A stretch of 64,000 nt of DNA from an uncultured Winogradskyella sp. GTDB taxonomy: Bacteria; Bacteroidota; Bacteroidia; Flavobacteriales; Flavobacteriaceae. The translations under genes were made by a program, and so were the position numbers. The stretch is from contig NZ_CANLYI010000001.1 of the NCBI RefSeq assembly GCF_947495255.1, positions 1 to 64,000 of the forward strand, written 5' to 3'. Positions 1-64,000 of the stretch are shown piece by piece. The notes under the pieces were generated by a model. It had not been told where the DNA came from, made no database searches, and was given only the letters and a program-made list of their open reading frames with translations. Every line of letters begins with the position of its first letter. Within the stretch, counting starts at the first letter, position 1.

Positions 1-183
1 ATCTTAATAACTATTCATTTATAACAACCTAATTACCTTTGCGCCAAATCAATTGTTATCTATAATAACCAATAAAAACAGCTACATAATTCTATACACA
101 TAATGTATATTCCTATTCTGACGTCTTCTTATATATAAGATGAATCATTCATTCCCTTAATAAACTTAACAATCAAAATAATT

Positions 184-2148
184 TTATAGAAAGAAATTCC
201 AAACCAAACCAAATCTTACTGTAAAATCACGATATGGTTGATTAGGTGCGGAAAAATAATCATAACCCGTAAATGATGAATTGAAATGTTCAGCTTTAAA
301 AAAGATACGTGTTTGTCTCACTTTGGCATTAATAAAGAAATCTAACCTAGGAAAACCTCCTAACTTCGTTTCATTTTGAGTATAGAACTCCGCCAATAAA
401 GGATCATAACCATTCATATTATATTTAGAAAAATAATTAGATGTGACTCCTATTTGAAGGGTCATTGACTTTTTAAATAATTGATTTGAATAATAAAGAG
501 TATTTCTAGCAATTAATGACGAGACATTAAGAACATCCTCGTCACTTATAACATTTTGAAACATCATTGTATTATCCAAAGCAAAATTACCTACTTTGAA
601 TTCTTTTTGAACCTTTACCCTAAAATATTGTAACGGTTTACTATACTGCTCAGGCGTAATTTTATTAAAATCATCTATTGACTCAACCGAACTAAAATAT
701 GTATAATTATCGATATTAGATATATCTATGAAAGCATTCAATAGTTTATCTGAAAGAAAACTAAAATTAATCTGCTGCGTGTTAACATTCTTAAAACTAT
801 CTAAATTGTACCAATTATAATTAAGGTAATCACTTTGATACAATAAATAATTATAATTTGGAAGTCTTGAATTAATTCCAAGGCCACCTATAACAGTCAT
901 ATCTTTGTTTAATTTTATTTTGATACTCGCATCTAAAAAACTTCCAACAAACAAATCTGATAGATTTACACCTCCTTTACTTGTAATATTAAAGCCCTTA
1001 TAGGTTTTTGAATAACTACCTTCTAATCCAAGAAAATTAGATTTGATACGATTAGGTATATTTTGATCAGACAACAAAACAATACTGTTGTATCCATAAT
1101 TAATATCATTATAGTTTATTCCTAACTGAACATTACCTATGGTGGAATTATTGTATTTTACACCCAGTGAAGTATTAAAATGCTCTAAGGTTACTTTATC
1201 ACTAATACTACTATTAAAAAATTCACCAAAATAATCACTTGTTGCTGATGTTTGAGCATACTTAAAGTACTTGTCCTCAAAAGAAACTTTATTATAAAGT
1301 ACAATATCATTGCTAATTAACGAATCTCTTTTTTTAGTTAAACGATATGAATGTTCAAAATAGAAACGTTTTCCTTCTAATATATTCTCAGCATCTTCAA
1401 AACTGGGGTCAAATACAGACCTATCAATAAACTCTTTATTTCCTGATGTAAAATTATCTAAATCTTCAGTTTTTAATCCTCCATTTTCTTGATTCAACAA
1501 ATCTTGCATTACTACATAACCAATTGCATTATATCGTTCATTTTTATTCTTAAAGTTAGAGGTAAACCGAAAATTACCAGAACTTGTTAATGCATTTTGA
1601 TAATTCCCTAAAGACCTTAGTCCCTTGTAGGCAAGAGAAAAATTAAACTCTTTAGTTAAGTTAACCGTAAATAAAGCATCTAAGAGTTGTCCTTGTTCAA
1701 AAGCTGTTTTATATGTTAACCTTGTTAAAGGGGTTGCAACTTCATAAAACTTTATATCCTCATGTTCTAAATAATTAAAATGTCTTGATCTTGCTCCAAA
1801 CAACGGTGAAGTCTTAGAGTCAAAAGAATTAAAACTAAGCGTATTATAAGTTTGACCGATATTAGCAAATGGCATTAGCCCAAAGTTGTCTTTTTGAAGA
1901 TAATTGAACTTATATTCTTTTTTTATGGTTATAGTAGTATCTATTTGAGTAGAATCTAAAACATGATTAAATTCTACATACATATCAATAGTTGCTAATT
2001 TAGCAAATCCATTAGATCGATTTAAAGAGGTCGAATCATTATCATTTGAATTACCTCTAATTGAACCTCCTCCTGTTAATTTTGTTTGAGCAACAGCACT
2101 AATAGAAAAAAGAAAAAAAACTAAAATAATAAAATATCTAGTATGCAT
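184..2148 (-). CDS. Porin_10-type putative outer-membrane porin
   Basis: This 654-residue protein has a clear signal peptide (hydrophobic core FIILVFFLFSISA, cleavage near AVAQ). It continues as alternating polar/aromatic beta-strand segments and ends in an outer-membrane-like C-terminus with terminal aromatic residues (RFGLVWNFFL). Length and pattern match the Bacteroidetes 'putative porin' family (Porin_10), thought to form an outer-membrane beta-barrel; its substrate is unknown. It lies downstream of the secreted protease gene on the same strand, separated by a 136-base gap that contains a hairpin terminator for that protease. It is therefore probably its own transcription unit. I infer the barrel from composition and strand pattern only, without a structural prediction. 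Confidence 0.8.
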   Translation of the reverse strand: MHTRYFIILVFFLFSISAVAQTKLTGGGSIRGNSNDNDSTSLNRSNGFAKLATIDMYVEFNHVLDSTQIDTTITIKKEYKFNYLQKDNFGLMPFANIGQTYNTLSFNSFDSKTSPLFGARSRHFNYLEHEDIKFYEVATPLTRLTYKTAFEQGQLLDALFTVNLTKEFNFSLAYKGLRSLGNYQNALTSSGNFRFTSNFKNKNERYNAIGYVVMQDLLNQENGGLKTEDLDNFTSGNKEFIDRSVFDPSFEDAENILEGKRFYFEHSYRLTKKRDSLISNDIVLYNKVSFEDKYFKYAQTSATSDYFGEFFNSSISDKVTLEHFNTSLGVKYNNSTIGNVQLGINYNDINYGYNSIVLLSDQNIPNRIKSNFLGLEGSYSKTYKGFNITSKGGVNLSDLFVGSFLDASIKIKLNKDMTVIGGLGINSRLPNYNYLLYQSDYLNYNWYNLDSFKNVNTQQINFSFLSDKLLNAFIDISNIDNYTYFSSVESIDDFNKITPEQYSKPLQYFRVKVQKEFKVGNFALDNTMMFQNVISDEDVLNVSSLIARNTLYYSNQLFKKSMTLQIGVTSNYFSKYNMNGYDPLLAEFYTQNETKLGGFPRLDFFINAKVRQTRIFFKAEHFNSSFTGYDYFSAPNQPYRDFTVRFGLVWNFFL

Positions 2149-2228
2149 TTAATCGTTTATAAAATTCAAACAAAGTAAACCATAATTTATTGTATAAATT
2201 AAATAAATTACAATTTACTTAACATAAA

Positions 2229-2257
2229 AAAGACCAACAAAATTTTTGTTGATCTTT
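2229..2257 (-). terminator. intrinsic terminator after the S8 protease gene
   Basis: Two 14-base arms, AAAGACCAACAAAA and TTTTGTTGATCTTT, form a hairpin with one G-U wobble. Read on the minus strand it is followed by a run of T. It lies 28 bases past the protease stop codon. Confidence 0.75.
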
Positions 2258-2284
2258 CTTATTATATTAAAAATTGGTTACAAC

Positions 2285-4261
2285 CTATTCGATTACAATT
2301 TTTTGAGAAGTATTACTATTTCCTTTTGAAATATTAACAACATACATTCCTGGTTCAACACCATTTAAATTTATAGTTTGATTAAACTGTATTGAGTTAT
2401 TAGAATAAATGTTCTTATAAACAACTCTTCCTCTTGTATCATAAATATCAATACTCACATCATTATCGCTATTTAATAAAGAACTAAAATTAATTGTAAA
2501 AACCCCATTATTAGGATTAGGATAAACTACTAAATCATTTGAGAATGAATTCTCACTACTACTTAATGAAAGATTATTACCTGTAACTATTAATGAATAA
2601 TCTTGAGTTTGAGGACCAAAAATAGGTATTGCATTTCCTTCTAAAGTTCCTTTATGTGTTACCGTTAAAGTGTAAACACCAGTACTAGGTACGTCAATTT
2701 CAATTTTTTCAATATTATCTACTATATTATCACCTTTAGAGTTAGAAAAACCAGTAGATGACGAGTAATCTAATTTCCAAGGAAAATAAGTCGTACCATC
2801 TACTGTTAATCTGATATCAAGATCATTAACTAATCTTGGCGTTTGATTATTTAAAGTTCCATTAGCGACAATATCACCTGGCATATCCGTCCAAGACAAA
2901 GATGCAATTAACTTGTCTCCTGCCTGAGCAGAGAAAGTATATGTATAGGTTTGACCTTGTGCCATATTTAATTCACTAATTACAGCGTCACCATTAGTCT
3001 CATCCAAAATTGCTTCAGCTGAAGCATTAGCATTTAAAAATCCCCATCCAAATTTAGGATCTGGACCTATAGCAGCAATATCATCTATAGCTGTATGACA
3101 AACTAAACCTTTCAAGGTTGCGGCATTCATATAAACACCATGTAATTGAAAATAATACTCTTGTAACAACAATAATGTCCCTGCTGTATTAGGTGAAGCC
3201 ATTGAAGTTCCAGAAAAGGATGCATAAGCATCAGTAGGTATAGAGGAAAACAATTGCGTACCATCAGCTGCAACATCAGGTTTAATTCTTAAATCATCCG
3301 TAGGTCCCTGACTACTACTAGTATTAATTGCAACATTAGTAAGTTCATAATTTCCACTAAAAATAGGTTGTTCTGACGTTGATGGGCTTGCATTAGCAAC
3401 AACCAAATTATTTTTTGCGTTTTTATCTGTAGTTAATTTATCATATCCAGGAAATAGACCTCCAGTATAACTGGTCGAACCAGAATTACCAGCAGACGCT
3501 ACAATTAAATACTGTGGATTATTTTTAGCTATATTATCAATATCATAAGAATCTTGAGTATATGCACCCATGAACCATGCGTCTAATGTTCCTTCATCTT
3601 GCTCCACTGGTACTCCGTAAGAATGATTTGAAATTATTATTGGATTAACAGTCGAATTAACAGCTAAAACCATTTCTGACTCATCATCACTCCAATTATA
3701 TGATTTCACATTAACATTTGGTGCCATTCCTAAAGCATTTGCATTAGCACCTTTAGCAGCGATAGTCCCAGATACGTGCGTGCCATGACTACTAAAGCCA
3801 GAATCACCATCAACAGTCCCTGCATCAATAATAGTAACTCTAGAACTACTACCCGAAGCATCTGCAAATTCAGGATGCGTATCTTGTGCAGGACCACCAT
3901 CCCAAACACCTATAGTCATACCTGTTCCGTCTAGATTTAAATTAAGACTTCCACCAGGCTGTAAACGATTAGTTTTAGTTGCTCTACCAGCGTCAAGGTT
4001 ATCTGTAGATTTATAAATAGGTTTTCCATCTATTATATCATAGATATGCATAATATTTATCTCATCTTTTATAGTCACAACTGTTTTAGGATTCATAGTT
4101 AAATATGACTGAATCCTTTCTAATCGATTAACTTCTTGTTGTTCTAATTGTAATAATAATTCCTTATTTCCATCTGAAAGATTATTGTATTCTAATTTTT
4201 GAGCATAACTAAAATTAGAAATTGCTAAAACCGCAATAATAGATAGTAAAACGTGCTTCAT
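2285..4261 (-). CDS. secreted subtilisin-like S8 serine protease with T9SS type A sorting domain
   Basis: The start is placed at ATG 4261, not at the longer track ORF, because MKHVLLSIIAVLAISNFSYA is a normal signal peptide. The protein is 658 residues. The S8 triad is visible: Asp121 in IGVWDGG, His159 in SSHGTHVSG and Ser353 in FSGTSMASP, with the oxyanion Asn motif VASAGNSG between them. A beta-sandwich (proprotein-convertase P-like) region follows. The last ~75 residues (VVYPNPNNGVFTINF ... GMYVVNISKG) are a type A C-terminal domain for type IX secretion, so the enzyme is exported across the outer membrane and either anchored or released. It sits next to a SusCD operon but is separated from it by a strong hairpin, suggesting separate transcription. 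Extracellular protein hydrolysis is the inferred role. Confidence 0.93.
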   Translation of the reverse strand: MKHVLLSIIAVLAISNFSYAQKLEYNNLSDGNKELLLQLEQQEVNRLERIQSYLTMNPKTVVTIKDEINIMHIYDIIDGKPIYKSTDNLDAGRATKTNRLQPGGSLNLNLDGTGMTIGVWDGGPAQDTHPEFADASGSSSRVTIIDAGTVDGDSGFSSHGTHVSGTIAAKGANANALGMAPNVNVKSYNWSDDESEMVLAVNSTVNPIIISNHSYGVPVEQDEGTLDAWFMGAYTQDSYDIDNIAKNNPQYLIVASAGNSGSTSYTGGLFPGYDKLTTDKNAKNNLVVANASPSTSEQPIFSGNYELTNVAINTSSSQGPTDDLRIKPDVAADGTQLFSSIPTDAYASFSGTSMASPNTAGTLLLLQEYYFQLHGVYMNAATLKGLVCHTAIDDIAAIGPDPKFGWGFLNANASAEAILDETNGDAVISELNMAQGQTYTYTFSAQAGDKLIASLSWTDMPGDIVANGTLNNQTPRLVNDLDIRLTVDGTTYFPWKLDYSSSTGFSNSKGDNIVDNIEKIEIDVPSTGVYTLTVTHKGTLEGNAIPIFGPQTQDYSLIVTGNNLSLSSSENSFSNDLVVYPNPNNGVFTINFSSLLNSDNDVSIDIYDTRGRVVYKNIYSNNSIQFNQTINLNGVEPGMYVVNISKGNSNTSQKIVIE

Positions 4262-4334
4262 TTTTCTTTTTTTATTAAATTTTATTGCAATATACATCTA
4301 TTTTGTATGAATCCATAACCATTAAAATAATAAA

Positions 4335-4362
4335 AAGCCACCTAATAAAAATTAGGTGGCTT
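4335..4362 (-). terminator. intrinsic terminator of the SusCD-lipoprotein operon
   Basis: Perfect 12-bp stem AAGCCACCTAAT / ATTAGGTGGCTT with a 4-base loop, followed on the minus strand by a T-rich tract. It separates the uptake operon from the protease gene. Confidence 0.85.
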
Positions 4363-4386
4363 AAAAAATATAATTATTGTATCTAA

Positions 4387-5115
4387 TTATTCTATAGTAA
4401 ATGTAGCAGATGAATTTGCACCAGCTAATGTAGTATCAGCAACCAAAACTCCTGCAGCAGTAGACACAGAATAAGTTGGTCCACCATCACCGTAAGAATC
4501 ATAAACTACAACTCCATAATCACCAGACTCTAAGCAGAAGTCAAAACTTAACTCAGCAAAATCATCATCAGGATTAACATATGGTCCACCTGAGCCAATT
4601 AATTCTGGTGCACCAGTTAAATTATACAATTCCCAAGTAGTCTCATCTGGCCAAGTATCCATAGTAATTGCAAATGTTACAATTGTGTTTAAACACTCTT
4701 CAGTAAAATTAATTGTAAGATCATTACCAAAAGTTAATCCTACTTCTTCTTGAAAACTAAGGATTAAAGTTTGCTTAACAAACTCTAACGCTTCATCATC
4801 TGTAAGAGAGATAGAAATAGTACCGATATTACTATTTGCAGGAATAGTAACTGTACTTGGAATAGTGTAATCAACTGCTAATGTAGAAGCGTCATCCACT
4901 AAAATAGTATAAGTTCTATCAGATCCAGAAACTTCACTAGCAGCTACTGTTACTTCAACAGTTTCAGTAGCATTCTTTACTACTTCAATAACTTTAGGTG
5001 TTGGTTCAAATCCTACGTGATTAGAAAGACCAGAATCTAAACCTTCATCTTGACTACAATTTGTAAATACAACTGAAATAGCCAAAATTGTAAATATTTT
5101 AAAATAATTTTTCAT
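4387..5115 (-). CDS. surface lipoprotein, third gene of SusCD operon
   Basis: This 242-residue protein has a lipoprotein signal ending in VVFTNC, so it is probably lipidated at Cys20. The N-terminal half (about 40-135) resembles a Calx-beta/immunoglobulin-like fold, with the phrase SISLTDDEALEFVKQTLIL. The C-terminal half carries a WELYNLTG ... YDSYGDGG segment that recurs in many secreted Bacteroidetes proteins. It follows susD by 15 bases and precedes the operon terminator. By position it is likely an outer-membrane surface binding lipoprotein that helps the SusCD transporter capture its substrate. The ligand is unknown, and no catalytic motif is seen. Confidence 0.7.
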   Translation of the reverse strand: MKNYFKIFTILAISVVFTNCSQDEGLDSGLSNHVGFEPTPKVIEVVKNATETVEVTVAASEVSGSDRTYTILVDDASTLAVDYTIPSTVTIPANSNIGTISISLTDDEALEFVKQTLILSFQEEVGLTFGNDLTINFTEECLNTIVTFAITMDTWPDETTWELYNLTGAPELIGSGGPYVNPDDDFAELSFDFCLESGDYGVVVYDSYGDGGPTYSVSTAAGVLVADTTLAGANSSATFTIE

Positions 5116-5130
5116 AATACTAATTCAAAT

Positions 5131-6651
5131 TTAATTTTGCGATGTAATCGCAGGATTATTATTTAATTCAGATTGAGGGATATCAGGAGAAATATTATCC
5201 GCATTATAAATCAAAGTTGCACCAGCTTGGAAAGCATGATTTGTACCTCTAGTGATAGTTGCTTGATTACGTTTCATAGCAAAATAAGATTTACCTTCAC
5301 CCCACATTTCTATACGAGTTTGTAGATAGATAAAATCAATTAAAGCCTGACCTGTTAAAGGATCTACTGCTGCAGCTGCTGCAGTTGTCCCCATTCTTAT
5401 ATTTAACAATTCTTTAAGTCTTGTTTTTGCTGTTGTTTCATCTCCTGTTTTTGCAGAAGCTTCTGCACTTAACAAATAAAACTCTTCAACTCTCATATAA
5501 ATATAGTCAGTTGTCATAGGATTCTGAGAGAACACAACTCTATTTGGTGCATAAAACTTATTAATTGGCATCAAATGATTTGTATCAGTCACATCATCTA
5601 AGAATTGTGATTTTCTAATATCACTATCCGGAATCTGAGCAAATAAAGCGTCATCCATAGCTTTTCTATCACCAGCCGCAGCATAGCTATAAGAGTAAAG
5701 ATCAACAATACCCCACCAACTAACTAAACCTAAACCTATATCTGTAGTAAGATCATATCCCCACATCCAAGCAGCGCTATTAACATCACTAAACCCAGAA
5801 CCTGATCCTGGATAAGCAAGCTCTCCAGCAGTAAGTAAAGAATATCCTCCAGTGTTAACTATTTGTTCCGAAACAGTTTTAGCATCTGGATAGTTACCCA
5901 TTGCAGCATAAGTATAAGCTAATAAACCTTGAGCCACAGATTTATTGATGTAATGTTTCAACGGTCTGTTATAATCTTCTAACAACACAACAGCGCTAGT
6001 TAAATCTGATACAATTAAATCATAAATCTGAGAAGCTGGTACTTTTGCAAAACTAGTTTGTGTAGGATCAGAAGTATAGAAAGGTAAAATCTCTTGATTA
6101 GGATCATATTCTCTCTGAAACAATTGTGTTAAATAAAAATAACCATAAGCTCTTAACGCTTTTGATTGTCCTAAAATAGCTTTTGCTTCATCTCCCTCAG
6201 GGACAGCATCCTCACCACCAGACTGTGCTATAAGAAGGTTAGCCGTATTAAGAACTCTATATAGATAATTCCACATAATTTCATTTTCATCATCAGAGAA
6301 ATTCGTAGTAAATACTAAATTAGATGTACCAGCATACCAACTATAAGTATTAGTAGACAAAGCCATATCACCACATAACATGTCTGTCCACACATCTATA
6401 CCTTTGTGACCAATATCATAATGCCTTCCTGCATCATCACCAAGTGCCCCAAATCTCTGTATCATAAAAGTATAAATACCATTTAATGTACCTTCAACAA
6501 GTGCTGGGTTTACATCAATATTATCAGCAAAATCAGCATCCGTTAATTCAGAGGTATCTCTTTGCGGCTCTAAAAAATCATCTCCACAACTCACTGTGCA
6601 GAACGTTAATGCTATCGCACAAACGTAAAATAAAACATTTCTTTTCATCAT
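5131..6651 (-). CDS. SusD/RagB family nutrient-binding lipoprotein
   Basis: Of 506 residues, the signal ends in a lipobox (FCTVSC), giving a mature protein starting CGDDFLEPQ, typical of SusD. Helical TPR-like segments (ALRAYGYFYLTQLFQ, VAQGLLAYTYAAMGNY) and the C-terminal RIEMWGEGKSYFAMKR block are family hallmarks. SusD lids the SusC barrel and binds the substrate outside the cell. It begins 10 bases after susC, so the two are cotranscribed and probably translationally linked. No glycoside hydrolase or lyase gene is nearby, so a peptide or other non-glycan substrate is possible. Two consecutive Met codons open the ORF; either could be used. Confidence 0.95.
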   Translation of the reverse strand: MMKRNVLFYVCAIALTFCTVSCGDDFLEPQRDTSELTDADFADNIDVNPALVEGTLNGIYTFMIQRFGALGDDAGRHYDIGHKGIDVWTDMLCGDMALSTNTYSWYAGTSNLVFTTNFSDDENEIMWNYLYRVLNTANLLIAQSGGEDAVPEGDEAKAILGQSKALRAYGYFYLTQLFQREYDPNQEILPFYTSDPTQTSFAKVPASQIYDLIVSDLTSAVVLLEDYNRPLKHYINKSVAQGLLAYTYAAMGNYPDAKTVSEQIVNTGGYSLLTAGELAYPGSGSGFSDVNSAAWMWGYDLTTDIGLGLVSWWGIVDLYSYSYAAAGDRKAMDDALFAQIPDSDIRKSQFLDDVTDTNHLMPINKFYAPNRVVFSQNPMTTDYIYMRVEEFYLLSAEASAKTGDETTAKTRLKELLNIRMGTTAAAAAVDPLTGQALIDFIYLQTRIEMWGEGKSYFAMKRNQATITRGTNHAFQAGATLIYNADNISPDIPQSELNNNPAITSQN

Positions 6652-6661
6652 TACTTTTTTT

Positions 6662-9600
6662 TTAAAATTGAACTTTTAATCCTACACTATATGTAGTCAT
6701 AGGAGCGTATCGGTATACACTAGAAGCACCAGACTCTGAAGTAGATGGATTGAATCCTTCTCTATGAGAGAATAAAAACAAATTATCACCAGCAATGTAT
6801 AGATTCATTCTAGTAATCCCAGTATCCTTAAGCATATTTTCAGTTAATGTATAACCTAATTGTAAATTATTTAAAGATAAATAATCAGCTTTAGTTATAA
6901 ATCTAGTTGACGTAGCATCAAAAAGAGCATCAGTTGTATATGCATCCGAAAGTCTAGGTACATTAGTAATATCTCCAGGCTGTTGCCATCTATCTCTAAT
7001 ATCTGTATGCCAGTTATCAGCACCTACTTTACCATTACCCATTAACCAAGAGTAATTAGAATCATATGCATAACCACCAATACTATAAGAGAACTGAGAA
7101 GATAAGCTGAAGTTTTTATAACCTAAGTTTATTCTAAATGCTCCTCTTAACTTAGGAATAGCACTTTTACCAACATACTTCTGTGTAGCTTCTGAATATA
7201 CTGTAGTTGTAGTTTTTTCTACATTAGCGTTCTCATTAGCATCTTTATACAATATCATATTTGTAATTGCAACATCTGTAGATGCATTATAAAGACCGTT
7301 GCCATCAATATCATCATAGTATAAATTCCAAAGTGCAGAACCGTTACCAGGATCAACACCTGCCCATTCGCGAGTAAAGAAATCATAAACAGAGCTACCT
7401 TGAGAAATAGCATAAATACTACCACCTCTATCATCAAATATTTTTGTTTCTCCAGTAATTTGATCAATTGGCATTTCAGTCATTTCATTCTTAATAATTT
7501 CACCATTAATACCTAAGCTAAGGCTAAAATCACCTGAATTTTCTGCTTTTATTAAATTAGCATTAATATCAAATTCTAATCCACTGTTTCTTAATTGACC
7601 GTCATTGATAAACGTTGAAATAAATCCACTAGAACCAGGTAATGTTTGTTCAAAGAATAAATTATCAGTATTCTTAACGTAATAATCAACATTAACATCA
7701 AGTGTGTTATTAAACAATGTAGTTTCAACTCCAATCTGAGCAATTTTTGCAGTCTCCCAAGTTAAATCTGGATTAGATCTTTCCGTATCTGGAGTAAATG
7801 AATAATCATCTGTATTACCTATTCCAAAAATTTGCCAACCGTAACGAAGTCTGGTACCTTGATCACCATTAACTCCGTAACTAGCTTTAAGCTTTAAATA
7901 ATCAACCGCACTTACTGAAGACATAAAATCTTCTTTTGTCATTACCCAACCAGCACCAACTGACCAGAATGTACCCCATTTATCATTAATGAATCTAGAT
8001 GAACCATCACGTCTAATAGATGAAGTTAAAAAATATTTATTTTTATAATCATAGTTCAACTGACCAAAATAACTTTCTAATGTCCAACGTTGAGAATATG
8101 AACCCGGTCTACCTATAGTTGTAGTATATTGATCTAAATCTAATGTATTAGGTAATATAGCATTACTTTTATATGCATAGATTCTAGTAAATTCATATGA
8201 ATTTGCTTCATGTGCACCAAAAACTTCAATTGAATGATCATCACTACTTCCAAAAGCTGTTTTATATCTTAATAATGTAAGGAAGTTATCATTAGTTCTA
8301 GTACTTATTTGCTTGTATAAACGACCATAAATAGATTCTACTGAAGCAGCCCCGTAATATGGATTATCTCTATCACTATAATCAAAGTTCTCTCTTTGTG
8401 TACCATATCTATTTTCTAAAGTTAATCCTTTAGCTAAATCGATATTAAAATAAACATTACCAAATAAACTATTGTCGTAACTTCTAGTTAAATTATAAGT
8501 TGCATCAGCAATACCGTTTGTAGCAGTAGAAAATCTTCTACTATTATCTCCTAAACTGTTACTACTTTGGTTATCACCATAATCAAACTGATAACCTCCA
8601 AAAATTGGATCTTCTATTTTGTTACCATTTCCATCTCTAAGAAATATAGAATAAATTCTTGGAGCAGCATTAGCCATTAAAAAGATACTACCTGTATCGG
8701 TCGTTTGACCATTTTGAGTTGTTCTTGAACCTGCATAAGTTGCATTAGCTCCTACCTTCAACCAATCATTAACCTGATGATCCACATTAACTCTACCTGT
8801 ATATCTTCTAAAATCAGAATTTATACCTACTCCTTCATCATTAACAAATCCTAAAGAAGTTGAATATGTAGTACTTTCATTTCCTCCAGACATAGAGATA
8901 TTAGCCTCTTGTCTATAACCTGTACGAAACGCATATTCTCCCCAATCTTCTGGAGTATATTTTCTAGTAATACCAGAATTAAACTCACCTGTTGAAGGAT
9001 TAATTAATTGATCTCCATCAGCATTCCATAAGTTGTAATAAGGGTTTATACCATTAGCAGCACTGTATAAGTTATCACTAGCATATTGCTCAGGATTAGA
9101 ATTACCACTTAAACGTGCATTATTTCTCATTGCATCCCAAGAGATTTCAGCATATTCTTCTGGCGACTCAATAACATCATAACCTGGAATTGAAAAAGAA
9201 GAAACACTCGTTTTTAAATCTACACTTATAGACGATTTAGTTTTACTTCCTTTATTCGTTGTAATTAAAATTACACCATTCGCTCCTCTAGAACCATAAA
9301 TAGATGTTGCAGCTGCATCTTTCAAAATAACTAAATTTGATATATCATTTTGATTAATCGCATTAATTTGTCCTCCATAAGGAACACCATCTACTACATA
9401 TAAAGGATTTCTATTTCCGTTAACAGAACCAAAACCTCTAATTCTAATTGTAGCACTAGAACCTGGCTGACCTGTTGTTTGAATAACATTAACTCCAGAT
9501 GCCTCTCCTTTTAAAGCTTGAGAAACGTTTGAAAATGTTTTAGCTTCAATATCTTTTACATCAACTTTTGCAGCTGTACCTGTAAAAGCTTCTTTTGTTG

Positions 9601-9937
9601 TTGAACCATATCCAACAACGACAACTTCATCAAGTGAGCTAGCATCTTTTAATGCAACATCATAAGTACTACCAGCACCAATTGTAACTTCTCCAGGCTC
9701 CATACCTACGTAAGAAATTACTAAAACGTCTCCGTTATTAACCTTAATGGTAAATTTACCATCAAAATCTGTTTGTTGACCTCTAGAGGTCCCTTTTACA
9801 ATTACACTCGCTCCAGGAAGGGGTAAACCATCTGATAATGTTGTAACTGTACCTGTGACAGTTTTCTCTTGTGCAAAAGAAAATTGCATCACGAACGCCA
9901 TAAAAAGCGTTAATAACCATGTTAATTTTAATTTCAT
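6662..9937 (-). CDS. SusC/RagA family TonB-linked outer-membrane transporter
   Basis: The 1091-residue protein has a signal peptide (LLTLFMAFVMQFSFAQ) and an N-terminal carboxypeptidase-D-like domain (VTGTVTTLSDGLPLPGASV, about 25-105). A TonB-box-like stretch DEVVVVGYG follows, then a plug with the NPLYVVDGVP signature and a long beta-barrel ending in TYSVGLKVQF. It imports a SusD-captured substrate across the outer membrane using TonB energy. It heads the susC-susD-lipoprotein operon. The 215-base upstream gap shared with divergent rnhB must hold its promoter, but I found no clear TAnnTTTG match on that strand. Confidence 0.96.
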   Translation of the reverse strand: MKLKLTWLLTLFMAFVMQFSFAQEKTVTGTVTTLSDGLPLPGASVIVKGTSRGQQTDFDGKFTIKVNNGDVLVISYVGMEPGEVTIGAGSTYDVALKDASSLDEVVVVGYGSTTKEAFTGTAAKVDVKDIEAKTFSNVSQALKGEASGVNVIQTTGQPGSSATIRIRGFGSVNGNRNPLYVVDGVPYGGQINAINQNDISNLVILKDAAATSIYGSRGANGVILITTNKGSKTKSSISVDLKTSVSSFSIPGYDVIESPEEYAEISWDAMRNNARLSGNSNPEQYASDNLYSAANGINPYYNLWNADGDQLINPSTGEFNSGITRKYTPEDWGEYAFRTGYRQEANISMSGGNESTTYSTSLGFVNDEGVGINSDFRRYTGRVNVDHQVNDWLKVGANATYAGSRTTQNGQTTDTGSIFLMANAAPRIYSIFLRDGNGNKIEDPIFGGYQFDYGDNQSSNSLGDNSRRFSTATNGIADATYNLTRSYDNSLFGNVYFNIDLAKGLTLENRYGTQRENFDYSDRDNPYYGAASVESIYGRLYKQISTRTNDNFLTLLRYKTAFGSSDDHSIEVFGAHEANSYEFTRIYAYKSNAILPNTLDLDQYTTTIGRPGSYSQRWTLESYFGQLNYDYKNKYFLTSSIRRDGSSRFINDKWGTFWSVGAGWVMTKEDFMSSVSAVDYLKLKASYGVNGDQGTRLRYGWQIFGIGNTDDYSFTPDTERSNPDLTWETAKIAQIGVETTLFNNTLDVNVDYYVKNTDNLFFEQTLPGSSGFISTFINDGQLRNSGLEFDINANLIKAENSGDFSLSLGINGEIIKNEMTEMPIDQITGETKIFDDRGGSIYAISQGSSVYDFFTREWAGVDPGNGSALWNLYYDDIDGNGLYNASTDVAITNMILYKDANENANVEKTTTTVYSEATQKYVGKSAIPKLRGAFRINLGYKNFSLSSQFSYSIGGYAYDSNYSWLMGNGKVGADNWHTDIRDRWQQPGDITNVPRLSDAYTTDALFDATSTRFITKADYLSLNNLQLGYTLTENMLKDTGITRMNLYIAGDNLFLFSHREGFNPSTSESGASSVYRYAPMTTYSVGLKVQF

Positions 9938-10127
9938 AAAACAATTATTTGAGTTAGTCTAGTTGCAAACATCTTAATTAAATATTAAATAAGCAAGGCT
10001 TTTTGCTAAAAAAATGTTAACAACGTTACGATATTGACAACAAACGCCATGTTTCATTTTCTCATTGGTTTTAAGCATTAACTCACTACTTAGATGTAAA
10101 AAGTGTAAAAGGGTTGCGTTAAAATTT

Positions 10128-10135
10128 TAACTTTG
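10128..10135 (+). promoter_or_regulatory. candidate -7 promoter box upstream of rnhB
   Basis: TAACTTTG matches the flavobacterial TAnnTTTG motif 16 bases before the rnhB TTG start. The -33 TTG is poorly placed (11-base gap), so this is a weak call. Confidence 0.35.
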
Positions 10136-10151
10136 TTCAAAATTTAACATT

Positions 10152-10754
10152 TTGACACTAAAAATTAGATATTCTTCTTTTGATTTTGAATGCGGAACAG
10201 ACGAAGCTGGCAGAGGCTGTCTCGCTGGTCCTGTCACTGCAGCCGCAGTTATTTTACCAATAACTTTTAAAAACAAAATTTTAACCGATTCAAAACAACT
10301 TTCTGAGAAAAAACGGTATTTATTGAGACCTGTTATTGAAAATGAAAGCATTTCTGCAGCTTTTCAACATATTTTTGAAGACGAAATTGATTCTATCAAT
10401 ATTTTAAACGCATCAATTAAAGCCATGCATGGTTCTATTTCTCAATTAGAGACTACTCCAGAGTTTATAATTGTAGATGGCAACCGGTTTAAATCCTATG
10501 AAGATATCCCATATAAAACTATCATTAAAGGTGATAGTAAATACCTAAGTATTGCAGCAGCTTCGGTTTTAGCGAAAACTTATAGAGATGATTATATGGA
10601 AAAAATCCATGAAGAATACCCAATGTACAATTGGAAACAGAACAAAGGTTACCCAACAAAAGAACATAGAGCGGCTATTAAAAAATACGGAGTTACAAAA
10701 TATCACAGAAAAACCTTCAGATTATTACCTGAGCAATACCAATTGGATATATAA
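10152..10754 (+). CDS. rnhB: ribonuclease HII
   Basis: RNase HII cuts the RNA strand at ribonucleotides in DNA. The 200-residue protein shows the acidic active-site motifs: [13 protein letters not shown] (Asp-Glu), [18 protein letters not shown], and [17 protein letters not shown]. The start codon is TTG; the reading frame is closed by a stop just upstream and there is no in-frame ATG before the conserved DEAGRG motif, so TTG is the best choice. It is followed after 34 bases by a large lipoprotein gene with its own promoter-like box. Function is confident from motifs. Confidence 0.96.
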
Positions 10755-10759
10755 CTTTT

Positions 10760-10767
10760 TATATTTG
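10760..10767 (+). promoter_or_regulatory. candidate -7 promoter box for the 788-aa lipoprotein
   Basis: TATATTTG fits TAnnTTTG 21 bases before the ATG. A TTG lies 14 bases upstream, shorter than the usual 17-23 spacing. Confidence 0.4.
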
Positions 10768-10788
10768 TAGCCTAATTAATTCTACTAT

Positions 10789-13155
10789 ATGAAGCGACTT
10801 GGTTTTTTATCGATATTATTCCTAATATTAATAGGTTGTCAAAAAGACTATAACAAAACCAAACTTCCATATCAATTTATACCCAACGATGCGCATTCAG
10901 TAATTCAAATTAATGAACTTAGTGACTTCATCAATAGTCTTAATAATAACGATGTTCTTTCTAGCATTTATAATGATAATCTTAAAGCAGCTTCTAAGAC
11001 CTTAAAAAACCTTAACACTACAGAACAAGTCTTTATTGTATTCCCTGATTCAACAAGTACCAATTCTAATTACATTATTCTTACTAAAAACGACAGTACT
11101 TTATTTGTTTTAGATGGACTAAAGAATTATTCTTCTGAAACATTATTAAATTCTAATATTCAGAAAACAACTATTGACACTTCAACTTTATATCACCATA
11201 ATTTAGGAAACACATTTATTGGCTCTAATAATATAGAGTTATTAAAATCTATAGATTCTAAAAACGAAAACTTAGAACTTTCCAAATTAATTGAAACTTC
11301 TGACACTAAATCTGTAGCTTCTGTTGTGTTTAAATCTGATGCTACTAATTATTCTAAGCTATTATTCACAGATGTAATTACTTCTGAAAATTCTAATCTT
11401 ACTTTATTAGATTTTAATCAATCGGGTAAAAAACTAAGCTATAATGGACTAATAACTACTAAAGACTCGACACTTAATTACCTTAATAGTTTTAGAAACA
11501 CCATTCCTCAAAAAACGAATTCCTTATTAATAGCACCACAAAACACAAGTTCACTTATCAGTATTGCTTTTGACGACTTTACAGTCTTTAAAAACAACCT
11601 AAATAGTTTAACAAAACCTAAAGAAGAAATCGCTTCAACTTTTCTACATTTTGCTAATGAAATTGCACATATAGATAATACCCTTACACTTCACACTTTA
11701 GATCCAAATTTATTTTTAGAATCTATTGAAGATAAAGAATTTAGCGAAGCATTTAGAGATATAGACATCTATCATTATGATAATTCTGATGCGTTTAAAA
11801 CAAACTTAAAACCATTTATTTCTTTTGAAGAAGCCAACTACTTTTCTGTCTATGAAAACTTTGTCATTTTCACTTCAACAATAGACAATTTAAAATCTAT
11901 TTTAACCGATGCATTAAATGAAAATACGCTTGCAAATTCTGATGGCTTTATTTCAATAAACAAAAACTTAAGTGATGAAGCTTCGGTTTTCATCTTTAAA
12001 GACTCAAAAGGTTTAACGGATGTTATTGGCAAAACAATGACTGGTTACAATGCCAATGCCGTTCAGTTTATACACGAAGATAATTATACACATATCAACG
12101 GTATCATTCAAAAATATAAGAAGCGCGCAGCATCTAATTCCGTAACCGAAGCATTTACGACCCAACTTGAAACTACGATTTTAACAGCACCACAGACTGT
12201 CAAAAACCACATCACCAACACTTATGATATTGTATCACAAGACCTTAATAACGTTCTATATCTCATTTCTAATTCAGGAAACATTCTTTGGAAAAAACAA
12301 TTAGAAGGAAAAGTGCTTGGTAAAATTGAACAAATAGATATTTATAAAAATGGACGATTACAGCTTGCTTTTGCTACAGAAAACAAAGTATACGTTTTAG
12401 ACCGCAACGGAAATAACGTTTCTCCTTTCCCAATGAAATTCAATGATAAAATAACACAACCACTTTCTATCTTTGATTACGACAAACAAAAAGACTACAG
12501 ACTACTTGTTACTCAAGGTAAAAACCTGTTAATGTATGACGTAAAAGGTAAAGTTGTGAAAGGTTTTAACTATAAGACTAATGCAACAATCATATCGCAA
12601 CCAACGCACTACAGAATCGGAACTAAAGATTATATTGTTTTTGGGGCTGGCGAAAACTTACAAATACTAAACAGACAAGGAAAAACAAGAATTAATGTAA
12701 AAGATAAAATTAGATTCACAAATAACGATATCTATTTATATCAAAACAAGTTTACAACAACGAATACTTTAGGGCAATTGGTTCAAGTTGACACACGTGG
12801 AAAAGTGACTACTAAAAACCTTAATTTAACGGATAAGCATAAAATTTTTACAACTAGTAAAACCTTAGTTACACTAAGAGAAAATCAGCTTAAAATTAAA
12901 TCTAGACTTATCGACTTAGATTTTGGAGAATATACGGAGCCAAAAATTTTCTATTTGAACGATAAAATCTACATAACTACTACAGATTTACAATCTAAAA
13001 AAATATACTTATTTGATAGTCAAGCAAAATCAATACCTAATTTCCCAGTCTTTGGTACAGCACCTGCAGAGCTGCAAAAACTAGATAATGAAAACGGCTT
13101 AGAACTAATTACACAAAGCGATGATAAAACAATCGTAGTGTACAAAATGCACTAA
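10789..13155 (+). CDS. large lipoprotein with C-terminal propeller-like repeats, unknown function
   Basis: The 788-residue protein has a lipoprotein signal (FLILIGC, Cys17). Residues ~25-450 form an alpha/beta region rich in Ser, Asn and Lys. From about residue 480 there are repeating blocks such as LYLISNSGNILWKKQLEG, KVYVLDRNGNNV, LLMYDVKGKVVKGF and KIYLFDSQAKSIPNFP. They look like PQQ/FG-GAP-type beta-propeller blades, ending in the ENGLELITQSDDKTIVVYKMH unit. It is probably anchored in an envelope membrane. In my recollection such a gene often follows rnhB in flavobacteria, but its role is not known. No catalytic motif was recognised. Confidence 0.7.
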   Translation: MKRLGFLSILFLILIGCQKDYNKTKLPYQFIPNDAHSVIQINELSDFINSLNNNDVLSSIYNDNLKAASKTLKNLNTTEQVFIVFPDSTSTNSNYIILTKNDSTLFVLDGLKNYSSETLLNSNIQKTTIDTSTLYHHNLGNTFIGSNNIELLKSIDSKNENLELSKLIETSDTKSVASVVFKSDATNYSKLLFTDVITSENSNLTLLDFNQSGKKLSYNGLITTKDSTLNYLNSFRNTIPQKTNSLLIAPQNTSSLISIAFDDFTVFKNNLNSLTKPKEEIASTFLHFANEIAHIDNTLTLHTLDPNLFLESIEDKEFSEAFRDIDIYHYDNSDAFKTNLKPFISFEEANYFSVYENFVIFTSTIDNLKSILTDALNENTLANSDGFISINKNLSDEASVFIFKDSKGLTDVIGKTMTGYNANAVQFIHEDNYTHINGIIQKYKKRAASNSVTEAFTTQLETTILTAPQTVKNHITNTYDIVSQDLNNVLYLISNSGNILWKKQLEGKVLGKIEQIDIYKNGRLQLAFATENKVYVLDRNGNNVSPFPMKFNDKITQPLSIFDYDKQKDYRLLVTQGKNLLMYDVKGKVVKGFNYKTNATIISQPTHYRIGTKDYIVFGAGENLQILNRQGKTRINVKDKIRFTNNDIYLYQNKFTTTNTLGQLVQVDTRGKVTTKNLNLTDKHKIFTTSKTLVTLRENQLKIKSRLIDLDFGEYTEPKIFYLNDKIYITTTDLQSKKIYLFDSQAKSIPNFPVFGTAPAELQKLDNENGLELITQSDDKTIVVYKMH

Positions 13156-13244
13156 AGACTATATCTTTTAAGTCTATAAAAAAAACTAAAAACCACTTCT
13201 TTATTTTACGTTAAAAACTATAAAGTAAGTTTAACAATTTACAA

Positions 13245-14297
13245 ATGATAAAAAGACATAAAGCCTCACTTAAAAGTTGTATTATCCACAAGGTTGGTAA
13301 CAAATTTAATGGCACAAAAAACGCCTTTTCAGATACTATTGTTCATTTTGACGAAGCTACCTATAATTTAATGTTACCATACCTATTAAAACCTTTTGTT
13401 AGTGTAGCTGAGAATTATAGATTTCATCATCACAGTGATATTGGCCTCAATGAAATTAACACCTACAGCGAACAACTATTTAAAGATGATACAGACTTTG
13501 TAGAAGTATCAAAACATATTGTAACACACTTATTTGAACAAAGTAATTCAGCCCAAATTAAAACAGGTGATGTTCTTATTTGTCATTTTGAAAACGTGCA
13601 ATACGAAGACTATTTCACAGATGCCATTGGGATCTTTAAAATTGAAAATAAAACTGAATTTTTTCAAACCTATTTAGAAGATAACAACTACGACATTTTA
13701 GTACAGAAGGGAATTCAAGCAAAAAAGGTTGATAAAGGATGTTTAATATTGAATACATCTGACATGGAAGGCAAAATTGTATTTAGCGTAGATAATAATA
13801 CTTACGACACGCAATACTGGATTAAAAGCTTCCTGAACATTAGATATCCTGATGATAGTAATCAACATACTAAAAACTGTATTGAACTATGTAGAGAATT
13901 CTCTAAGGAAGTATTACAACCCAATTTTGGAGGACAAGAACAAAGTAATTTTTTAGCAAAAACAGTTGATTTTTTCAAGGAAAATGAAATAGTAAACATT
14001 GATACTTTTAAGGAAGAAGTTTTTGAAGAAGAAGAAGATAAAATTCAACTATTTGAAGACTACAAAAAAGTGTACGAAACTGACAATAAAGTTCTCATTA
14101 GAAACCAGTTTGACGTGTCTGAAATTGCATTAAAAAAGCAAAAACAAAAGATTAAAACTGAAATTAAACTCGATACTAATATTCAAATAAAACTAGATGT
14201 TGATGCACCTGATGCTTCAGCAGAATATCTAGAACGTGGTTATGACGAAGAGAAGAAAATGCATTTCTATAAGGTGTTTTTTAATGATGAAACGTAA
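13245..14297 (+). CDS. nucleoid-associated protein, NdpA/YejK (37 kDa) family
   Basis: At 350 residues, this matches the length and character of the nucleoid-associated 37 kDa family. Visible features are IIHKVGNKFNGTKN near the N-terminus, the GDVLICHF strand, and DTQYWIKSFLNIRYPDD in the middle, where family members share a W-x-x-x-FL pattern. An acidic stretch (EEVFEEEEDK) precedes a lysine-rich segment. Members associate with the nucleoid in gamma-proteobacteria; the role in Bacteroidetes is inferred. It stands alone, 90 bases after the lipoprotein gene. Confidence 0.75.
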   Translation: MIKRHKASLKSCIIHKVGNKFNGTKNAFSDTIVHFDEATYNLMLPYLLKPFVSVAENYRFHHHSDIGLNEINTYSEQLFKDDTDFVEVSKHIVTHLFEQSNSAQIKTGDVLICHFENVQYEDYFTDAIGIFKIENKTEFFQTYLEDNNYDILVQKGIQAKKVDKGCLILNTSDMEGKIVFSVDNNTYDTQYWIKSFLNIRYPDDSNQHTKNCIELCREFSKEVLQPNFGGQEQSNFLAKTVDFFKENEIVNIDTFKEEVFEEEEDKIQLFEDYKKVYETDNKVLIRNQFDVSEIALKKQKQKIKTEIKLDTNIQIKLDVDAPDASAEYLERGYDEEKKMHFYKVFFNDET

Positions 14298-14364
14298 TTT
14301 ATCATCTAGAAACTGTAATTATGCTTAAATTGTAAAGTAATTGAAAAAATTAACAAACAAGAAA

Positions 14365-14808
14365 ATGACCATAAAGAACTTAATTCTTACATTCTTATTC
14401 TCTGCTATAAGCATTAGTTTATCTGGACAAGAAAAACACCTCAAAACAGTTAATGAAGCACAAGAACTATCAGACAAGGTCGTTTCATTGTTTTATCAAA
14501 ACAAAATAACTGAAGCTTTTGACGCATTAATTCCTTACTGGCCAATGCCAGAAAACGAATTAATGGCTATTGAAGAGAAAACAATAAAATATCTTAACAT
14601 TATAGAGCAAAGATTTGGCGAATCTATTGGAAACGTTAAAGTTAAAAATGAAACAATATCAGATATCGCAATAAGGGAAACTTACTTAATAAGATATAAT
14701 AGTAGTGCCATTAGATTAATATTTACCTATTACAAAAATGATAATGGTTGGATCGTAAATGCCTTTAAATGGGATGATTCATTTTCTGAAGAATTTAAAG
14801 AAGACTAA
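14365..14808 (+). CDS. small secreted protein of unknown function
   Basis: The track ORF begins at TTG 14341, but ATG 14365 gives MTIKNLILTFLFSAISISLSG, a normal signal peptide, so the 147-residue version is preferred. The mature part is helical at first (VNEAQELSDKVVSLFYQNKI) and then beta-rich (ETYLIRYNSSAIRLIFTYYKN), resembling small DUF3887/NTF2-like periplasmic proteins, but I cannot assign a family. No partner gene is evident. Confidence 0.65.
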   Translation: MTIKNLILTFLFSAISISLSGQEKHLKTVNEAQELSDKVVSLFYQNKITEAFDALIPYWPMPENELMAIEEKTIKYLNIIEQRFGESIGNVKVKNETISDIAIRETYLIRYNSSAIRLIFTYYKNDNGWIVNAFKWDDSFSEEFKED

Positions 14809-14952
14809 TGTTATTATTGTTGAACAGTAGCGATTTCATTTCACTATAACAAATTTATTATCAAATAATTATACGCATTTCGTTTTCTTAATCTAAAACC
14901 TCAAAATTGAAAAGGTTAAGATCATTAACAATCCATACAAAATGTAAACACA

Positions 14953-15693
14953 ATGTTTAGACACCAAGGTAAAAGCAGAACCTTAAAACACAATCTGCAA
15001 ATTGCAACAATACTATCCTTTGTTGCTGGTATAGTAAATGTTACTGGATTTTTAGCATTCAGCCAATTAACAACGAATGTTACTGGGCATTTTGCTCTCT
15101 TTATTAGTGATGTAGCCAATTTTGAATTCTGGAAAGGAACTGTATATTTTCTCTATATTTTTTCCTTTTTGTTTGGCTCTTTTTTATCTAGTTTTTTAAT
15201 TGAAAAATTTAGAGGTAACAAAAAACTGAATGTGTTTTTTCTACCAACACTAATTGAATGTCTAATTTTAACATCCATTGGTCTATTTGGGAGTTTAACA
15301 GAAAGTGAATACTCAGACTTAATTGTTTGTTCACTATTATTTGCAATGGGACTACAAAACTCTTTAGTTACAAAGATTTCTGATGCCGTAGTAAGAACCA
15401 CACATTTAACAGGTTTATTCACCGATTTAGGAATTGAAATTTCTCAACTATTCTTCCTAGAAAATCATCCAAATACAAAACATATAAAATCTACAATTAA
15501 ACTGAGAGTTTACATTATATGTTTTTTCTTTCTTGGTGGATTTATTGGTGGATTTCTTTATTCTAGATTAGAGTTAGAACTGTATACTTTAATCTTTGCT
15601 GCCATAATTCTGCTCGCAAGTTTGTTTTATGATGACATGAGATTTACTTTAATTAAATCTAAAAGGAAGTATAACCAAAGGAAAAACTACTAG
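14953..15693 (+). CDS. DUF1275 (YoaK-like) membrane protein
   Basis: The 246-residue protein has about six membrane segments. The family signature is present: a first helix with SFVAGIVNVTGFLAF, a TNVTGHFA motif, and later GLQNSLVTKISDAVVRTTHLTG before FTDLGIEI. DUF1275 proteins are inner-membrane proteins whose substrate or role is unknown. Two repeated TGH/TG-L motifs suggest an internal two-fold repeat. Its stop codon lies in the loop of a hairpin that probably terminates transcription. Confidence 0.85.
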   Translation: MFRHQGKSRTLKHNLQIATILSFVAGIVNVTGFLAFSQLTTNVTGHFALFISDVANFEFWKGTVYFLYIFSFLFGSFLSSFLIEKFRGNKKLNVFFLPTLIECLILTSIGLFGSLTESEYSDLIVCSLLFAMGLQNSLVTKISDAVVRTTHLTGLFTDLGIEISQLFFLENHPNTKHIKSTIKLRVYIICFFFLGGFIGGFLYSRLELELYTLIFAAIILLASLFYDDMRFTLIKSKRKYNQRKNY

Positions 15694-15710
15694 TCAATAG
15701 TTTTTCTTTT
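15681..15710 (+). terminator. intrinsic terminator overlapping the DUF1275 stop codon
   Basis: GAAAAACTA and TAGTTTTTC form a 9-bp stem around an 8-base loop that contains the stop codon. A T-rich tail follows. It also faces the convergent lipB gene. Confidence 0.6.
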
Positions 15711-15744
15711 ATGAACACTAAAGTTAATTTCGAAGCCTAATGAA

Positions 15745-16443
15745 TTAAACAAATTCAGCTTCAAACAATACCTCAAAGTGCTTTAAAATCTTTGCTTTTA
15801 CTTCAGCTTCATCAACTAAATCAACACCCAATTCATTATTCAAGGTCGTTACTGCTTTGCCTCTAATGCCACATGGAATAATGTTATCAAAATAACCTAA
15901 ATCAGCATTCACATTTAATGCAAAACCATGCATGGTTACCCATCGGCTTGCTCTTACTCCCATTGCACATATTTTTCTAGCAAAAGGTGTCCCAACATCT
16001 AACCAAACACCAGTTTCTCCTGGACTGCGCTCTGTCTTTAAACCATAATCGGCTAAAGTGAGAATAATAACTTCTTCTAAAAAACGCAAGTATTTATGTA
16101 TATCGGTAAAAAAATTATCGAGATCTAAAATAGGATAACCAACAATTTGTCCTGGACCATGATATGTTATATCACCTCCTCTATTTATCTTATAAAAAGT
16201 AGCTCCTTTTTCTTTTAATTGTTCTTCAGAAAGTAGCAAATTAGAAAAATCACCACTTTTACCTAAAGTGTAAACATGTGGATGCTCCACAAAGAGAAAA
16301 TGATTTTCTGTTACCAAACCAGCATCTTCCCTTCTGTTTTTTATTTTAGTATCTAAAATGGCTTTAAAAAGAGTCTCTTGGTAATCCCAAGATTCTTTAA
16401 AATCTTTTGTCCCTAAATCTTTAAGTTGTATCGTCTTGTTCAA
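15745..16443 (-). CDS. lipB: octanoyl-[acyl carrier protein]:protein octanoyltransferase
   Basis: LipB moves octanoate from ACP to lipoyl domains, the first step in making lipoate. The 232-residue protein shows LFVEHPHVYTLGKSGD, the INRGGDITYHGPGQIVGYP motif, and the catalytic Cys in FDNIIPCGIRGKAVT. The start is TTG four bases after the upstream lipoprotein stop; no nearby ATG exists before the conserved region. It is the second gene of a two-gene minus-strand operon. Lipoate is needed by the E2 protein encoded at 48.4 kb. Confidence 0.96.
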   Translation of the reverse strand: MNKTIQLKDLGTKDFKESWDYQETLFKAILDTKIKNRREDAGLVTENHFLFVEHPHVYTLGKSGDFSNLLLSEEQLKEKGATFYKINRGGDITYHGPGQIVGYPILDLDNFFTDIHKYLRFLEEVIILTLADYGLKTERSPGETGVWLDVGTPFARKICAMGVRASRWVTMHGFALNVNADLGYFDNIIPCGIRGKAVTTLNNELGVDLVDEAEVKAKILKHFEVLFEAEFV

Positions 16444-16447
16444 AACC

Positions 16448-17248
16448 TTAATCTTCTAAAACTATGTTTAAATTCATTAGTGTATCGTCTTTATTAATTT
16501 CAGACAAAGAGACTTTATAAAAAACGGTTTTTCCGTCATCTGAGAGCGTAGCATTTGCATTAGAAACCGACTTTACTCTTTTAGGAAACGTATAGGTTAA
16601 GGTATAAAATGAAGATGAAAAAATCTCTTCAAATTGCATTTCTAATTGCTTGCCAAAATCATCTTCATCAGCTCCGCTTTCTTCATCCGAAGACTCTTCA
16701 TCTTCATTATTATTAATTAATGATGCTGGTTGTATTCTACTAAACGTGTTATTAGCGAAAGAATAATTAACCTCCTCCGTCTTTGTTAGTTCGTCCATTT
16801 GGCCTGCAGGTGCCTGACCATCTTCATTCCCAATGTCTTTTACTATTCCCATAGCATTATCCATTTGGTCGCTTATAGACTCTAAATCCTTTACAGATTT
16901 AAAAGGCTTTATCATACTAAAATCAAATACATGGTTGGCTTCATCCATGCTAATAGTCATGGTAATATCTCTTAACTTATCTAACTTCGCTCTTTCTTCA
17001 ACTGAAAGTGCGGCAATACTATCTTTATGTGTTTTATACAAGTCATTAAAAACAATAGTAGTGTCCATTTTTTTCATGTCAGATTCTGGTTTAGAAGACC
17101 CCTGAGAACCTGCCAGTTGCATCATTGGAGACAAATCGAAGGATGTTTTAAATTCACCACTCATATTATCATTAAACACAATAGATTCGGTAACATTACA
17201 GCTTGTTAGAAAAGCCATAAGCGTTAATAGTAAGACTACTTTTTTCAT
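16448..17248 (-). CDS. lipoprotein of unknown function upstream of lipB
   Basis: The 266-residue protein has a lipobox (LMAFLTSC, Cys17). The mature protein has a beta-rich N-terminal part (NDNMSGEFKTSFDLSP), a helical middle, a very acidic low-complexity linker (NNNEDEESSDEESGADEDD, about 178-196), and a beta-rich C-terminal part (FYTLTYTFPKRVKSV). I do not recognise the family. It is four bases upstream of lipB and thus cotranscribed, but nothing in it suggests a role in lipoylation. Confidence 0.65.
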   Translation of the reverse strand: MKKVVLLLTLMAFLTSCNVTESIVFNDNMSGEFKTSFDLSPMMQLAGSQGSSKPESDMKKMDTTIVFNDLYKTHKDSIAALSVEERAKLDKLRDITMTISMDEANHVFDFSMIKPFKSVKDLESISDQMDNAMGIVKDIGNEDGQAPAGQMDELTKTEEVNYSFANNTFSRIQPASLINNNEDEESSDEESGADEDDFGKQLEMQFEEIFSSSFYTLTYTFPKRVKSVSNANATLSDDGKTVFYKVSLSEINKDDTLMNLNIVLED

Positions 17249-17276
17249 TTGAGAAGTATTATAAATTAGTTATGTA

Positions 17277-17284
17277 CAAAGGTA
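17277..17284 (-). promoter_or_regulatory. candidate -7 promoter box for the lipoprotein-lipB operon
   Basis: On the minus strand the sequence reads TACCTTTG, matching TAnnTTTG about 30 bases before the ATG at 17248. No TTG at the expected -33 position was found. Confidence 0.4.
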
Positions 17285-17301
17285 ACGAAAAAGAAGATTT
17301 C

Positions 17302-17460
17302 TTAACGATCAGGATTATTAAGTATTACTAAAGCCGCAATAACGCCAGGAACCCAACCACAAATCCATAAAATAAATGTGATAAGAATTGAGCCACAACC
17401 TTTGTCAAAAACGGCTAAAGGTGGAAAAATAATAGAAAGAATAACGCGCCAGATGCTCAT
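17302..17460 (-). CDS. YqaE/Pmp3 family small membrane protein (not in ORF track)
   Basis: I translated this 52-residue ORF by hand: it begins MSIWRVILSIIFPPLAVF and ends LVILNNPDR. It has the Pmp3/YqaE signature: two membrane helices, the FPPLAVF motif, a DKGCGS turn, and the LWICGWVPGVIAAL second helix. Members are tiny inner-membrane proteins linked to membrane potential or stress in yeast, plants and bacteria. The gene sits between the lipoprotein-lipB promoter and the LuxR-like gene, on the minus strand. Confidence 0.9.
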   Translation of the reverse strand: MSIWRVILSIIFPPLAVFDKGCGSILITFILWICGWVPGVIAALVILNNPDR

Positions 17461-17570
17461 AATTAATTTGATGATTTGATGTATACATAGGACGTGTTTC
17501 TACATAAAATGTTACACTTTTTGTGATTTCATGTTATTGAAATCAAAATAAAATTATGTAGTTTCGTTCT

Positions 17571-18626
17571 ATGCGAGTAAAAATTCTTTTCGTTTTTTTA
17601 GCCATAACTTCGGTTTGTAAAGCTCAATATTCTTTTTCGGGTTATACAAATCCAGAAGAATGGGATCGCTCTGTTTACCTCTCAATTGTAGAAGATTACC
17701 GAAAAATGTCGGGTGTTTATTCCGAGCAAATAATTGCAAAAACTACGGCTGACTCTGCTGGTTATTTTGAATTTAAAGGCAATATACTAGATACAGAAAA
17801 CCGTATTTATCGCATACATATAGATCGCTGTTCAGAAATTCAACAAGACGCTAATCACTTTAATGGACATTGTAGTGATAGTGAAGCACTTTTATTTATA
17901 GCCAAAAACACAGACAGTCTAAAACTTCCATTTTCCTTTGACAATCAAGTATTTTGCCACGTAGAATCTAATAACCCAAAAGCAAATGCCTTTGTAAAAA
18001 TAGATTCATTAAAAAACGATATGCGTTTTGCCTATGGTGAATTTAGAAGCGAAGCTAACCGTAAATTAAACAACAAAAAGTGGTTTAAAACCCTTCAATA
18101 TTATGGTGAAGCCTTAGATGAGCCTTTGGCTGAATTATACATTTATACGTATTTATCAGATAGAAGTAGTGAATTGCACAGCTATTATGTTGAAGATTTA
18201 AAAAACAATACTTATTACGACAATCTTAAAACAAGATTAGAAAATACTTACCCAAATGCGACCTACACTAAACAATATATCAATGAGTTAGAAGCTGATC
18301 GTTATATGCTAGCAGCATCTGCAGGTAAAACAACCTCCGATTGGAACCTTCTACTCTATTCCATTTTAGGACTTTCTGTGATTCTTAATAGCTTCTTCAT
18401 GTATAGTTTTTGGAAACGAAACAAATCTAAGATTGAAGATTTAAAAGCAAAATTATCTAAACAAGAACAAGTTGTTTTAGAACATTTACTATTGGACAAA
18501 ACCAATAAAGACATTGCTGAATCACTTTTTTTAAGTGTAAGCACAGTAAAAACGCACACAAACAACATCTACAAAAAATTAAACGTGCAATCTAGAGACG
18601 ATGCAAAGTCACTATTTATCAAGTAG
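17571..18626 (+). CDS. membrane-anchored LuxR-type transcriptional regulator with exported N-terminal domain
   Basis: Residues 1-18 (ILFVFLAITSVCKAQ) are a signal peptide. Residues ~19-255 form an exported domain beginning with a beta-rich SGYTNPEEWDRSVYLSIVED segment and containing three or four cysteines, followed by helices. A single membrane helix lies near 258-280 (NLLLYSILGLSVILNSFFM). Residues 295-351 are a LuxR/GerE helix-turn-helix: LSKQEQVVLEHLL, NKDIAESLFLSVSTVKTHTNNIYKKLNVQSR. The layout implies a one-component sensor that reads the periplasm and binds DNA in the cytoplasm. No partner kinase is adjacent. Target genes are unknown. Confidence 0.85.
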   Translation: MRVKILFVFLAITSVCKAQYSFSGYTNPEEWDRSVYLSIVEDYRKMSGVYSEQIIAKTTADSAGYFEFKGNILDTENRIYRIHIDRCSEIQQDANHFNGHCSDSEALLFIAKNTDSLKLPFSFDNQVFCHVESNNPKANAFVKIDSLKNDMRFAYGEFRSEANRKLNNKKWFKTLQYYGEALDEPLAELYIYTYLSDRSSELHSYYVEDLKNNTYYDNLKTRLENTYPNATYTKQYINELEADRYMLAASAGKTTSDWNLLLYSILGLSVILNSFFMYSFWKRNKSKIEDLKAKLSKQEQVVLEHLLLDKTNKDIAESLFLSVSTVKTHTNNIYKKLNVQSRDDAKSLFIK

Positions 18627-18735
18627 TTAAAAAATTAGAACCAGGTACTAGTACCGATTTCAACCCTTACTTTTTCAGAATTTACATTAAAATCCATGAT
18701 GTTTGCTTTCATATAAATCTTAAAAATATTTTATC

Positions 18736-19143
18736 ATGAAAAAAACATTAAACATTGCAATCCTTTTAGTTTTAACTCTAAGTCTTTTTAGTGCAGCACC
18801 AACTGAATTTGGAAAATACGACTCCAAAGTTGCTATTATCAAATTCAAAACTGAAGTTATAGACTACGGAATCATTACACAAAACTCTGAAGGCAAACGA
18901 CTTTTTACCTTTACTAATACAGGTGATGCGCCATTATTAATTACCAATGTAAAAACAAGTTGTGGCTGCACAGTGCCAAGTTATTCAAAAGCGCCAATAA
19001 TGCCAGGTAGTATTGGAGAATTAGAAATTAAGTACGACACCAAAAGACTAGGTGCTTTTACAAAAACGGTTACCGTTATGTCTAATGCTGAAGGTGGTAA
19101 TAAAGTTTTGAAAATTAAAGGCAATATTGTTGCTACCAAGTAA
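18736..19143 (+). CDS. secreted DUF1573 domain protein
   Basis: This 135-residue protein has a signal peptide (LLVLTLSLFSAAP) followed by one DUF1573 immunoglobulin-like (ASPM-SPD-2-Hydin-related) domain. Markers are YGIITQNSEGKRLFTFTNTGD, LLITNVKTSCGCTVP and PGSIGELEIKYDT. The CGC pair is a family hallmark. It is common in Bacteroidetes as a periplasmic protein of unknown role. It is followed by a ~105-base palindromic repeat. Confidence 0.88.
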   Translation: MKKTLNIAILLVLTLSLFSAAPTEFGKYDSKVAIIKFKTEVIDYGIITQNSEGKRLFTFTNTGDAPLLITNVKTSCGCTVPSYSKAPIMPGSIGELEIKYDTKRLGAFTKTVTVMSNAEGGNKVLKIKGNIVATK

Positions 19144-19161
19144 AACATCAAATCACATAAA

Positions 19162-19266
19162 AATTGTCATTTCGAATGAGGTACGATTGAGAAATCTCAA
19201 CTTAACTCTGAGATTTCTCATCGCTCTTCCGATAGTTATCGGAATCTCGCTATCGAAATGACAATT
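19162..19266. repeat. compound REP-like palindrome (GTCATTTCGA ... TCGAAATGAC)
   Basis: The outer arms AATTGTCATTTCGA and TCGAAATGACAATT are near-perfect inverted repeats about 100 bases apart. Nested inside are GAGAAATCTCA / TGAGATTTCTC and CCGATA-GTTA-TCGG hairpins. It fills the spacer between two plus-strand genes. The structure resembles repetitive extragenic palindromes of Bacteroidetes. Confidence 0.75.
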
Positions 19267-19344
19267 ACCTCTAGTTCATCAATAGAGAAATCCCACTTTA
19301 AACTCTCAAACCAATCTAACTCATTCAATAATTAATTCATCAAA

Positions 19345-20235
19345 ATGAAAACGAACATTTCAACAATCATAATCGCATTACTATTTATATTTCAAACTAA
19401 TGCACAACAATTAAACAAGGAAATTAGTGAAGAAGGTGAAACACCATTTTTACTAGGCAAAATAGATAAAAAAGGGTTAGAAGGTGAGAATTATAAATCT
19501 TGGTTCACGCCAAACTATAATGATTATAAAACAAATTCTGAATTAATAAATACTATATCTTCAGAATTAAAAAATTATACAATAACACTATTTATGGGCA
19601 CTTGGTGTGGTGATAGTAAGCAAGAAGTTCCTAAACTTTATAAAGTTTTAGAAGCTTGTCATTTTCCTATGGATCAATTAACAGTTATAGCTGTGAGTAG
19701 AAAACTAGACATGTATAAACAAAGTCCGCAACATGAAGAAGCGGGTTTAAATATTCACAGAGTTCCTACAATTATTTTTTATAAATATGGTAAAGAAGTG
19801 AATCGTATTGTAGAGCATCCTATTGAAACTTTTGAAGAAGACATTCAGAATATAATAACAACCAATGATTACAAATCTAACTATCAAATTGTAACAGCTG
19901 TTGATAATATTCTAAAGAAGAAAGGTGTAAAAGGCTTAAAACGCAAGCAGAAAAAACTTTTAAAAACATTTAAAGATGAAGTCCCAAACATGTACGGTCT
20001 AAATACTTATGGTTATATTTTGTATGGAACAGACCGCATTGAAGACGCGATTGCTGTATACAAACTAAACACTATGCTGTTTCCTGAACAAGTCAGAACC
20101 TTTATTAATTTAGCAAATACTCTCGGTACTTCTGGCAAAACAGAAGACGCTATAAAAGTGTTAGAAGACGCTATCAAATTACATCCTGACAATGAAGATT
20201 TAAAAGAAAATTTAGCGCTGATAAAATCAAACTAA
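19345..20235 (+). CDS. secreted thioredoxin-fold protein with TPR-like tail
   Basis: The 296-residue protein has a signal peptide (IIIALLFIFQTNAQ). Residues ~70-170 are thioredoxin-like: ITLFMGTWCGDSKQEVPK provides a WCGDS site with one Cys instead of CxxC, and HRVPTIIFYKYGKEV holds the cis-Pro loop. The last ~70 residues (YGTDRIEDAIAVYKLNTM, AIKVLEDAIKLHPDNEDLK) look like two TPR units. With a single active-site Cys it is unlikely to act as an ordinary disulfide oxidoreductase. It is probably periplasmic, role unknown. Confidence 0.8.
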   Translation: MKTNISTIIIALLFIFQTNAQQLNKEISEEGETPFLLGKIDKKGLEGENYKSWFTPNYNDYKTNSELINTISSELKNYTITLFMGTWCGDSKQEVPKLYKVLEACHFPMDQLTVIAVSRKLDMYKQSPQHEEAGLNIHRVPTIIFYKYGKEVNRIVEHPIETFEEDIQNIITTNDYKSNYQIVTAVDNILKKKGVKGLKRKQKKLLKTFKDEVPNMYGLNTYGYILYGTDRIEDAIAVYKLNTMLFPEQVRTFINLANTLGTSGKTEDAIKVLEDAIKLHPDNEDLKENLALIKSN

Positions 20236-20265
20236 AAAGGTGTTCTCTAATTTTTGTAAAAAGTG

Positions 20266-20273
20266 TAATTTTG
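20266..20273 (+). promoter_or_regulatory. candidate -7 promoter box for lysS
   Basis: TAATTTTG matches TAnnTTTG 46 bases before the lysS ATG. The nearest upstream TTG is only 9 bases away, so the -33 element is uncertain. Confidence 0.4.
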
Positions 20274-20319
20274 CATCTGCTTATTTAAACAACAAATAAG
20301 CTTATAAAAATAAATAAGA

Positions 20320-22008
20320 ATGCAACTTTCAGAACAAGAATTGGTAAGACGCCAAAAGTTAGAAAAGCTTAGAGCTTTAGGGATTAACCCTTATCCAGCG
20401 GATTTATTTCCCGTTAATCATACTTCTAAACAGATAAAATCTGATTTTGAAGAAGGTAAACAGGTTATCATTGCTGGTCGTTTAATGGCAATTAACATTC
20501 AAGGAAAAGCATCTTTTGCTCAATTGCAAGATAGCGAAGGTCGTATTCAAGTCTATTTTAATAGAGACGAAATATGTACAGGAGAAGACAAATCATTATA
20601 CAATGATGTGTTTAAAAAATTACTAGATTTAGGTGATTTTGTTGGTATAGAAGGTACACTTTTCACTACACAAGTGGGTGAAAAAACCGTAATGGTAAAA
20701 GACTTTAAATTATTAAGTAAAGCTTTAAAGCCCTTACCTATTCCTAAGCAAAAAGATGGTAAAACTTATGATGCGTTTACAGATCCAGAAATGAGATACA
20801 GACAACGTTATGCAGATTTAGTGGTGAATCCACATGTTAAAGAAGTATTTGTAAAGCGTACAAAACTTTTTAATGCTATGCGTCAGTTTTTTAATGATGC
20901 TGGTTATTTTGAAGTAGAAACACCCGTTTTACAGCCTATTCCTGGTGGAGCTGCTGCACGTCCATTTACAACACACCACAACAGTTTAGACATTCCATTG
21001 TATATGAGAATTGCTAACGAGTTATATTTAAAACGATTAATCGTTGGTGGATTTGATGGTGTTTATGAGTTTTCTAAAAACTTCAGAAATGAAGGTATGG
21101 ATAGAACACATAACCCAGAATTTACAGCTATGGAAATCTATGTATCCTACAAAGATTATAATTGGATGATGGATTTCTGTGAGAAATTATTAGAACATTG
21201 TGCACTTGCAGTAAACGGAACTTCTGAAGCTACTTTTGGAGAACATAAAATCAACTTTAAAGCACCTTATAAGCGTATTACTATGCGCGATTCTATTTTA
21301 GAATTCACAGGTTTTGACATTTACAATAAATCTGAAGACGAAATAAGAGCCGCTGCAAAAGGCATGCATATTGAAGTTGACGAGACTATGGGTAAAGGGA
21401 AATTGATTGATGAGATTTTTGGTGAAAAATGTGAAGGGAATTATATTCAACCAACATTCATAACTGACTATCCAAAAGAAATGAGTCCTTTATGTAAGGA
21501 GCACAGAGAAAACCCTGAATTAACAGAGCGTTTTGAATTAATGGTTTGTGGTAAAGAAGTCGCTAATGCCTACTCAGAGTTAAATGACCCAATTGACCAA
21601 CGCGAACGTTTTGAGCATCAATTAAAACTAGCTCAAAAAGGTGATGACGAAGCTACTGAGTTTATTGATCACGACTTTCTACGTGCTTTAGAATACGGAA
21701 TGCCTCCAACATCTGGTATGGGCATTGGGATGGATCGTTTAATTATGTTCTTAACCAATAACCAAAGTATACAAGAAGTATTATTCTTTCCGCAAATGCG
21801 ACCAGAAAAGAAAAAAGTAGATCTTAGTGATAATGAAAAAGCAATTCTTGAAGTTTTAAAAGCTGAAAAACGAATGGACTTAACCGTTCTTAAATCTAAA
21901 TCTGGTTTAAGTAATAAAGGTTGGGACAAAGGGATTAAAGGTTTAGGCAAACACGGCTTAACTAAAGTTGAAAAAACCGATGATGGTTTGTTTGTAGAGT
22001 TAGTATAA
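20320..22008 (+). CDS. lysS: lysyl-tRNA synthetase, class II
   Basis: This enzyme charges tRNA-Lys. The 562-residue protein has the OB-fold anticodon domain (VIIAGRLMAINIQGKASFAQLQD), class II motif 2 (FSKNFRNEGMDRTHNPEFT) and motif 3 (GMGIGMDRLIMFL). After residue ~500 there is an extra ~60-residue C-terminal domain (DNEKAILEVLKAEKRMDL ... GLTKVEKTDDGLFVELV) that looks like a winged helix. Bacteroidetes LysRS often carry such a tail. A perfect hairpin terminator follows. Confidence 0.98.
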   Translation: MQLSEQELVRRQKLEKLRALGINPYPADLFPVNHTSKQIKSDFEEGKQVIIAGRLMAINIQGKASFAQLQDSEGRIQVYFNRDEICTGEDKSLYNDVFKKLLDLGDFVGIEGTLFTTQVGEKTVMVKDFKLLSKALKPLPIPKQKDGKTYDAFTDPEMRYRQRYADLVVNPHVKEVFVKRTKLFNAMRQFFNDAGYFEVETPVLQPIPGGAAARPFTTHHNSLDIPLYMRIANELYLKRLIVGGFDGVYEFSKNFRNEGMDRTHNPEFTAMEIYVSYKDYNWMMDFCEKLLEHCALAVNGTSEATFGEHKINFKAPYKRITMRDSILEFTGFDIYNKSEDEIRAAAKGMHIEVDETMGKGKLIDEIFGEKCEGNYIQPTFITDYPKEMSPLCKEHRENPELTERFELMVCGKEVANAYSELNDPIDQRERFEHQLKLAQKGDDEATEFIDHDFLRALEYGMPPTSGMGIGMDRLIMFLTNNQSIQEVLFFPQMRPEKKKVDLSDNEKAILEVLKAEKRMDLTVLKSKSGLSNKGWDKGIKGLGKHGLTKVEKTDDGLFVELV

Positions 22009-22032
22009 TCTACATTATATAATATTCTTAAT

Positions 22033-22068
22033 AAAAGGAACTATCAATTGATAGTTCCTTTTTTTTTT
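22033..22068 (+). terminator. intrinsic terminator of lysS
   Basis: A perfect 30-base palindrome (arm AAAAGGAACTATCAA) followed directly by a run of T. It ends 25 bases after the lysS stop. Confidence 0.92.
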
Positions 22069-22138
22069 AGGAATCAATTACAAATTTCAGTACATTTATT
22101 ACCAGCACTTTATAACCTTAATTTCAATGACATTCGGT

Positions 22139-23254
22139 ATGTTAAAAAACTACGCAACATTCAGCTTATTTTTCTTTTTCACTTTATTCATAACCTCTCA
22201 AAATATAGCAGGCAATTGGAAGGTGATTTCTCTAGAGACTGGCGGAAATGTCGTTAATTTACCTTCAACTGTTTCAACAGCTCCATATCTTAATATCGAC
22301 AGTTTTAATAGCAGTCCACCTACTGGATATGATCAATATTGGGGACGCTACATTAATGGCTATGGCATTTGTAATTCTTTTGAAACGTATTATGAAGCAG
22401 GACTAGAATCCATAAACTTAATTCCGTATTTTGAAACTACAGATAATATATGCGCTACGGCTGAAGAAATAGGTTTTGAAAGCCTATTCTTTTCAATACT
22501 ACAAGTGCAAGGAGGTTTAACTTATTCGTTTTATAACAATTTACAAAACCTAAGTATTGTTAACGTTTTTGGAGAATTTATCAATTTAGAACATGAAGAT
22601 GTATCTACAAACTCTTTAAGTGGTGAATGGTTTATATATTCTATTTGGGAATACGACCTTTTGTTTGAGAATACTTTTAATACAAGTTTAAACATCAATT
22701 TTTCGAATGAAAATGTAAATGGACAAAGTAACATTTATGGCAGCTCAATTTGTAATGGATTTAATGCTTATTATGATAATCCTATACAGACCAATTCTTT
22801 AATCATAAAAAATATGGGCTGGACACTTTTAAATTGTAACACTACGGATGAACAATATTTTGAATCAGCTTATGTGAATTTTTTCAATACCTACTCAGAA
22901 GATCTCTATACGTATGAAATATCAGGAAGTGGATTAGATGCAATTCTTCAGCTTAATAATGGATATGAAGGCACTATAACTTATGGAAGACAAGCCTTAT
23001 CTGTAGATGATGTTGCAAAGCAATCCACAAAACTTATTACAGATAGAGTTGAGAACAAATTGCAGATTATATCTAACACCATCTTAACTAATTCACAGTA
23101 CACAATTTTTGATATTGCAGGAAGACAAATAACATCTGCTAGATTAAATAATACTAAACATATTGATTTAATAGATTTAACTACAGGAATTTACTTCTTA
23201 ACCATCAAGAATTCTTCAAATCAAATGGAGAACTTTAAATTTTTTAAAGACTAG
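22139..23254 (+). CDS. T9SS type A sorting domain protein, unknown function
   Basis: ATG 22139 is preferred to 22127 because MLKNYATFSLFFFFTLFITS is a compact signal peptide. The protein of about 371 residues starts GNWKVISLETGG and contains two similar halves, each with a GNW/GEW opening, a YINGYGICNSFETYYEAG or IYGSSICNGFNAYYDN segment, and an ENLF/ESAYVNF stretch. This suggests a duplicated lipocalin- or META-like beta-barrel. The last ~75 residues (YTIFDIAGRQITSARL ... TGIYFLTIKNSS) are the type IX secretion signal. It is exported and probably surface-attached; the ligand is unknown. Confidence 0.8.
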   Translation: MLKNYATFSLFFFFTLFITSQNIAGNWKVISLETGGNVVNLPSTVSTAPYLNIDSFNSSPPTGYDQYWGRYINGYGICNSFETYYEAGLESINLIPYFETTDNICATAEEIGFESLFFSILQVQGGLTYSFYNNLQNLSIVNVFGEFINLEHEDVSTNSLSGEWFIYSIWEYDLLFENTFNTSLNINFSNENVNGQSNIYGSSICNGFNAYYDNPIQTNSLIIKNMGWTLLNCNTTDEQYFESAYVNFFNTYSEDLYTYEISGSGLDAILQLNNGYEGTITYGRQALSVDDVAKQSTKLITDRVENKLQIISNTILTNSQYTIFDIAGRQITSARLNNTKHIDLIDLTTGIYFLTIKNSSNQMENFKFFKD

Positions 23255-23330
23255 TGTTCCTTTCAAAACGCTTAAAATTTATCGAATTATATCTTTTTTG
23301 TACATTAGCAACAAACCTTAACCTAAATCT

Positions 23331-24326
23331 ATGTTATTTCAATTCAAAAAAATAGTTGTACTTCTTGTTCTAACACTAGTTTTTAGTTCTTGCGAAAAGG
23401 ATGATTCCATTTCTCCTGTTGTTACCCCAGAAGTTGTAGCTGAATTTAAAGCCAACCTCTCTGAACTCAATTTATTTTCAGGTAATTTGAACCAATTAAT
23501 CATAACAGAGAAAGCTTTTGAGTATAATATTAACACAACACTTTTCTCAGATTACGCACACAAACAGCGCATAATAGCTTTACCAACAGGTACTAGCTTA
23601 CAATTTAATGGCGACGGCTTACCTATATTTCCTGACAATACAGTTATTGCAAAAACATTTTTTTACAATAGTGATGAGCGCGATTTATCCTTAGGAAAAA
23701 CCATAATTGAAACGCGTATTCTTATTAAAATAAATGACAATTGGGAAACAGGGAATTATGTATGGAACGAAACGCAAACTGATGCTATTTTAGACACTGA
23801 AGGCAGCACGGTACCAATTACTTGGATTGACACAGATGGCAACCCTAACCCTACTTCTTATAAAATTCCATCGAGTACAGATTGTTTTACTTGTCACAGT
23901 AATAGTGATAGAATTTTACCAATAGGTCCAAAATTAAGGTCTATGAATTTTAATATTAACGGTGTAAATCAATTAGAGCAATTTATAAGCAATCAACAAT
24001 TAAGTGGTGTAGCTAGCAGTAGCTCAGTTAGAAGTCTACCAAATTGGGAAGACACTTCACTTTCTTTAGAAACCAGAGCTAGAGCTTATATGGATGTTAA
24101 TTGTGCACATTGCCATATTCCAGGAGGAACTTGCGCAGACCAATCTACTTTAAATCTAGCTTTTGAGACAACTTTAGAAGATAGTAATATTTTAGACCAG
24201 ATTGCGCTTATAGATTATAGGACTTCATTTTATTTAGAAGGTATAAGTATGCCTTTTATTGGAACATCTATGCGACATACAGAAGGTTTAGATTTAGTTC
24301 AGAGTTACTTAAACACACTTAATTAA
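23331..24326 (+). CDS. diheme c-type cytochrome lipoprotein, SO2930-like
   Basis: The 331-residue protein has a lipobox (LVFSSC, Cys21). Two heme-binding CxxCH motifs are visible: CFTCH at 185-189 and CAHCH at 258-262. The N-terminal part, with ALPTGTSLQFNGDGLPIFPDNTVIAKTF, matches what I know of the SO2930 family of diheme cytochromes. It is presumably an envelope electron carrier tethered to a membrane. No cytochrome oxidase or other redox partner is adjacent, so its electron donor and acceptor are unknown. Confidence 0.82.
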   Translation: MLFQFKKIVVLLVLTLVFSSCEKDDSISPVVTPEVVAEFKANLSELNLFSGNLNQLIITEKAFEYNINTTLFSDYAHKQRIIALPTGTSLQFNGDGLPIFPDNTVIAKTFFYNSDERDLSLGKTIIETRILIKINDNWETGNYVWNETQTDAILDTEGSTVPITWIDTDGNPNPTSYKIPSSTDCFTCHSNSDRILPIGPKLRSMNFNINGVNQLEQFISNQQLSGVASSSSVRSLPNWEDTSLSLETRARAYMDVNCAHCHIPGGTCADQSTLNLAFETTLEDSNILDQIALIDYRTSFYLEGISMPFIGTSMRHTEGLDLVQSYLNTLN

Positions 24327-24418
24327 TAGGCGTTAAATAAATACTAAAATCGGTTTTAAATTTAACAGATTCTTAATAGAATCCGTATTTTCATCCAAAT
24401 TAATTAAAACCGACTAAT

Positions 24419-26905
24419 TTGAAACATTTATCAATCAAACTACTCTTTGTAGTTTCTGCTTTTTTGGCATTTTCTTGTTCTACTGCAAAGAAAGCCGGAA
24501 AATCCAAAAAAGATGCCACCGCAATGGCAAAACCACCAGTAAAAAAACCTGGTAAAAACGACCCAAAACCTTACAACAAAGTCATTACTAAAGACGCAAA
24601 AAGTGATGGAGGTTTATTTACAGTCCATTCTGTAGACGAAAAATTCTATTACGAAATTCCAGATTCACTTTTTAACCGTGAAATGTTGATGGTAACTCGT
24701 ATTTCTAAAACTGCTGCTGGACTTGGATTTGGTGGAGGAAAACAAAACGAACAAGTTTTACGCTGGGAGAAAAAAGGCAAAAAAGTAATTTTACGTGTGG
24801 TATCTTACAATGTGGTTGCTGCAGATTCACTTCCTGTTAAAGAAGCTGTTTTGAACTCTAACTTCGAGCCTGTTTTATTCACTTTTCCGATTGCTGCATT
24901 CAGCAAGGATTCTTCGAATGTTGTAATTGACGCTACTCCTTTATTTGAAAAGGATGTAAAATCTTTAGGTTTACCACAATTTAGAAGAACACCATACAAA
25001 GTATCGCGTTTAGAAAGTGACAAATCATTTATTGAAAACATAAAAAGTTACCCTAGAAACATTGAAGCAAGACATGTAAAAACATATGCTTCAGGAAGAC
25101 CACCTTCAAATTCTAGTACTGGATCAATTTCAATTGAAATCAACAATTCAATGATATTGTTACCAGATAACCCAATGAAACGTCGTTATTTTGACAAACG
25201 TGTAGGTTGGTTTACAAGTAATCAAACCGATTATGGACAAGAAGATCAAAAAAGTAAATCTATTGAATTCCTAGATCGTTGGAGATTAGAAGTTAAAGAT
25301 GAAGATTTAGAGAAATTTAAGCGTGGAGAATTAGTAGTTCCGAAAAAACAAATTATTTATTACATTGACAGAGCAACGCCAGAAAAATGGAGAAAATATC
25401 TAAAACAAGGTATTGAAGATTGGCAAGTGGCTTTTGAAGCCGCAGGATTTAAAGATGCTATAATTGCTATGGATCCACCTACTGTTGAGGAAGACCCAGA
25501 ATGGAGCCCTGAAGATGTACGGTATTCTGTTGTACGTTATTTAGCATCTCCAATCCCTAATGCTAATGGACCTCACGTAAGTGACCCAAGAACTGGAGAA
25601 ATTTTAGAAAGTGATATCAACTGGTACCATAACGTAATGTCATTATTACGTGGCTGGTTCTTTGTACAAACAGCAGCGATTAATCCAGATGCTCAGAGTC
25701 CTCAATTTAAGGATGAAGTTATGGGTCGATTAATACGTTTTGTATCTGCTCACGAAGTAGGACATACCTTAGGCTTACCTCACAACATGGGAAGTAGTGT
25801 TGCATATCCTGTTGAAAAATTACGCGATGCTGCATTTACTCAGAAGTATGGTACAGCGCCATCTATTATGGATTATGCTCGTTTTAATTACATAGCACAA
25901 CCAGGTGATGAAGGTGTTGCATTAATGCCAGATATTGGAACTTACGATAAATATGCTATTGCTTGGGGTTACAGACCAATTTTAGACAAAACTGCTGAAG
26001 AAGAAAAACCAGTTCTTAACCAATGGATTATGGACCACGCAGGAGACCCAATGTATCGTTTTGGTCATCAACAAGTTGGTGATATTCACGATCCAAGTTC
26101 TCAAACTGAAGATTTAGGTGATGACGCTATGTTAGCAAGTGAATACGGAATTAAAAACTTAAAGCGTATTGTACCAAATTTAATTGAATGGACTACAGAG
26201 GCTGGAGAAGATTATGACGATTTAGAAGAAATGTATGGACATGTAGTATCGCAGTTTAATCGTTACATGGGACACGTTGCTAATAACATTGGTGGTGTTT
26301 ATGAAAATTTAAAATCTACCGATCAAGAAGGCGCTGTTTATACTGCGGTACCAAAAGAACACCAGAAAAGAGCTATGGCTTTTCTTCAGGAGAACTTGTT
26401 TGATACACCAGACTGGTTATTAGACAAAACTATATTTGATCGTATTGAATATTCTGGTTCTGTAGACCGTATCAGAGCATTACAAGCTAGAACTTTAAAC
26501 ACTATTTTGAGTTTAGGTAAAATGCAACGCTTAACTGAAGCATATACTTATGATAGTAAAGCTTATGCTTTAACAGATATGATGAAAGATCTTCGCACTG
26601 GTATTTGGAGTGAACTACGTACTGGAAAGAAAATTGATACTTACCGTCGTAATTTACAACGTGCTCACATTGACAGATTAGAGTTCTTAATGAACGCAGA
26701 GAATCAAAGAAAAGCACCAGATTTTGGAGGTTACCAAAAATCTACAGCAGTAAATACAAGCCAATCTGATATTAAAGCCGTAGTCAGAGCTGAGTTAAAA
26801 ACACTTCGTAGTCAATTACGAAATGCTCGAGGTGGCGATGCAATGAGTAGAATACATATTGCTGATGCGATAGAAAGAATTAACCTTATTTTAGATCCTA
26901 AATAA
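24419..26905 (+). CDS. zinc-dependent metalloprotease lipoprotein (DUF5117/DUF5118 type)
   Basis: The start is TTG 24419: it gives the lipoprotein signal LLFVVSAFLAFSC, and the next ATG lies beyond it. The 828-residue protein contains HEVGHTLGLPHN (His445), an HExxHxxGxxH metzincin-type zinc site with Glu446 as catalytic base, followed by SIMDYARFNY, a likely Met-turn. The N-terminal region (ITKDAKSDGGLFTVHSVDEKFYYEIP) and the R-R-YFDKRVGWF segment fit the DUF5118/DUF5117 architecture. It is anchored in the envelope; the natural substrate is unknown. A shared terminator separates it from the convergent GDYXXLXY gene. Confidence 0.93.
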   Translation: MKHLSIKLLFVVSAFLAFSCSTAKKAGKSKKDATAMAKPPVKKPGKNDPKPYNKVITKDAKSDGGLFTVHSVDEKFYYEIPDSLFNREMLMVTRISKTAAGLGFGGGKQNEQVLRWEKKGKKVILRVVSYNVVAADSLPVKEAVLNSNFEPVLFTFPIAAFSKDSSNVVIDATPLFEKDVKSLGLPQFRRTPYKVSRLESDKSFIENIKSYPRNIEARHVKTYASGRPPSNSSTGSISIEINNSMILLPDNPMKRRYFDKRVGWFTSNQTDYGQEDQKSKSIEFLDRWRLEVKDEDLEKFKRGELVVPKKQIIYYIDRATPEKWRKYLKQGIEDWQVAFEAAGFKDAIIAMDPPTVEEDPEWSPEDVRYSVVRYLASPIPNANGPHVSDPRTGEILESDINWYHNVMSLLRGWFFVQTAAINPDAQSPQFKDEVMGRLIRFVSAHEVGHTLGLPHNMGSSVAYPVEKLRDAAFTQKYGTAPSIMDYARFNYIAQPGDEGVALMPDIGTYDKYAIAWGYRPILDKTAEEEKPVLNQWIMDHAGDPMYRFGHQQVGDIHDPSSQTEDLGDDAMLASEYGIKNLKRIVPNLIEWTTEAGEDYDDLEEMYGHVVSQFNRYMGHVANNIGGVYENLKSTDQEGAVYTAVPKEHQKRAMAFLQENLFDTPDWLLDKTIFDRIEYSGSVDRIRALQARTLNTILSLGKMQRLTEAYTYDSKAYALTDMMKDLRTGIWSELRTGKKIDTYRRNLQRAHIDRLEFLMNAENQRKAPDFGGYQKSTAVNTSQSDIKAVVRAELKTLRSQLRNARGGDAMSRIHIADAIERINLILDPK

Positions 26906-26925
26906 TTAAACTAGGATATTATTTA

Positions 26926-26960
26926 AAAAGGCTTCAAGAATAATCTTGGAGCCTTTTTTT
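26926..26960. terminator. bidirectional terminator between metalloprotease and GDYXXLXY gene
   Basis: AAAAGGCTTCAAGA and TCTTGGAGCCTTTT form a 14-bp stem with one G-U and a 4-base loop. A run of T follows on plus, and a run of A precedes it, so it can work in both directions. Confidence 0.85.
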
Positions 26961-26977
26961 ATTACAATTCATTAAAA

Positions 26978-27550
26978 TCACTTTTCAGCTTCTTTTTCTA
27001 TATAATAGTGAATAGATTTATCATTAATAAAAACATCTTTTAAAACAGCATCACCGTTCTTAATAGCAACCAGAGCGTAAGTTTCATTTATAGAATCATT
27101 TCTTCTATTAAATTTTCTATATATATCTTCGGCTGGCTTTGCTTTAGACTCTTCCATATAATAACGATCAAAGGGCAAATTAAAACGAACTTCGGTAGAA
27201 TGATAATCGTAATATTCAACTTCTACTTCAATAAAATCACGACTAGTATTGTGCTTCGTTTTACTCAAACTTTTCACTTTAGCATAACCTAAACTATCTT
27301 TTTCTAGATAGATTATAACTTTATCATTGCGCTGAATTGTAGAATCTATACTTTTAGCAGAACTCAATTCATATCGCAAAGTCACATACTTACCTCTAAA
27401 AGGGTCATTTGGATCAATAGGTTGCGTTTTAAACTTATAAACTGTTCCTGAGTTTAGAACGTCTTCTTTATTATAAATCATTTTAGCTGGCACAAGTAAT
27501 TGAATTATTACCACTGCAATGAATATTAAAAATACATATATCGTTTTCAT
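26978..27550 (-). CDS. GDYXXLXY-type membrane-anchored protein
   Basis: The 190-residue protein has one N-terminal membrane helix (YVFLIFIAVVIIQLLVP) and then an exported beta-rich domain with DPNDPFRGKYVTLRYELS, matching the GDYxxLxY family motif (here GKYVTLRY). It lies 8 bases after a DUF2157 gene, the pairing usually seen for this family. The pair is likely one membrane-associated system of unknown function. Confidence 0.85.
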   Translation of the reverse strand: MKTIYVFLIFIAVVIIQLLVPAKMIYNKEDVLNSGTVYKFKTQPIDPNDPFRGKYVTLRYELSSAKSIDSTIQRNDKVIIYLEKDSLGYAKVKSLSKTKHNTSRDFIEVEVEYYDYHSTEVRFNLPFDRYYMEESKAKPAEDIYRKFNRRNDSINETYALVAIKNGDAVLKDVFINDKSIHYYIEKEAEK

Positions 27551-27558
27551 GTTAGCTT

Positions 27559-28854
27559 TTAATTTAGAGTTTGATGTTTGATTGCTTTCTGCTTTTTTAA
27601 CATGATGTAATTAGCTAGGAAAAACCCAAGACCTACAACAACAAATAAAAGTCCTCTTAACACAAAACTCATATCTGTATCAAAAAAGCGACAAACAATA
27701 GCCGTTGCAATAATTAAGAGTCCATAATTTAAAATACTAAACCTAAAAGTATCTGCCCCTAATTTAACCGCAAACACACCAAATATTAATATCATTATGT
27801 TTGTAGAAATAGTACCTAATTTTGCGCTCTCACTTCCTAAAGCGAATACTATTAAGAAAATGATAAACACATATTGAAACACATTGAATTTAAATTTACC
27901 TTTTGGTATTTGGGAATACACTAACAAAGCCAATGCAATAAAAATTAAAACTATTGACACCCACATTTCTTGAGAATTAAATACAATTATTTCATATTGT
28001 ATTTCTTCCCAAATAACATTAAAACTTAAAATCATCAGTAAAACAACAGAGCCAAAAGAGCCTAACACAACATAACTATTCCGTCTCAATTGTTGACTGT
28101 TAAATATCTCTAGCTGTCCTAAATTATAAAAAACTCCAAATAACATCGCATACATCACAAAGCCTAGTGCCCAATTATTTTGAATAAATGCACCTAACAC
28201 AATAATCAAACTCAGTGCATACAACCAATTTAAAATAGCAGTAGAATTAGCTTTAGGTGATTTTTTTAATTCATTAAAATAAAAAGGAATTGTACCAATA
28301 AGTAATACAAAATATAGCCATGGTGATTTATTACCATATCCAAAACTATAACCATATTCACAAGCATAGTATGTAGAAAACCCAATCACAAATATTGCAA
28401 CCGCTTTAGAGTTTAAAACATAAATTAATGGAAGACCAAGGACAATCCATGTTAGTAAATAACTGCTTAAATCTCCAGGAATATTATAAACCTGACTCAC
28501 TAGTGCTATAGATGCACCAATAGCGAAAAACAGAAAAGTACCAGAGGACTCTTTCCATGCTTGGCTCTTATTTTTAAGAATTGAATAACTAGACAGTAAT
28601 TGTCCAATTATTAGAGGCAAAAAGGCAAAAACAGTTTTTATTGTTCTTGAAAAATCATCCCAATTGTGGGCTAATATTAAAATGATTCCTAAACCAACTA
28701 ATGCAGAACCTAATATTCCAAAAATGGTAAATAATGGATTTGATTGATTACTCCTTTTAGTTTCGTAATAATTATTTATACGATTTGCCACTTCAGAAGA
28801 AATAACATTATGATCTATTAATTCTGCTAAGTCGTTTTTGAGTTTTGATTTCAT
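27559..28854 (-). CDS. DUF2157 polytopic membrane protein
   Basis: The 431-residue protein begins with a soluble ~35-residue helix (ELIDHNVISSEVANRINNYYE) and continues with about 12-14 membrane segments. The early segment FGILGSALVGLGIILILAHNWDDFS is the DUF2157 signature. Its function is not established; it is probably cotranscribed with the GDYXXLXY gene directly downstream. Confidence 0.88.
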   Translation of the reverse strand: MKSKLKNDLAELIDHNVISSEVANRINNYYETKRSNQSNPLFTIFGILGSALVGLGIILILAHNWDDFSRTIKTVFAFLPLIIGQLLSSYSILKNKSQAWKESSGTFLFFAIGASIALVSQVYNIPGDLSSYLLTWIVLGLPLIYVLNSKAVAIFVIGFSTYYACEYGYSFGYGNKSPWLYFVLLIGTIPFYFNELKKSPKANSTAILNWLYALSLIIVLGAFIQNNWALGFVMYAMLFGVFYNLGQLEIFNSQQLRRNSYVVLGSFGSVVLLMILSFNVIWEEIQYEIIVFNSQEMWVSIVLIFIALALLVYSQIPKGKFKFNVFQYVFIIFLIVFALGSESAKLGTISTNIMILIFGVFAVKLGADTFRFSILNYGLLIIATAIVCRFFDTDMSFVLRGLLFVVVGLGFFLANYIMLKKQKAIKHQTLN

Positions 28855-28885
28855 AGTCCTTAAATTTTATAAAAATAGAGAATTT

Positions 28886-28921
28886 AAAACCTCACAACAC
28901 TAAATAATGTTGCAAGGTTTT
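28886..28921 (-). terminator. probable terminator after the YiaA-like gene
   Basis: AAAACCTCACAACA and TGTTGCAAGGTTTT pair with a two-base mismatch around an 8-base loop, between the YiaA-like stop and the DUF2157 start. The T tail on the minus strand is short. Confidence 0.5.
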
Positions 28922-28948
28922 TGGTTACTAACTAACCTATCATCAAAA

Positions 28949-29440
28949 CTAATCTTCGTCTTCTATTGTTTTAATCTCATTATTTATATAAGCGACATCT
29001 CGTGTGTTTTTCTGCACTGCAATTGCTGAGAACAAACTCAATGCAAATGACATGGCATAAAACCCTTTTTCACTTAACTCTAGCGTTGCATTCCATAGAC
29101 CAATGGCTAATAACACAATTGCCGCGACTGATGTAAACCAACTAATTCCAAAATACATTTCAGTAACCTGTATACCTTCTAATTTATCTCTTACTGCTTT
29201 CTGTACTGAGATTACTGAGAACAACCCAAAAAGTAGAATGGTAAAATAATAGCCATTTTCGTTGAGTTCCATAGTAGCATTCCAAAGACCCACGCAATAA
29301 GCAACCATACCAATAAGTAATGCGGACCATGATGCTCCAATAAATGCAGGTGTTGGTTTGTTGTTATACACCTTTCTTTCTTTCTTTTTAGTTTTTACTT
29401 TTTCTTCGTCTTTTAATGATACTGTTGTTTGATAATTCAT
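28949..29440 (-). CDS. YiaA/YiaB family inner-membrane protein
   Basis: The 163-residue protein has a charged N-terminus (KDEEKVKTKKKERK) and four membrane segments arranged as two copies of one unit. Unit 1 has GASWSALLIG ... GLWNATMEL ... SVISVQKAVRD; unit 2 has GISWFTSVAA ... GLWNATLEL ... SAIAVQKNTRD. The repeated GLWNAT-EL motif is the YiaA/YiaB hallmark. The function is unknown. Confidence 0.9.
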   Translation of the reverse strand: MNYQTTVSLKDEEKVKTKKKERKVYNNKPTPAFIGASWSALLIGMVAYCVGLWNATMELNENGYYFTILLFGLFSVISVQKAVRDKLEGIQVTEMYFGISWFTSVAAIVLLAIGLWNATLELSEKGFYAMSFALSLFSAIAVQKNTRDVAYINNEIKTIEDED

Positions 29441-29591
29441 AATGTTTTGTTTTAATGATTATGATGCAAATTTCAGGTAAACAACAAGATTCAGAAAACC
29501 ATAATTTCAAAATAACTGACGATATATTATATAAATAAACTAAAATTTATTCTATATTTAGTATTTAAATAGAATTAATACTGACGAATAA

Positions 29592-31088
29592 ATGATTGAA
29601 ATAAAATCTATAATTAATACATTATCGACTGAAGACCATCAGAAATTCGTGAATTATCTTCAACAAAAGAATAAACGAAAGGACACAAAAAACATTCAGC
29701 TTTTTAAGTTACTTGCAAATAATTTTGACGACTCTAAGTCAATTTGCAAAAAACTATATAATACTGAAAAGAGCAATGCATATCATGCGCTAAGGAAAAG
29801 GTTATTTCAATCACTAATAGATTTTACAGCCAACAAAAACCTTGAAGATGAGAATTCAGTAGATATGCAAATTGTTAAATACATACTAGCATCACGCACA
29901 TTTTTACTTCAGAATAATTTTAAAATCGCATATAAAACCTTAGATAAGGCGGAACGCTTGGCAGATGAGCATCTACTTTACCCAATGCTCAATGAAATTT
30001 ATCATACAAAAATTCAATATGCTTCAAATTACCCTAAAATTGATTTGAATGAATTAATTATAAAACAGAAAGAAAACCAAAATAAACACCAACTAGAAGA
30101 CCAGCTAAATATCGTCTATGCAAAACTAAAATCTGTTTTAAACGAAGTAACCTATAAAGGACATGTCATAGATTTTGAAACAGAATTAGAAGTCATACTA
30201 AACGAACACAACATTAAATTAGATGCATCACTTTCATTTAAATCATTATATCAAATTCTTGCTATAGCACATATATCTGCATTAGTGACCACTAAATATT
30301 ATAAAATTGAAAATTTTGTACTTAAAACCTATGGTGTTTTAAAGCAAAAAAAGGAAACTGACAAACAATTATTTTATCAAATTCAGATTGTCTATATAAT
30401 TGCCAATACACTGTTTAGAAATAAAAAGTTTGAATCATCATTAGCATACATAACAGAGATGGAGCAACTTATGCATCTTAAACAGCGCTCATATTACAAA
30501 ACCTTTATTTTAAAGAAAACACTTGTAGAAGCTTTAAATCTTAATTATAACAACAAACAAGAGGAGGCCATTTTACTTGCAGAAAACATAATGTATAAAA
30601 AGCATAACGATATTGAGACACTATTAGATTTGCGATTATCTTGCTTTATGTTTTACTTTCAGAAGGCAGACTACGTTAAAGCAAAAACAATTTCTTCAAA
30701 ATTTTATCACACAGACCAATGGTATATAGAAAAAGCAGGTATTGATTGGGTCATTAAAAAAAATGTTGCAGAACTATTACTATATATTGAATTACAGGAA
30801 GACGATTTATTCTTTTCGAGATTAAAAAGTTTTAAAAGAAGCTACTCAAATTACCTCAACCAAATTGAACAATCTAGAATTCTTACATTTTTAAAGTTTG
30901 CAGAACAGTATTATCTCAAGCCCGAAAGCATCAGCACTGAAAAATTCAAAAACAATCTTGAAACTTCCTTCGAATGGATTACTATACCAGAAGAAGACAT
31001 TTTTGTTATTAGTTTTTATGCTTGGCTAAAAAGCAAGATTGAAAGACAGGACATCTACCCAACCACACTTCTGCTCTTAAATAGCTAA
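29592..31088 (+). CDS. helical-repeat cytoplasmic protein, unknown function
   Basis: This 498-residue protein has no signal peptide or membrane helix and is almost wholly helical. Segments such as FKIAYKTLDKAERLADEHLLYPMLNEIYHTKIQY and KFESSLAYITEMEQL suggest TPR-like repeats. The N-terminus (INTLSTEDHQKFVNYLQQKNKRKDTKNIQLFKLL) looks like a small helical domain. I do not recognise a named family. It stands alone between the divergent YiaA-like gene and a small secreted protein gene. Confidence 0.65.
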   Translation: MIEIKSIINTLSTEDHQKFVNYLQQKNKRKDTKNIQLFKLLANNFDDSKSICKKLYNTEKSNAYHALRKRLFQSLIDFTANKNLEDENSVDMQIVKYILASRTFLLQNNFKIAYKTLDKAERLADEHLLYPMLNEIYHTKIQYASNYPKIDLNELIIKQKENQNKHQLEDQLNIVYAKLKSVLNEVTYKGHVIDFETELEVILNEHNIKLDASLSFKSLYQILAIAHISALVTTKYYKIENFVLKTYGVLKQKKETDKQLFYQIQIVYIIANTLFRNKKFESSLAYITEMEQLMHLKQRSYYKTFILKKTLVEALNLNYNNKQEEAILLAENIMYKKHNDIETLLDLRLSCFMFYFQKADYVKAKTISSKFYHTDQWYIEKAGIDWVIKKNVAELLLYIELQEDDLFFSRLKSFKRSYSNYLNQIEQSRILTFLKFAEQYYLKPESISTEKFKNNLETSFEWITIPEEDIFVISFYAWLKSKIERQDIYPTTLLLLNS

Positions 31089-31177
31089 TGTTAAATTCTG
31101 TGTTAAAAGAACGACATTCATTAAACGTTTTAATCTTAATACGGTCTAAACTGATATAACTTTAAAACAAAAACAAA

Positions 31178-31624
31178 ATGAAAAAATTATTAATTATTGC
31201 ACTAGCATTTGTAACCTTAAATGGTTTTGCACAAAGAGACGGTCATAAAAAGAACGATAGAGAAAATAAGTCTGAATTAAGAAAAGACATGACTCCTAAT
31301 GACATTGCTGATTTAAAGTCTAAAAAGTTAACTCTAAAATTAGATTTAACAGACAAACAGCAAAAAGAGGTAAAAGCTTTGTTTTTAGAAGAAGCTCAAA
31401 ACAGAGAAACTCTAAGAAAGGAACGCAAAGCTAAAGATGGAGAACAAAAAGAAAAGCCATCTACAGAAGAATTTGTAAAAATGCAAAATCTAAGATTGGA
31501 TAAGCAAATACAAATGAAGCGCAAAATGAAAAGTATTTTAACAGCTGAGCAATACGCCAAGTTTGAAAAAATGAAGCCTAGAAAACACAAAAAAGAAAGA
31601 AAGCACAATAAAAAACGTAAATAA
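31178..31624 (+). CDS. small basic secreted protein, Spy/LTXXQ-like
   Basis: The 148-residue protein has a signal peptide (LLIIALAFVTLNGFAQ). The mature chain is helical and highly charged, with LKLDLTDKQQKEVKALF and KSILTAEQYAKFEKM, the two turns typical of Spy/LTxxQ or DUF4890-like proteins. It ends in a strongly basic tail (KPRKHKKERKHNKKRK-like). A periplasmic chaperone or stress role is possible by analogy with Spy. A second, shorter protein of the same design is encoded next. Confidence 0.65.
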   Translation: MKKLLIIALAFVTLNGFAQRDGHKKNDRENKSELRKDMTPNDIADLKSKKLTLKLDLTDKQQKEVKALFLEEAQNRETLRKERKAKDGEQKEKPSTEEFVKMQNLRLDKQIQMKRKMKSILTAEQYAKFEKMKPRKHKKERKHNKKRK

Positions 31625-31641
31625 AAAGGAAAATTTGTATT

Positions 31642-31670
31642 AAAAAGTATCGCTTAGACGATACTTTTTT
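31642..31670 (+). terminator. intrinsic terminator after the basic Spy-like gene
   Basis: AAAAAGTATCG / CGATACTTTTT stem with a 6-base loop and trailing T run, 18 bases after the stop. Confidence 0.88.
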
Positions 31671-31723
31671 ATTTTATTGAATAAAATTGTTACTTTAGTG
31701 ACCAATTTATTAAATAGTCCATA

Positions 31724-32065
31724 ATGAAAAAAGTAATTACTCTATGTTTATTTGCATTTGCTATGATTCTTGGTAGCCAAACTTTGGTTGCGCAGAACAG
31801 CAAATTAGATACAATGAAAGAAATAAACGCTGCAGCTTCTAAAAAAACTGAATCGTTAAGAAAATATGTAAAATTCAGTAGTGATCAGCGCGATCAAGTT
31901 TATGACGCTTTAAAACTTTACGGACAAAGTAAAGCGAATGCAGCAGGTAAAGATATCACTGAAGAAGAAGATGCTAAAATAGAGAAACAATTAGATGATA
32001 AAATTAAATCTATTTTATCTGATGAGCAGTATGAGTCTTATAAAGCATATCTATTAGAAAATTAA
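31724..32065 (+). CDS. small secreted helical protein, similar in design to its neighbour
   Basis: The 113-residue protein has a signal peptide (LFAFAMILGSQTLVAQ). The mature chain has FSSDQRDQVYDALKLYGQ and KSILSDEQYESYKAYL, the same ordering of a D-Q-x-x-x-V turn and a final I-L-S/T-x-E-Q-Y motif as the upstream protein. The two may be diverged paralogues. Function unknown. Confidence 0.62.
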   Translation: MKKVITLCLFAFAMILGSQTLVAQNSKLDTMKEINAAASKKTESLRKYVKFSSDQRDQVYDALKLYGQSKANAAGKDITEEEDAKIEKQLDDKIKSILSDEQYESYKAYLLEN

Positions 32066-32067
32066 AT

Positions 32068-32097
32068 AAAAAAGCCTCACTAACGTGAGGCTTTTTT
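32068..32097. terminator. bidirectional terminator between small secreted protein and hemL
   Basis: Perfect 13-bp stem AAAAAAGCCTCAC / GTGAGGCTTTTTT with loop TAAC; A and T runs on both sides serve both convergent genes. Confidence 0.93.
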
Positions 32098-32116
32098 ATT
32101 TACAATATCTTTCTAT

Positions 32117-33403
32117 TTATAATGACTTCGCTATTCGTTCTACCGCTGCAATAGTTTCATTTAAATCTTCATAAGTTAAAGCATCTGTTATAAACCAAGT
32201 TTCAAAAGCACTTGGAGCAATATAGATACCTTCATTTAACATCCCATGAAAGAATTTCTTAAAGGTCTCATTATTACCTTTAGCTGCTGATTCAAAATCT
32301 ACAACTGCGTCTTCAGAAAAATGTACTGAAATCATAGAACCAATTCTATTAATAGTGTGTACTACATTATTCTTATTAAGAGCGTCAGTAATTCCGTTAT
32401 GTAAATATTTTGTCTTCTCCTCTAGCCTATTCATTAAGCCTTTATCAGCATTCACTTCTTTTAGCATCGCTAAACCAGCAGCCATTGCTAAAGGATTACC
32501 ACTTAAAGTTCCGGCTTGGTAAACAGGTCCCATAGGAGCTAAATAGTCCATTATTTCATTTCTTGCAGCAAAAGCACCAACTGGCAATCCACCACCAACT
32601 ACTTTACCAAAACAAACAATATCAGCATTAACACTTTTTAGTTCTTGTACGCCACCTTTTGCTAATCTAAATCCTGTCATTACCTCATCAAAGATTAACA
32701 AGATATCATTAGCGTCACAAACTAATCTTAAATTTTCTAGAAACCCATCAACTGGAGGAATACAACCCATATTACCAGCAACCGGTTCAATAATAATTGC
32801 TGCTATTGTTCCTTTGTTAGCTTCAACAAGTGCCTTCACATTCTCTATATCATTATATCTTGCAAGCAAAGTGTCTTTGGCTGTCCCTTCAGTAACACCA
32901 GGACTATTAGGTGTACCAAATGTAATTGCACCACTTCCTGCTGCTATTAAAAATGAATCGCTATGACCATGATAACAACCCGAAAATTTTATAATTTTAT
33001 CTTTTTTAGCAAAACCTCTAGCCAAACGAATGGCGCTCATACAAGCTTCTGTACCCGAATTAACAAAACGAATTTTATCAATATTTGGCACCATAGAAAC
33101 TGCTAATTCCGCAATTTCTGTTTCAATCGCCGTTGGCATACCAAAAGAAGTTCCTTGTTTTGCTTTTTCAATGACAGCATCAACAACTGGAGGAAATGCA
33201 TGACCGAGTAACATTGGTCCCCAAGAATTTATATAATCTATAAAACGATTTCCGTCTTCATCATAAACATAAGCACCTTTTGCTGATTTCGCAAAAATTG
33301 GAGTTCCCCCTACTGCATTAAAAGCTCTTACAGGTGAATTTACACCACCAGGAATTACGTTTTGAGCTTCTTTAAACAAAGCACTACTTCTTTGATATAA
33401 CAT
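32117..33403 (-). CDS. hemL: glutamate-1-semialdehyde 2,1-aminomutase
   Basis: HemL converts glutamate-1-semialdehyde to 5-aminolevulinate in the C5 route to heme. The 428-residue protein has the class III aminotransferase fold: [10 protein letters not shown] at the N-terminus, [26 protein letters not shown] with the PLP-binding Asp, and the PLP Lys in [16 protein letters not shown]. It begins 3 bases after the glucosaminidase stop, last in a three-gene operon. Confidence 0.97.
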
Positions 33404-33406
33404 ATA

Positions 33407-34243
33407 TTAATTAGGAATAATAAGTTGTTGACCAACTGTGAGGTCATTAGATTTTAAATTGTTTTTATCTTTAATTGCATCAACTGAAGTTTTATATAAT
33501 CTCGAAAGTGAATACAGAGTATCGCCTTTAGCAACAACATGTTTTTTTAAAACCACTTTCTTTTTTCTACCTTCAATTATAGTGGTAGAATTTCTTTTTC
33601 TTTTTGTGGTCGTTGAACTCAATACTTCAGCGTCATATTTATAAAGTTCGTATCGTTCTATTAAACTAATTAATTTCTGAGGATATTTTCTATCAGTTGC
33701 ATAACCTGCTGCTCGTAAACCTTTTGCCCAACCTTTATAGTCATCTGGCTTCAATTTAAACAAACTTGCATAACGTTTTCTACCTGTTAAGAATTTAGAA
33801 TGATCTTCATAAGACATTTCTGATTTTTTATATTTTCTGAAACATTCTTGAGAGCGATCATCATCATGGTAAATCTTAGCCCCTTTCCATCCATGACATT
33901 TTATACCAAAATGATTATTAGCCTTAACCGCTAAACGACCTTTACCAGAGCCAGACTCTAATACACCTTGTGCTAGTGTAATACTAGCCGGAATTTTATG
34001 ATTACGCATATTCTCTTTAGCAATATGAGCATATTGATCTAAATAAATTTCTACCGCATTTCTCGACTTTTTTTCTGCCACAACAGGCTTCTCAATGACA
34101 TCTGTTTGTCTTTCCTCTTGAGTATCCTTAACTACAATAGTCTTTTTAGTTTCAGTCCTTTTCTTTTTAGTAACGATACCTTTTTTAGGACCACAGCTCA
34201 TCGCTGTTAAGACCAATGCTATAATTATATATTTAAATTTCAT
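33407..34243 (-). CDS. GH73-like glucosaminidase lipoprotein with LysM domain
   Basis: The start is ATG 34243; the longer track ORF uses a TTG overlapping the upstream gene. The lipobox is LVLTAMSC. Residues ~65-215 are a mannosyl-glycoprotein endo-beta-N-acetylglucosaminidase domain: SITLAQGVLESGSGKGRLA, NNHFGIKCHGWKGAK, GYATDRKYPQKLISLIERY. The C-terminal ~45 residues are a LysM (KGDTLYSLSRLYKTSVDAIKD). It should cut peptidoglycan glycan strands at the envelope. It lies one base after the PLP enzyme gene. Confidence 0.93.
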   Translation of the reverse strand: MKFKYIIIALVLTAMSCGPKKGIVTKKKRTETKKTIVVKDTQEERQTDVIEKPVVAEKKSRNAVEIYLDQYAHIAKENMRNHKIPASITLAQGVLESGSGKGRLAVKANNHFGIKCHGWKGAKIYHDDDRSQECFRKYKKSEMSYEDHSKFLTGRKRYASLFKLKPDDYKGWAKGLRAAGYATDRKYPQKLISLIERYELYKYDAEVLSSTTTKRKRNSTTIIEGRKKKVVLKKHVVAKGDTLYSLSRLYKTSVDAIKDKNNLKSNDLTVGQQLIIPN

Positions 34244-34244
34244 T

Positions 34245-35147
34245 TTATACTTCAATTAAAGGTTGGTTTTTTCGCTTCAACATGTCATTAACACCTGCAA
34301 TACCTTGTAAACCTCCTGTATGGATAACTAGTATTTTAGAATTTGGAGGAAAAAATTCCTTTTCAATTAAATCAAATATTCCATACATCATCTTACCTGT
34401 GTAAATGGGGTCTAACGGAATATTATTATCTCTTCTAAATTTATTAATAAACGAAATTAATTCTGGCTTTATTTTGCCATAACCACCAAAATGATAGTCT
34501 GTAATTAATTTCCAATTATCTTGATTTGCAAATTTACGAATATCTTGTTGTAAAAAATCACCTTTTAATCCTGGAAAACCCAATATTTTCTGATATTTAT
34601 TAGAAGCATTAATTATACCAGAAATTGTACCACCTGTCCCTACTGCACAACAAACATAATCAAAGTCAGCATCTTCTGGCAGTAATATTTCTTCACATCC
34701 TTTAATGGCTAATTCATTCGTACCTCCTTCTGGTATTAAGTAAAACGTCCCGAATTCAATTTTTAATTGATTGATAAATTCGAGATTTGTTTTCGTTCTA
34801 TAGGCTTCCCTCGAAATAAATTTAAATTTCATTCCACAACTTTTTGCAAAAGCTAAAGTTGGATTTAATTCTGATTTATGCTCTAACTCCTCTCCTCTAA
34901 TTATTCCTACAGTATTAAATCCATACTTTTTGCCAGCAAAAGCTACGGCCGCAATATGATTTGAAAATGCACCACCAAAGGTTAATAGAGCAGATGAATT
35001 AATTTCTCTCGCTTTTAATAAATTATACTTCAATTTTCGATATTTATTACCAGAAATAAATGTGTGAATCAAATCCTCCCGTTTCACAACCACACTAATG
35101 GAATTATTAAATGAAATTTTCTGATTTTGAATATTATAATTAATCAA
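34245..35147 (-). CDS. ACC deaminase/D-cysteine desulfhydrase family PLP enzyme
   Basis: The 300-residue protein has the fold-type II PLP signature VKREDLIHTFISGNKYRKLKY with the PLP Lys in SGNKYRK. It also has the substrate-side TFGGAFSNHIAA motif and a phosphate-binding glycine loop CCAVGTGGTISG. Members deaminate 1-aminocyclopropane-1-carboxylate or desulfhydrate D-cysteine; the actual substrate is not decided by sequence. The start is TTG, as no ATG precedes the conserved region. It is first in the operon with glucosaminidase and hemL. Confidence 0.85.
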   Translation of the reverse strand: MINYNIQNQKISFNNSISVVVKREDLIHTFISGNKYRKLKYNLLKAREINSSALLTFGGAFSNHIAAVAFAGKKYGFNTVGIIRGEELEHKSELNPTLAFAKSCGMKFKFISREAYRTKTNLEFINQLKIEFGTFYLIPEGGTNELAIKGCEEILLPEDADFDYVCCAVGTGGTISGIINASNKYQKILGFPGLKGDFLQQDIRKFANQDNWKLITDYHFGGYGKIKPELISFINKFRRDNNIPLDPIYTGKMMYGIFDLIEKEFFPPNSKILVIHTGGLQGIAGVNDMLKRKNQPLIEV

Positions 35148-35159
35148 ATCCTTTTTCTA

Positions 35160-35167
35160 CAAAGATA
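35160..35167 (-). promoter_or_regulatory. candidate -7 promoter box for the PLP enzyme-glucosaminidase-hemL operon
   Basis: Minus-strand TATCTTTG fits TAnnTTTG 12 bases before the TTG start, implying a very short leader. The nearest -33 TTG is 12 bases away, closer than usual. Confidence 0.42.
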
Positions 35168-35391
35168 AGTAACTCATTTCAATCATTATCTACTCAATAC
35201 TGTAAGAAAAAACACATAAAATGCCATTAATCGATGTTTTTTGTCGTTTTATCGGTATAAAATTATTTTTTTTTCACATTTTTTATTACGTTTGATCAAT
35301 TATTAAATGAATTAATCCAAATAAGTAAAGATTTTTAGCAAATTACAATTAACTCCATGGATGATATTGTAGTTTATAAACCCTAGTTATT

Positions 35392-38300
35392 ATGAAGAAT
35401 ATTTTACATTCTCAGTTATATTACATATTTAATTCTTGTTCAAAACCCAACAAGAAACCTTTGTTATTATTGCTTTTTTTAGGACTACTGTTAAATAGTA
35501 ATTTAGCTCATGCACAGTTACCTTTGTTCGATAATTTTGAATCTGGTTGGGGAAATTGGAATGATGGCGGAAATCGTTGTGACCGTAATTTCAACACTAA
35601 TATTAATGGAAATTGGAACATTAGAACTAGAGATAATTCAGGTGTAAATTCATCATTATATAGTGACCCAATTAACCTAACCTCATATTCATCTGTTACT
35701 ATTGATTTTCTTTTTTATGCTAATAGTATGGAAAATGGAGAAAATTTTTATGTAGAATACTTTAACGGTTCTGGATATACAACTATTGCAAATTATGTGC
35801 GTGGTACCGACTTTAATAATAACACTGTTTACAACGAATCTATTACATTAACTTCGGGAGCATATACTTTTAATGCTAATTCGTTTTTCAGAATTGTTTG
35901 TGATGCTAGCGCTACTAATGACCAAGTCTATATAGACGACATAAATATAACAGGTACTACGACAAGTAGCCCACTTACAAATGACGATTGTTCAGATGCC
36001 ATAATGTTAACGCCAGATACAAGCTGTATTACTACAACAGGCACAACAGTAGGTGCAACGCAATCTTTAACTGGTTGTACAGGATCTGCGGATGATGATG
36101 TATGGTATTCTTTTATAGCAACAAGTACTGATCACACAATAACTGTAGAGGCAGGTACTATAAATGATATTGTATTTCAAGTTTTTTCTGGAGGTTGTAG
36201 TGGAAGCTCTATCGTTTGTAGAGACAGCACAGGTGGAGGATCGACAGAATCAACTACTTTAACTGGTCTAACAATCGGAGACTTATATCATATAAGAGTT
36301 TATAGTTATTTTAACGGCACAGGTCAAACAGGAACTTTTGATATATGTGTAGTTGGAATAACTGTAACTGACCCACCTCCACCAAATGATGATTGTTCCA
36401 ATGCTATATCGTTAACTGCATCATTTACATGTAGCCCTGTTACTGGCACAACAGTTGGAGGTACAGAGTCGCAAACCGGTTGTTCAGGAGCAGCGGATGA
36501 CGACGTATGGTACTCTTTTGTGGCTACAAGACCTGAACTCGAAATAATAGTAGAACCTGGAACTATTAATAATGTAATATTTGAAGTTTTTTCCGGTGGC
36601 TGTAATGGCAACTCATTAGCCTGTGTAGACGACACTGTTGGTGCGTTAACAGAATCAACTATCCTGATAGCACTAAATGTAGGAACTACTTATTACGTTA
36701 GGGTATACAGTAAAAACAGAAATAGAGACTATGGTACTTTTGATATCTGTGTATTGGAAACGTGTCAGGCATCAGGTGCCACTGGTACTTCTACATTAGC
36801 TTGCCCATATATAGATGCTGGAGGGGTTGGACTATCAGGATCGGATGTTGAGATTAATTGTTCCGTTGAATCCACTACACTAGAAGCTAATTATTTAGAT
36901 TTAAAAGATACATCTTCCTACGAGGTAGAATCAATACCGTACAATCCGCCATTTCAATATGGTTGTTTAGAATTCCCTGTTAGTGTTAATGTAGATGACG
37001 TTTTTTCACCAGTGATTAATTTAGGCTTTGATTTTTGTTTTTTTGGAAATACTTATGATTCATTGGTGATAGGCTCAAACGGAGTTATTTCGTTTGATAC
37101 TAGCTTAGCCAATAGCTCATCTGGATGGCGAATGTTTAGAGATATTCCAAGTGACGTTAACGCCAGTGATTACCAAGGTCCAGGTGGAAGTCAAAGAAAT
37201 TTTTATTTTGGTCCATCTATCTACGGCGTATACCACGATGTAGACCCTAGTGTTGGAGGGGAAATTGGTTATCAACTTATAACTTTAGATACTGGTTGCA
37301 GAGCATTAGTAGCCTCTTGGAGTGAAGTCCCAATGTATTCTGATAATTCAAAATTATATACTGGAATGATTGTATTTTATGAATCTACAAATATAATCGA
37401 TGTTTACATAAAAGAAAAAACTATTGACGGGACATGGAATGGAGGAAATGCCGCTGTAGGTATCCAAGCCAACAGTTCTCTGGGGGTCGTAGCAAATAAT
37501 AGAAATACTTCTAGTACTAATTGGGCGACAACAAATGAAGCATGGAGGTTTACTCCATCTGGATCATCAATTACTACATTAAAATGGTATGAAAATTCTA
37601 TTTCAGTGGCTAATGAAATTATAGACCCAAATAATGACGGTGAAATAGAAATAAACCCATTAGAAACAACTACCTATATTGCGCAAGTGACTTATGATTT
37701 ATGTAATGGATCTACAATAGCGGAGTCTGATCCTTCAACCGTTACAGTAACCGGTAAAAAAACATGGAATGGCTCGCAAAGTACAGCTTGGGAAAACGAT
37801 AATAATTGGACACCAAATGGAGTACCTGTAGATACTAATTGTATTACTATACCTGTTACGGCTAATGACCCAATAATGTTAGGTTCTACAGATGGCTATG
37901 GATTTAATTTAAGTATTGAAGATGGTGCAACATTAACACAACAATCAAACGCTTCATTAACAATTGAAGATGCAATTGCCATTGAACCCAATGGAGATTT
38001 AGAGGTAAATAGTGGCGCAAGTATTATTCAAATAACAGATGTTGATATCAATAAAAATACTGGTGACGCTAAAGTGCGCCGTAAAGTTGACGGAATAGAT
38101 AATTATGATTACGTATATTGGTCATCTCCAGTAGATATATTTGATGTTGAAAACATTTCGCCTGGAACAAACAACTATTACATTTACAAATGGACACCTA
38201 CTGAAGCTAATGGAACCACTGGTAATCATGGAAATTGGATTAATACCCAAGAAAATATGGAATTAGGAAAAGGTTACATTGTACGTGGACTTACAGGGAC

Positions 38301-39465
38301 TTCTATATCTAATACAGCCGAGTTTATTGGAACACTAAACAATGGTAAAATTTCTTTACCAATTTCTCGTGGTTCTTATACAGGTGGAGATTATACAGGT
38401 ATTGGAAATACAGCAACAGCTGAAGATGATAATTGGAATCTTTTAGGAAACCCATATCCTTCTGCTATATCACTAAATGATTTTGTCTTAGCTAATCCTG
38501 CTATTGATGGGACATTATATTTCTGGCAACATTTAACACCAGCAACAAGTGCAATAGACAATCCTTTTTACAATGGTTATATCTATAATTATTCAGATAG
38601 TGAATATTTAGCAGCAAACAGTTTGGGATCAACACCTCCTGGATTTAACGATTATATTGCTGCTGGTCAAGGATTCTTTGCCTTAATGCTAGACTCAGCT
38701 CCAACTAGTAGTAATGTTACATTTAGCAATACTATGAGAGGAAATTTTGCTAATGATGGGTTTTATAGGAGCGCAACAACTGCTGAGGATAAACATCGTA
38801 TATGGTTAGATTTAGTCAGCGAAGATAATACGGCATTATCTACCTTAATTGGCTTTACAAATGGAGCAACTGACGGAATTGACAGATTATATGATGGATT
38901 TATAATAAATCAAGCAGGTAATCAATTCTATTCCCTAGTAAGTGATGAAAAACTTACGATTCAAGGAAAAGGACTTCCTTTTGTTGAAACAGAAACAATT
39001 CCTTTAGGTTATAAAACTAACAATTCGGGAACGTTTACGATATCAATTAATCAATTAGATGGCCTATTTGCAAACACTAGTCAAAATATTTACTTAGAAG
39101 ACACAGAACTTAATATCATTCATGATTTAAGAGCAAATCAATATGTCTTCACAACACAAGATGGTGTTTTTAACGATCGATTTATTTTAAGATTCACTAC
39201 ACAATCTTTAAGTATAAAAGACCAAGAAATAGTTTCTGACTTAGAAATTAAATCATTTAACAAAACTGTAATTGCTAAATCAGGCTTAAGCACAATTAAA
39301 TCATTTGAATTATTTGATGTAACAGGACGAGTGATTCACAAAAATCTAAAGGTAAATAATACAGATTATAGTTTCTCTACAACGAATTTGAGTATTGGAA
39401 CCTACTTTGTAAAAGTATCTTTAGAAACTGGAGCTATTGCAACTAAAAAAGTAATAATCAATTAA
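35392..39465 (+). CDS. large T9SS type A surface protein with duplicated PPC-like domains
   Basis: The 1357-residue protein has a long n-region and signal peptide (LLLLLFLGLLLNSNLAHAQ). Residues ~45-190 look like a MAM/jelly-roll module (FDNFESGWGNW ... YIDDINITG). Two tandem copies of a ~130-residue module follow: NDDCSDAIMLTPDTSC at 197 and NDDCSNAISLTASFTC at 332, each with a D-DDVWYSFVAT core, resembling PPC/CUB-type domains. A region at ~490-740 is followed by the KTWNGSQSTAWENDNNWTPN motif and a long beta-rich stretch. The final ~80 residues (SFELFDVTGRVIHKN ... IGTYFVKVS) are the T9SS signal. It is likely a cell-surface or secreted adhesin or binding protein. Confidence 0.85.
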   Translation: MKNILHSQLYYIFNSCSKPNKKPLLLLLFLGLLLNSNLAHAQLPLFDNFESGWGNWNDGGNRCDRNFNTNINGNWNIRTRDNSGVNSSLYSDPINLTSYSSVTIDFLFYANSMENGENFYVEYFNGSGYTTIANYVRGTDFNNNTVYNESITLTSGAYTFNANSFFRIVCDASATNDQVYIDDINITGTTTSSPLTNDDCSDAIMLTPDTSCITTTGTTVGATQSLTGCTGSADDDVWYSFIATSTDHTITVEAGTINDIVFQVFSGGCSGSSIVCRDSTGGGSTESTTLTGLTIGDLYHIRVYSYFNGTGQTGTFDICVVGITVTDPPPPNDDCSNAISLTASFTCSPVTGTTVGGTESQTGCSGAADDDVWYSFVATRPELEIIVEPGTINNVIFEVFSGGCNGNSLACVDDTVGALTESTILIALNVGTTYYVRVYSKNRNRDYGTFDICVLETCQASGATGTSTLACPYIDAGGVGLSGSDVEINCSVESTTLEANYLDLKDTSSYEVESIPYNPPFQYGCLEFPVSVNVDDVFSPVINLGFDFCFFGNTYDSLVIGSNGVISFDTSLANSSSGWRMFRDIPSDVNASDYQGPGGSQRNFYFGPSIYGVYHDVDPSVGGEIGYQLITLDTGCRALVASWSEVPMYSDNSKLYTGMIVFYESTNIIDVYIKEKTIDGTWNGGNAAVGIQANSSLGVVANNRNTSSTNWATTNEAWRFTPSGSSITTLKWYENSISVANEIIDPNNDGEIEINPLETTTYIAQVTYDLCNGSTIAESDPSTVTVTGKKTWNGSQSTAWENDNNWTPNGVPVDTNCITIPVTANDPIMLGSTDGYGFNLSIEDGATLTQQSNASLTIEDAIAIEPNGDLEVNSGASIIQITDVDINKNTGDAKVRRKVDGIDNYDYVYWSSPVDIFDVENISPGTNNYYIYKWTPTEANGTTGNHGNWINTQENMELGKGYIVRGLTGTSISNTAEFIGTLNNGKISLPISRGSYTGGDYTGIGNTATAEDDNWNLLGNPYPSAISLNDFVLANPAIDGTLYFWQHLTPATSAIDNPFYNGYIYNYSDSEYLAANSLGSTPPGFNDYIAAGQGFFALMLDSAPTSSNVTFSNTMRGNFANDGFYRSATTAEDKHRIWLDLVSEDNTALSTLIGFTNGATDGIDRLYDGFIINQAGNQFYSLVSDEKLTIQGKGLPFVETETIPLGYKTNNSGTFTISINQLDGLFANTSQNIYLEDTELNIIHDLRANQYVFTTQDGVFNDRFILRFTTQSLSIKDQEIVSDLEIKSFNKTVIAKSGLSTIKSFELFDVTGRVIHKNLKVNNTDYSFSTTNLSIGTYFVKVSLETGAIATKKVIIN

Positions 39466-39784
39466 AATAATTTAAAAAGTTAAAAAAAGGCCTTGATTTT
39501 AGATAATCAAGGTCTTTTTCATTTATATACGCTTCACGCTCAAATGAAATATTTCTATAGGCTAAATTCCAGTTTCTATATTTAACCAATCGAATTAAAA
39601 ATTCCAATATATATATCAATAAAAATGGAATAATGAGTAATTCTATTTGTTGTCTTAGATGAATTCTTTCATGATTTATAAGAACACTTCTCCCTTTTAA
39701 AACTTTAGATTTTAAAATCATAAAAGGAAAAATTGTAATTCCTATGTAACCTCTAGGAACAAGATATTTTGAAATAATTATCAT
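39458..39784 (-). CDS. small membrane protein with HExxH motif
   Basis: The 108-residue protein carries INHERIHLRQQIE, an exact HExxH (HERIH) zinc-protease-like motif. A membrane helix (LLIIPFLLIYILEFLIRLV) and a possible third ligand Glu in ISFEREAY follow. The pattern resembles the core of M56/M48-like peptidases reduced to a minimum. I recall such small proteins as common but uncharacterised in flavobacteria. Its stop overlaps the convergent T9SS gene by 8 bases, and its last ~20 codons contain the hairpin that terminates that gene. Confidence 0.7.
   Translation of the reverse strand: MIIISKYLVPRGYIGITIFPFMILKSKVLKGRSVLINHERIHLRQQIELLIIPFLLIYILEFLIRLVKYRNWNLAYRNISFEREAYINEKDLDYLKSRPFFNFLNYFN
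39484..39519 (+). terminator. terminator of the T9SS gene, located inside the opposing CDS
   Basis: AAAAAGGCCTTGATT and AATCAAGGTCTTTTT form a 15-bp stem with one G-U and a 6-base loop ending in T's. It overlaps codons for the C-terminus of the minus-strand HExxH protein. Confidence 0.75.
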
Positions 39785-39819
39785 ACTCTATTCGTTTCAA
39801 AAATCACACCAAATTACAT

Positions 39820-39827
39820 TATCTTTG
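39820..39827 (+). promoter_or_regulatory. candidate -7 promoter box for DUF5522-hutU
   Basis: TATCTTTG matches TAnnTTTG only 6 bases before the ATG at 39834, so transcription could start at or next to the start codon. No -33 TTG at the proper distance. Confidence 0.42.
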
Positions 39828-39833
39828 TTTAAT

Positions 39834-39995
39834 ATGAAGAAATATGTCCCAATCGAAGACGGAGACTACTATCTCACACCAGAAGGCTATCGATGTTTTA
39901 CTGAACAATACCATCTAAAACGTGGTTATTGTTGTGAAAGCGGCTGCAGACACTGTCCATATGGTTTTAATAAGAATACATTAAAAAAAAAGTAA
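39834..39995 (+). CDS. DUF5522 small cysteine-rich protein (not in ORF track)
   Basis: I translated this 53-residue ORF by hand. It begins MKKYVPIEDGDYYLTPEGYR and continues to GYCCESGCRHCPYGF, ending in a lysine tail. The cluster C-C-x3-C-x2-C-P-Y and the YYLTPEGYRCFTEQYHLKRGYCC block match DUF5522. Four clustered cysteines suggest a metal or iron-sulfur site. Its stop codon overlaps the hutU start (TAATG), so translation is coupled. The function is unknown. Confidence 0.9.
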   Translation: MKKYVPIEDGDYYLTPEGYRCFTEQYHLKRGYCCESGCRHCPYGFNKNTLKKK

Positions 39996-41995
39996 TGCAA
40001 GTATCAGAACTATCATTCAAAGATCAAATATTAGAAGGTATTCCAAATATATTACCTGAACCAAAATCTTATGATGAGTCAATAAATCATGCACCAAAAC
40101 GTAAGGCTATTTTAACTTCTGAAGAAGAAAAACTCGCATTGAAAAATGCATTACGTTATTTTAATAAAAAAGATCATAAAACACTACTACATGAGTTTAA
40201 ATACGAATTAGACACTTATGGTCGTATCTACATGTATCGCTTAAGGCCAGATTACAAAATGTATGCTAGGCCAATTAGTGAATATCCTGCTAAATCATCA
40301 CAAGCTGCAGCGATTATGTTAATGATTCAGAATAATTTAGATTATGCTGTAGCACAACATCCACATGAATTAATCACCTATGGAGGAAATGGAGGTGTTT
40401 TTTCAAACTGGGCGCAATACCGTTTAACAATGAAGTATTTGGCCGAAATGAATAATGAACAAACATTAGTAATGTATTCTGGTCACCCTATGGGTTTATT
40501 CCCTTCACATAAAGAAGCTCCAAGAGTCGTTGTTACTAATGGAATGATGATACCTAATTACTCCAAACCAGATGATTGGGAAAAATTTAATGCATTAGGT
40601 GTTACACAATATGGGCAAATGACAGCTGGTAGTTATATGTATATTGGTCCTCAAGGTATTGTTCATGGTACAACAATTACTGTTTTAAACGGTTTTAGGA
40701 AAATAGGAAAAGAGCCTAAAGGAAATCTTTTTGTTACTTCTGGATTAGGTGGAATGTCTGGAGCACAACCTAAAGCTGGAAATATTGCAGGATGTATCAC
40801 TGTATGTGCAGAAGTGAATCCAAAAATTACCCAAGTACGACTAGAACAAGGTTGGATTGATGAAAAAATCACAGATTTAGACAAACTCGTCTCAAGAGTA
40901 AATAAAGCTAAAGCCGAGAAAGAAACAATTTCAATTGCGTATCTAGGAAACATTGTAGAGGTATGGGAAAAATTTGATGATGCAAATATTCATATAGACT
41001 TAGGAAGTGACCAAACCTCACTTCATAATCCTTGGGCTGGAGGTTATTATCCTGTTGACATTTCTTTTGAAGATGCTAATATAATGATGGCTAATAATCC
41101 CGAATTATTTAAACTAAAAGTCCAAGAAACACTCCGACGTCATGTAGATGCTATAAATAAACATACTGCAAAAGGTACTTATTTTTTCGACTACGGAAAT
41201 GCATTTCTCTTAGAAGCTTCTCGGGCAGGTGCAGATGTTATGGCGAAAAATGACATTGACTTTAAATATCCGAGTTACGTGCAAGATATTATGGGACCAA
41301 TGTGTTTTGATTATGGTTTTGGACCTTTTCGTTGGGTTTGCGCTTCAGGTAAGCCAGAAGATTTAGCAAAAACAGATGAAATTGCTTGTCAGGTTTTAGA
41401 GGATATAAAAAAGAATTCTCCATCAGAAATTAAGCAACAAATGGCAGATAACATCCAATGGATTAAAGGTGCTCAAGAGAATAAATTAGTCGTGGGTTCA
41501 CAAGCCAGAATTCTCTATGCTGATGCCGAAGGACGAATGAAGATTGCTGAAGCATTTAACCAAGCCATTGCTAAAAATGAAATTGGAGAAATAATTCTTG
41601 GTAGAGACCACCATGATGTATCAGGTACAGATTCGCCGTACAGAGAAACCAGTAATATTTATGATGGGTCACGTTTTACAGCAGATATGGCTATTCAAAA
41701 TGTTATAGGTGATAGTTTTAGAGGCGCAACTTGGGTCAGCATACATAATGGTGGTGGTGTTGGTTGGGGAGAAGTTATTAATGGAGGATTTGGTATGGTT
41801 CTTGATGGTAGTATAGAATCATCAAAACGTTTAAAACAAATGCTGTTTTGGGATGTTAATAATGGGATTTCTAGGCGAAGTTGGGCTAGAAATGAAGGTG
41901 CTATTTTCGCAATTAAACGCGCTATGGAAGCTGAACCTAATTTAAAAATAACATTACCAAATATTGTAGATGATAATTTATTAAACGAAGTTTAA
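39995..41995 (+). CDS. hutU: urocanate hydratase (long Bacteroidetes form)
   Basis: HutU converts urocanate to imidazolone propionate in histidine breakdown. At 666 residues it is longer than the ~555-residue proteobacterial form, as usual for this phylum. Diagnostic stretches are LITYGGNGGVFSNWAQYRLT, MTAGSYMYIGPQGIVHGT, the NAD-contacting GLGGMSGAQPKAGNIAGC, and GRDHHDVSGTDSPYRET. The ATG overlaps the DUF5522 stop. No hutH, hutI or hutG is near, so the rest of the pathway must lie elsewhere. Confidence 0.96.
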   Translation: MQVSELSFKDQILEGIPNILPEPKSYDESINHAPKRKAILTSEEEKLALKNALRYFNKKDHKTLLHEFKYELDTYGRIYMYRLRPDYKMYARPISEYPAKSSQAAAIMLMIQNNLDYAVAQHPHELITYGGNGGVFSNWAQYRLTMKYLAEMNNEQTLVMYSGHPMGLFPSHKEAPRVVVTNGMMIPNYSKPDDWEKFNALGVTQYGQMTAGSYMYIGPQGIVHGTTITVLNGFRKIGKEPKGNLFVTSGLGGMSGAQPKAGNIAGCITVCAEVNPKITQVRLEQGWIDEKITDLDKLVSRVNKAKAEKETISIAYLGNIVEVWEKFDDANIHIDLGSDQTSLHNPWAGGYYPVDISFEDANIMMANNPELFKLKVQETLRRHVDAINKHTAKGTYFFDYGNAFLLEASRAGADVMAKNDIDFKYPSYVQDIMGPMCFDYGFGPFRWVCASGKPEDLAKTDEIACQVLEDIKKNSPSEIKQQMADNIQWIKGAQENKLVVGSQARILYADAEGRMKIAEAFNQAIAKNEIGEIILGRDHHDVSGTDSPYRETSNIYDGSRFTADMAIQNVIGDSFRGATWVSIHNGGGVGWGEVINGGFGMVLDGSIESSKRLKQMLFWDVNNGISRRSWARNEGAIFAIKRAMEAEPNLKITLPNIVDDNLLNEV

Positions 41996-42012
41996 CTAAA
42001 AACAAAACCATT

Positions 42013-42564
42013 ATGAACAAACTACTCAAATTCACTCCAATATTACTTTTACTAGTAATATTATCATCTTGCAGCTCTGTTAAAGTTGCTGCAGATTATG
42101 ACAGAGAAGCAAATTTTGACGATTACAAAACCTTCGCTTTCTTTAAACCTGGAATCGATAAAGCAGAAATCAATGATATTGATAAAAGGCGTATATTAAG
42201 AGCTATCGAAGCCGAGTTAATCTCAAAAGGGTATACAAAATCTGAAAACCCTGATATGCTGGTAAGCATATTTACCAAGTCTAACCAACGTGTTGATGTT
42301 TACAACAATGCCTGGGGAAATGGAGCTTGGGGCTGGGGAGGTTATGGAGGCTGGGGCTGGCGCTCAGGCTGGAATAACAATCAAATATCAACATCAACTG
42401 AAGGTGTCTTGTATATTGATTTGATTAATACTAAAAAGAAAGAATTAATATGGCAAGGTTCAGGTACTGGAAATCTTGAGATGAAAAATGTAGAAAAGAA
42501 AGAAGCTCGCATTAAAGAATTCGTTTCAGAAATGTTAATGTTATTTCCTCCAGAACAGAAATAA
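42013..42564 (+). CDS. DUF4136 lipoprotein
   Basis: The 183-residue protein has a lipobox (LLVILSSC). The mature DUF4136 domain opens VKVAADYDREANFDDYKTFAFF, as in the family, and continues IDKRRILRAIEAELISKGY. A Gly/Trp-rich insert (AWGNGAWGWGGYGGWGW) interrupts the domain near residues 100-120. It follows hutU by 17 bases and could be cotranscribed. Function unknown. Confidence 0.88.
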   Translation: MNKLLKFTPILLLLVILSSCSSVKVAADYDREANFDDYKTFAFFKPGIDKAEINDIDKRRILRAIEAELISKGYTKSENPDMLVSIFTKSNQRVDVYNNAWGNGAWGWGGYGGWGWRSGWNNNQISTSTEGVLYIDLINTKKKELIWQGSGTGNLEMKNVEKKEARIKEFVSEMLMLFPPEQK

Positions 42565-42584
42565 TAAAACTCAAAATTATATGG

Positions 42585-42616
42585 AAAGCACTAGTTTAAT
42601 AACTAGTGCTTTTTTG
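42585..42616 (+). terminator. intrinsic terminator after the DUF4136 gene
   Basis: Perfect 12-bp stem AAAGCACTAGTT / AACTAGTGCTTT, loop TAAT, followed by T's. Confidence 0.92.
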
Positions 42617-42629
42617 TTTCATGAGCCAT

Positions 42630-42664
42630 TTGCTTAAGCTTTAAATCTAAATAATATATCTTTG
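42630..42664 (+). promoter_or_regulatory. candidate promoter of the SulP gene
   Basis: TTG at 42630 and TATCTTTG at 42657 (gap 24) fit the flavobacterial TTG-N(17-23)-TAnnTTTG pattern almost exactly. It lies just after the terminator and 22 bases before the ATG. Confidence 0.6.
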
Positions 42665-42686
42665 CCGACTTTTAAAAGCATATTCT

Positions 42687-44588
42687 ATGAAATTCGGGCA
42701 AAAATCACTTAAAAACTTTACACAAAACCCTAAGAATGACATTCTTTCGGGTATTACTGTATCACTAGCCATGATACCTGAAGTTGTTGCATTTGCATTT
42801 GTTGCTCAAATTAGTCCTATTGTAGCACTTTTCGGAGCATTTATCATTGGTATTATTTCTGCTCTTTTTGGAGGTAGACCCGGTTTAATTTCAGGTGCAG
42901 CAGGAGCCGTTGCTGTTATTTTTGTTCATATGATACAAGAAGGACATGCAAAAGGGCTTTTATTTGACACTCCTGTTGAGAACATGGGTTATTTTTATCT
43001 GTTAGCAGCTGTTGTTTTAATGGGAATTATTCAGGTATTTGCAGGTATATTTAAACTTGGAAAATTCGTAAGGCTAATTCCACACCCTGTTATGATGGGC
43101 TTTGTTAATGGTTTAGCCATTGTCATTTTTATGGCACAATTAGGTATGTTCAAAGAGAATACAAAAGATATTTTTGGACAGAACATGCGTAATACTGAAT
43201 CTAAGGAATTGGTATATAACGTTAATGACAATACCGTTAACGATTTAATTTCTGGTACTGCGTTATTCTCAATAAACGACCAGTCCGTAAAAAACATTAA
43301 TACTGGCAAGGACGTTTTTGTTATTGCAGACAATCAAGTATATGATATTGACACAAAAAAGGTTGTATTCAACATTCAAGATAACGGATTCTACTCTGTA
43401 AAAGATAATGGTGTTGTAAAATCTACAATGCAAGGGAATAAGCTCTATATAATGATAGGTCTTGTTTTACTAACCATGTTTATAATTTGGGGGCTACCAA
43501 AGCTGACTAAAAAATTACCAGCAGCATTAACGGCAATTCTAATTGTAACTTTAATTTCTATTTTTGGAGGACTTGAATCTATCAACGTTGGTGACTTTAT
43601 AAGAGATGGCGGTGGCGCTGGTCTTAACGGTTTTGATGAACTTTCTAGCAAACTAAACCTCTTGGAACTTTGGAGTAATCTACCTTTCAATCTAGACACT
43701 TTAAAATTCATTGCACCTTATGCCTTTTTAGCGGCATCAGTAGGATTAATAGAAACATTAATGACTATGAATCTTGTTGATGAATTAACGGATTCTCGAG
43801 GAAATGGAAATAAAGAATGTGTTGCACAAGGCGCAGGAAATATGCTTAGTGGGTTATTCGGTGGAACTGGCGGTTGTGGAATGATTGGGCAGACAGTAAT
43901 TAACATCAACGCAGGAGGACGAGGACGATTATCTGGTGTAATGATGGCTGTAACTTTGCTAACATTTATATTATTCGCAGATAAATATATTGAACAAGTA
44001 CCAATTGCAGCACTAGTTGGCGTAATGTTTATGATGGTTATTGAAACTTTTGCTTGGTCTAGTTTTAGAATTATGAAAAAAATACCAATGTCAGATGCCA
44101 TAGTGTTAATCATAGTTTCTATTGTTACCGTTATTTTTGACTTGGCAATTGCCGTATTTGTAGGTGTAATTATTTCAGCTCTGTCATTTGCTTGGGAAAA
44201 CGCAAAAAGAATTAGAGCAAGGAAACGTGTTAAGGAAGATGGCACTAAAACTTATGAAATTTGGGGTCCTTTATTCTTTGGAAGTATAACCTCTTTTAAT
44301 GAAAAGTTCGATATTAAAAATGACCCAGATATAGTAGAAATTGATTTCGTTGAAGCTCGAATTTCGGATCATTCAGCTATAGAAGCTATATTCAACTTAG
44401 TTGAGAAATACCAAGCTGCAGGAAAATCAATTAAGTTAAAGCATTTGAGTGAAGACTGTAAAATATTGTTATATAAAGCCAGTCCTAAATTTAAAGATGT
44501 AATCGTTGAAGCAATTGATGACCCACGCTATCATTTAGCTGAAAACCCAGAAAAATTTACAAAATCATTATTTGAATATGACATCTAA
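42687..44588 (+). CDS. SulP family anion transporter with STAS domain and repeat insert
   Basis: The 633-residue protein has the SulP N-terminus (LSGITVSLAMIPEVVAFAFVA) and about 10-12 membrane segments. A C-terminal STAS domain starts near 525 (YEIWGPLFFGSITSFNEKF ... IDFVEARISDHSAIEAI). SulP proteins move sulfate, bicarbonate or other anions; the substrate here is open. Unusual is a ~75-residue soluble insert at 174-247 between membrane segments. It holds four consecutive 17-residue repeats (VYNVNDNTVNDLISGTA, then LFSINDQ..., VFVIADNQ..., VFNIQDNG...). A typical SulP has only a short loop there. Confidence 0.93.
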   Translation: MKFGQKSLKNFTQNPKNDILSGITVSLAMIPEVVAFAFVAQISPIVALFGAFIIGIISALFGGRPGLISGAAGAVAVIFVHMIQEGHAKGLLFDTPVENMGYFYLLAAVVLMGIIQVFAGIFKLGKFVRLIPHPVMMGFVNGLAIVIFMAQLGMFKENTKDIFGQNMRNTESKELVYNVNDNTVNDLISGTALFSINDQSVKNINTGKDVFVIADNQVYDIDTKKVVFNIQDNGFYSVKDNGVVKSTMQGNKLYIMIGLVLLTMFIIWGLPKLTKKLPAALTAILIVTLISIFGGLESINVGDFIRDGGGAGLNGFDELSSKLNLLELWSNLPFNLDTLKFIAPYAFLAASVGLIETLMTMNLVDELTDSRGNGNKECVAQGAGNMLSGLFGGTGGCGMIGQTVININAGGRGRLSGVMMAVTLLTFILFADKYIEQVPIAALVGVMFMMVIETFAWSSFRIMKKIPMSDAIVLIIVSIVTVIFDLAIAVFVGVIISALSFAWENAKRIRARKRVKEDGTKTYEIWGPLFFGSITSFNEKFDIKNDPDIVEIDFVEARISDHSAIEAIFNLVEKYQAAGKSIKLKHLSEDCKILLYKASPKFKDVIVEAIDDPRYHLAENPEKFTKSLFEYDI

Positions 44589-44665
44589 ATTTTGAGCATT
44601 CTATTTCACTAGAGACTAAGGACTAGATACTTATCTTTATTTTCAAAATAATAGACCTAAAATAA

Positions 44666-44694
44666 TTGAATATCAATTAATTAGACTACATTTG
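44666..44694 (+). promoter_or_regulatory. promoter of the cold-shock gene
   Basis: TTG at 44666, 18-base gap, then TACATTTG at 44687 match the flavobacterial consensus in both boxes and spacing. It predicts a start near 44700 and a short leader to the ATG at 44719. Confidence 0.7.
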
Positions 44695-44718
44695 CATCTT
44701 AATTTAATATATTATAAT

Positions 44719-44910
44719 ATGAGTACTGGTACAGTAAAATTTTTTAATGACTCTAAAGGTTTTGGATTCATAACAGAAGAAGGAAACAACAAAGAGCATT
44801 TTGTACACATTTCTGGTTTAGTCGATGAGATTAGAGAAGGAGACAATGTAGAATTCGATTTAGCAGAAGGAAAAAAAGGATTAAACGCAGTAAATGTAAA
44901 AGTTATATAA
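44719..44910 (+). CDS. cold-shock domain protein
   Basis: The true start is ATG 44719 (MSTGTVKFFNDSKGFGF); the track ORF begins at an upstream TTG that lies within the promoter. The 63-residue protein is a single OB-fold cold-shock domain with RNP1 (KGFGFI) and RNP2 (HFVHIS) motifs. It binds single-stranded nucleic acid and is typically an RNA chaperone. It is monocistronic, with its own promoter and terminator. Confidence 0.96.
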   Translation: MSTGTVKFFNDSKGFGFITEEGNNKEHFVHISGLVDEIREGDNVEFDLAEGKKGLNAVNVKVI

Positions 44911-44938
44911 TTATATATCTTACAATCTTTTTAAGAAT

Positions 44939-44966
44939 AAAGCCTATCTTTTGGATAGGCTTTTTT
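44939..44966 (+). terminator. intrinsic terminator of the cold-shock gene
   Basis: AAAGCCTATC / GATAGGCTTT stem, 5-base loop, T run after. It lies 29 bases past the stop codon and also faces the convergent E1 gene. Confidence 0.88.
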
Positions 44967-45009
44967 ATGTTCAATAGTTAAATATTTAATCCCAAAGAAT
45001 TACCAAGTA

Positions 45010-47061
45010 TTAATAATTCAATAATGTCTCTATTTTAACTTTCACTTTATCCGTCGAAGGAATCATGGTTTCTTCTAAAATCGAATTTAAAGGAATTGCT
45101 GGCATATTCTCACTTCCAATAACCATTACTGGTGCATCTAAATATTTGAAACATTCTTCTTGTATTTTACCAGATAATGCTCTTGCAAAACTATTATTTG
45201 AAGGCTCTTCTGTTACAACAAGACACTTTCCTGTTTTCTTAACCGATTTTATAATTGTGTCTTCATCTAAAGGAAATAGAGTTCGTAAATCAATCACTTC
45301 AATTTGGTCTTGCATACCAAGTTCTGCACTAGCATTCATTGCCCAATGCACTCCCATTCCATAAGTAACAATAGTTAATGTTTCTACATTTTCTTGTTTC
45401 CAAATTTCTTGTAAAACCCATGCTTTACCAAAAGGCAATACATAATCTTCACTTGGCTCAACAGATGTTGCACCTTGTGTTCCTGGTACTTTAGACCAAT
45501 ACAAACCTTTGTGTTCTAAAATAACTACAGGATTAGGATCGTAATAAGCCGCTTTCATCAACCCTTTTAAATCGGCTCCATTACTTGGATAGGCTATTTT
45601 TATACCTCTAATATTTGTTATCACACTTTCTACTGAAGAGGAATGATAAGGTCCACCACTTCCGTAAGCACCAATCGGTACTCTCAGAATCATGCTTACT
45701 GGCCATTTACCATTAGATAAATAACAACTTCTACTGACTTCTGTAAATAATTGATTTAAGCCAGGCCAAATATAATCGGCAAACTGAACCTCAACAATGG
45801 GTTTTAATCCAACTGCACTCATGCCAACTGTAGAACCTACAATAAAAGCTTCTTGTATTGGTGTATTAAATACACGGTCGTCTCCAAATTTTTGCGCTAA
45901 TGTTGCTGCTTCTCTAAAAACACCACCAAGTCTTCCACCTACATCTTGCCCATAGAGTAAACATTCTTTGTGCTTTTTCATCAGCTCTTCTACTGCGAAT
46001 AAAGCGCAATCTACCATCACGACTTTCTCAGCACCTTCTGGTGAACGTGTTCCTTTTTCCTCAGTAATTGGGGTGGGTACAAAATCGTTGGTAAATAAAT
46101 CTTCCGGTTTTGGGTCTTCAGCCAATAACGCTCTTTCAAAATCGGACTGCACTTTCGCTTTCGCGGAATTTTCTAGCTCTAAAACGTCTTGTTCTGAAAA
46201 TCCTGCATCTAGTAATTGTTGTTTTAAAACTGGATAAGGATCACGAGAGCGTGCCTCTTCTAAATCATCACGATACCATTCCATTCTTACTCCTGAAGTA
46301 TGGTGATTTAATAATGGTACTTTTGCGTGTACTAAAAATGGTCTACGCTCTGCACGAATAGTTTCTATGACTTTTTCTAATGCTTCGTAGCTTTCCGTAA
46401 AGTTTGCTCCATCTATTGAGATAGCGTCTAAACCTTTAAAGCCTTGCGCATATTCAAAAGCATTTTGCGCTCTTGTTTCTGCTGCATTGGCACTAATATC
46501 CCAACCGTTATCTTGCACTAAATATAAGATTGGCATTTGCTTTAATGCTGCCATTTGAAAAGCTTCGGCTATTTCACCTTCGGTTACTGATGCGTCTCCT
46601 AAAGAACACACCACGAATGGCAAATCTTTAAGTGTTTTATCGTCTAAACCTTGTAATTCTTTATACTGCATTCCCATAGCAACTCCTGTTGCTGGAATGG
46701 TTTGCATTCCTGTTGCAGAAGATTGGTGTGGAATTTTAGGTTTATCGTCATCCTTTAAACTAGGATGCGAATAGTAAGTTCTTCCGCCTGAAAATGGATC
46801 GTCTTTTTTAGCCAACAATTGCAACATTAAATCGTAAGGCTCTAAACCAAACGATAACAACATGGCATCGTCTCTGTAATACGGAAAGGCATAATCTTGA
46901 GGTAATAATTGTAATCCTAGAGCTATTTGAATAGCTTCGTGTCCACGAGATGTTGCATGTACATATTTTGAAACTTGTTTAAAATTAGCTTCGTATAGTT
47001 CTGCCATAGCTTTTGCTGTGCAGAGTTTTGAAAATCCTTTTTTTAGTGTTTCTTTTTTCAT
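45010..47061 (-). CDS. 2-oxoacid dehydrogenase E1, alpha and beta subunits fused (branched-chain type)
   Basis: E1 decarboxylates 2-oxoacids with thiamine diphosphate and passes the acyl group to E2 lipoate. Residues ~1-330 are the alpha part, with the ThDP motif GDASVTEGEIAEAFQMA ... VQDNGWDIS. Residues ~350-683 are the beta part: LYGQDVGGRLGGVFREA, TPIQEAFIVGSTVGMSAVGL, VEVQFADYIWPGLNQL, and the C-terminal CLVVTEEPSNNSFA. Most bacteria split these into two genes; the fused form is common in Bacteroidetes. Its place with E2 and a branched-chain aminotransferase points to branched-chain 2-oxoacids rather than pyruvate. Confidence 0.92.
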   Translation of the reverse strand: MKKETLKKGFSKLCTAKAMAELYEANFKQVSKYVHATSRGHEAIQIALGLQLLPQDYAFPYYRDDAMLLSFGLEPYDLMLQLLAKKDDPFSGGRTYYSHPSLKDDDKPKIPHQSSATGMQTIPATGVAMGMQYKELQGLDDKTLKDLPFVVCSLGDASVTEGEIAEAFQMAALKQMPILYLVQDNGWDISANAAETRAQNAFEYAQGFKGLDAISIDGANFTESYEALEKVIETIRAERRPFLVHAKVPLLNHHTSGVRMEWYRDDLEEARSRDPYPVLKQQLLDAGFSEQDVLELENSAKAKVQSDFERALLAEDPKPEDLFTNDFVPTPITEEKGTRSPEGAEKVVMVDCALFAVEELMKKHKECLLYGQDVGGRLGGVFREAATLAQKFGDDRVFNTPIQEAFIVGSTVGMSAVGLKPIVEVQFADYIWPGLNQLFTEVSRSCYLSNGKWPVSMILRVPIGAYGSGGPYHSSSVESVITNIRGIKIAYPSNGADLKGLMKAAYYDPNPVVILEHKGLYWSKVPGTQGATSVEPSEDYVLPFGKAWVLQEIWKQENVETLTIVTYGMGVHWAMNASAELGMQDQIEVIDLRTLFPLDEDTIIKSVKKTGKCLVVTEEPSNNSFARALSGKIQEECFKYLDAPVMVIGSENMPAIPLNSILEETMIPSTDKVKVKIETLLNY

Positions 47062-47065
47062 ATCA

Positions 47066-47085
47066 ATGCCTGCGAAAGCAGGTAT
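47066..47085. repeat. type C palindrome between aminotransferase and E1 genes
   Basis: ATGCCTGCGAAAGCAGGTAT: arms of ~8 bases (CCTGC/GCAGG core). It lies 4 bases before the E1 ATG on the transcript and resembles the other CCTGC-core elements at 54.4, 60.9 and 62.3 kb. Confidence 0.7.
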
Positions 47086-47156
47086 CTATTTTATTAAAAT
47101 ATCAAGATCAATCATCTTTTATTAGCCTGAAAAACCTTTTCCGTTCGAGTTGGTTT

Positions 47157-47295
47157 GCGTTAGGGATTACTCGTTTATTCTTATTTAATAAATAAGAACT
47201 CGTGATTGCTTCGCAGTTGAGGCATTTGTTGAAGCTCTTTTTTGTTTTTCTCAAAAAAAGCGACTACCGAAAGCGCGCCCCTTGTGGTAACGCCC
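47157..47295. repeat. type E MITE-like element, long copy with nested insertion
   Basis: The ends are inverted GCGTTA ... TAACGC. An ~80-base body from 47217 onward is nearly identical to the copy at 54523-54604 (shared GTTGAAGCTCTTTTTTG, AAAAAAAGCGACT, CCGAAAGC, TAACGCCCAAAT). This copy carries ~50 extra bases, including the perfect hairpin TTCTTATTTA / TAAATAAGAA. It begins a few bases after the aminotransferase stop codon. Confidence 0.75.
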
Positions 47296-47303
47296 AAATA
47301 ACT

Positions 47304-48371
47304 CTAAGCTAATTCTTTTTCTACTTTAGTCATCCAATTAAATTGGTCGTCTAGCTTACCCGTTTTAATAGCATTCAAGGTGTCATTAACTTCTAATCCA
47401 ATTGGGCTTTCATCAGAAACATGAATCGTCTCGCCTTCCAATCCAATCTCTTGAATGTATGCTATACCAACGGCTGTTCCTGTTCCGAAGGCTTCTTCTA
47501 AAGTCCCGTTTTCTGATGCTGTTTTAATTTCATCGATAGTGATTTTTCGTTCTGTTACCGTGAAATTCATAGCACGTAACATCTCTATAACACTAGCTCT
47601 TGTGATGCCATGCAACACAGAACCGTCGAGCTCTGGTGTGATAAATTCTCCATTAATTTTGAAGAAAATATTCATGGTCCCAACTTCTTGAATATACTTA
47701 TGTTCTGCGGCATCTAACCATAATACTTGGTCGTAACCTTTGGCTTTTGCTAATTCTGTTGGGCGAATGGCCGCTGCATAATTACCTGCTGCTTTTGCCT
47801 CTCCAGTTCCACCTTGTGCTGCTCTAATGAATTGCTTTTCTGCCCATAATTTGATACGTTTACTGAAAAATGGACCTGCTGGTGATGCCATAATTATGAA
47901 CTTATAATGTGTTGCTGCTCGCATACCAATAAAAGGCTCATCGGCATACATGAATGGTCTTAAATAGAGTGCGCTTCCATCGGTTGGCGGAATCCAATTG
48001 TGCTCTAAACCAACTAATTCTTTGAGTCCTTCTACAAATAAATCTTCAGGAATATGAGGCATTCCCATTCGATCCGCACTTTTGTTTAAACGCTTAGCAT
48101 TTTCTTCTGGTCTAAATAACATTGGTGTACCTTTGGTGTCTTTATAGGCTTTCATCCCTTCAAAAATAGCTTGTCCGTAATGTAGAGCCATTGCTGCTGG
48201 ATGCGTTGGAATTAATCCCATAGGAATAATTCTTGGATTAACCCATTCACCGTTTTCGTAGTCGCAAATAAACATGTGATCGGTGAATGTGATGCCTAAT
48301 GGAATATTATTGAAGTCTAAGGCATCAACTTTTGATGTTTCTACTTTAGTGATTGAAATGTTAGATTTCAT
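47304..48371 (-). CDS. ilvE: branched-chain amino acid aminotransferase (fold type IV)
   Basis: It swaps the amino group between Leu/Ile/Val and 2-oxoglutarate. The 355-residue protein is the eukaryote-like BCAT type: LHYGQAIFEGMKAYKD near the N-terminus, LYLRPFMYADEPFIGM, the PLP Lys in GEAKAAGNYAAAIRP, DQVLWLDAAEHKYIQEVGTMN, and GTGTAVGIAYI at the end. It sits between E2 and E1 genes, making the 2-oxoacids that the complex oxidises, so here its main role is probably catabolic. Confidence 0.93.
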   Translation of the reverse strand: MKSNISITKVETSKVDALDFNNIPLGITFTDHMFICDYENGEWVNPRIIPMGLIPTHPAAMALHYGQAIFEGMKAYKDTKGTPMLFRPEENAKRLNKSADRMGMPHIPEDLFVEGLKELVGLEHNWIPPTDGSALYLRPFMYADEPFIGMRAATHYKFIIMASPAGPFFSKRIKLWAEKQFIRAAQGGTGEAKAAGNYAAAIRPTELAKAKGYDQVLWLDAAEHKYIQEVGTMNIFFKINGEFITPELDGSVLHGITRASVIEMLRAMNFTVTERKITIDEIKTASENGTLEEAFGTGTAVGIAYIQEIGLEGETIHVSDESPIGLEVNDTLNAIKTGKLDDQFNWMTKVEKELA

Positions 48372-48401
48372 ATATGTATGTTTTTTTAGAGTGTTTAAAA
48401 C

Positions 48402-48432
48402 ACCCCTAAAGTCCCCTCAAGGGGACAATTCT
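48402..48432. repeat. type D palindrome between E2 and aminotransferase genes
   Basis: CACCCCTAAAG followed by the hairpin GTCCCC-TCAA-GGGGAC and AATT. A close copy (CTCCTAAAGTCCTCTCAAGGGGACAATT-like) lies at 56346-56375. Confidence 0.75.
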
Positions 48433-48436
48433 AAAT

Positions 48437-49744
48437 TTATATTTCTCTATTACTATCAAATTGTTCAAAATAATCGGCTACGCGTCGTACAAAGCTTCCG
48501 CCTAAAAAGCCATCTACAACTCTGTGGTCGAATGATAATGATAAATACATCATGCTACGAATAGCTATTTCATCTCCTTTTTCAGTGGCGATGACTTCTG
48601 GTCTTTTCTTAATTATTCCCAATGCTAAAATGGCAACTTCTGGCTGATTGATTATTGGTGTTCCCATAACGCTTCCAAAGGTTCCTACATTAGAAATGGT
48701 GAAAGTGCTGCCATTTATATCGTCTCCTGCTAGTTTGTTTTCTCTAGCTTTTCCTGCGAGTTCGTTTACGTTACCAGCAATCTCTTTTAAATTTTTAGTA
48801 TCTGCATTTTTTACTACAGGAACTATTAAATTACCGCTTGGTAATGCTGTTGCCATACCAATATTAATGTCTTCTTTTACAATGATATTATTACCATCGA
48901 CAGAAGCATTAATATTCGGAAAATCTTTAACAGCTTTGGCTACGGCTTCTACAAATAATGGCGTGAAGGTTAAACGTTCTCCATGTTTTTCTTGAAAGGC
49001 AACTTTGTTAGCATTACGCCAGTTGACCATATTTGTCATATCTGCCTCTACATAAGCAGTAACGTGAGGTGATGTATGTTTTGAGTACACCATGTGATCT
49101 GCAATCATTTGGCGCATGCGATCCATTTCGATGACTTTTCCTTTGCCTTTATCGAAATTTAATTGCGGAATTCTATAAGCCGTTGGATCTTGCGTTACAG
49201 CTTGTGCAAATTTATAAGGTCGTCCGTCTTCTATATACTGAAACACATCGCTTTTGCGTAATCTGCCTTCATTTCCTGTAGCGGGAATTCGTGCTAATTC
49301 TTCAAAACTGATGTGATGTTCTTTCGCTATTTTTATGATTAATGGCGAAAAGAAAGTGTTAGTATTATTTACCGAAAATGAAGTTGAATTCGAATTGGCA
49401 GGCTGCTGAACTGGCTTTGGTCTTATAGTCTTAGCCTTGTTCTCGACTGCGCTCGAAGGGACAGCTTTAGATTCATTTAGTGTTTTGGATTTCTTAACTT
49501 CTTCTGAAACTTCTAAAATTGCAAGAACTTCTCCTACTGGAACGACATCTTTAGCTTGAAACATCGTTTTTACTAATGTTCCAGATGCTGGTGCAGGTAC
49601 TTCGTTATCTACTTTATCTGTGGCGACTTCAAGAATAATATCTCCTTCTTCAAATGCATCGCCTTCAGCTATTAACCAATTGATAATAGTCCCTTCAGTT
49701 ATGCTTTCACCCATTTTGGGCATCTTTAATTCAAAAGTAATCAA
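48437..49744 (-). CDS. dihydrolipoamide acyltransferase (E2) of branched-chain 2-oxoacid dehydrogenase
   Basis: E2 accepts the acyl group from E1 on lipoyl-lysine and transfers it to CoA. Residues 1-78 are the lipoyl domain with the lipoylated Lys in EVATDKVDNEVPAP. A flexible linker (~80-130) follows, then an E3-binding domain at ~133-170 (FSPLIIKIAKEHHISFEELARI), then the catalytic core with LSFDHRVVDGFLGG. The start is TTG 49744, giving MITFELKMPKMGES as in homologues; no ATG fits as well. The linker contains an in-frame palindrome (49439-49464). It heads the operon E2-aminotransferase-E1 and is divergent from an Lrp gene. Confidence 0.94.
   Translation of the reverse strand: MITFELKMPKMGESITEGTIINWLIAEGDAFEEGDIILEVATDKVDNEVPAPASGTLVKTMFQAKDVVPVGEVLAILEVSEEVKKSKTLNESKAVPSSAVENKAKTIRPKPVQQPANSNSTSFSVNNTNTFFSPLIIKIAKEHHISFEELARIPATGNEGRLRKSDVFQYIEDGRPYKFAQAVTQDPTAYRIPQLNFDKGKGKVIEMDRMRQMIADHMVYSKHTSPHVTAYVEADMTNMVNWRNANKVAFQEKHGERLTFTPLFVEAVAKAVKDFPNINASVDGNNIIVKEDINIGMATALPSGNLIVPVVKNADTKNLKEIAGNVNELAGKARENKLAGDDINGSTFTISNVGTFGSVMGTPIINQPEVAILALGIIKKRPEVIATEKGDEIAIRSMMYLSLSFDHRVVDGFLGGSFVRRVADYFEQFDSNREI
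49439..49464. repeat. type B short palindrome inside the E2 linker
   Basis: GTTCTCGACTGCGCTCGAAGGGACAG is a shortened form of the type B intergenic repeats (GTTCTCGATAC ... CACTCGAA(C/G)TGAC). On the minus strand it encodes about nine linker residues (AVPSSAVEN, ~94-102) in frame. Confidence 0.6.
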
Positions 49745-49809
49745 GCTAGTATAGTTTAGGATTATAAGAATTAAAGATAATGCATATCGAATTACACAAT
49801 TGTTAAAAT

Positions 49810-49831
49810 CTTTTAATTTAATATTAAAAAG
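49810..49831. promoter_or_regulatory. possible Lrp-type operator in the divergent E2/lrp spacer
   Basis: CTTTTAAT and ATTAAAAAG form an imperfect AT-rich inverted repeat midway between the two start codons. Lrp-family sites are AT-rich and degenerate, so this is a guess from position and symmetry. Confidence 0.3.
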
Positions 49832-49915
49832 GATATCATTCTATAATTATTTGATATTACAGATTATTTAACTTTTAATCCTTAGATTTACTGCTTTAAA
49901 ACAAATAATTTTCTC

Positions 49916-50392
49916 ATGCCACACACACTCGATAAAATAGACACACAACTGCTAGCTATACTTCAAAAAAATAGCAATCGAACGACAAAAAGTATTGCTG
50001 AAGAACTCGGCATGAGTACTTCACCAATATTTGAGCGTATTAAAAAATTAGAAAAGGAAGGTTATATTGAAAAATATGTGGCTGTTTTAAACAATAAGAA
50101 AATCGGCTTAAAACTGACTGTTTTCATAGGTATTACCTTGCAAGGCCATACACGAAGTTATTTGGAAAAGTTTGTAAAGGAAATTAACAACTTCCCTGAA
50201 GTTGTAGAATGCCATCGCGTCAGCGGAAACTTTGACTATTTATTGAAACTCGTCGTTGAAGATATTGAGGCTTATGAAACCTTTATCATTTCAAAATTGA
50301 CGCTACTTCCTTATTTAGGAAATGTACAAAGTTTGATTGCGCTATCGACAAGTAAAGAAACGAATGAGATTGATTTGAGTCGGGTGTTGTAG
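49916..50392 (+). CDS. Lrp/AsnC family transcriptional regulator
   Basis: The 158-residue protein has an N-terminal helix-turn-helix (LDKIDTQLLAILQKNSNRTTKSIAEELGMSTSPIFERIKKLEKEG) and a C-terminal RAM ligand-binding domain (VVECHRVSGNFDYLLKLVVEDIEAYE). It is divergent from the E2-aminotransferase-E1 operon. In Pseudomonas, the Lrp-type BkdR activates the branched-chain 2-oxoacid dehydrogenase genes; by analogy this protein may sense branched-chain amino acids and control the operon here. Confidence 0.92.
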   Translation: MPHTLDKIDTQLLAILQKNSNRTTKSIAEELGMSTSPIFERIKKLEKEGYIEKYVAVLNNKKIGLKLTVFIGITLQGHTRSYLEKFVKEINNFPEVVECHRVSGNFDYLLKLVVEDIEAYETFIISKLTLLPYLGNVQSLIALSTSKETNEIDLSRVL

Positions 50393-50421
50393 ACCTGTAA
50401 GGTTTTGAAAACCTGACAGGT
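50393..50421. repeat. type A palindrome after lrp
   Basis: 14-base arms ACCTGTAAGGTTTT / AAAACCTGACAGGT with one mismatch and a 1-base centre. It starts immediately after the lrp stop codon and may also act as its terminator. Confidence 0.8.
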
Positions 50422-50447
50422 ATTTAATATTGAGGATTAAAAATAGG

Positions 50448-50493
50448 ACTTCTCGATACAATTCCTATAAAAATCAGAATCACTCGAAGTGAC
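50448..50493. repeat. type B palindrome between lrp and paaY
   Basis: ACTTCTCGATACAATTC ... GAATCACTCGAAGTGAC shares its ends with the elements at 58595, 60845 and 61246. It ends 7 bases before the paaY stop. Confidence 0.75.
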
Positions 50494-50499
50494 ATCAGT

Positions 50500-51099
50500 T
50501 TACTTTTTGAATGTTTCTCGAAGTGTTTTATAACTATCCTCTTGCATTTTCATATTCTCAGGCACTTCTCGTAATGGCTCAACGACTTTTAAACTCTCGT
50601 GGCAATCTGCAGGTAATTGCTGATACAATTGCGTACCTTTTGTTTTCCAAGCAATCATTTCGTCCGTGATACCTCTGATTATTTTAGCAGGATTACCAAC
50701 CACTAAACTTCTATATGGAATTTTAGTTTCGGCTTTTACAAAAGACATGGCTCCGATTATACACTCGTCCCCAATTTCGGCATCATCCATAATTACTGTA
50801 TTCATTCCGATAAGGCAATTTTTACCCAAATTAGCTCCATGAATAATAGCTCCATGACCAACGTGTGCACTTTCTTTTAACGTGATGGACTTGCCTGGAA
50901 ACATGTGTACAGTACAGTTTTCTTGGACGTTTACACCATCTTCTAAAATGATTTGTCCCCAATCACCACGTATTGCTGCTCCTGGACCAATGTAACAGTT
51001 TTTGCCAATAATAACGTTTCCTGTTACTGCTGCTAATGGATGTACGAAACTTGATTCGTGAACGACAGGTGTGTAATTTTTGAAAGAATAAATTGCCAT
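50500..51099 (-). CDS. paaY: PaaY-type hexapeptide-repeat thioesterase/gamma-carbonic-anhydrase fold
   Basis: The 199-residue protein is a left-handed beta-helix of hexapeptide repeats (AAVTGNVIIGKNCYIGPGAAIRGDWG, HVGHGAIIHGANLGKNCLIGMNTVIMD), with three His residues placed as in gamma-carbonic anhydrases. The C-terminal tail (YQQLPADCHESLKVVEPLRE) is typical of PaaY. PaaY acts as a thioesterase that removes dead-end CoA esters (2-hydroxycyclohepta-1,4,6-triene-1-formyl-CoA) in phenylacetate breakdown. It is last in the minus-strand paa cluster. Confidence 0.9.
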   Translation of the reverse strand: MAIYSFKNYTPVVHESSFVHPLAAVTGNVIIGKNCYIGPGAAIRGDWGQIILEDGVNVQENCTVHMFPGKSITLKESAHVGHGAIIHGANLGKNCLIGMNTVIMDDAEIGDECIIGAMSFVKAETKIPYRSLVVGNPAKIIRGITDEMIAWKTKGTQLYQQLPADCHESLKVVEPLREVPENMKMQEDSYKTLRETFKK

Positions 51100-51122
51100 A
51101 TTTTCATCAATTTGAATTACAT

Positions 51123-51148
51123 CTACAAGGTTCCTAAAACCTTGCAGG
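51123..51148. repeat. type A palindrome between paaF-like gene and paaY
   Basis: CTACAAGGTT / AACCTTGCAG arms (one mismatch), matching the CCTGCAAGGTTTT variant seen at 57622. Confidence 0.75.
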
Positions 51149-51153
51149 ACAGA

Positions 51154-51912
51154 TTATTTATAAGTCTTTAATTTCTCTTTTGTAAAATCGCTTAACACTA
51201 GTTTTCCGCTAGTTGCTGCACGTTCTGCTAATAATGCATCCCAATGATCTGTTCCTTGCCAGAATACTTTTTTCATTTCTAGCATCGCTTCTGTATTATA
51301 AGTACATAAGTGTTCTGCTGTTGTTTTTACAGCTTCATCTAGTTCTACTGTGCTTTCATACACTTGCGTGAATAAGCCTTTTTGTTTTGCCCATTCTGCA
51401 GGATAAAAGGTGTTGGCGTCTATAGCGATTTGTGACATAGCACTTAATCCCATTTTACGCTCTATTGCTGGTCCAACTACAAATGGTCCAATACCAATAT
51501 TTAATTCGCTTAACTTAATAGCTGCGAATTTGGATGCCATACAATAATCGGTTGCAGCTGCTAGTCCTACGCCACCACCAACGGTTTTCCCTTGAATGCG
51601 ACCGATAATAAATTTCGGACATTTACGCATCGCATTAATCACGTTTGCGAATCCGGAAAAGAACACTTTCCCTGTTGCTGCATCGTTAATGTTTATTAGT
51701 TCTTCGAAGCTTGCTCCTGCGCAAAAAGTTCTGTCTCCACCACTTTTAAGAACCACAACTTTAATAGCGTCGTTAGTTCCAGCGTCTGTAATGGTTTGCG
51801 CTAGTTTTGCTAAAACATCTCCTGGTAAGGAATTGTGTGCAGGATGGAAAAACTCGATGTATCCTACTTCGTTTTGTATATCTAATGTTACGTATGGTTG
51901 CTTTTCTGACAT
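51154..51912 (-). CDS. enoyl-CoA hydratase/isomerase family protein, probably PaaF-like
   Basis: The 252-residue crotonase-fold protein shows the oxyanion segments RTFCAGASFEEL and GKTVGGGVGLAAATDYCMA. It lacks the GLVPDSAG motif of PaaG at 58.6 kb, so it is more likely the 2,3-dehydroadipyl-CoA hydratase step (PaaF). The two catalytic Glu positions of standard hydratases are not obvious to me, so substrate assignment is tentative. It begins 2 bases after paaZ, the only spacer in the cluster too short to hold a palindrome. Confidence 0.8.
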   Translation of the reverse strand: MSEKQPYVTLDIQNEVGYIEFFHPAHNSLPGDVLAKLAQTITDAGTNDAIKVVVLKSGGDRTFCAGASFEELININDAATGKVFFSGFANVINAMRKCPKFIIGRIQGKTVGGGVGLAAATDYCMASKFAAIKLSELNIGIGPFVVGPAIERKMGLSAMSQIAIDANTFYPAEWAKQKGLFTQVYESTVELDEAVKTTAEHLCTYNTEAMLEMKKVFWQGTDHWDALLAERAATSGKLVLSDFTKEKLKTYK

Positions 51913-51914
51913 AA

Positions 51915-54419
51915 TTATATTAATCCAAATTGTTCAAAATGATGGTTAAGGTGTTTTCTTTCTAGTAAATACGATTCGTATTTATTCAATTCTCCGAAAA
52001 CTAAATTCTTTAATTTAGCTTCTGGGTTTTCTTTAAAAAACTCTAAATACTTTTCACGTTGTGCTTTAAACTTATCTATTGCTGTTGCTAAATCGGCATG
52101 TTTTAAAGGTTCTAAAGTATCTTTTTCTAATTGTGGAAATTGACTATTCTTAGGAAACTTATCATAGTTCCATAAGCTATTATGTACTTTCTCTAGAATT
52201 TTTTCTGGTGTAGCAATTTCAAAATCTTGAATTTCACCAGATGCAATTTTATAGGTATATTCTAAATGTTCAATCATGTGTTGAGGTGTCATAATTCCCC
52301 ATTTAGGTTTTGCATCTTCTTTTAATGCATAAAGACATTCGTTGATTTTATCTTCAGTCATTTCAGTTAAAACTTCTTGCTTTTTCTGAACCATAGTTAA
52401 GACTGTTGCGAATGCTACTTTCTCATCGGTATTTGCATCAAAAATTTCGGCATACCATTTTACAATTCCGCTAGGATGTTCTGCTGAAGCGACGTCTCTA
52501 TCTACTTTTTGCTTACACGTTAAGCGCACATAAATAGTATCGTTGTGATATAACGGTCTTAAAAACCTGCATTCTTCTAGTCCGTAATTTGCTGAAACTG
52601 GTCCTTTATTTGGATACACAAATAATCCTGCTGCAGCTGAAATAATAAAATAACCATGTGCAGTTCTTTGTTCGAAAATACTTCCGTCTAAAGAAGTAAT
52701 ATCTGTATGCGCATAGAAATGATCCCAAGTGACATTTGCAAAATTAATAATGTCTGTATCTGTAAATGTACGTCTGTGCGTTTTCATAGACATTCCTGGT
52801 TGGATGTCTTCCCAATGGTATTTAAATGGATGTTGTAGAGCTTCCTTATACTTTGCATTTTGCTGGTAAATACCAGTAATTTCTGTAATTGTTGTTGGCG
52901 AACCTTGGATGGCTGTACGTTGTAAATAATGTTTTATTCCACGCATTCCTCCCATTTCTTCTCCTCCTCCAGCACGTCCAGGACCTCCATGAACTAAATA
53001 TGGTAATGGCGAACCATGACCTGTACTTTCCTTTGCCATATCTCGATTAACAACCATAATACGACCGTGATGAGATGCTGCATTAACTACATACTCTTTA
53101 GCAATCTTATCGTCATTTGTGGCAATTGAAGATACTAACGACCCTTTACCCATTTGAGCTAATAGAATAGCTTCATCTAAGTTTTTATAAGGCATAATGG
53201 TACTTACTGGACCAAAGGCTTCACGTTCGTGAATTATTGTATTTTCAAAGGGATGATCAGAACGTAATAAAATTGGGCTAATAAAAGCGCCTTTTTTAGC
53301 ATCTGCTCCAATGGTGTTTATTTGATCTAAACTGCCATAAACAATTTGTGCTTCTTTAGATAAATCATTTACTGAGTCTCTAACTGCTTGCACTTGTTGA
53401 TGACTTACTAAAGATCCCATTCTAACTTCTTTAAGTCTTGGATCTCCAATAGTTACTTTATCTAATGCTTTTGACAAGGCAGATTGTACATCTTCCACTA
53501 AATTTTGCGGAACAATAATTCTACGTATTGCAGTACATTTTTGTCCTGCTTTAACCGTCATTTCTTTTCTGACTTCTTTGATGAACAAGTCGAATTCTGG
53601 TGTTCCAGGAACGGCATCTTCTCCTAAGATGGATGCGTTTAAAGAATCGGCTTCCATGGTAAATGGCACAGATTCTTGTATTAATTGTGGATGCGCTTTT
53701 AGTAAGCGTCCTACTTTTGCAGAACCCGTAAATGTTACAACATCTTGAGACTCTAATGTGTCAAGAATTGTTTTTACGGTTCCGTTTATAATTTGTAGTG
53801 CACCTTCTGGTAAAATACCGGAAGCGATTATTTCTTTTGCTACAGCTTCAGCTAAATAAGAAGTGGAAGGTGCTGGTAAAACTACAGCAGGCACTCCAGC
53901 CATCCAGTTTACTGCACATTTTTCTAACATTCCCCAAACTGGAAAATTAAAGGCATTAATATGAACTGCTACTCCTTTTTTAGGCACCATGATATGATGC
54001 GCCATAAAACGTCCGCCACGAGATAAATCGATAGCATCCCCTTCTACATGATACGGTTGATTTGGGAACAGTTTACGTAATGAAGCATTTGCGAATAAAT
54101 TCCCAAAACCACCTTCGATGTCTATCCAACTATCTACTTTGGTTGCTCCTGTTCTATAACTTAATTCGTAAAACGAATTTTTCCTTTTAGTAAGATATAA
54201 CGCTAAACTTTTAAGCATGTTTCCACGTTCTTGGAAAGTCATTTTTCGAAGAACCTCTCCTCCTTTTGTTCTTCCGTAGTTAAGAATTTCTGGAACGTCT
54301 AAACCTTCGATAGCAATGCTCGTAAAGGCTTCGCCAGTTACAGCGTCTAAGATTGGTGTTCCTTCTTCTTTACCTGTTGTCCATTGTCCTTGAACGTAAT
54401 GCTCTATTTTATTCATCAT
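51915..54419 (-). CDS. paaZ: PaaZ: oxepin-CoA hydrolase / semialdehyde dehydrogenase, with extra C-terminal domain
   Basis: PaaZ opens the oxepin-CoA ring and oxidises the resulting aldehyde. Residues 1-~520 are the aldehyde dehydrogenase (FTMEADSLNAS with catalytic Glu; VKAGQKCTAIRRI with catalytic Cys; GGPGRAGGGEEMGG). Residues ~535-676 are the MaoC-like hydratase (FANVTWDHFYAHTD ... GYFIISAAAG). At 834 residues it is about 150 longer than E. coli PaaZ (681). Residues ~677-834 form an added domain with MTPQHMIEHLEYTYK and ERKHLNHHFEQFGLI, a DUF1569/DinB-like His arrangement. Whether it catalyses anything is unknown. Confidence 0.93.
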   Translation of the reverse strand: MMNKIEHYVQGQWTTGKEEGTPILDAVTGEAFTSIAIEGLDVPEILNYGRTKGGEVLRKMTFQERGNMLKSLALYLTKRKNSFYELSYRTGATKVDSWIDIEGGFGNLFANASLRKLFPNQPYHVEGDAIDLSRGGRFMAHHIMVPKKGVAVHINAFNFPVWGMLEKCAVNWMAGVPAVVLPAPSTSYLAEAVAKEIIASGILPEGALQIINGTVKTILDTLESQDVVTFTGSAKVGRLLKAHPQLIQESVPFTMEADSLNASILGEDAVPGTPEFDLFIKEVRKEMTVKAGQKCTAIRRIIVPQNLVEDVQSALSKALDKVTIGDPRLKEVRMGSLVSHQQVQAVRDSVNDLSKEAQIVYGSLDQINTIGADAKKGAFISPILLRSDHPFENTIIHEREAFGPVSTIMPYKNLDEAILLAQMGKGSLVSSIATNDDKIAKEYVVNAASHHGRIMVVNRDMAKESTGHGSPLPYLVHGGPGRAGGGEEMGGMRGIKHYLQRTAIQGSPTTITEITGIYQQNAKYKEALQHPFKYHWEDIQPGMSMKTHRRTFTDTDIINFANVTWDHFYAHTDITSLDGSIFEQRTAHGYFIISAAAGLFVYPNKGPVSANYGLEECRFLRPLYHNDTIYVRLTCKQKVDRDVASAEHPSGIVKWYAEIFDANTDEKVAFATVLTMVQKKQEVLTEMTEDKINECLYALKEDAKPKWGIMTPQHMIEHLEYTYKIASGEIQDFEIATPEKILEKVHNSLWNYDKFPKNSQFPQLEKDTLEPLKHADLATAIDKFKAQREKYLEFFKENPEAKLKNLVFGELNKYESYLLERKHLNHHFEQFGLI

Positions 54420-54435
54420 TTTTACTTTATAGTGG

Positions 54436-54454
54436 ATTCCTGCCTGCGCAGGAA
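54436..54454. repeat. type C palindrome upstream of paaZ
   Basis: ATTCCTGCCTGCGCAGGAAT core; near-perfect inverted repeat 16 bases before the paaZ ATG on the transcript. Confidence 0.75.
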
Positions 54455-54512
54455 TGACAAAACTTTATTGTTTACTACAACTAAGAATTATCATTAACCT
54501 TAGCGGCTAAGT

Positions 54513-54600
54513 GCGTTAAGGATTGAGGTATTTGTTGAAGCTCTTTTTTGTTTTTCTCAAAAAAAGCGACTGCCGAAAGCCTGACCTTTAGGTAACGCCC
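54513..54600. repeat. type E MITE-like element, short copy
   Basis: An 88-base element bounded by GCGTTA and TAACGC. The body matches the copy at 47157-47295 but lacks the ~50-base nested insertion. It begins 8 bases after the thiolase stop codon. Confidence 0.75.
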
Positions 54601-54608
54601 AAATTATT

Positions 54609-55820
54609 TTACTTACTTACATTTTCAATAATCGCTGCATAACCTTGACCAACGCCAATGCACATGGTGATTAACGCGTAACGTTTGTTGGTTTCTTGCA
54701 ACTCTAAAGCCGCTGAAAAAGCAACTCTTGCACCTGTAACGCCAAGCGGATGACCAATTGCAATTGCGCCTCCATTTGGATTTATTCTTGGGTCATTATC
54801 TTCCAATCCCCAAGCACGAATACATGCTAATGCTTGTGCAGCAAAGGCTTCGTTAAGCTCGATAATATCCATATCTTCCAAGGTTAAACCTGCTTTTGCT
54901 AATGCTTTATTTGAGGCTTGAACTGGACCAATACCCATAATTCTTGGCTCTACACCAACCACTGCAGAACTTACTATTCTTGCTAATGGTTTTAGGTTGT
55001 ATTTTTTTACGGCATCTGCTGATGCTATAATTGTTGCTGCTGCTCCGTCGTTTAATCCTGAAGAGTTTCCAGCAGTTACACTTCCACCTTCTTTTTTAAA
55101 GGCAGGTCTTAGTTTTCCTAAAACTTCTAAAGATGATGTTGGTTTTATAAACTCGTCTTTTGAAAATTGTATTGGATCTTTTTTACGTTGTGGAATTTCT
55201 ACAGTAACAATTTCTTTTGCTAGTCTTCCGTTCTCTTGTGCCTTGGTTGCTTTTTGCTGACTCCAAAGTGCGAACTTATCTTGGTCTTCTCTTGATAAAT
55301 TATATTTCTCTACAAGATTTTCTGCAGTGTTTCCCATGCCATCTGTTCCATACATTTGCTGCATTTTAGGATTGATAAAACGCCATCCAAAAGTTGAATC
55401 GTATAGTTTTGAATCGCCTCCAAATGCTGATGATGGTTTTGCCATAACGTATGGTCCACGCGTCATGTTCTCGACTCCTCCAGAAATAAAGACGTCTCCA
55501 TCTCCTGCTTTTATAGCTCGATTTGCGTGAATGATTGCCGATAATCCCGAACTACATAAACGGTTTACAGTTTCCCCGGGAACGGTAAATGGCAAACCGG
55601 CTAACAAGGATGACATTCTCGCAACATTACGATTATCTTCTCCCGCTTGGTTTGCGCAACCCATAATAACATCGTCGTAAGCTTCTTTTGGGATGCTTGG
55701 GTTTCGTTTTACGATTTCTGAAATTACTAAGGCTCCTAAATCGTCTGTTCGAACAGCAGATAAAGTGCCTTTGTAGTTTCCTATTGGCGTTCTAATTCCG
55801 TCTATTATGTATGCTTCCAT
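54609..55820 (-). CDS. paaJ: 3-oxoadipyl-CoA/acetyl-CoA thiolase
   Basis: The start is ATG 55820 (MEAYIIDGIRTPIG); the track ORF adds 15 residues (FSTSISISIS) translated from a low-complexity repeat. The 403-residue thiolase has the acyl Cys in NRLCSSGLSAI, NEAFAAQALACIRA, GGAIAIGHPLGVTGAR with catalytic His, and the second Cys in TMCIGVGQGYA. In this cluster it should cleave 3-oxoadipyl-CoA (and possibly the dehydrosuberyl form) to acetyl-CoA and succinyl-CoA. Confidence 0.94.
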   Translation of the reverse strand: MEAYIIDGIRTPIGNYKGTLSAVRTDDLGALVISEIVKRNPSIPKEAYDDVIMGCANQAGEDNRNVARMSSLLAGLPFTVPGETVNRLCSSGLSAIIHANRAIKAGDGDVFISGGVENMTRGPYVMAKPSSAFGGDSKLYDSTFGWRFINPKMQQMYGTDGMGNTAENLVEKYNLSREDQDKFALWSQQKATKAQENGRLAKEIVTVEIPQRKKDPIQFSKDEFIKPTSSLEVLGKLRPAFKKEGGSVTAGNSSGLNDGAAATIIASADAVKKYNLKPLARIVSSAVVGVEPRIMGIGPVQASNKALAKAGLTLEDMDIIELNEAFAAQALACIRAWGLEDNDPRINPNGGAIAIGHPLGVTGARVAFSAALELQETNKRYALITMCIGVGQGYAAIIENVSK

Positions 55821-55870
55821 ATTTGAAATTGAAATTGAAATTGAAGTCGAAAATTGAAACTTCATATTTC
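55821..55870. repeat. type F low-complexity TTGAAA repeat/hairpin between paaI and paaJ
   Basis: Three tandem ATTGAA units, then GAAGT ... ACTTC and TTTGAAAT ... ATTTCAAA inverted repeats. It fills the whole spacer up to the thiolase start codon. Confidence 0.65.
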
Positions 55871-55885
55871 AAATTAATATTTTTT

Positions 55886-56290
55886 TTATTCCCAATCTTT
55901 TTGAGTTCTGTAAACCACACCTTTAAAAAGTGCAACTATTTCATCTCCTCTTTTTACTTCAATAATATTGAAGCCTAATTTATTCTTTACCGTTTCTATT
56001 ACAGATTCTGCAACTATATAATCGCCTTCACTTAATGCTTCGATATGGTTTATACTTGTTTCTATAGAAACTGCATATTTACCATGTGTGTTTGCTGCAA
56101 ATCCGAAAGCTGTATCTGCTAATGAATAACTTATTCCACCATGTGCTTTATTCATGCTGTTTAGCATGTCGCCTCTAATGATCATTCCGACTTTGCATCG
56201 TCCGATTTCGCATTCTAGAATTTCTATTCCTAACCAAGTGCTGTAAGCATCTTGAGATAGCATTTTATATGGAATTTGCTCGCCTTTCAT
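55886..56290 (-). CDS. paaI: PaaI-type hydroxyphenylacetyl-CoA thioesterase
   Basis: A 134-residue hotdog-fold thioesterase with MLNSMNKAHGGISYSLADTAFGFAANTHG, which contains the PaaI catalytic region (Asn and Asp placed as in the family). It hydrolyses ring-hydroxylated phenylacetyl-CoA side products and frees CoA. It sits between paaH and the thiolase in the paa cluster. Confidence 0.93.
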   Translation of the reverse strand: MKGEQIPYKMLSQDAYSTWLGIEILECEIGRCKVGMIIRGDMLNSMNKAHGGISYSLADTAFGFAANTHGKYAVSIETSINHIEALSEGDYIVAESVIETVKNKLGFNIIEVKRGDEIVALFKGVVYRTQKDWE

Positions 56291-56294
56291 ATTT

Positions 56295-56315
56295 ATTTCC
56301 TACGACAGTGGGAAT
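56295..56315. repeat. type C' palindrome upstream of paaI
   Basis: ATTTCCTACGACAGTGGGAAT: degenerate form of the TTCCCACGA-A-GTGGG element at 57576. Confidence 0.6.
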
Positions 56316-56345
56316 CTTATTAATTATTATTATATTTAAAAAAAA

Positions 56346-56375
56346 CACTCCTAAAGTCCTCTCAAGGGGACAATT
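56346..56375. repeat. type D palindrome between paaH and paaI
   Basis: CACTCCTAAAGTCCTC-TCAA-GGGGACAATT, one G-U-like mismatch from the copy at 48402; 7 bases from the paaH stop. Confidence 0.72.
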
Positions 56376-56382
56376 GACGCGA

Positions 56383-57570
56383 TTAAAAAAACGATTTATC
56401 TTCTCTATTCATTTTACGTAACAACGGACTACATCTGTATCTATCTTCATGATATTCGTTATATAATTCATCCATTTTACTTACGCACCAATCGATTCCT
56501 TTTTCGTCTGCCCAAGCCAATAATCCATTTGGATAATTGACACCTTTAGTCATGGCATTGTCGATATCCTCAGCTGATGCAATGTTTAAAAATAAGGCAT
56601 CTGCTGCTTCGTTGATGAGCATTACTAATACACGATCGAAAATTTGATTTTTAAGCTCCATTTCCTCCTCGTAAGTTTCAAAAGTTCTTGAATTAGTGTG
56701 ATTAGTGTTAATTATTTTTCCATTTTGATCGTAATTATAATAACCTTTTCCTGATTTCCGTCCTAAATAACCTGCTTCTGAAAATCGTTTTTGGGTTAAT
56801 GATGGCTTATATCTTGGATCAAAATAGAATGCTGTAAAAACGGTTTCGGTTACTGTGTAATTAACGTCGTTTCCTATGAAATCCATCAATTCAAATGGTC
56901 CCATTCTGAAATCACCTAAAGACTTTAAGCTATGATCTATGGTTGCAAAATCTGCTAATCCTTCTTCGTAAATTCTTAGTGCTTCACCGTAAAATGGTCT
57001 TGCCACTCTGTTTACTATAAATCCTGGTGTGTCTTTAGCGACTGCTACAACTTTCTTCCAATCTTTAATGGTTTGTATGGCTTTTTCAAGAACCTCATTT
57101 GATGTTTGAATGGCTGGAATAACCTCAACCAATTTCATTAAAGGTGCTGGATTAAAAAAGTGAATCCCTACACAACGTTCTGGTTTGTTAAGTGATGCAG
57201 CAATAGATGCGATGGATAAACTAGAAGTGTTTGATGCAATAATACAATCGTCTGCAACATAGCTTTCCAATTCGGAAAACACTTTTTTCTTGATATCCAA
57301 GTTTTCAATAATTGCTTCAATAGTCAGATTTGAATCTGCTAAATCTTTTAGGTTGTTTACGTAAGAGATGTTTGCTTGAATTCTATCTTTTTCAGATGTA
57401 TCAATTCTTCCTTTTTCAATTAAACGTAATAATATTTTTTCAAGACTTGCTTTAGCTTTATCTAATGCAGCTTGATTAGTATCGTATAACTTTACTTTGC
57501 AACCAGAAGTTGCAGCAACTTGTGCGATGCCACTTCCCATGGTTCCTCCTCCTATGATTCCTATGTTCAT
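56383..57570 (-). CDS. paaH: 3-hydroxyacyl-CoA dehydrogenase
   Basis: The start is ATG 57570 (MNIGIIGGGTMGSG); the track ORF adds four residues by reading a GTG inside a palindrome. The 395-residue protein has the Rossmann NAD motif GGGTMGSGIAQVAA, HFFNPAPLMKLVEVI, KDTPGFIVNRVARPF, and two C-terminal helical domains (the second with DNAMTKGVNYPNGLLAW). It oxidises 3-hydroxyadipyl-CoA to 3-oxoadipyl-CoA. Confidence 0.94.
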   Translation of the reverse strand: MNIGIIGGGTMGSGIAQVAATSGCKVKLYDTNQAALDKAKASLEKILLRLIEKGRIDTSEKDRIQANISYVNNLKDLADSNLTIEAIIENLDIKKKVFSELESYVADDCIIASNTSSLSIASIAASLNKPERCVGIHFFNPAPLMKLVEVIPAIQTSNEVLEKAIQTIKDWKKVVAVAKDTPGFIVNRVARPFYGEALRIYEEGLADFATIDHSLKSLGDFRMGPFELMDFIGNDVNYTVTETVFTAFYFDPRYKPSLTQKRFSEAGYLGRKSGKGYYNYDQNGKIINTNHTNSRTFETYEEEMELKNQIFDRVLVMLINEAADALFLNIASAEDIDNAMTKGVNYPNGLLAWADEKGIDWCVSKMDELYNEYHEDRYRCSPLLRKMNREDKSFF

Positions 57571-57575
57571 CCTTG

Positions 57576-57594
57576 TTCCCACGAAAGTGGGTGA
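57576..57594. repeat. type C' palindrome upstream of paaH
   Basis: TTCCCACGAAAGTGGGTGA: CCCAC/GTGGG stem placed 5 bases before the paaH ATG, overlapping the ribosome-binding region. Confidence 0.7.
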
Positions 57595-57621
57595 CTTTTA
57601 ATTAAACTTCTATTTTTTATA

Positions 57622-57648
57622 CCTACAAGGTTTTAAAAACCTTGCAGG
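57622..57648. repeat. type A palindrome between dehydratase and paaH genes
   Basis: CCTACAAGGTTTT / AAAACCTTGCAGG arms with one mismatch, 7 bases after the dehydratase stop. Confidence 0.8.
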
Positions 57649-57654
57649 ATAATT

Positions 57655-58590
57655 TTAAAAAGGTAGATTTTTCACATCTACATTACCGCCAGATAAAATG
57701 ATGCCGACGTTCTTATTTTTAAATTCTTCTTTATTATTTAACACTGCTGCAAAAGGAACAGCACATGAAGGCTCAATAACAATCTTCATGCGTTCCCAAA
57801 TTAATTGCATTGCATTTATTATTTCATCTTCTTCAACACGAATAATCTTATCCACATATTTTTGAATAATCGGAAAATTACGATCACCTAAATGCGTTCT
57901 TAATCCATCAGCAACGGTATGAAAACTCTCGTTAGTTTCTATTTTACCTGAAATTAATGAACGATAAGCATCATCTGCTTCCATAGGTTCTCCTCCAATA
58001 ACTTTACAGTTGTTTGAAAAGTAGTGTGCTGCCAGCGCTGTGCCTGCAATTAACCCTCCTCCTCCAACTGGTGTTAAAATTACATCCAAATTTGGTTGTT
58101 CTTCTAACAGCTCAATTGCTGCTGTACTGTTTCCGTAAATTACCTCATCTTGATTTGATGGATGTAAAAATGTTGCTCCTTTTTCTTCTTTTATGCTATT
58201 GGCAGTTGCTTCTCTTGCTTGAGGTGTCGATTCACATTCTATGATTTCTCCCTCGTAAGTTCTAACACCATCTTTTTTAACTTGAGGTGCATTCTCTGGC
58301 ATTACAATATATGCTTTAACTCCTAATTTCTGAGCTGCTAATGATACAGCTTGAGCAAAATTACCAGACGAATGTGTAACCACGCCACGTTGTCTTTCTT
58401 CTTCCGAAAGTGATAAAATGGCATTTGCAGCACCTCGCATTTTAAAGGCTCCCATTTTTTGAAAGTTCTCACACTTAAAAAACAAATTACAACCTGCTTT
58501 TTCATTTAATAACTGTGAGGTTAACACAGGTGTTTTATGAATAAAGGGTTTTATTCGGTTGTGAGTTTCTATGAGAGTTTGTTTATTCAT
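57655..58590 (-). CDS. serine/threonine dehydratase-like PLP enzyme within the paa cluster
   Basis: The 311-residue fold-type II PLP enzyme has FFKCENFQKMGAFKMRGAANA, with the PLP Lys in the K-M-GAFKMRGA context, VTHSSGNFAQAVSLAA, and the phosphate loop LTPVGGGGLIAGTAL. There is no C-terminal ACT domain, so it resembles catabolic threonine dehydratase or serine racemase rather than biosynthetic IlvA. It is on the same strand as the paa genes, between paaG and paaH, with palindromes in both flanking spacers. It has no known step in phenylacetate breakdown. Confidence 0.88.
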   Translation of the reverse strand: MNKQTLIETHNRIKPFIHKTPVLTSQLLNEKAGCNLFFKCENFQKMGAFKMRGAANAILSLSEEERQRGVVTHSSGNFAQAVSLAAQKLGVKAYIVMPENAPQVKKDGVRTYEGEIIECESTPQAREATANSIKEEKGATFLHPSNQDEVIYGNSTAAIELLEEQPNLDVILTPVGGGGLIAGTALAAHYFSNNCKVIGGEPMEADDAYRSLISGKIETNESFHTVADGLRTHLGDRNFPIIQKYVDKIIRVEEDEIINAMQLIWERMKIVIEPSCAVPFAAVLNNKEEFKNKNVGIILSGGNVDVKNLPF

Positions 58591-58594
58591 ATTT

Positions 58595-58640
58595 GTTCTC
58601 GATACAAAATTGCAAAAAGCAATTTCACTCGAACTGACGT
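58595..58640. repeat. type B palindrome between paaG and dehydratase genes
   Basis: GTTCTCGATACAAAATTGC ... GCAATTTCACTCGAAC: outer GTTC.CGA/TCGAAC and inner AAATTGC/GCAATTT stems. It fills nearly the whole spacer. Confidence 0.82.
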
Positions 58641-58644
58641 TAAT

Positions 58645-59427
58645 CTAGTTCCCTTTGAAATTTGGTTGACGTTTTTCTATAAACGCTGCAACACCTTCTT
58701 TATAATCTTCACTTTGTGCTGCTTCTATTTGTAATTTAGATTCTAAAGCTAATTGAGATTCTAAATCGTTAGTCATCGATGTATTGAACAATTCTTTGAT
58801 CATACCTAATGCTTTAGTTGGCATGTTTGCTAGTTTTAAAGCTAGTTTATTAATCGTTTCGTCAAATTCTTCAGTTGGAACACATTTATAAATCATTCCC
58901 ATTTTTTCAGCTTCTTCAGCTCCAATTTTATCACCTAACATCGCTAATGCTAATGCTTTTTGAAAACCTATTAGTCTTGGTAAAAAGAAAGTCCCAGCAC
59001 TATCTGGAACTAAACCGATTAAACTAAATGCCTGAATAAAACTTACTTTTTCGTGAGCAACAACAACATCGCAAGCCAAAGCAATATTTGCTCCAGCACC
59101 AGCTGCTACTCCATTAATAGCTCCAATAATTGGTTTTTTAATAGAACGAATTCTTGTAATTATTGGATTGTAATGTTCTTCTAGTATTTTTTTGAATCCA
59201 GGGTTTAAATCTGGATCTGTAACTTCTTTTAAATCTTGACCAGCACAAAAAGCTTTTCCGTTTCCTGTTAAGACAATAGCTCTTACTTCTTTATTTGTTT
59301 CGCAAGCATCCAAGGTTTCTTGTAAGCTAAATGCCATTTCACGATTGAAACTATTAAATACTTCTGGTCTATTGAACGTGATGTACGCTACTTTGTTTTC
59401 AATTTTAAGCTGAATGCTTTTGCTCAT
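58645..59427 (-). CDS. paaG: 1,2-epoxyphenylacetyl-CoA isomerase
   Basis: PaaG turns the ring epoxide into oxepin-CoA. The 260-residue crotonase-fold protein has AFCAGQDLKEV, GVAAGAGANIALACDVVVA, and the PaaG-type FSLIGLVPDSAGTFFLPRLIG with the catalytic Asp. It lies directly after the epoxidase subunit genes. Identification over a generic hydratase rests on this motif and on position. Confidence 0.92.
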   Translation of the reverse strand: MSKSIQLKIENKVAYITFNRPEVFNSFNREMAFSLQETLDACETNKEVRAIVLTGNGKAFCAGQDLKEVTDPDLNPGFKKILEEHYNPIITRIRSIKKPIIGAINGVAAGAGANIALACDVVVAHEKVSFIQAFSLIGLVPDSAGTFFLPRLIGFQKALALAMLGDKIGAEEAEKMGMIYKCVPTEEFDETINKLALKLANMPTKALGMIKELFNTSMTNDLESQLALESKLQIEAAQSEDYKEGVAAFIEKRQPNFKGN

Positions 59428-59440
59428 ATTTCACTTTTTT

Positions 59441-59473
59441 AGACCTGTCAGGTTTTAAAAACCTGACAGGTCT
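59441..59473. repeat. type A perfect palindrome between paaD and paaG
   Basis: A perfect 33-base inverted repeat: 16-base arm AGACCTGTCAGGTTTT and its complement around a single A. It fills most of the 51-base spacer. Confidence 0.88.
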
Positions 59474-59478
59474 GTTTC

Positions 59479-59979
59479 TTACTTTAAACATTTAAAATAG
59501 TCAAACGGTTCTTGGCAATCATCACACTGAAATTGTGCTTTACATGCTGTAGACCCAAACTGACTTACTAATCTTGTATTTGTGGAACCACAATTGGTAC
59601 ACTTTACCAATCGTTTTCCATTTAGCAACACATCTTTATCTGCTTCTGCACTTAAAGGTGCTGCAATACCATAATCTTCTAATGCTTTACGACCTCTTGG
59701 TGTAATCCAATCGGTTGTCCAAGCTGGAGCTAGAATTAATTCTATTTCAGACTTGTATCCTTCTGCTTTTAATGCAGCTTTAATATCGTCTCCAATAACA
59801 TCCATTGCTGGACAACCACTATAGGTTGGTGTTATTTGCACTTTTACAATATCATTTTCTATAACAGCTGTACGAACAACTCCCATATCCATAATTGATA
59901 ATACTGGAATTTCAGGATCTGAAACTTGTTCCAGAATTGGAATTAAGATTTGGTCTATATTTTGTTCTGTTGTTGTCAT
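59479..59979 (-). CDS. paaD: phenylacetyl-CoA epoxidase maturation subunit PaaD
   Basis: The 166-residue protein has a MIP18/DUF59 domain (ISD-like: LEQVSDPEIPVLSIMDMGVVR, TPTYSGCPAMDVI) and a C-terminal zinc-ribbon-like cluster (CTNCGSTNT ... CDDCQEPFDYFKC). It is thought to help iron-sulfur or di-iron assembly for the PaaABCE monooxygenase. It follows paaC. Confidence 0.94.
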   Translation of the reverse strand: MTTTEQNIDQILIPILEQVSDPEIPVLSIMDMGVVRTAVIENDIVKVQITPTYSGCPAMDVIGDDIKAALKAEGYKSEIELILAPAWTTDWITPRGRKALEDYGIAAPLSAEADKDVLLNGKRLVKCTNCGSTNTRLVSQFGSTACKAQFQCDDCQEPFDYFKCLK

Positions 59980-60052
59980 TTTTTGAAGTTGAAGTTGAAA
60001 CTGAATTTGAAGTGTTCTTTTTTCAAATTCAAGTTCGATTTCAATTTCTTTT
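59980..60052. repeat. type F hairpin between paaC and paaD
   Basis: Plus strand: TTTGAAGTTGAAGTTGAAAC then TTCAAATTCAAGTTCGATTTC. These TTGAA/TTCAA-rich arms of about 25 bases are imperfectly complementary around AGTGTTCTTT. The element fills the whole spacer and resembles 55821-55870. Confidence 0.68.
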
Positions 60053-60808
60053 TTACCATTCCATATTTGGATAAGCTCTTTGCATGTATTGAAGCTCTGC
60101 TAACAAATATCCTAAATGCTCTGTATGAATTCCTTTTTTACCTCCTTTTTGGAACCATTTAGATTCTGGGATTTGTAAAGTAGATTCTTCTAAAACAGCA
60201 TTTACTTTATTGTAGTATGCCTCTTTTAATTTAGTAACATCTACGCCTATTCCTTCTGAAACCATTGCTATGTCTGCTTCTGCCTGATGAAACAACTCGT
60301 CTGTGTACGTCCATAATCCATCTATAGCATCTTGCATTTTTTGATGACTTACTTCTGTTCCATCACCTAAACGTTTTATCCAATCTGAAGAAAAACGCAA
60401 ATGATAACTTACTTCTTTTATCGATTTGTTTGCTATTGCAGACAATGTTAAATCTTTACTTTTTTGTAATTCTTGTAAAAAAAGTAAATGATACACATCG
60501 AATAAAAACTGACGTGCCATTGTGTATGCAAAATTTGTATTTGGTTGTTCTACCAATAATACATTTACATATTCTCTTTCTTTACGAAGCATTGCAATAT
60601 CATCTTCGGTTCTATTATCTCCTGCAATTTTAGCAGCATATTGATAATAACTTCTCACTTGTCCAAATAAATCTAATGAGATATTTGTGCATGCAATATC
60701 TGTTTCTAGACTTGGTCCATGACCTGTTAACTCTCCTAATCTTTGCCCAAGGATAAGACTGTTGTCTGCTATTCCTAGAATGTAGTTGTATAGGTTTTCG
60801 TTTTTCAT
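60053..60808 (-). CDS. paaC: phenylacetyl-CoA epoxidase structural subunit PaaC
   Basis: The 251-residue ferritin-like protein begins NLYNYILGIADNSLILGQRLGEL. It continues with GHGPSLETDIACTNISLDL, LLVEQPNTNFAYTMARQFL and KEVSYHLRFSSDWIKRLGDG. PaaC pairs with PaaA and supports the catalytic di-iron subunit without itself being the active site. Confidence 0.95.
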   Translation of the reverse strand: MKNENLYNYILGIADNSLILGQRLGELTGHGPSLETDIACTNISLDLFGQVRSYYQYAAKIAGDNRTEDDIAMLRKEREYVNVLLVEQPNTNFAYTMARQFLFDVYHLLFLQELQKSKDLTLSAIANKSIKEVSYHLRFSSDWIKRLGDGTEVSHQKMQDAIDGLWTYTDELFHQAEADIAMVSEGIGVDVTKLKEAYYNKVNAVLEESTLQIPESKWFQKGGKKGIHTEHLGYLLAELQYMQRAYPNMEW

Positions 60809-60814
60809 CTTAAG

Positions 60815-60834
60815 TGCCCACGAAAATGGGTGTC
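60815..60834. repeat. type C' palindrome upstream of paaC
   Basis: TGCCCACGAAAATGGGTGTC: CCCAC/ATGGG stem 6 bases before the paaC ATG on the transcript, like the element before paaH. Confidence 0.65.
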
Positions 60835-60844
60835 TATTTAATTA

Positions 60845-60890
60845 GTTCTCGATACGATTCCAATAAAAAATCGGAATCACTCGAAGTGAC
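60845..60890. repeat. type B palindrome between paaB and paaC
   Basis: GTTCTCGATACGATTCC ... GGAATCACTCGAAGTGAC: same ends as other type B elements, with a CGATTCC/GGAATC inner stem. Confidence 0.8.
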
Positions 60891-60910
60891 GTTTAGTTTC
60901 AATTTATGAG

Positions 60911-60930
60911 ATTCCTGCGTTGGCAGGAAT
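60911..60930. repeat. type C palindrome after paaB
   Basis: ATTCCTGCGTTGGCAGGAAT: ATTCCTGC / GCAGGAAT arms; abuts the paaB stop codon. Confidence 0.75.
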
Positions 60931-61221
60931 TTACATATGTTTTACCTCGTCTGGTAAATCGTAAAATGTTGGATGACGATATACTTTATCGTGAGCTGGC
61001 TCAAACATTTCGCCATTATTCTCAGGATTTGATGCTGTGATATTTTTAGATTCTACAACCCAAATACTAACACCTTCGCTTCTTCTTGTGTACACATCGC
61101 GTGCATTTTCTAGAGCCATATCTTCATCTGCAGCGTGTAAACTTCCGCAGTGACGATGTTCTAATCCGTTTTTACTTCTTACAAAGACTTCCCAAAGTGG
61201 CCAGTTTTTTTTATCAGACAT
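60931..61221 (-). CDS. paaB: phenylacetyl-CoA epoxidase subunit PaaB
   Basis: The 96-residue protein has the PaaB pattern WPLWEVFVRSKNGLEHRHCGSLHAADEDMALENARDVYTRR and SIWVVESKNI. PaaB bridges the PaaAC heterodimers in the multicomponent monooxygenase. It lies between paaA and paaC. Confidence 0.96.
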   Translation of the reverse strand: MSDKKNWPLWEVFVRSKNGLEHRHCGSLHAADEDMALENARDVYTRRSEGVSIWVVESKNITASNPENNGEMFEPAHDKVYRHPTFYDLPDEVKHM

Positions 61222-61245
61222 AATTTATATGTGTTTTTTCATCTT

Positions 61246-61290
61246 GTTCTCGATACAAAATTGCTAAAGAGCAATTTCACTCGAACTGAC
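61246..61290. repeat. type B palindrome between paaA and paaB
   Basis: GTTCTCGATACAAAATTGC ... GCAATTTCACTCGAACTGAC; almost identical to the copy at 58595, differing mainly in the loop. Confidence 0.85.
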
Positions 61291-61298
61291 AATGAAAT

Positions 61299-62255
61299 TT
61301 AAATTGCTTGTTTTTGTTTTCTTTCTTGTTTCTTCTGTGCATAAGCCATAGCTGCATCACGAACCCATTCTCCTTCTTCCCATGCACCAACACGTGCTTT
61401 CATACGCTCTTTATTCATTGGCCCATGACCTTTTACTACTTGCCAGAACTCGTCCCAATTGATTTCTCCGAAATCGTAACTTTGACGCTCTTCGTTCCAT
61501 TTTAAATCTGCATCTGGAATTGTCAACCCAATTAATTCGGCTTGAGGCACTGTTTGATCTATAAACTGCTGACGTAAATCGTCGTTAGACTTACGTTTTA
61601 ATTTCCATTTCATAGATTGCTCTGTATGTATAGACTCTGCATCTGTAGGACCTAACATCATTAAACTTGGCCACCACCAACGGTTTAAAGCATCTTGAGC
61701 TAATTCTTTTTGCTCAGGAGTTCCGTTAGTTAGCTTTATCATGATTTCGTAACCTTGACGCTGGTGAAAACTTTCTTCTTTACAAACACGAACCATTGCT
61801 CGTGCATATGGTCCATAAGATGTATTACATAATGGTACTTGGTTTATAATTGCTGCTCCATCTACTAACCAACCTACGGCTCCCATATCTGCCCAAGTTA
61901 CTGTTGGGTAGTTAAATATTGAAGAGTATTTTGCTTTTCCAGAGTGTAGTTGCTCGTATAATTCTTCGCGAGAAACACCTAGCGTTTCACAAGCAGAATA
62001 TAAGTATAACCCGTGTCCTGCTTCGTCTTGTACTTTTGCTAATAAAGCAACTTTACGACGTAATGAAGGCGCTCTTGTAATCCAGTTTCCTTCTGGAAGC
62101 ATTCCTACAATTTCGGAATGTGCGTGTTGCGACATTTGCCTAATATGCGTTTTGCGATATTTTTCTGGCATCCAATCTTTTGGTTCGATTTTCTCGTCTC
62201 TTGCAATACGTGCTTCGAATTGCGTTTCTAGGTTTTTTATTTGTTCTTCACTCAT
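61299..62255 (-). CDS. paaA: phenylacetyl-CoA epoxidase catalytic subunit PaaA
   Basis: The 318-residue ferritin-like subunit carries the di-iron ligands in [16 protein letters not shown] (E..H) and [15 protein letters not shown] (E..H). It also has the family start [26 protein letters not shown] and the [24 protein letters not shown] tail. It inserts oxygen into the ring of phenylacetyl-CoA to form the 1,2-epoxide, with electrons from PaaE. Confidence 0.97.
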
Positions 62256-62260
62256 TATAA

Positions 62261-62293
62261 TAGCTATTAGCTATTGGCTCTTGGCCTTTAGCA
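62261..62293. repeat. tandem heptamer repeat between paaE and paaA
   Basis: TAGCTAT TAGCTAT TGGCTCT TGGCCTT TAGC: about four and a half diverging 7-base units just upstream of the paaA start. Confidence 0.6.
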
Positions 62294-62331
62294 TGTTGAA
62301 CTTAATTTTTCTTTTTCAATATATTTTTCAA

Positions 62332-62351
62332 ATTCCTGAATTGGCAGGAAT
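62332..62351. repeat. type C palindrome between paaE and paaA
   Basis: ATTCCTGAATTGGCAGGAAT: ATTCCTG / CAGGAAT arms; 11 bases after the paaE stop. Confidence 0.72.
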
Positions 62352-62362
62352 AACAAATCTTT

Positions 62363-63436
62363 TTAGACATCAAAGTCTACTACAACTTTCTCTGTTGTTG
62401 GCACTGCTTGACAACTTAGTACCAGTTGTTGTGCAACTTCTTTATCGTCTAACGCATAATTAATTTTCATTTCTACAGCACCTTCAATAACTCTACATTT
62501 ACAAGTACTACAAACACCTCCTTTGCAAGCAAATGGCAAGTCAGCGCCTGCTCCTAAGGCAGCATCTAAGATATTATCGTATTCTTTAGTCATGGTGAAT
62601 AAGAATTCTTTTCCTCCATCAACTATAGTGACTTCAGTTCCTTCTACATTTTGTTTTGCAAGACGTTCTGCTCGTTTTATATCTTCTTCTGAAAGTCCGG
62701 TAACAAAAAGCTCGAAGTGAACTAATTCTTTTGGCAAACCTGCATTAATGAGATATTCACTAACGTAGTTTACCATTTTTTCAGGTCCACAAAGAAAGAC
62801 TTCACTTGTATCTGGAATATCAATAAAAGTCTTTGTTAGAACCTTCATTTTTTCATCGTCGAACCTACCATTAAACAACTCGATATCTCTACGTTCTTTA
62901 GTTAAGAAATAATAGATTTCTAGTCTGCCAAAAAATGTATTACGCAATTGTTCTAGTTCTTCTTTAAAAATAATGGATTTTGCTGTTTTATTTACATAAA
63001 ACAGTTTACAAGTCGCGTTTGGCTCTGCTGATAAGTGAGCTTTTATCATGGAAAGTACTGGTGTTACACCACTTCCTGCCGCAAAAAATAAATAATTTTT
63101 AGATACTTCTGGTTGCACAGGAATTCCAAAATTTCCGCTTGGCGACATGACTTCTATTTCATCTCCTGCTTTTAAACTTTCGTTTACATAGGTTGAAAAC
63201 TTACCCTCTGGAATTAACTTAACTGCTACTTTCCATTGGTTATCATTTGGACCAGAACAAAGTGAGTAAGAACGACGAACATCTTCGTCATTAATATCTG
63301 CTTTTAGTGTTAGATGCTGCCCTTGACGAAATTGAAATTCGCTTTTAAGTGCTATTGGAACATGAAAATCTATAACAGAAGTATCTTCCGTCTCTTTGTA
63401 AATGTCTTTTATTTTGAGCTTATAAAATTGCGCCAT
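62363..63436 (-). CDS. paaE: phenylacetyl-CoA epoxidase reductase subunit PaaE
   Basis: The 357-residue protein has an FAD/NAD(P)H ferredoxin-reductase region (RRSYSLCSGPNDNQW for FAD, FFAAGSGVTPVLSMIKAHL for the pyridine nucleotide). It ends in a plant-type [2Fe-2S] ferredoxin domain (FACKGGVCSTCKCRVIEG). It passes electrons from NADPH to the PaaA di-iron site. It is first of the structural genes, behind a promoter box and an operator-like palindrome. Confidence 0.96.
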   Translation of the reverse strand: MAQFYKLKIKDIYKETEDTSVIDFHVPIALKSEFQFRQGQHLTLKADINDEDVRRSYSLCSGPNDNQWKVAVKLIPEGKFSTYVNESLKAGDEIEVMSPSGNFGIPVQPEVSKNYLFFAAGSGVTPVLSMIKAHLSAEPNATCKLFYVNKTAKSIIFKEELEQLRNTFFGRLEIYYFLTKERRDIELFNGRFDDEKMKVLTKTFIDIPDTSEVFLCGPEKMVNYVSEYLINAGLPKELVHFELFVTGLSEEDIKRAERLAKQNVEGTEVTIVDGGKEFLFTMTKEYDNILDAALGAGADLPFACKGGVCSTCKCRVIEGAVEMKINYALDDKEVAQQLVLSCQAVPTTEKVVVDFDV

Positions 63437-63455
63437 TATTAATTTTTATAACAAA

Positions 63456-63473
63456 AACTAACACTTGTTAGTT
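63456..63473. promoter_or_regulatory. probable TetR-family operator upstream of paaE
   Basis: AACTAACACTTGTTAGTT is a perfect 8-2-8 inverted repeat. It lies between the minus-strand -7 box (63481-63488) and the paaE start (63436), next to a TetR-family gene, so binding would block transcription. Confidence 0.68.
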
Positions 63474-63480
63474 CACTAAG

Positions 63481-63488
63481 CAAAGTTA
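63481..63488 (-). promoter_or_regulatory. candidate -7 promoter box for the paa cluster
   Basis: Minus-strand TAACTTTG matches TAnnTTTG 45 bases before the paaE ATG. No good -33 TTG was found, which would fit a regulated promoter or a false match. Confidence 0.5.
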
Positions 63489-63504
63489 TAAAATTTAATC
63501 TAAA

Positions 63505-63999
63505 CTAATTGTTAATTCCTTTTATGAGGATTTGCGATAACGAATTGGATAATTCTTCTAGATTTATGTCTTCCTTTTTAGGAATCCACATATAGAGGGA
63601 ACGCAAGGTGGTTAAGATAGAAAACATCATTACATCTGATTTAATGTCTATTATTTCACCTGAAGCTATTCCACTTTTAAGAATATTTCTAAAATCATTT
63701 TCATAATCGTCTCTTAGTTGCTGATAATAGTCTAATTTCTCTTCTAGATGCATCCAATCGTTATTTAATGATGCCATGCCGTATATATTTTGGCTAGAAA
63801 TTTTCACATGAAGTTCTATTATCTTATTTAATTTATCAATGCAATTAGCATCAGAAGATTGAATTAACTGCATACCTTCAGTAAATTCTTGTGCTAGTGA
63901 GATGATGATAGTCTTTAAAATATCTTGTTTAGATTTTATGTGATTATATAAACTAGCAGCTTTCATTCCCATTGCCTTTGCCAAATCTCGCATTGTCAC
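63505..63999 (-). CDS. TetR/AcrR family regulator, N-terminus beyond the window (partial)
   Basis: The visible part has the second half of a TetR helix-turn-helix (TMRDLAKAMGMKAASLYNHIKSKQDILKTII) and a helical ligand-binding domain ending EELSNSLSQILIKGINN. The gene runs past the window end, so the first ~20-30 residues and the start codon are missing; the M in the track is not the true start. It precedes paaE on the same strand by 68 bases. By position it is likely the repressor of the cluster, possibly released by phenylacetyl-CoA as known for PaaR-type regulators. Confidence 0.88.
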   Translation of the reverse strand: MTMRDLAKAMGMKAASLYNHIKSKQDILKTIIISLAQEFTEGMQLIQSSDANCIDKLNKIIELHVKISSQNIYGMASLNNDWMHLEEKLDYYQQLRDDYENDFRNILKSGIASGEIIDIKSDVMMFSILTTLRSLYMWIPKKEDINLEELSNSLSQILIKGINN

Positions 64000-64000
64000 A

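Follow-up and report, generated by a model that had tools for sequence, protein, structure and literature searches.

In Winogradskyella, the spacers of a catabolic operon are probably occupied by mobile elements that are short and form hairpins. These belong to several families with no relation to one another, and most would be ORF-less relatives of tiny elements in which one small gene lies between two matching palindromes. What was observed is the repeats themselves, how they are concentrated locally and how they turn over from species to species, together with the bracketing of genes by the same palindromes and the matching of the two ends. The cluster lies in the window (the whole stretch of 64,000 nucleotides analysed), which is part of a 4.2-Mb Winogradskyella genome, labelled G000. 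Its genes are arranged in the order paaE, A, B, C, D, G, a PALP enzyme, H, I, J, Z, a second paaG (paaG2), paaY, lrp (on the opposite strand), E2, a class IV aminotransferase and E1; several of these names are presumptive, being assigned from position and pathway knowledge. The elements are located in Table 1.

Table 1. Coordinates of the host cluster and of the repeat elements in the window
Feature	Positions	Strand	Location and remarks
Host cluster	45010..63436	-	18.4 kb, lrp on + strand
C-like palindrome	47066..47085		directly upstream of E1
Element E, long form	47157..47296	-	aminotransferase-E1 spacer
Element D, exact consensus	48400..48426	-	E2-aminotransferase spacer
B1 palindrome	49440..49457		inside E2 gene, linker region
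lrp/E2 divergent promoter spacer	49745..49915		no elements
Element A	50393..50421		lrp-paaY spacer
Element B	50450..50488	-	lrp-paaY spacer
Element A, diverged	51122..51148		paaG2-paaY spacer
Element C, TGTC tag and CCA tail (canonical CGTC-type)	54436..54455	-	paaJ-paaZ spacer
Element E, short form	54513..54601	-	paaJ-paaZ spacer; identical in G014
Element F (TTGAAA/TTTCAA inverted repeats)	55821..55865		paaI-paaJ spacer
C-like palindrome	56297..56314		upstream of paaI
Element D, 2 mismatches	56345..56371	-	paaH-paaI spacer
C-like palindrome	57578..57591		upstream of paaH
Element A	57622..57648		PALP-paaH spacer
Element B	58596..58633	-	paaG-PALP spacer
Element A, 16-bp near-perfect stem	59441..59473		paaD-paaG spacer
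Element F	59980..60052		paaC-paaD spacer; near-identical in G002 and G014
C-like palindrome	60814..60833		upstream of paaC
Element B	60846..60885	-	paaB-paaC spacer
Element C without tag	60911..60930		paaB-paaC spacer
Element B	61247..61285	-	paaA-paaB spacer
G-type short-period repeat (GGCCAAGAGCCAATAGCTAATAGC)	62256..62295		paaE-paaA spacer
Element C	62332..62351		paaE-paaA spacer

Repeat families and their local density

From the E1/aminotransferase spacer (47062-47303) to the paaE/paaA spacer (62256-62362), each of the 14 spacers longer than 2 nt holds at least one repeat element. The original observation, that every such spacer carries a repeat and that the lrp/E2 promoter spacer is the sole exception, was borne out by this spacer-by-spacer scan; the latter spacer exhibits no element either in the window or in any of the 11 relatives that yielded both genes. 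The families were divided by pattern, partly by eye; the relatives' spacers had already been read when H, I and J were introduced. Two corrections apply to families A to F as first proposed: B and C share a GTCA/CGTC tag, and E is a structured element of 75-140 nt. A search of the elements against Rfam yielded no match at the gathering score. Several stems of the cluster, taken one by one, scarcely exceed their own shuffles; the signal beyond chance resides in their repetition.

Densities were derived from whole-genome pattern searches and from a sample of this genome comprising 40 stretches of 20 kb each, 800 kb in total. The cluster exhibits 17 family matches in its 18.4 kb, against 37 in the 800-kb sample (0.46 per 10 kb), where no 20-kb stretch contains more than four. 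Elements are present in 11 of 13 co-directional spacers of at least 20 nt in the cluster, compared with 10 of 296 in the sample (p=5e-13). When copies of A, B, D and E are counted over the whole genome, 11 out of 55 fall in the cluster (0.44% of the genome) versus 0.24 expected (p=1e-15). Density is thus unequal across the genome, which upholds the proposed cluster specificity. The first 45 kb of the window had been said to contain a single REP-like element, at 19.2 kb. Positions 1-45009 contain no match to the family patterns; the palindrome at 19.2 kb is not a member of any family, and some eight further hairpins, each unique, occur there, several of them bearing a T-tract like ordinary intrinsic terminators. 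The contrast therefore lies in the repeat families, not in hairpins per se.

The hotspot is common to the genus. Elements occur in 87 of the 165 spacers of the relatives' clusters, and crowding of this operon is seen in most species of Winogradskyella: G003 has 21 elements in its cluster, and G005 has 24, against 0.80 per 10 kb elsewhere in its genome. Of the 82 D copies in five genomes, 15 lie in the cluster, as do about 15 of the 25 E copies counted across the genus; the cluster position in G026 was judged from one locus. We regard the cluster as a likely persistent hotspot of mobile elements. Its cause is probably weak selection against insertions between the genes of a conditionally used catabolic operon, with the lrp/E2 promoter spacer presumably protected from insertion.

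A second crowded operon of G000 (C2:201.6-206.7 kb, L165), identified by reading its proteins, is the kynurenine (tryptophan) catabolic operon. It contains several palindromes, two ORFs begin inside them, and peptides such as KIPASAGTGVTPRG are encoded by a C palindrome. It was originally suggested that the elements may be mobile, REP/MITE-like and tolerated only between genes. This is supported as regards mobile REP/MITE-like elements that are strongly enriched in the cluster and mostly intergenic, but not as regards a strictly intergenic location, given the in-frame copies in the E2 linker and at the two ORF starts of the kynurenine operon.

Turnover between species

Gene order is kept, where covered, in 15 genomes of the same genus. 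Many cluster junctions measure 0-10 nt in G004 and G007 and tens to hundreds of nt in others, and the same site exhibits different families in different species. Only 5 of 13 spacers have a family in common between the window and its closest relative (93% mean protein identity), a comparison that missed E because the E pattern was too strict there; the E counts come from separate E searches. Base-for-base conservation of the spacers, named beforehand as an argument against mobility, is not what the relatives exhibit. A few spacers are near-identical (paaJ-paaZ and E2-AT4 between the window and G014; paaC-paaD between the window, G002 and G014), so that part of the pattern is due to inheritance or recombination. 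Spacers at the same site are more similar (Jaccard 0.26) than those at different sites (0.12). Elements are also nested: a GTCA-tagged palindrome lies within the loop of an H palindrome (L054), B within E (L338) and A within E (L064). Compact and filled spacers, compared by eye, revealed no target-site duplication, the relatives being too distant for clean empty sites. Turnover and nesting at a conserved operon probably reflect mobile elements, their movement being read from comparison of present-day sequences.

Larger insertions in the otherwise constant gene order were seen in the paaG2-lrp region of L060 and between paaY and lrp in L059. The paaI-paaJ spacer of L055, L058, L061, L064 and L067 carries an extra gene of ~0.9 kb (MKWQGRRQSGNLEDQRGMG...), absent from the window, which reads like a zinc metallopeptidase; F repeats adjoin it in L067 and L055. 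In L132 and L138, the last codons of paaZ and an inverted copy that follows them (GAGCAATTCAATTTG ... CAAATTGAATTGCTC) enclose the stop codon, and this inverted paaZ 3' end adjoins a GIY-YIG element.

Element E

Element E is a structured element of 75-140 nt with the layout GGCGTTA-[hairpin]-GTC-NN-GCTTTC-[hairpin]-C-NN-TAACGC. Its two NN positions pair with each other in 51 of 52 cases (26 distinct sequences, four main combinations), compared with a mean of 26 under permutation (0/10000 reach the observed value). The strict pattern has two copies in G000, both in this cluster. E matched no Rfam family, and no partner gene was seen in the E loci.

Genes bracketed by the palindromes

In the relatives, the same spacers carry extended forms in which the palindromes enclose an ORF. 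Bracketing was assessed by comparing the upstream flank with the reverse-complemented downstream flank, scored against a null. Family A is found on both sides of a RAYT-like Y1 transposase gene in G000 and three relatives. In locus L001 (G000:C4:53298-56639) this A-Y1-A unit is located directly upstream of hemF, as it is in G005 and G012, and its downstream A palindrome sits in frame, continuing into what reads as hemF. The A-linked Y1 protein scores 41 bits versus the 80-bit cut-off of the RAYT model NF047646. No unpaired GTAG tag was found beside the A consensus; A is not filed as a GTAG REP. The RAYT search proposed at the outset did find a RAYT-like gene, but one that fits A alone, most families being found with GIY-YIG, DUF559 or PF05635 genes.

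Pairs of D, matching at 28/28 nt, flank a DUF559 protein of ~121 aa in G000 (C5:291634, L116) and in G003. Flanking inverted repeats scoring at or above the 95% level of the null were found for 9 of 10 small DUF559 ORFs versus 0 of 18 large ones; the flanks of large ORFs of the enclosed-gene families (UvrC-size and others) score at null. In relatives, the inverted repeats that flank PF05635 four-helix-bundle genes are of short period and resemble F and G. No PF05635 gene was found in G000.

GIY-YIG nucleases and CGTC-type REPs

Palindromes of the C, H and B1 types flank stand-alone GIY-YIG genes in relatives; taken together, the GTCA/CGTC-tagged palindromes around such genes belong to C, B, B1, H and J, with tags outward. 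A GIY-YIG profile, built from eight proteins with bracketed ones as seeds, was used to scan 84,980 species genomes. Among 76 loci with usable flanks, not all independent, a palindrome lies within 200 nt on both sides in 56 and on at least one side in 71, against 8 of 147 control windows taken 500-900 nt away. At the tighter limit of 80 nt, 47 GIY-YIG loci are bracketed; for ordinary genes the figure is 4 of 947 and for small genes 0 of 156, in two Winogradskyella genomes. The distance from palindrome to ORF end is mostly 3-25 nt, and the tags face outward in a ratio of 106:9. Left and right palindromes of a locus are more alike than palindromes of different loci (0/2000 permutations), and palindrome similarity tracks protein similarity (Mantel r=0.34, 2/2000).

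Of 15 homologues taken from plasmid-collection records, 11 have at least one flanking palindrome and 4 have none. In these records, CGTC REPs stand on both sides of GIY-YIG genes in Aeromonas, Neorhizobium, Rhizobium, Azospirillum lipoferum 4B, two Shinella, Novosphingobium aromaticivorans and Sphingobium, mostly tag-outward; Neisseria exhibits flanking REPs on either side, their orientation being mixed. Several "plasmid" records of 2-5 Mb (NZ_CP119140.1, NZ_AP026896.1 and similar) look like mislabelled chromosomes. G000 itself has one small GIY-YIG gene, with degenerate ends scoring below the null cut-off; together with the lack of a PF05635 gene, this leaves most window copies without a clear resident partner.

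In C, H and J, the GTCA-tagged palindromes of the cluster clades, a CGTC/TGTC tag lies outside a stem of 8-9 bp that starts with AT and closes on a loop of 4-5 nt. Most C copies end in a CCA tail and many H copies in CTCA, and head-head (tag-outward) dimers predominate, as seen in L056, L058 and L062. The tag is lost or altered in some C copies of the window (60911, 62332). Family B has the CGTC tag but a longer, interrupted two-part stem in place of a single one, and its inner stem covaries between copies (5.31 vs 4.19 pairs, 0/5000); it is filed solely as a CGTC-tagged relative.

CGTC-tagged REPs, which include Neisseria dRS3 and Rickettsia RPE-4/RPE-6, were described by Di Nocera et al. (2013, PMC3733652), who reported no associated transposase gene; what moves these widespread repeats was left open. 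That no mobility gene goes with them is something the paper observed; the CGTC REP sequence is not defined by it. Since these REPs were reported without a dedicated transposase, the GIY-YIG nuclease is a candidate partner enzyme, which may mobilise them. No report of GIY-YIG genes with REPs or palindromes was found in the open-access papers searched, priority being unproven; the same papers contained no report of DUF559 genes with palindromes or of PF05635-type proteins as mobile genes.

GIY-YIG genes of another type (MYTTYILYSKSKNRFYVGHSADLKDR...) were also encountered. One lies between repeated tRNA 3' ends with terminators (L139, G002:C8:101643-104855) and looks like an element regenerating a tRNA end. 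A run of similar tandem GIY-YIG copies, spaced at 381 bp, occurs at G011:C1:541857-544316.

Proposed explanation and alternatives

According to our explanation, the enclosed protein would act on the hairpins of its own palindromes, thereby moving the element, and may also move solo or paired palindromes in trans. Most window copies would then be relics, whose partners now reside in sister species. A later role of the elements in RNA stability is possible. The original interpretation as a whole is partly supported, and the observation behind it is confirmed.

The order of events could be reversed, although we find this unlikely: palindromes came first and were moved otherwise (by an unseen transposase or host gene conversion), and the small nuclease genes are parasites homing into palindrome pairs. 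GIY-YIG and DUF559 are indeed nuclease families with homing or restriction relatives, and at paaB-paaC the linker appears conserved while both palindromes switch family, as judged by eye, which gene conversion might yield. However, the closeness of the palindromes to the ORF ends, their outward tags, their matched ends and the tracking of palindrome type with protein suggest a single co-inherited unit.

More doubtful still is the view that the elements are kept for the operon's sake, as mRNA stabilisers, partial terminators or spacers setting subunit ratios; any hairpin would then serve, so families could swap at one site. The persistent enrichment of this operon across many species, the recurrence of E, with its covarying pairs, at two sites shared by several species, and the known RNA roles of REPs (PMC3733652) are all compatible with such a function. 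Against it, the junctions of the same operon are near-empty in several species (G004, G007), and the second crowded operon has in-frame copies. An intrinsic-terminator scan of the operon strand gave a single weak match overlapping an element (D at 48400); the other elements lack the combination of G+C stem and T-tract on the transcribed strand, and a terminator role on that strand has little support.

That one RAYT system moves all families is very improbable: the gene bracketed by A in G000 and three relatives would be its source, but 8 of 17 genomes, G003 with its crowded cluster among them, yielded no Y1 transposase, and other families bracket other genes. RAYT as the sole mobiliser was rejected on the strength of these genomes. 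Chance palindromes and low-complexity sequence in AT-rich spacers would account for F, which is of low complexity, and for the stems barely above their shuffles, but the likelihood is negligible, this origin being refuted by the recurrence of consensus copies across the genome and the genus and by zero family matches in 200 kb of an order-1 Markov control.

Beyond Winogradskyella, and at close to even confidence, we read CGTC REPs across bacteria (rhizobial, sphingomonad, perhaps Neisseria dRS3) as the ends or ORF-less derivatives of GIY-YIG-only mobile elements, DUF559 and PF05635 having founded parallel palindrome-bracketed classes in Flavobacteriaceae. On the same reading, these parallel classes would imply several origins of REP-like elements, around small proteins unrelated to one another. 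A partner enzyme travelling with matching palindromes would make the mobility of CGTC REPs directly testable, and a GIY-YIG partner, if true, adds a nuclease-linked class beside REP/RAYT. The operon is a natural record, with one gene order, 15 relatives and spacers repeatedly invaded by different elements, useful for measuring element turnover and any cost to gene expression.

Comparison with known systems

The A units resemble REP/RAYT systems (TnpA-REP, Bacteroidetes subclasses 2.4/2.6, PMC6006769) in that A brackets a Y1 (HUH) transposase gene, but differ in having no clear unpaired GTAG tag and a protein under the NF047646 cut-off. IS200/IS605 elements and MITEs are likewise small, with subterminal hairpins and ORF-less derivatives; most families here, in contrast, enclose other proteins, and no target-site duplication was identified. 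The PF05635 protein of 23S rRNA intervening sequences is also a four-helix-bundle protein encoded between inverted repeats, whereas the present genes occur in intergenic spacers with short-period repeats. The GIY-YIG proteins, whose nearest solved sequences are UPF0213 proteins (PDB 1zg2, 1ywl), share a single GIY-YIG domain with these and with GIY-YIG homing endonucleases; unlike the latter, their genes are free-standing between REP pairs and not in an intron or intein. The closest likeness in C, H and J is to the CGTC REPs (PMC3733652), with the same CGTC/TGTC tag, 8-bp stem starting with AT, 4-5 nt loop, CCA-type tail, tag-outward dimers and mostly extragenic location; the difference is the recurrent stand-alone GIY-YIG gene between the paired palindromes.

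Follow-up and report, generated by a model that had tools for sequence, protein, structure and literature searches.

Two related elements lie in the window, the 64,000-nucleotide stretch of Winogradskyella DNA analysed here as a whole. The long copy (47157–47295, minus strand), which combines a class A body with an optional module, reads GGGCGTTACC...CCCTAACGC and begins 8 nt past the stop codon of ilvE, the gene of a branched-chain-amino-acid transaminase (47304–48371, minus strand; TIGR01123, 345 bits against a cut-off of 250). The next gene encodes a fused alpha/beta E1 2-oxoacid dehydrogenase (45010–47061, minus strand). The short copy (54513–54600, minus strand; class A) begins 8 nt past the stop codon of a 3-oxoadipyl-CoA thiolase gene of the pcaF/paaJ type (54609–55865, minus strand; TIGR02430, 604 bits against a cut-off of 597), and the gene that follows it encodes a PaaZ bifunctional protein of phenylacetate degradation (51915–54419, minus strand; TIGR02278, 872 bits). 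On the plus strand either copy runs from GCGTTA to TAACGCC(C); on the minus strand, the sequence from the eighth nucleotide beyond the stop codon is GGGCGTTACC...CCTAACGC or CCTTAACGC, and the outer ends GGGCG...GC delimit both elements at the coordinates above. The closing helix, P1, pairs the arm GCGTTA with the arm TAACGC (plus strand; 47157–47162 with 47288–47293 in the long copy, 54513–54518 with 54593–54598 in the short one). The bodies (47217–47283 and 54523–54589; repeat family D2) are 91% identical over 67 nt. Comparison of the two copies further delimits the optional module, to which no strand is assigned, as 50 nt (47169–47218) that enter the long copy at the base of the main helix and carry the hairpin arms TTCTTATTTA/TAAATAAGAA (47178–47187 and 47189–47198) as well as a mini-hairpin, TGCGAAGCA. 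Direct reading of the sequence confirmed what the earlier note had described here, namely the shared ends and body, the roughly 50 extra hairpin-bearing bases of the longer copy, and the start of each copy shortly after a stop codon, which we place at 8 nt on the minus strand in both cases.

We searched the window's own genome with a covariance model of the family, built from 33 aligned sequences that include the short window copy and leave out the long one. The model found nine copies, among them the short copy at 54513–54598 (59.8 bits, E 4.4e-12 over the whole genome for a copy that belongs to the model alignment) and the long copy at 47157–47293 (33.7 bits, E 4.3e-5 over the whole genome for a copy outside it). 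With the short copy as query, BLASTN retrieved two more clear or partial copies from the same genome, and a 101-nt query matched 32 of 61 congeneric genomes. Because the repeat recurs in these congeners and in nine copies at home, it is not a product of chance, and the further genomic copies for which the earlier note had proposed a genome-wide BLASTN were indeed present.

Sequence comparison identifies the window copies as divergent relatives of Flavo-1 (RF01705), a candidate RNA proposed from computation (Weinberg et al., 2010; PMC2864571) and ranked in a review, without a function, among the most abundant "small RNAs" (PMC9029176). We sorted the copies by their bodies into classes A and B (the window type), C and C' (the Flavo-1 type), D and E. 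Class C copies score above the Rfam gathering cut-off for Flavo-1 of 42 bits; three of them (C7, C6 and C11) do so in the window's own genome and two others fall just under. The Rfam model itself gave no match to the window copies at E ≤ 1 and none at the gathering cut-off. A single MAFFT alignment of 33 copies, the short window copy included, nevertheless has 27 invariant columns, and classes A/B, C, C' and D fit one alignment and one model with common ends and a closing three-way fold. It is because class C passes the cut-off, one alignment spans the classes and the model made from it detects both window copies that we assign them to the same family. The window copies resemble Flavo-1 in their ends, closing helix, GAAAGCCCGACC..GGTAACGC side and size; they differ, together with class B, in having another inner body with a 2x2 G.A loop, and the 50-nt module is without counterpart in the Flavo-1 matches seen.

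A pattern written from the GGGCG end, GGGCGTTACCN{2,10}GGTCGGGCT, was present in 47 of the 201 genomes sampled from the bacterial family, none of which matched the reversed pattern. The richest was an Algibacter genome (G104) with 70 strict matches. In a one-genome-per-species collection the pattern was widespread, chiefly in Flavobacteriaceae, with single matches in Chitinophagaceae, Parabacteroides and a Bacteroides fragilis plasmid; matches from Streptomyces and Planctomycetota (L114, L073) may be due to chance or contamination. Among the 2.9 million contigs of IMG/VR, 13 carried the strict pattern. A full class D copy (L095) sits on the Bacteroides fragilis plasmid Q1F2-p2 (6810), in a distant member of the Bacteroidetes, and is a possible route of spread. 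A third copy resembling classes A and B (L003; G000 C12:87088–87194) stands just upstream of the tmRNA gene in opposite orientation, and a congener (L017) has a copy at what seems to be the same location. At L012 and L010, the intergenic region behind the thiolase gene holds a pair of elements that differ in class and point in opposite directions. A literature search with the end sequence of the element returned unrelated papers only, apparently through primers, and a search for such repeats in flavobacteria found no paper.

Every copy is built on the same plan: besides a closing helix and a small hairpin there is a main helix, in which G.A mismatches are conserved and the tip varies freely. 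On the Flavo-1 strand the chassis of all classes is GCGTTA-GGG-A-T-X'-G(N)A-helix-variable tip-helix-G(N)A-X-AG-CCC-GA-CC..GG-TAACGC. P1 (GCGTTA/TAACGC) pairs in nearly all of 224 copies. The main helix starts with GGG/CCC (variants GCG/CGC, AGG/CCT and GTG/CAC), a conserved A.G mismatch and a T-A pair, and continues through the pair X'-X to G.A pairs that are 2x2 (GA/GA) in classes A and B and 3x3 (GNA/GNA) in C and D; beyond these come a short helix and the variable tip, and GA and the small hairpin CC..GG follow the main helix. The pair X-X' is T-A in 163 of the 224 copies, A-T in 46, G-C in 3 and C-G in 1, which makes 213 pairs against 136 expected. All four varying pairs that we tested were likewise paired more often than after permutation of the columns (175 against 79 in another example). 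In alignment A1, 98.0% of cells were paired, a value reached by none of 500 shuffles, and slid partners gave 20–48%. RNAalifold, unaided, recovered P1, the main helix and the small hairpin, the last one column off. Folded singly, the window copies did no better than shuffles (z −0.45 to −1.35), so the structural case rests on comparison.

The departures from pairing in the inner helix are one-sided, with 24 wobbles on the Flavo-1 strand and 1 on the other (p 1.5e-6 if independent, an optimistic value for counts that share ancestry). Since the wobbles are distributed 24:1 and the mismatches are G.A and not C.T, the pattern says that folding belongs to the Flavo-1 strand, which would be the plus strand of the window. 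This constrained strand runs antisense to the gene at whose stop codon the element lies.

The module of the long copy occupies the same position in six congeneric loci (L011, L014, L018, L037, L042 and L054), and related modules occupy it in L012, L035 and the Algibacter locus L306. The earlier note had described a nested hairpin insertion. The extra 50 nt with their hairpin stand, but a single random secondary insertion does not, as such modules recur at a fixed place in other species and genera. Because of these counterparts in congeners and in Algibacter, the 50 nt appear better read as a recurrent optional structural module.

Several other repeats accompany the element. The palindromic repeat ACCTGNNAGGTTTT(N)AAAACCT(NN)CAGGT occurs three times in the window (50393–50421, 57621–57649 and 59443–59471; none expected), and, in some Flavo-1-like copies (L013, L015, L050), also within the small hairpin. 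The palindrome TTCCTGC(NNNN)GCAGGAA, with up to two mismatches, has four copies (54437–54454, 60912–60929, 47067–47084 and 62333–62350; 0.06 expected) and is often the next repeat beside the element. A third repeat, AAAACACCCCTAAAGTCCCCTCAAGGGGACAATT, is found in the window at 48397–48430 and 56342–56375 and forms a large inverted repeat directly past TAACGC at the ilvE site of congeners L011, L014 and L037. In Algibacter and relatives (L067–L185), many copies are followed by a tail such as GGG.CTATCCGCCAA, which resembles the element's own GGGTCGGGCTATCCGCTNCAA. Long class C tips (L092, L098, L151, L168, L198, L301 and L303) hold yet another common repeat, GTCATTGCGAGG...GTGGCAATCTG, nested in the tip.

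Occupied sites persist while their contents change. A tree of ilvE and the next gene from 30 congeners implies that the body class changed a minimum of 10 times, the module 6 times and presence 4 times. Two sister genomes, G042 (class A with the module) and G019 (class B without it), are 94–95% identical in the flanks on both sides, and their differences fall inside the ilvE element site and immediately beyond it on the downstream side. For Algibacter, we traced six G104 sites in up to 9 congeners; the element was kept at nearly all orthologous places with differing tips, and was lost from one of them (site L304, in G264). The sites are old and their interiors exchanged, because orthologous places stay occupied while class, module and tip change. 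The patterns suggest exchange by gene conversion, and pairs such as G042 and G019, whose differences are limited to the element site and the sequence immediately downstream, open the mechanism to study. Long retention of sites together with exchange of the inner hairpin is suggestive of a mobile or recombining DNA element and not of an ordinary RNA gene.

The junctions at which the element sits can also be empty. In 10 congeners ilvE is separated from the next gene by 0 nt and carries no element, and in about 28 others the element follows the stop codon, mostly after 8 nt; the thiolase–paaZ junction is without a gap in congeners L276 and L280 and holds an element in many congeners. These observations bear out the earlier note's description of a dispersed non-coding repeat with defined inverted ends and add presence/absence at orthologous gene junctions. 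Transposition was not observed, and the presence/absence is between species only, so some of the "empty" junctions could be losses. For placement we compared the two ends in 105 independent upstream contexts that span many genera. A stop codon lay no more than 10 nt from the GGGCG end in 19 of the 105 and from the other end in 2 (Fisher p 1e-4); at up to 30 nt, the counts were 36 and 10 (Fisher p 2e-5). The systematic placement after stop codons suspected earlier is therefore a strong one-sided preference of the GGGCG end but not a rule.

This preference for the first nucleotides past stop codons, and the long retention of orthologous sites, would be expected of a host element of gene 3' ends kept by selection, such as an mRNA stabiliser, a terminator or a chromosome-organising site with roles like those of REP and ERIC sequences. 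Selection for a host function could likewise explain why orthologous sites stay occupied. Terminator hairpins adjoin 9 of 188 copies against about 1 in shuffles, a fraction too small for terminator adjacency as a general rule, which we rejected. The short copy has no intrinsic terminator in the form of a GC-rich hairpin with a T-run directly behind; the long copy has one weak 7-bp terminator match, on the antisense strand and overlapping the optional module, and neither has a strong intrinsic-terminator signature. The constrained strand is, moreover, the antisense one, and many congeners have neither the element nor a substitute at these junctions. We consider a host 3'-end function unlikely as the main explanation.

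Even less probable, in our view, is an RNA reading, under which both Flavo-1 and the window copies would act as structured RNA in cis-regulation or in trans and owe their structure to that function. One-sided wobbles, G.A mismatches and compensatory changes typify functional RNA, and some 5' transcribed regions of F. psychrophilum overlap Flavo-1 (PMC9723704). The same transcriptome study, however, found Flavo-1 matches alike in sense and antisense to transcribed regions, many of them untranscribed, and its authors were unable to give Flavo-1 a function (PMC9723704). The orientation antisense to the adjoining gene, the free variation of tip and module, and the high copy number at unrelated genes (at least 22 in each genome of one genus, about 70 in Algibacter G104) also speak against an RNA. 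We favour a DNA element because one strand is structurally constrained, that strand is antisense to the adjoining gene and the one transcriptome study found reveals no consistent RNA.

What kind of DNA element this might be depends in part on its ends. The flank at the GGGCG end is TT(T/A) and the opposite flank starts with A or G. Flanks that match exactly over at least 4 nt, as expected of the target duplications that the earlier note had suggested defining from aligned copies, were found in 0 of 214 copies and were no more frequent than in re-paired controls. A missing duplication, a conserved T-T-T/A flank on one side and a one-strand mismatched hairpin resemble the substrates of Y1 (RAYT/IS200-type) transposases, which read hairpins in single-stranded DNA and could have moved a REP-like element. 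A Y1_Tnp gene is present in 64 of 201 genomes of the bacterial family, yet element-rich genomes are often without it (G104, G224 and G132, at E ≤ 1e-5). A Y1 transposase is not an evident driver, as its presence was not associated with copy number and the genome with 70 strict matches had no Y1 match; movement of this kind is, all in all, improbable. Most improbable is a classical MITE, derived from a DDE insertion sequence, non-autonomous and bounded by terminal inverted repeats: the "MITE-like" label of the earlier note keeps its value for the small size, the inverted ends GCGTTA/TAACGC at nearly all copies, the dispersal and the presence/absence at orthologous sites, but a strict MITE is largely refuted by the 0 of 214 duplications and is further opposed by a true inverted repeat of just about 6–9 bp, by the lack of a parent element or transposase between such ends in the loci read, by ends and mismatches conserved as a fold and not as repeats, by sites retained while interiors change, and by membership of the Flavo-1 family.

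The best explanation, to which we give slightly better than an even chance, is a joint one. The window copies and Flavo-1 would form one family of non-coding, structured, dispersed DNA repeats, and such a repeat would act as a folded single strand, be inserted near gene ends and be remodelled by recombination among its copies. The chassis, the presence/absence, the gene-end preference, the missing duplication and the persistence with a changing interior are the observations at its base. The working form would be a single strand that folds back on itself while the DNA is single-stranded, in replication or transfer. A putative recombinase or HUH-type nuclease would read the folded, mismatched hairpin and not the tip, and could have placed copies near the 3' ends of genes; no such enzyme was found. 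Later remodelling may have proceeded by gene-conversion-like exchange with other copies and with neighbouring intergenic repeats, and a location just beyond stop codons may be tolerated, or useful for 3' ends. More doubtful, and offered tentatively, is the idea that Flavo-1 represents an unrecognised class of mobile or recombining DNA site and not an RNA, a one-strand hairpin whose chassis is fixed, whose tip and side modules can be swapped, and which a putative Bacteroidetes enzyme would insert at gene ends without duplication.

Among known systems, the integron attC site is alike only in how it works: its ends are short and conserved, unpaired bases are conserved on one of its strands when folded, and its terminal structure is free to vary. 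An attC site has RYYYAAC at its 5' side and GTTRRRY at its 3' side. We rejected this identity, as GCGTTA...TAACGC has the opposite polarity on either strand (GTTA 5', TAAC 3'), and no cassettes or integrase were seen. ERIC/IRU and similar enterobacterial repeats are imperfect palindromes of about 80–130 bp that lie in intergenic, transcribed regions in either orientation and carry internal insertions at fixed places. The present element is like them in all of these features, but is unrelated in sequence and has strict one-strand mismatches, no TA duplication and an exchange of interiors. REP and REPIN sequences with their RAYT enzymes (e.g., PMC2817692, PMC3116915) are likewise extragenic, palindromic, of high copy number and folded as a single strand; REPs, however, measure 20–40 bp and are bound to Y1 enzymes, whereas the present element is a three-helix fold of 75–150 nt with no tie to Y1 counts. 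As far as we checked, the following is new: the family extends to classes that Rfam does not cover, its mismatches follow a one-strand pattern, copies are biased towards gene ends, target duplication is missing, and interiors are exchanged while sites stay fixed. Rfam handles Flavo-1 as an RNA and we read it as a DNA repeat; the extended family, the one-strand structure, the placement at gene ends, the missing duplication and the exchange of interiors argue for re-filing it as such.
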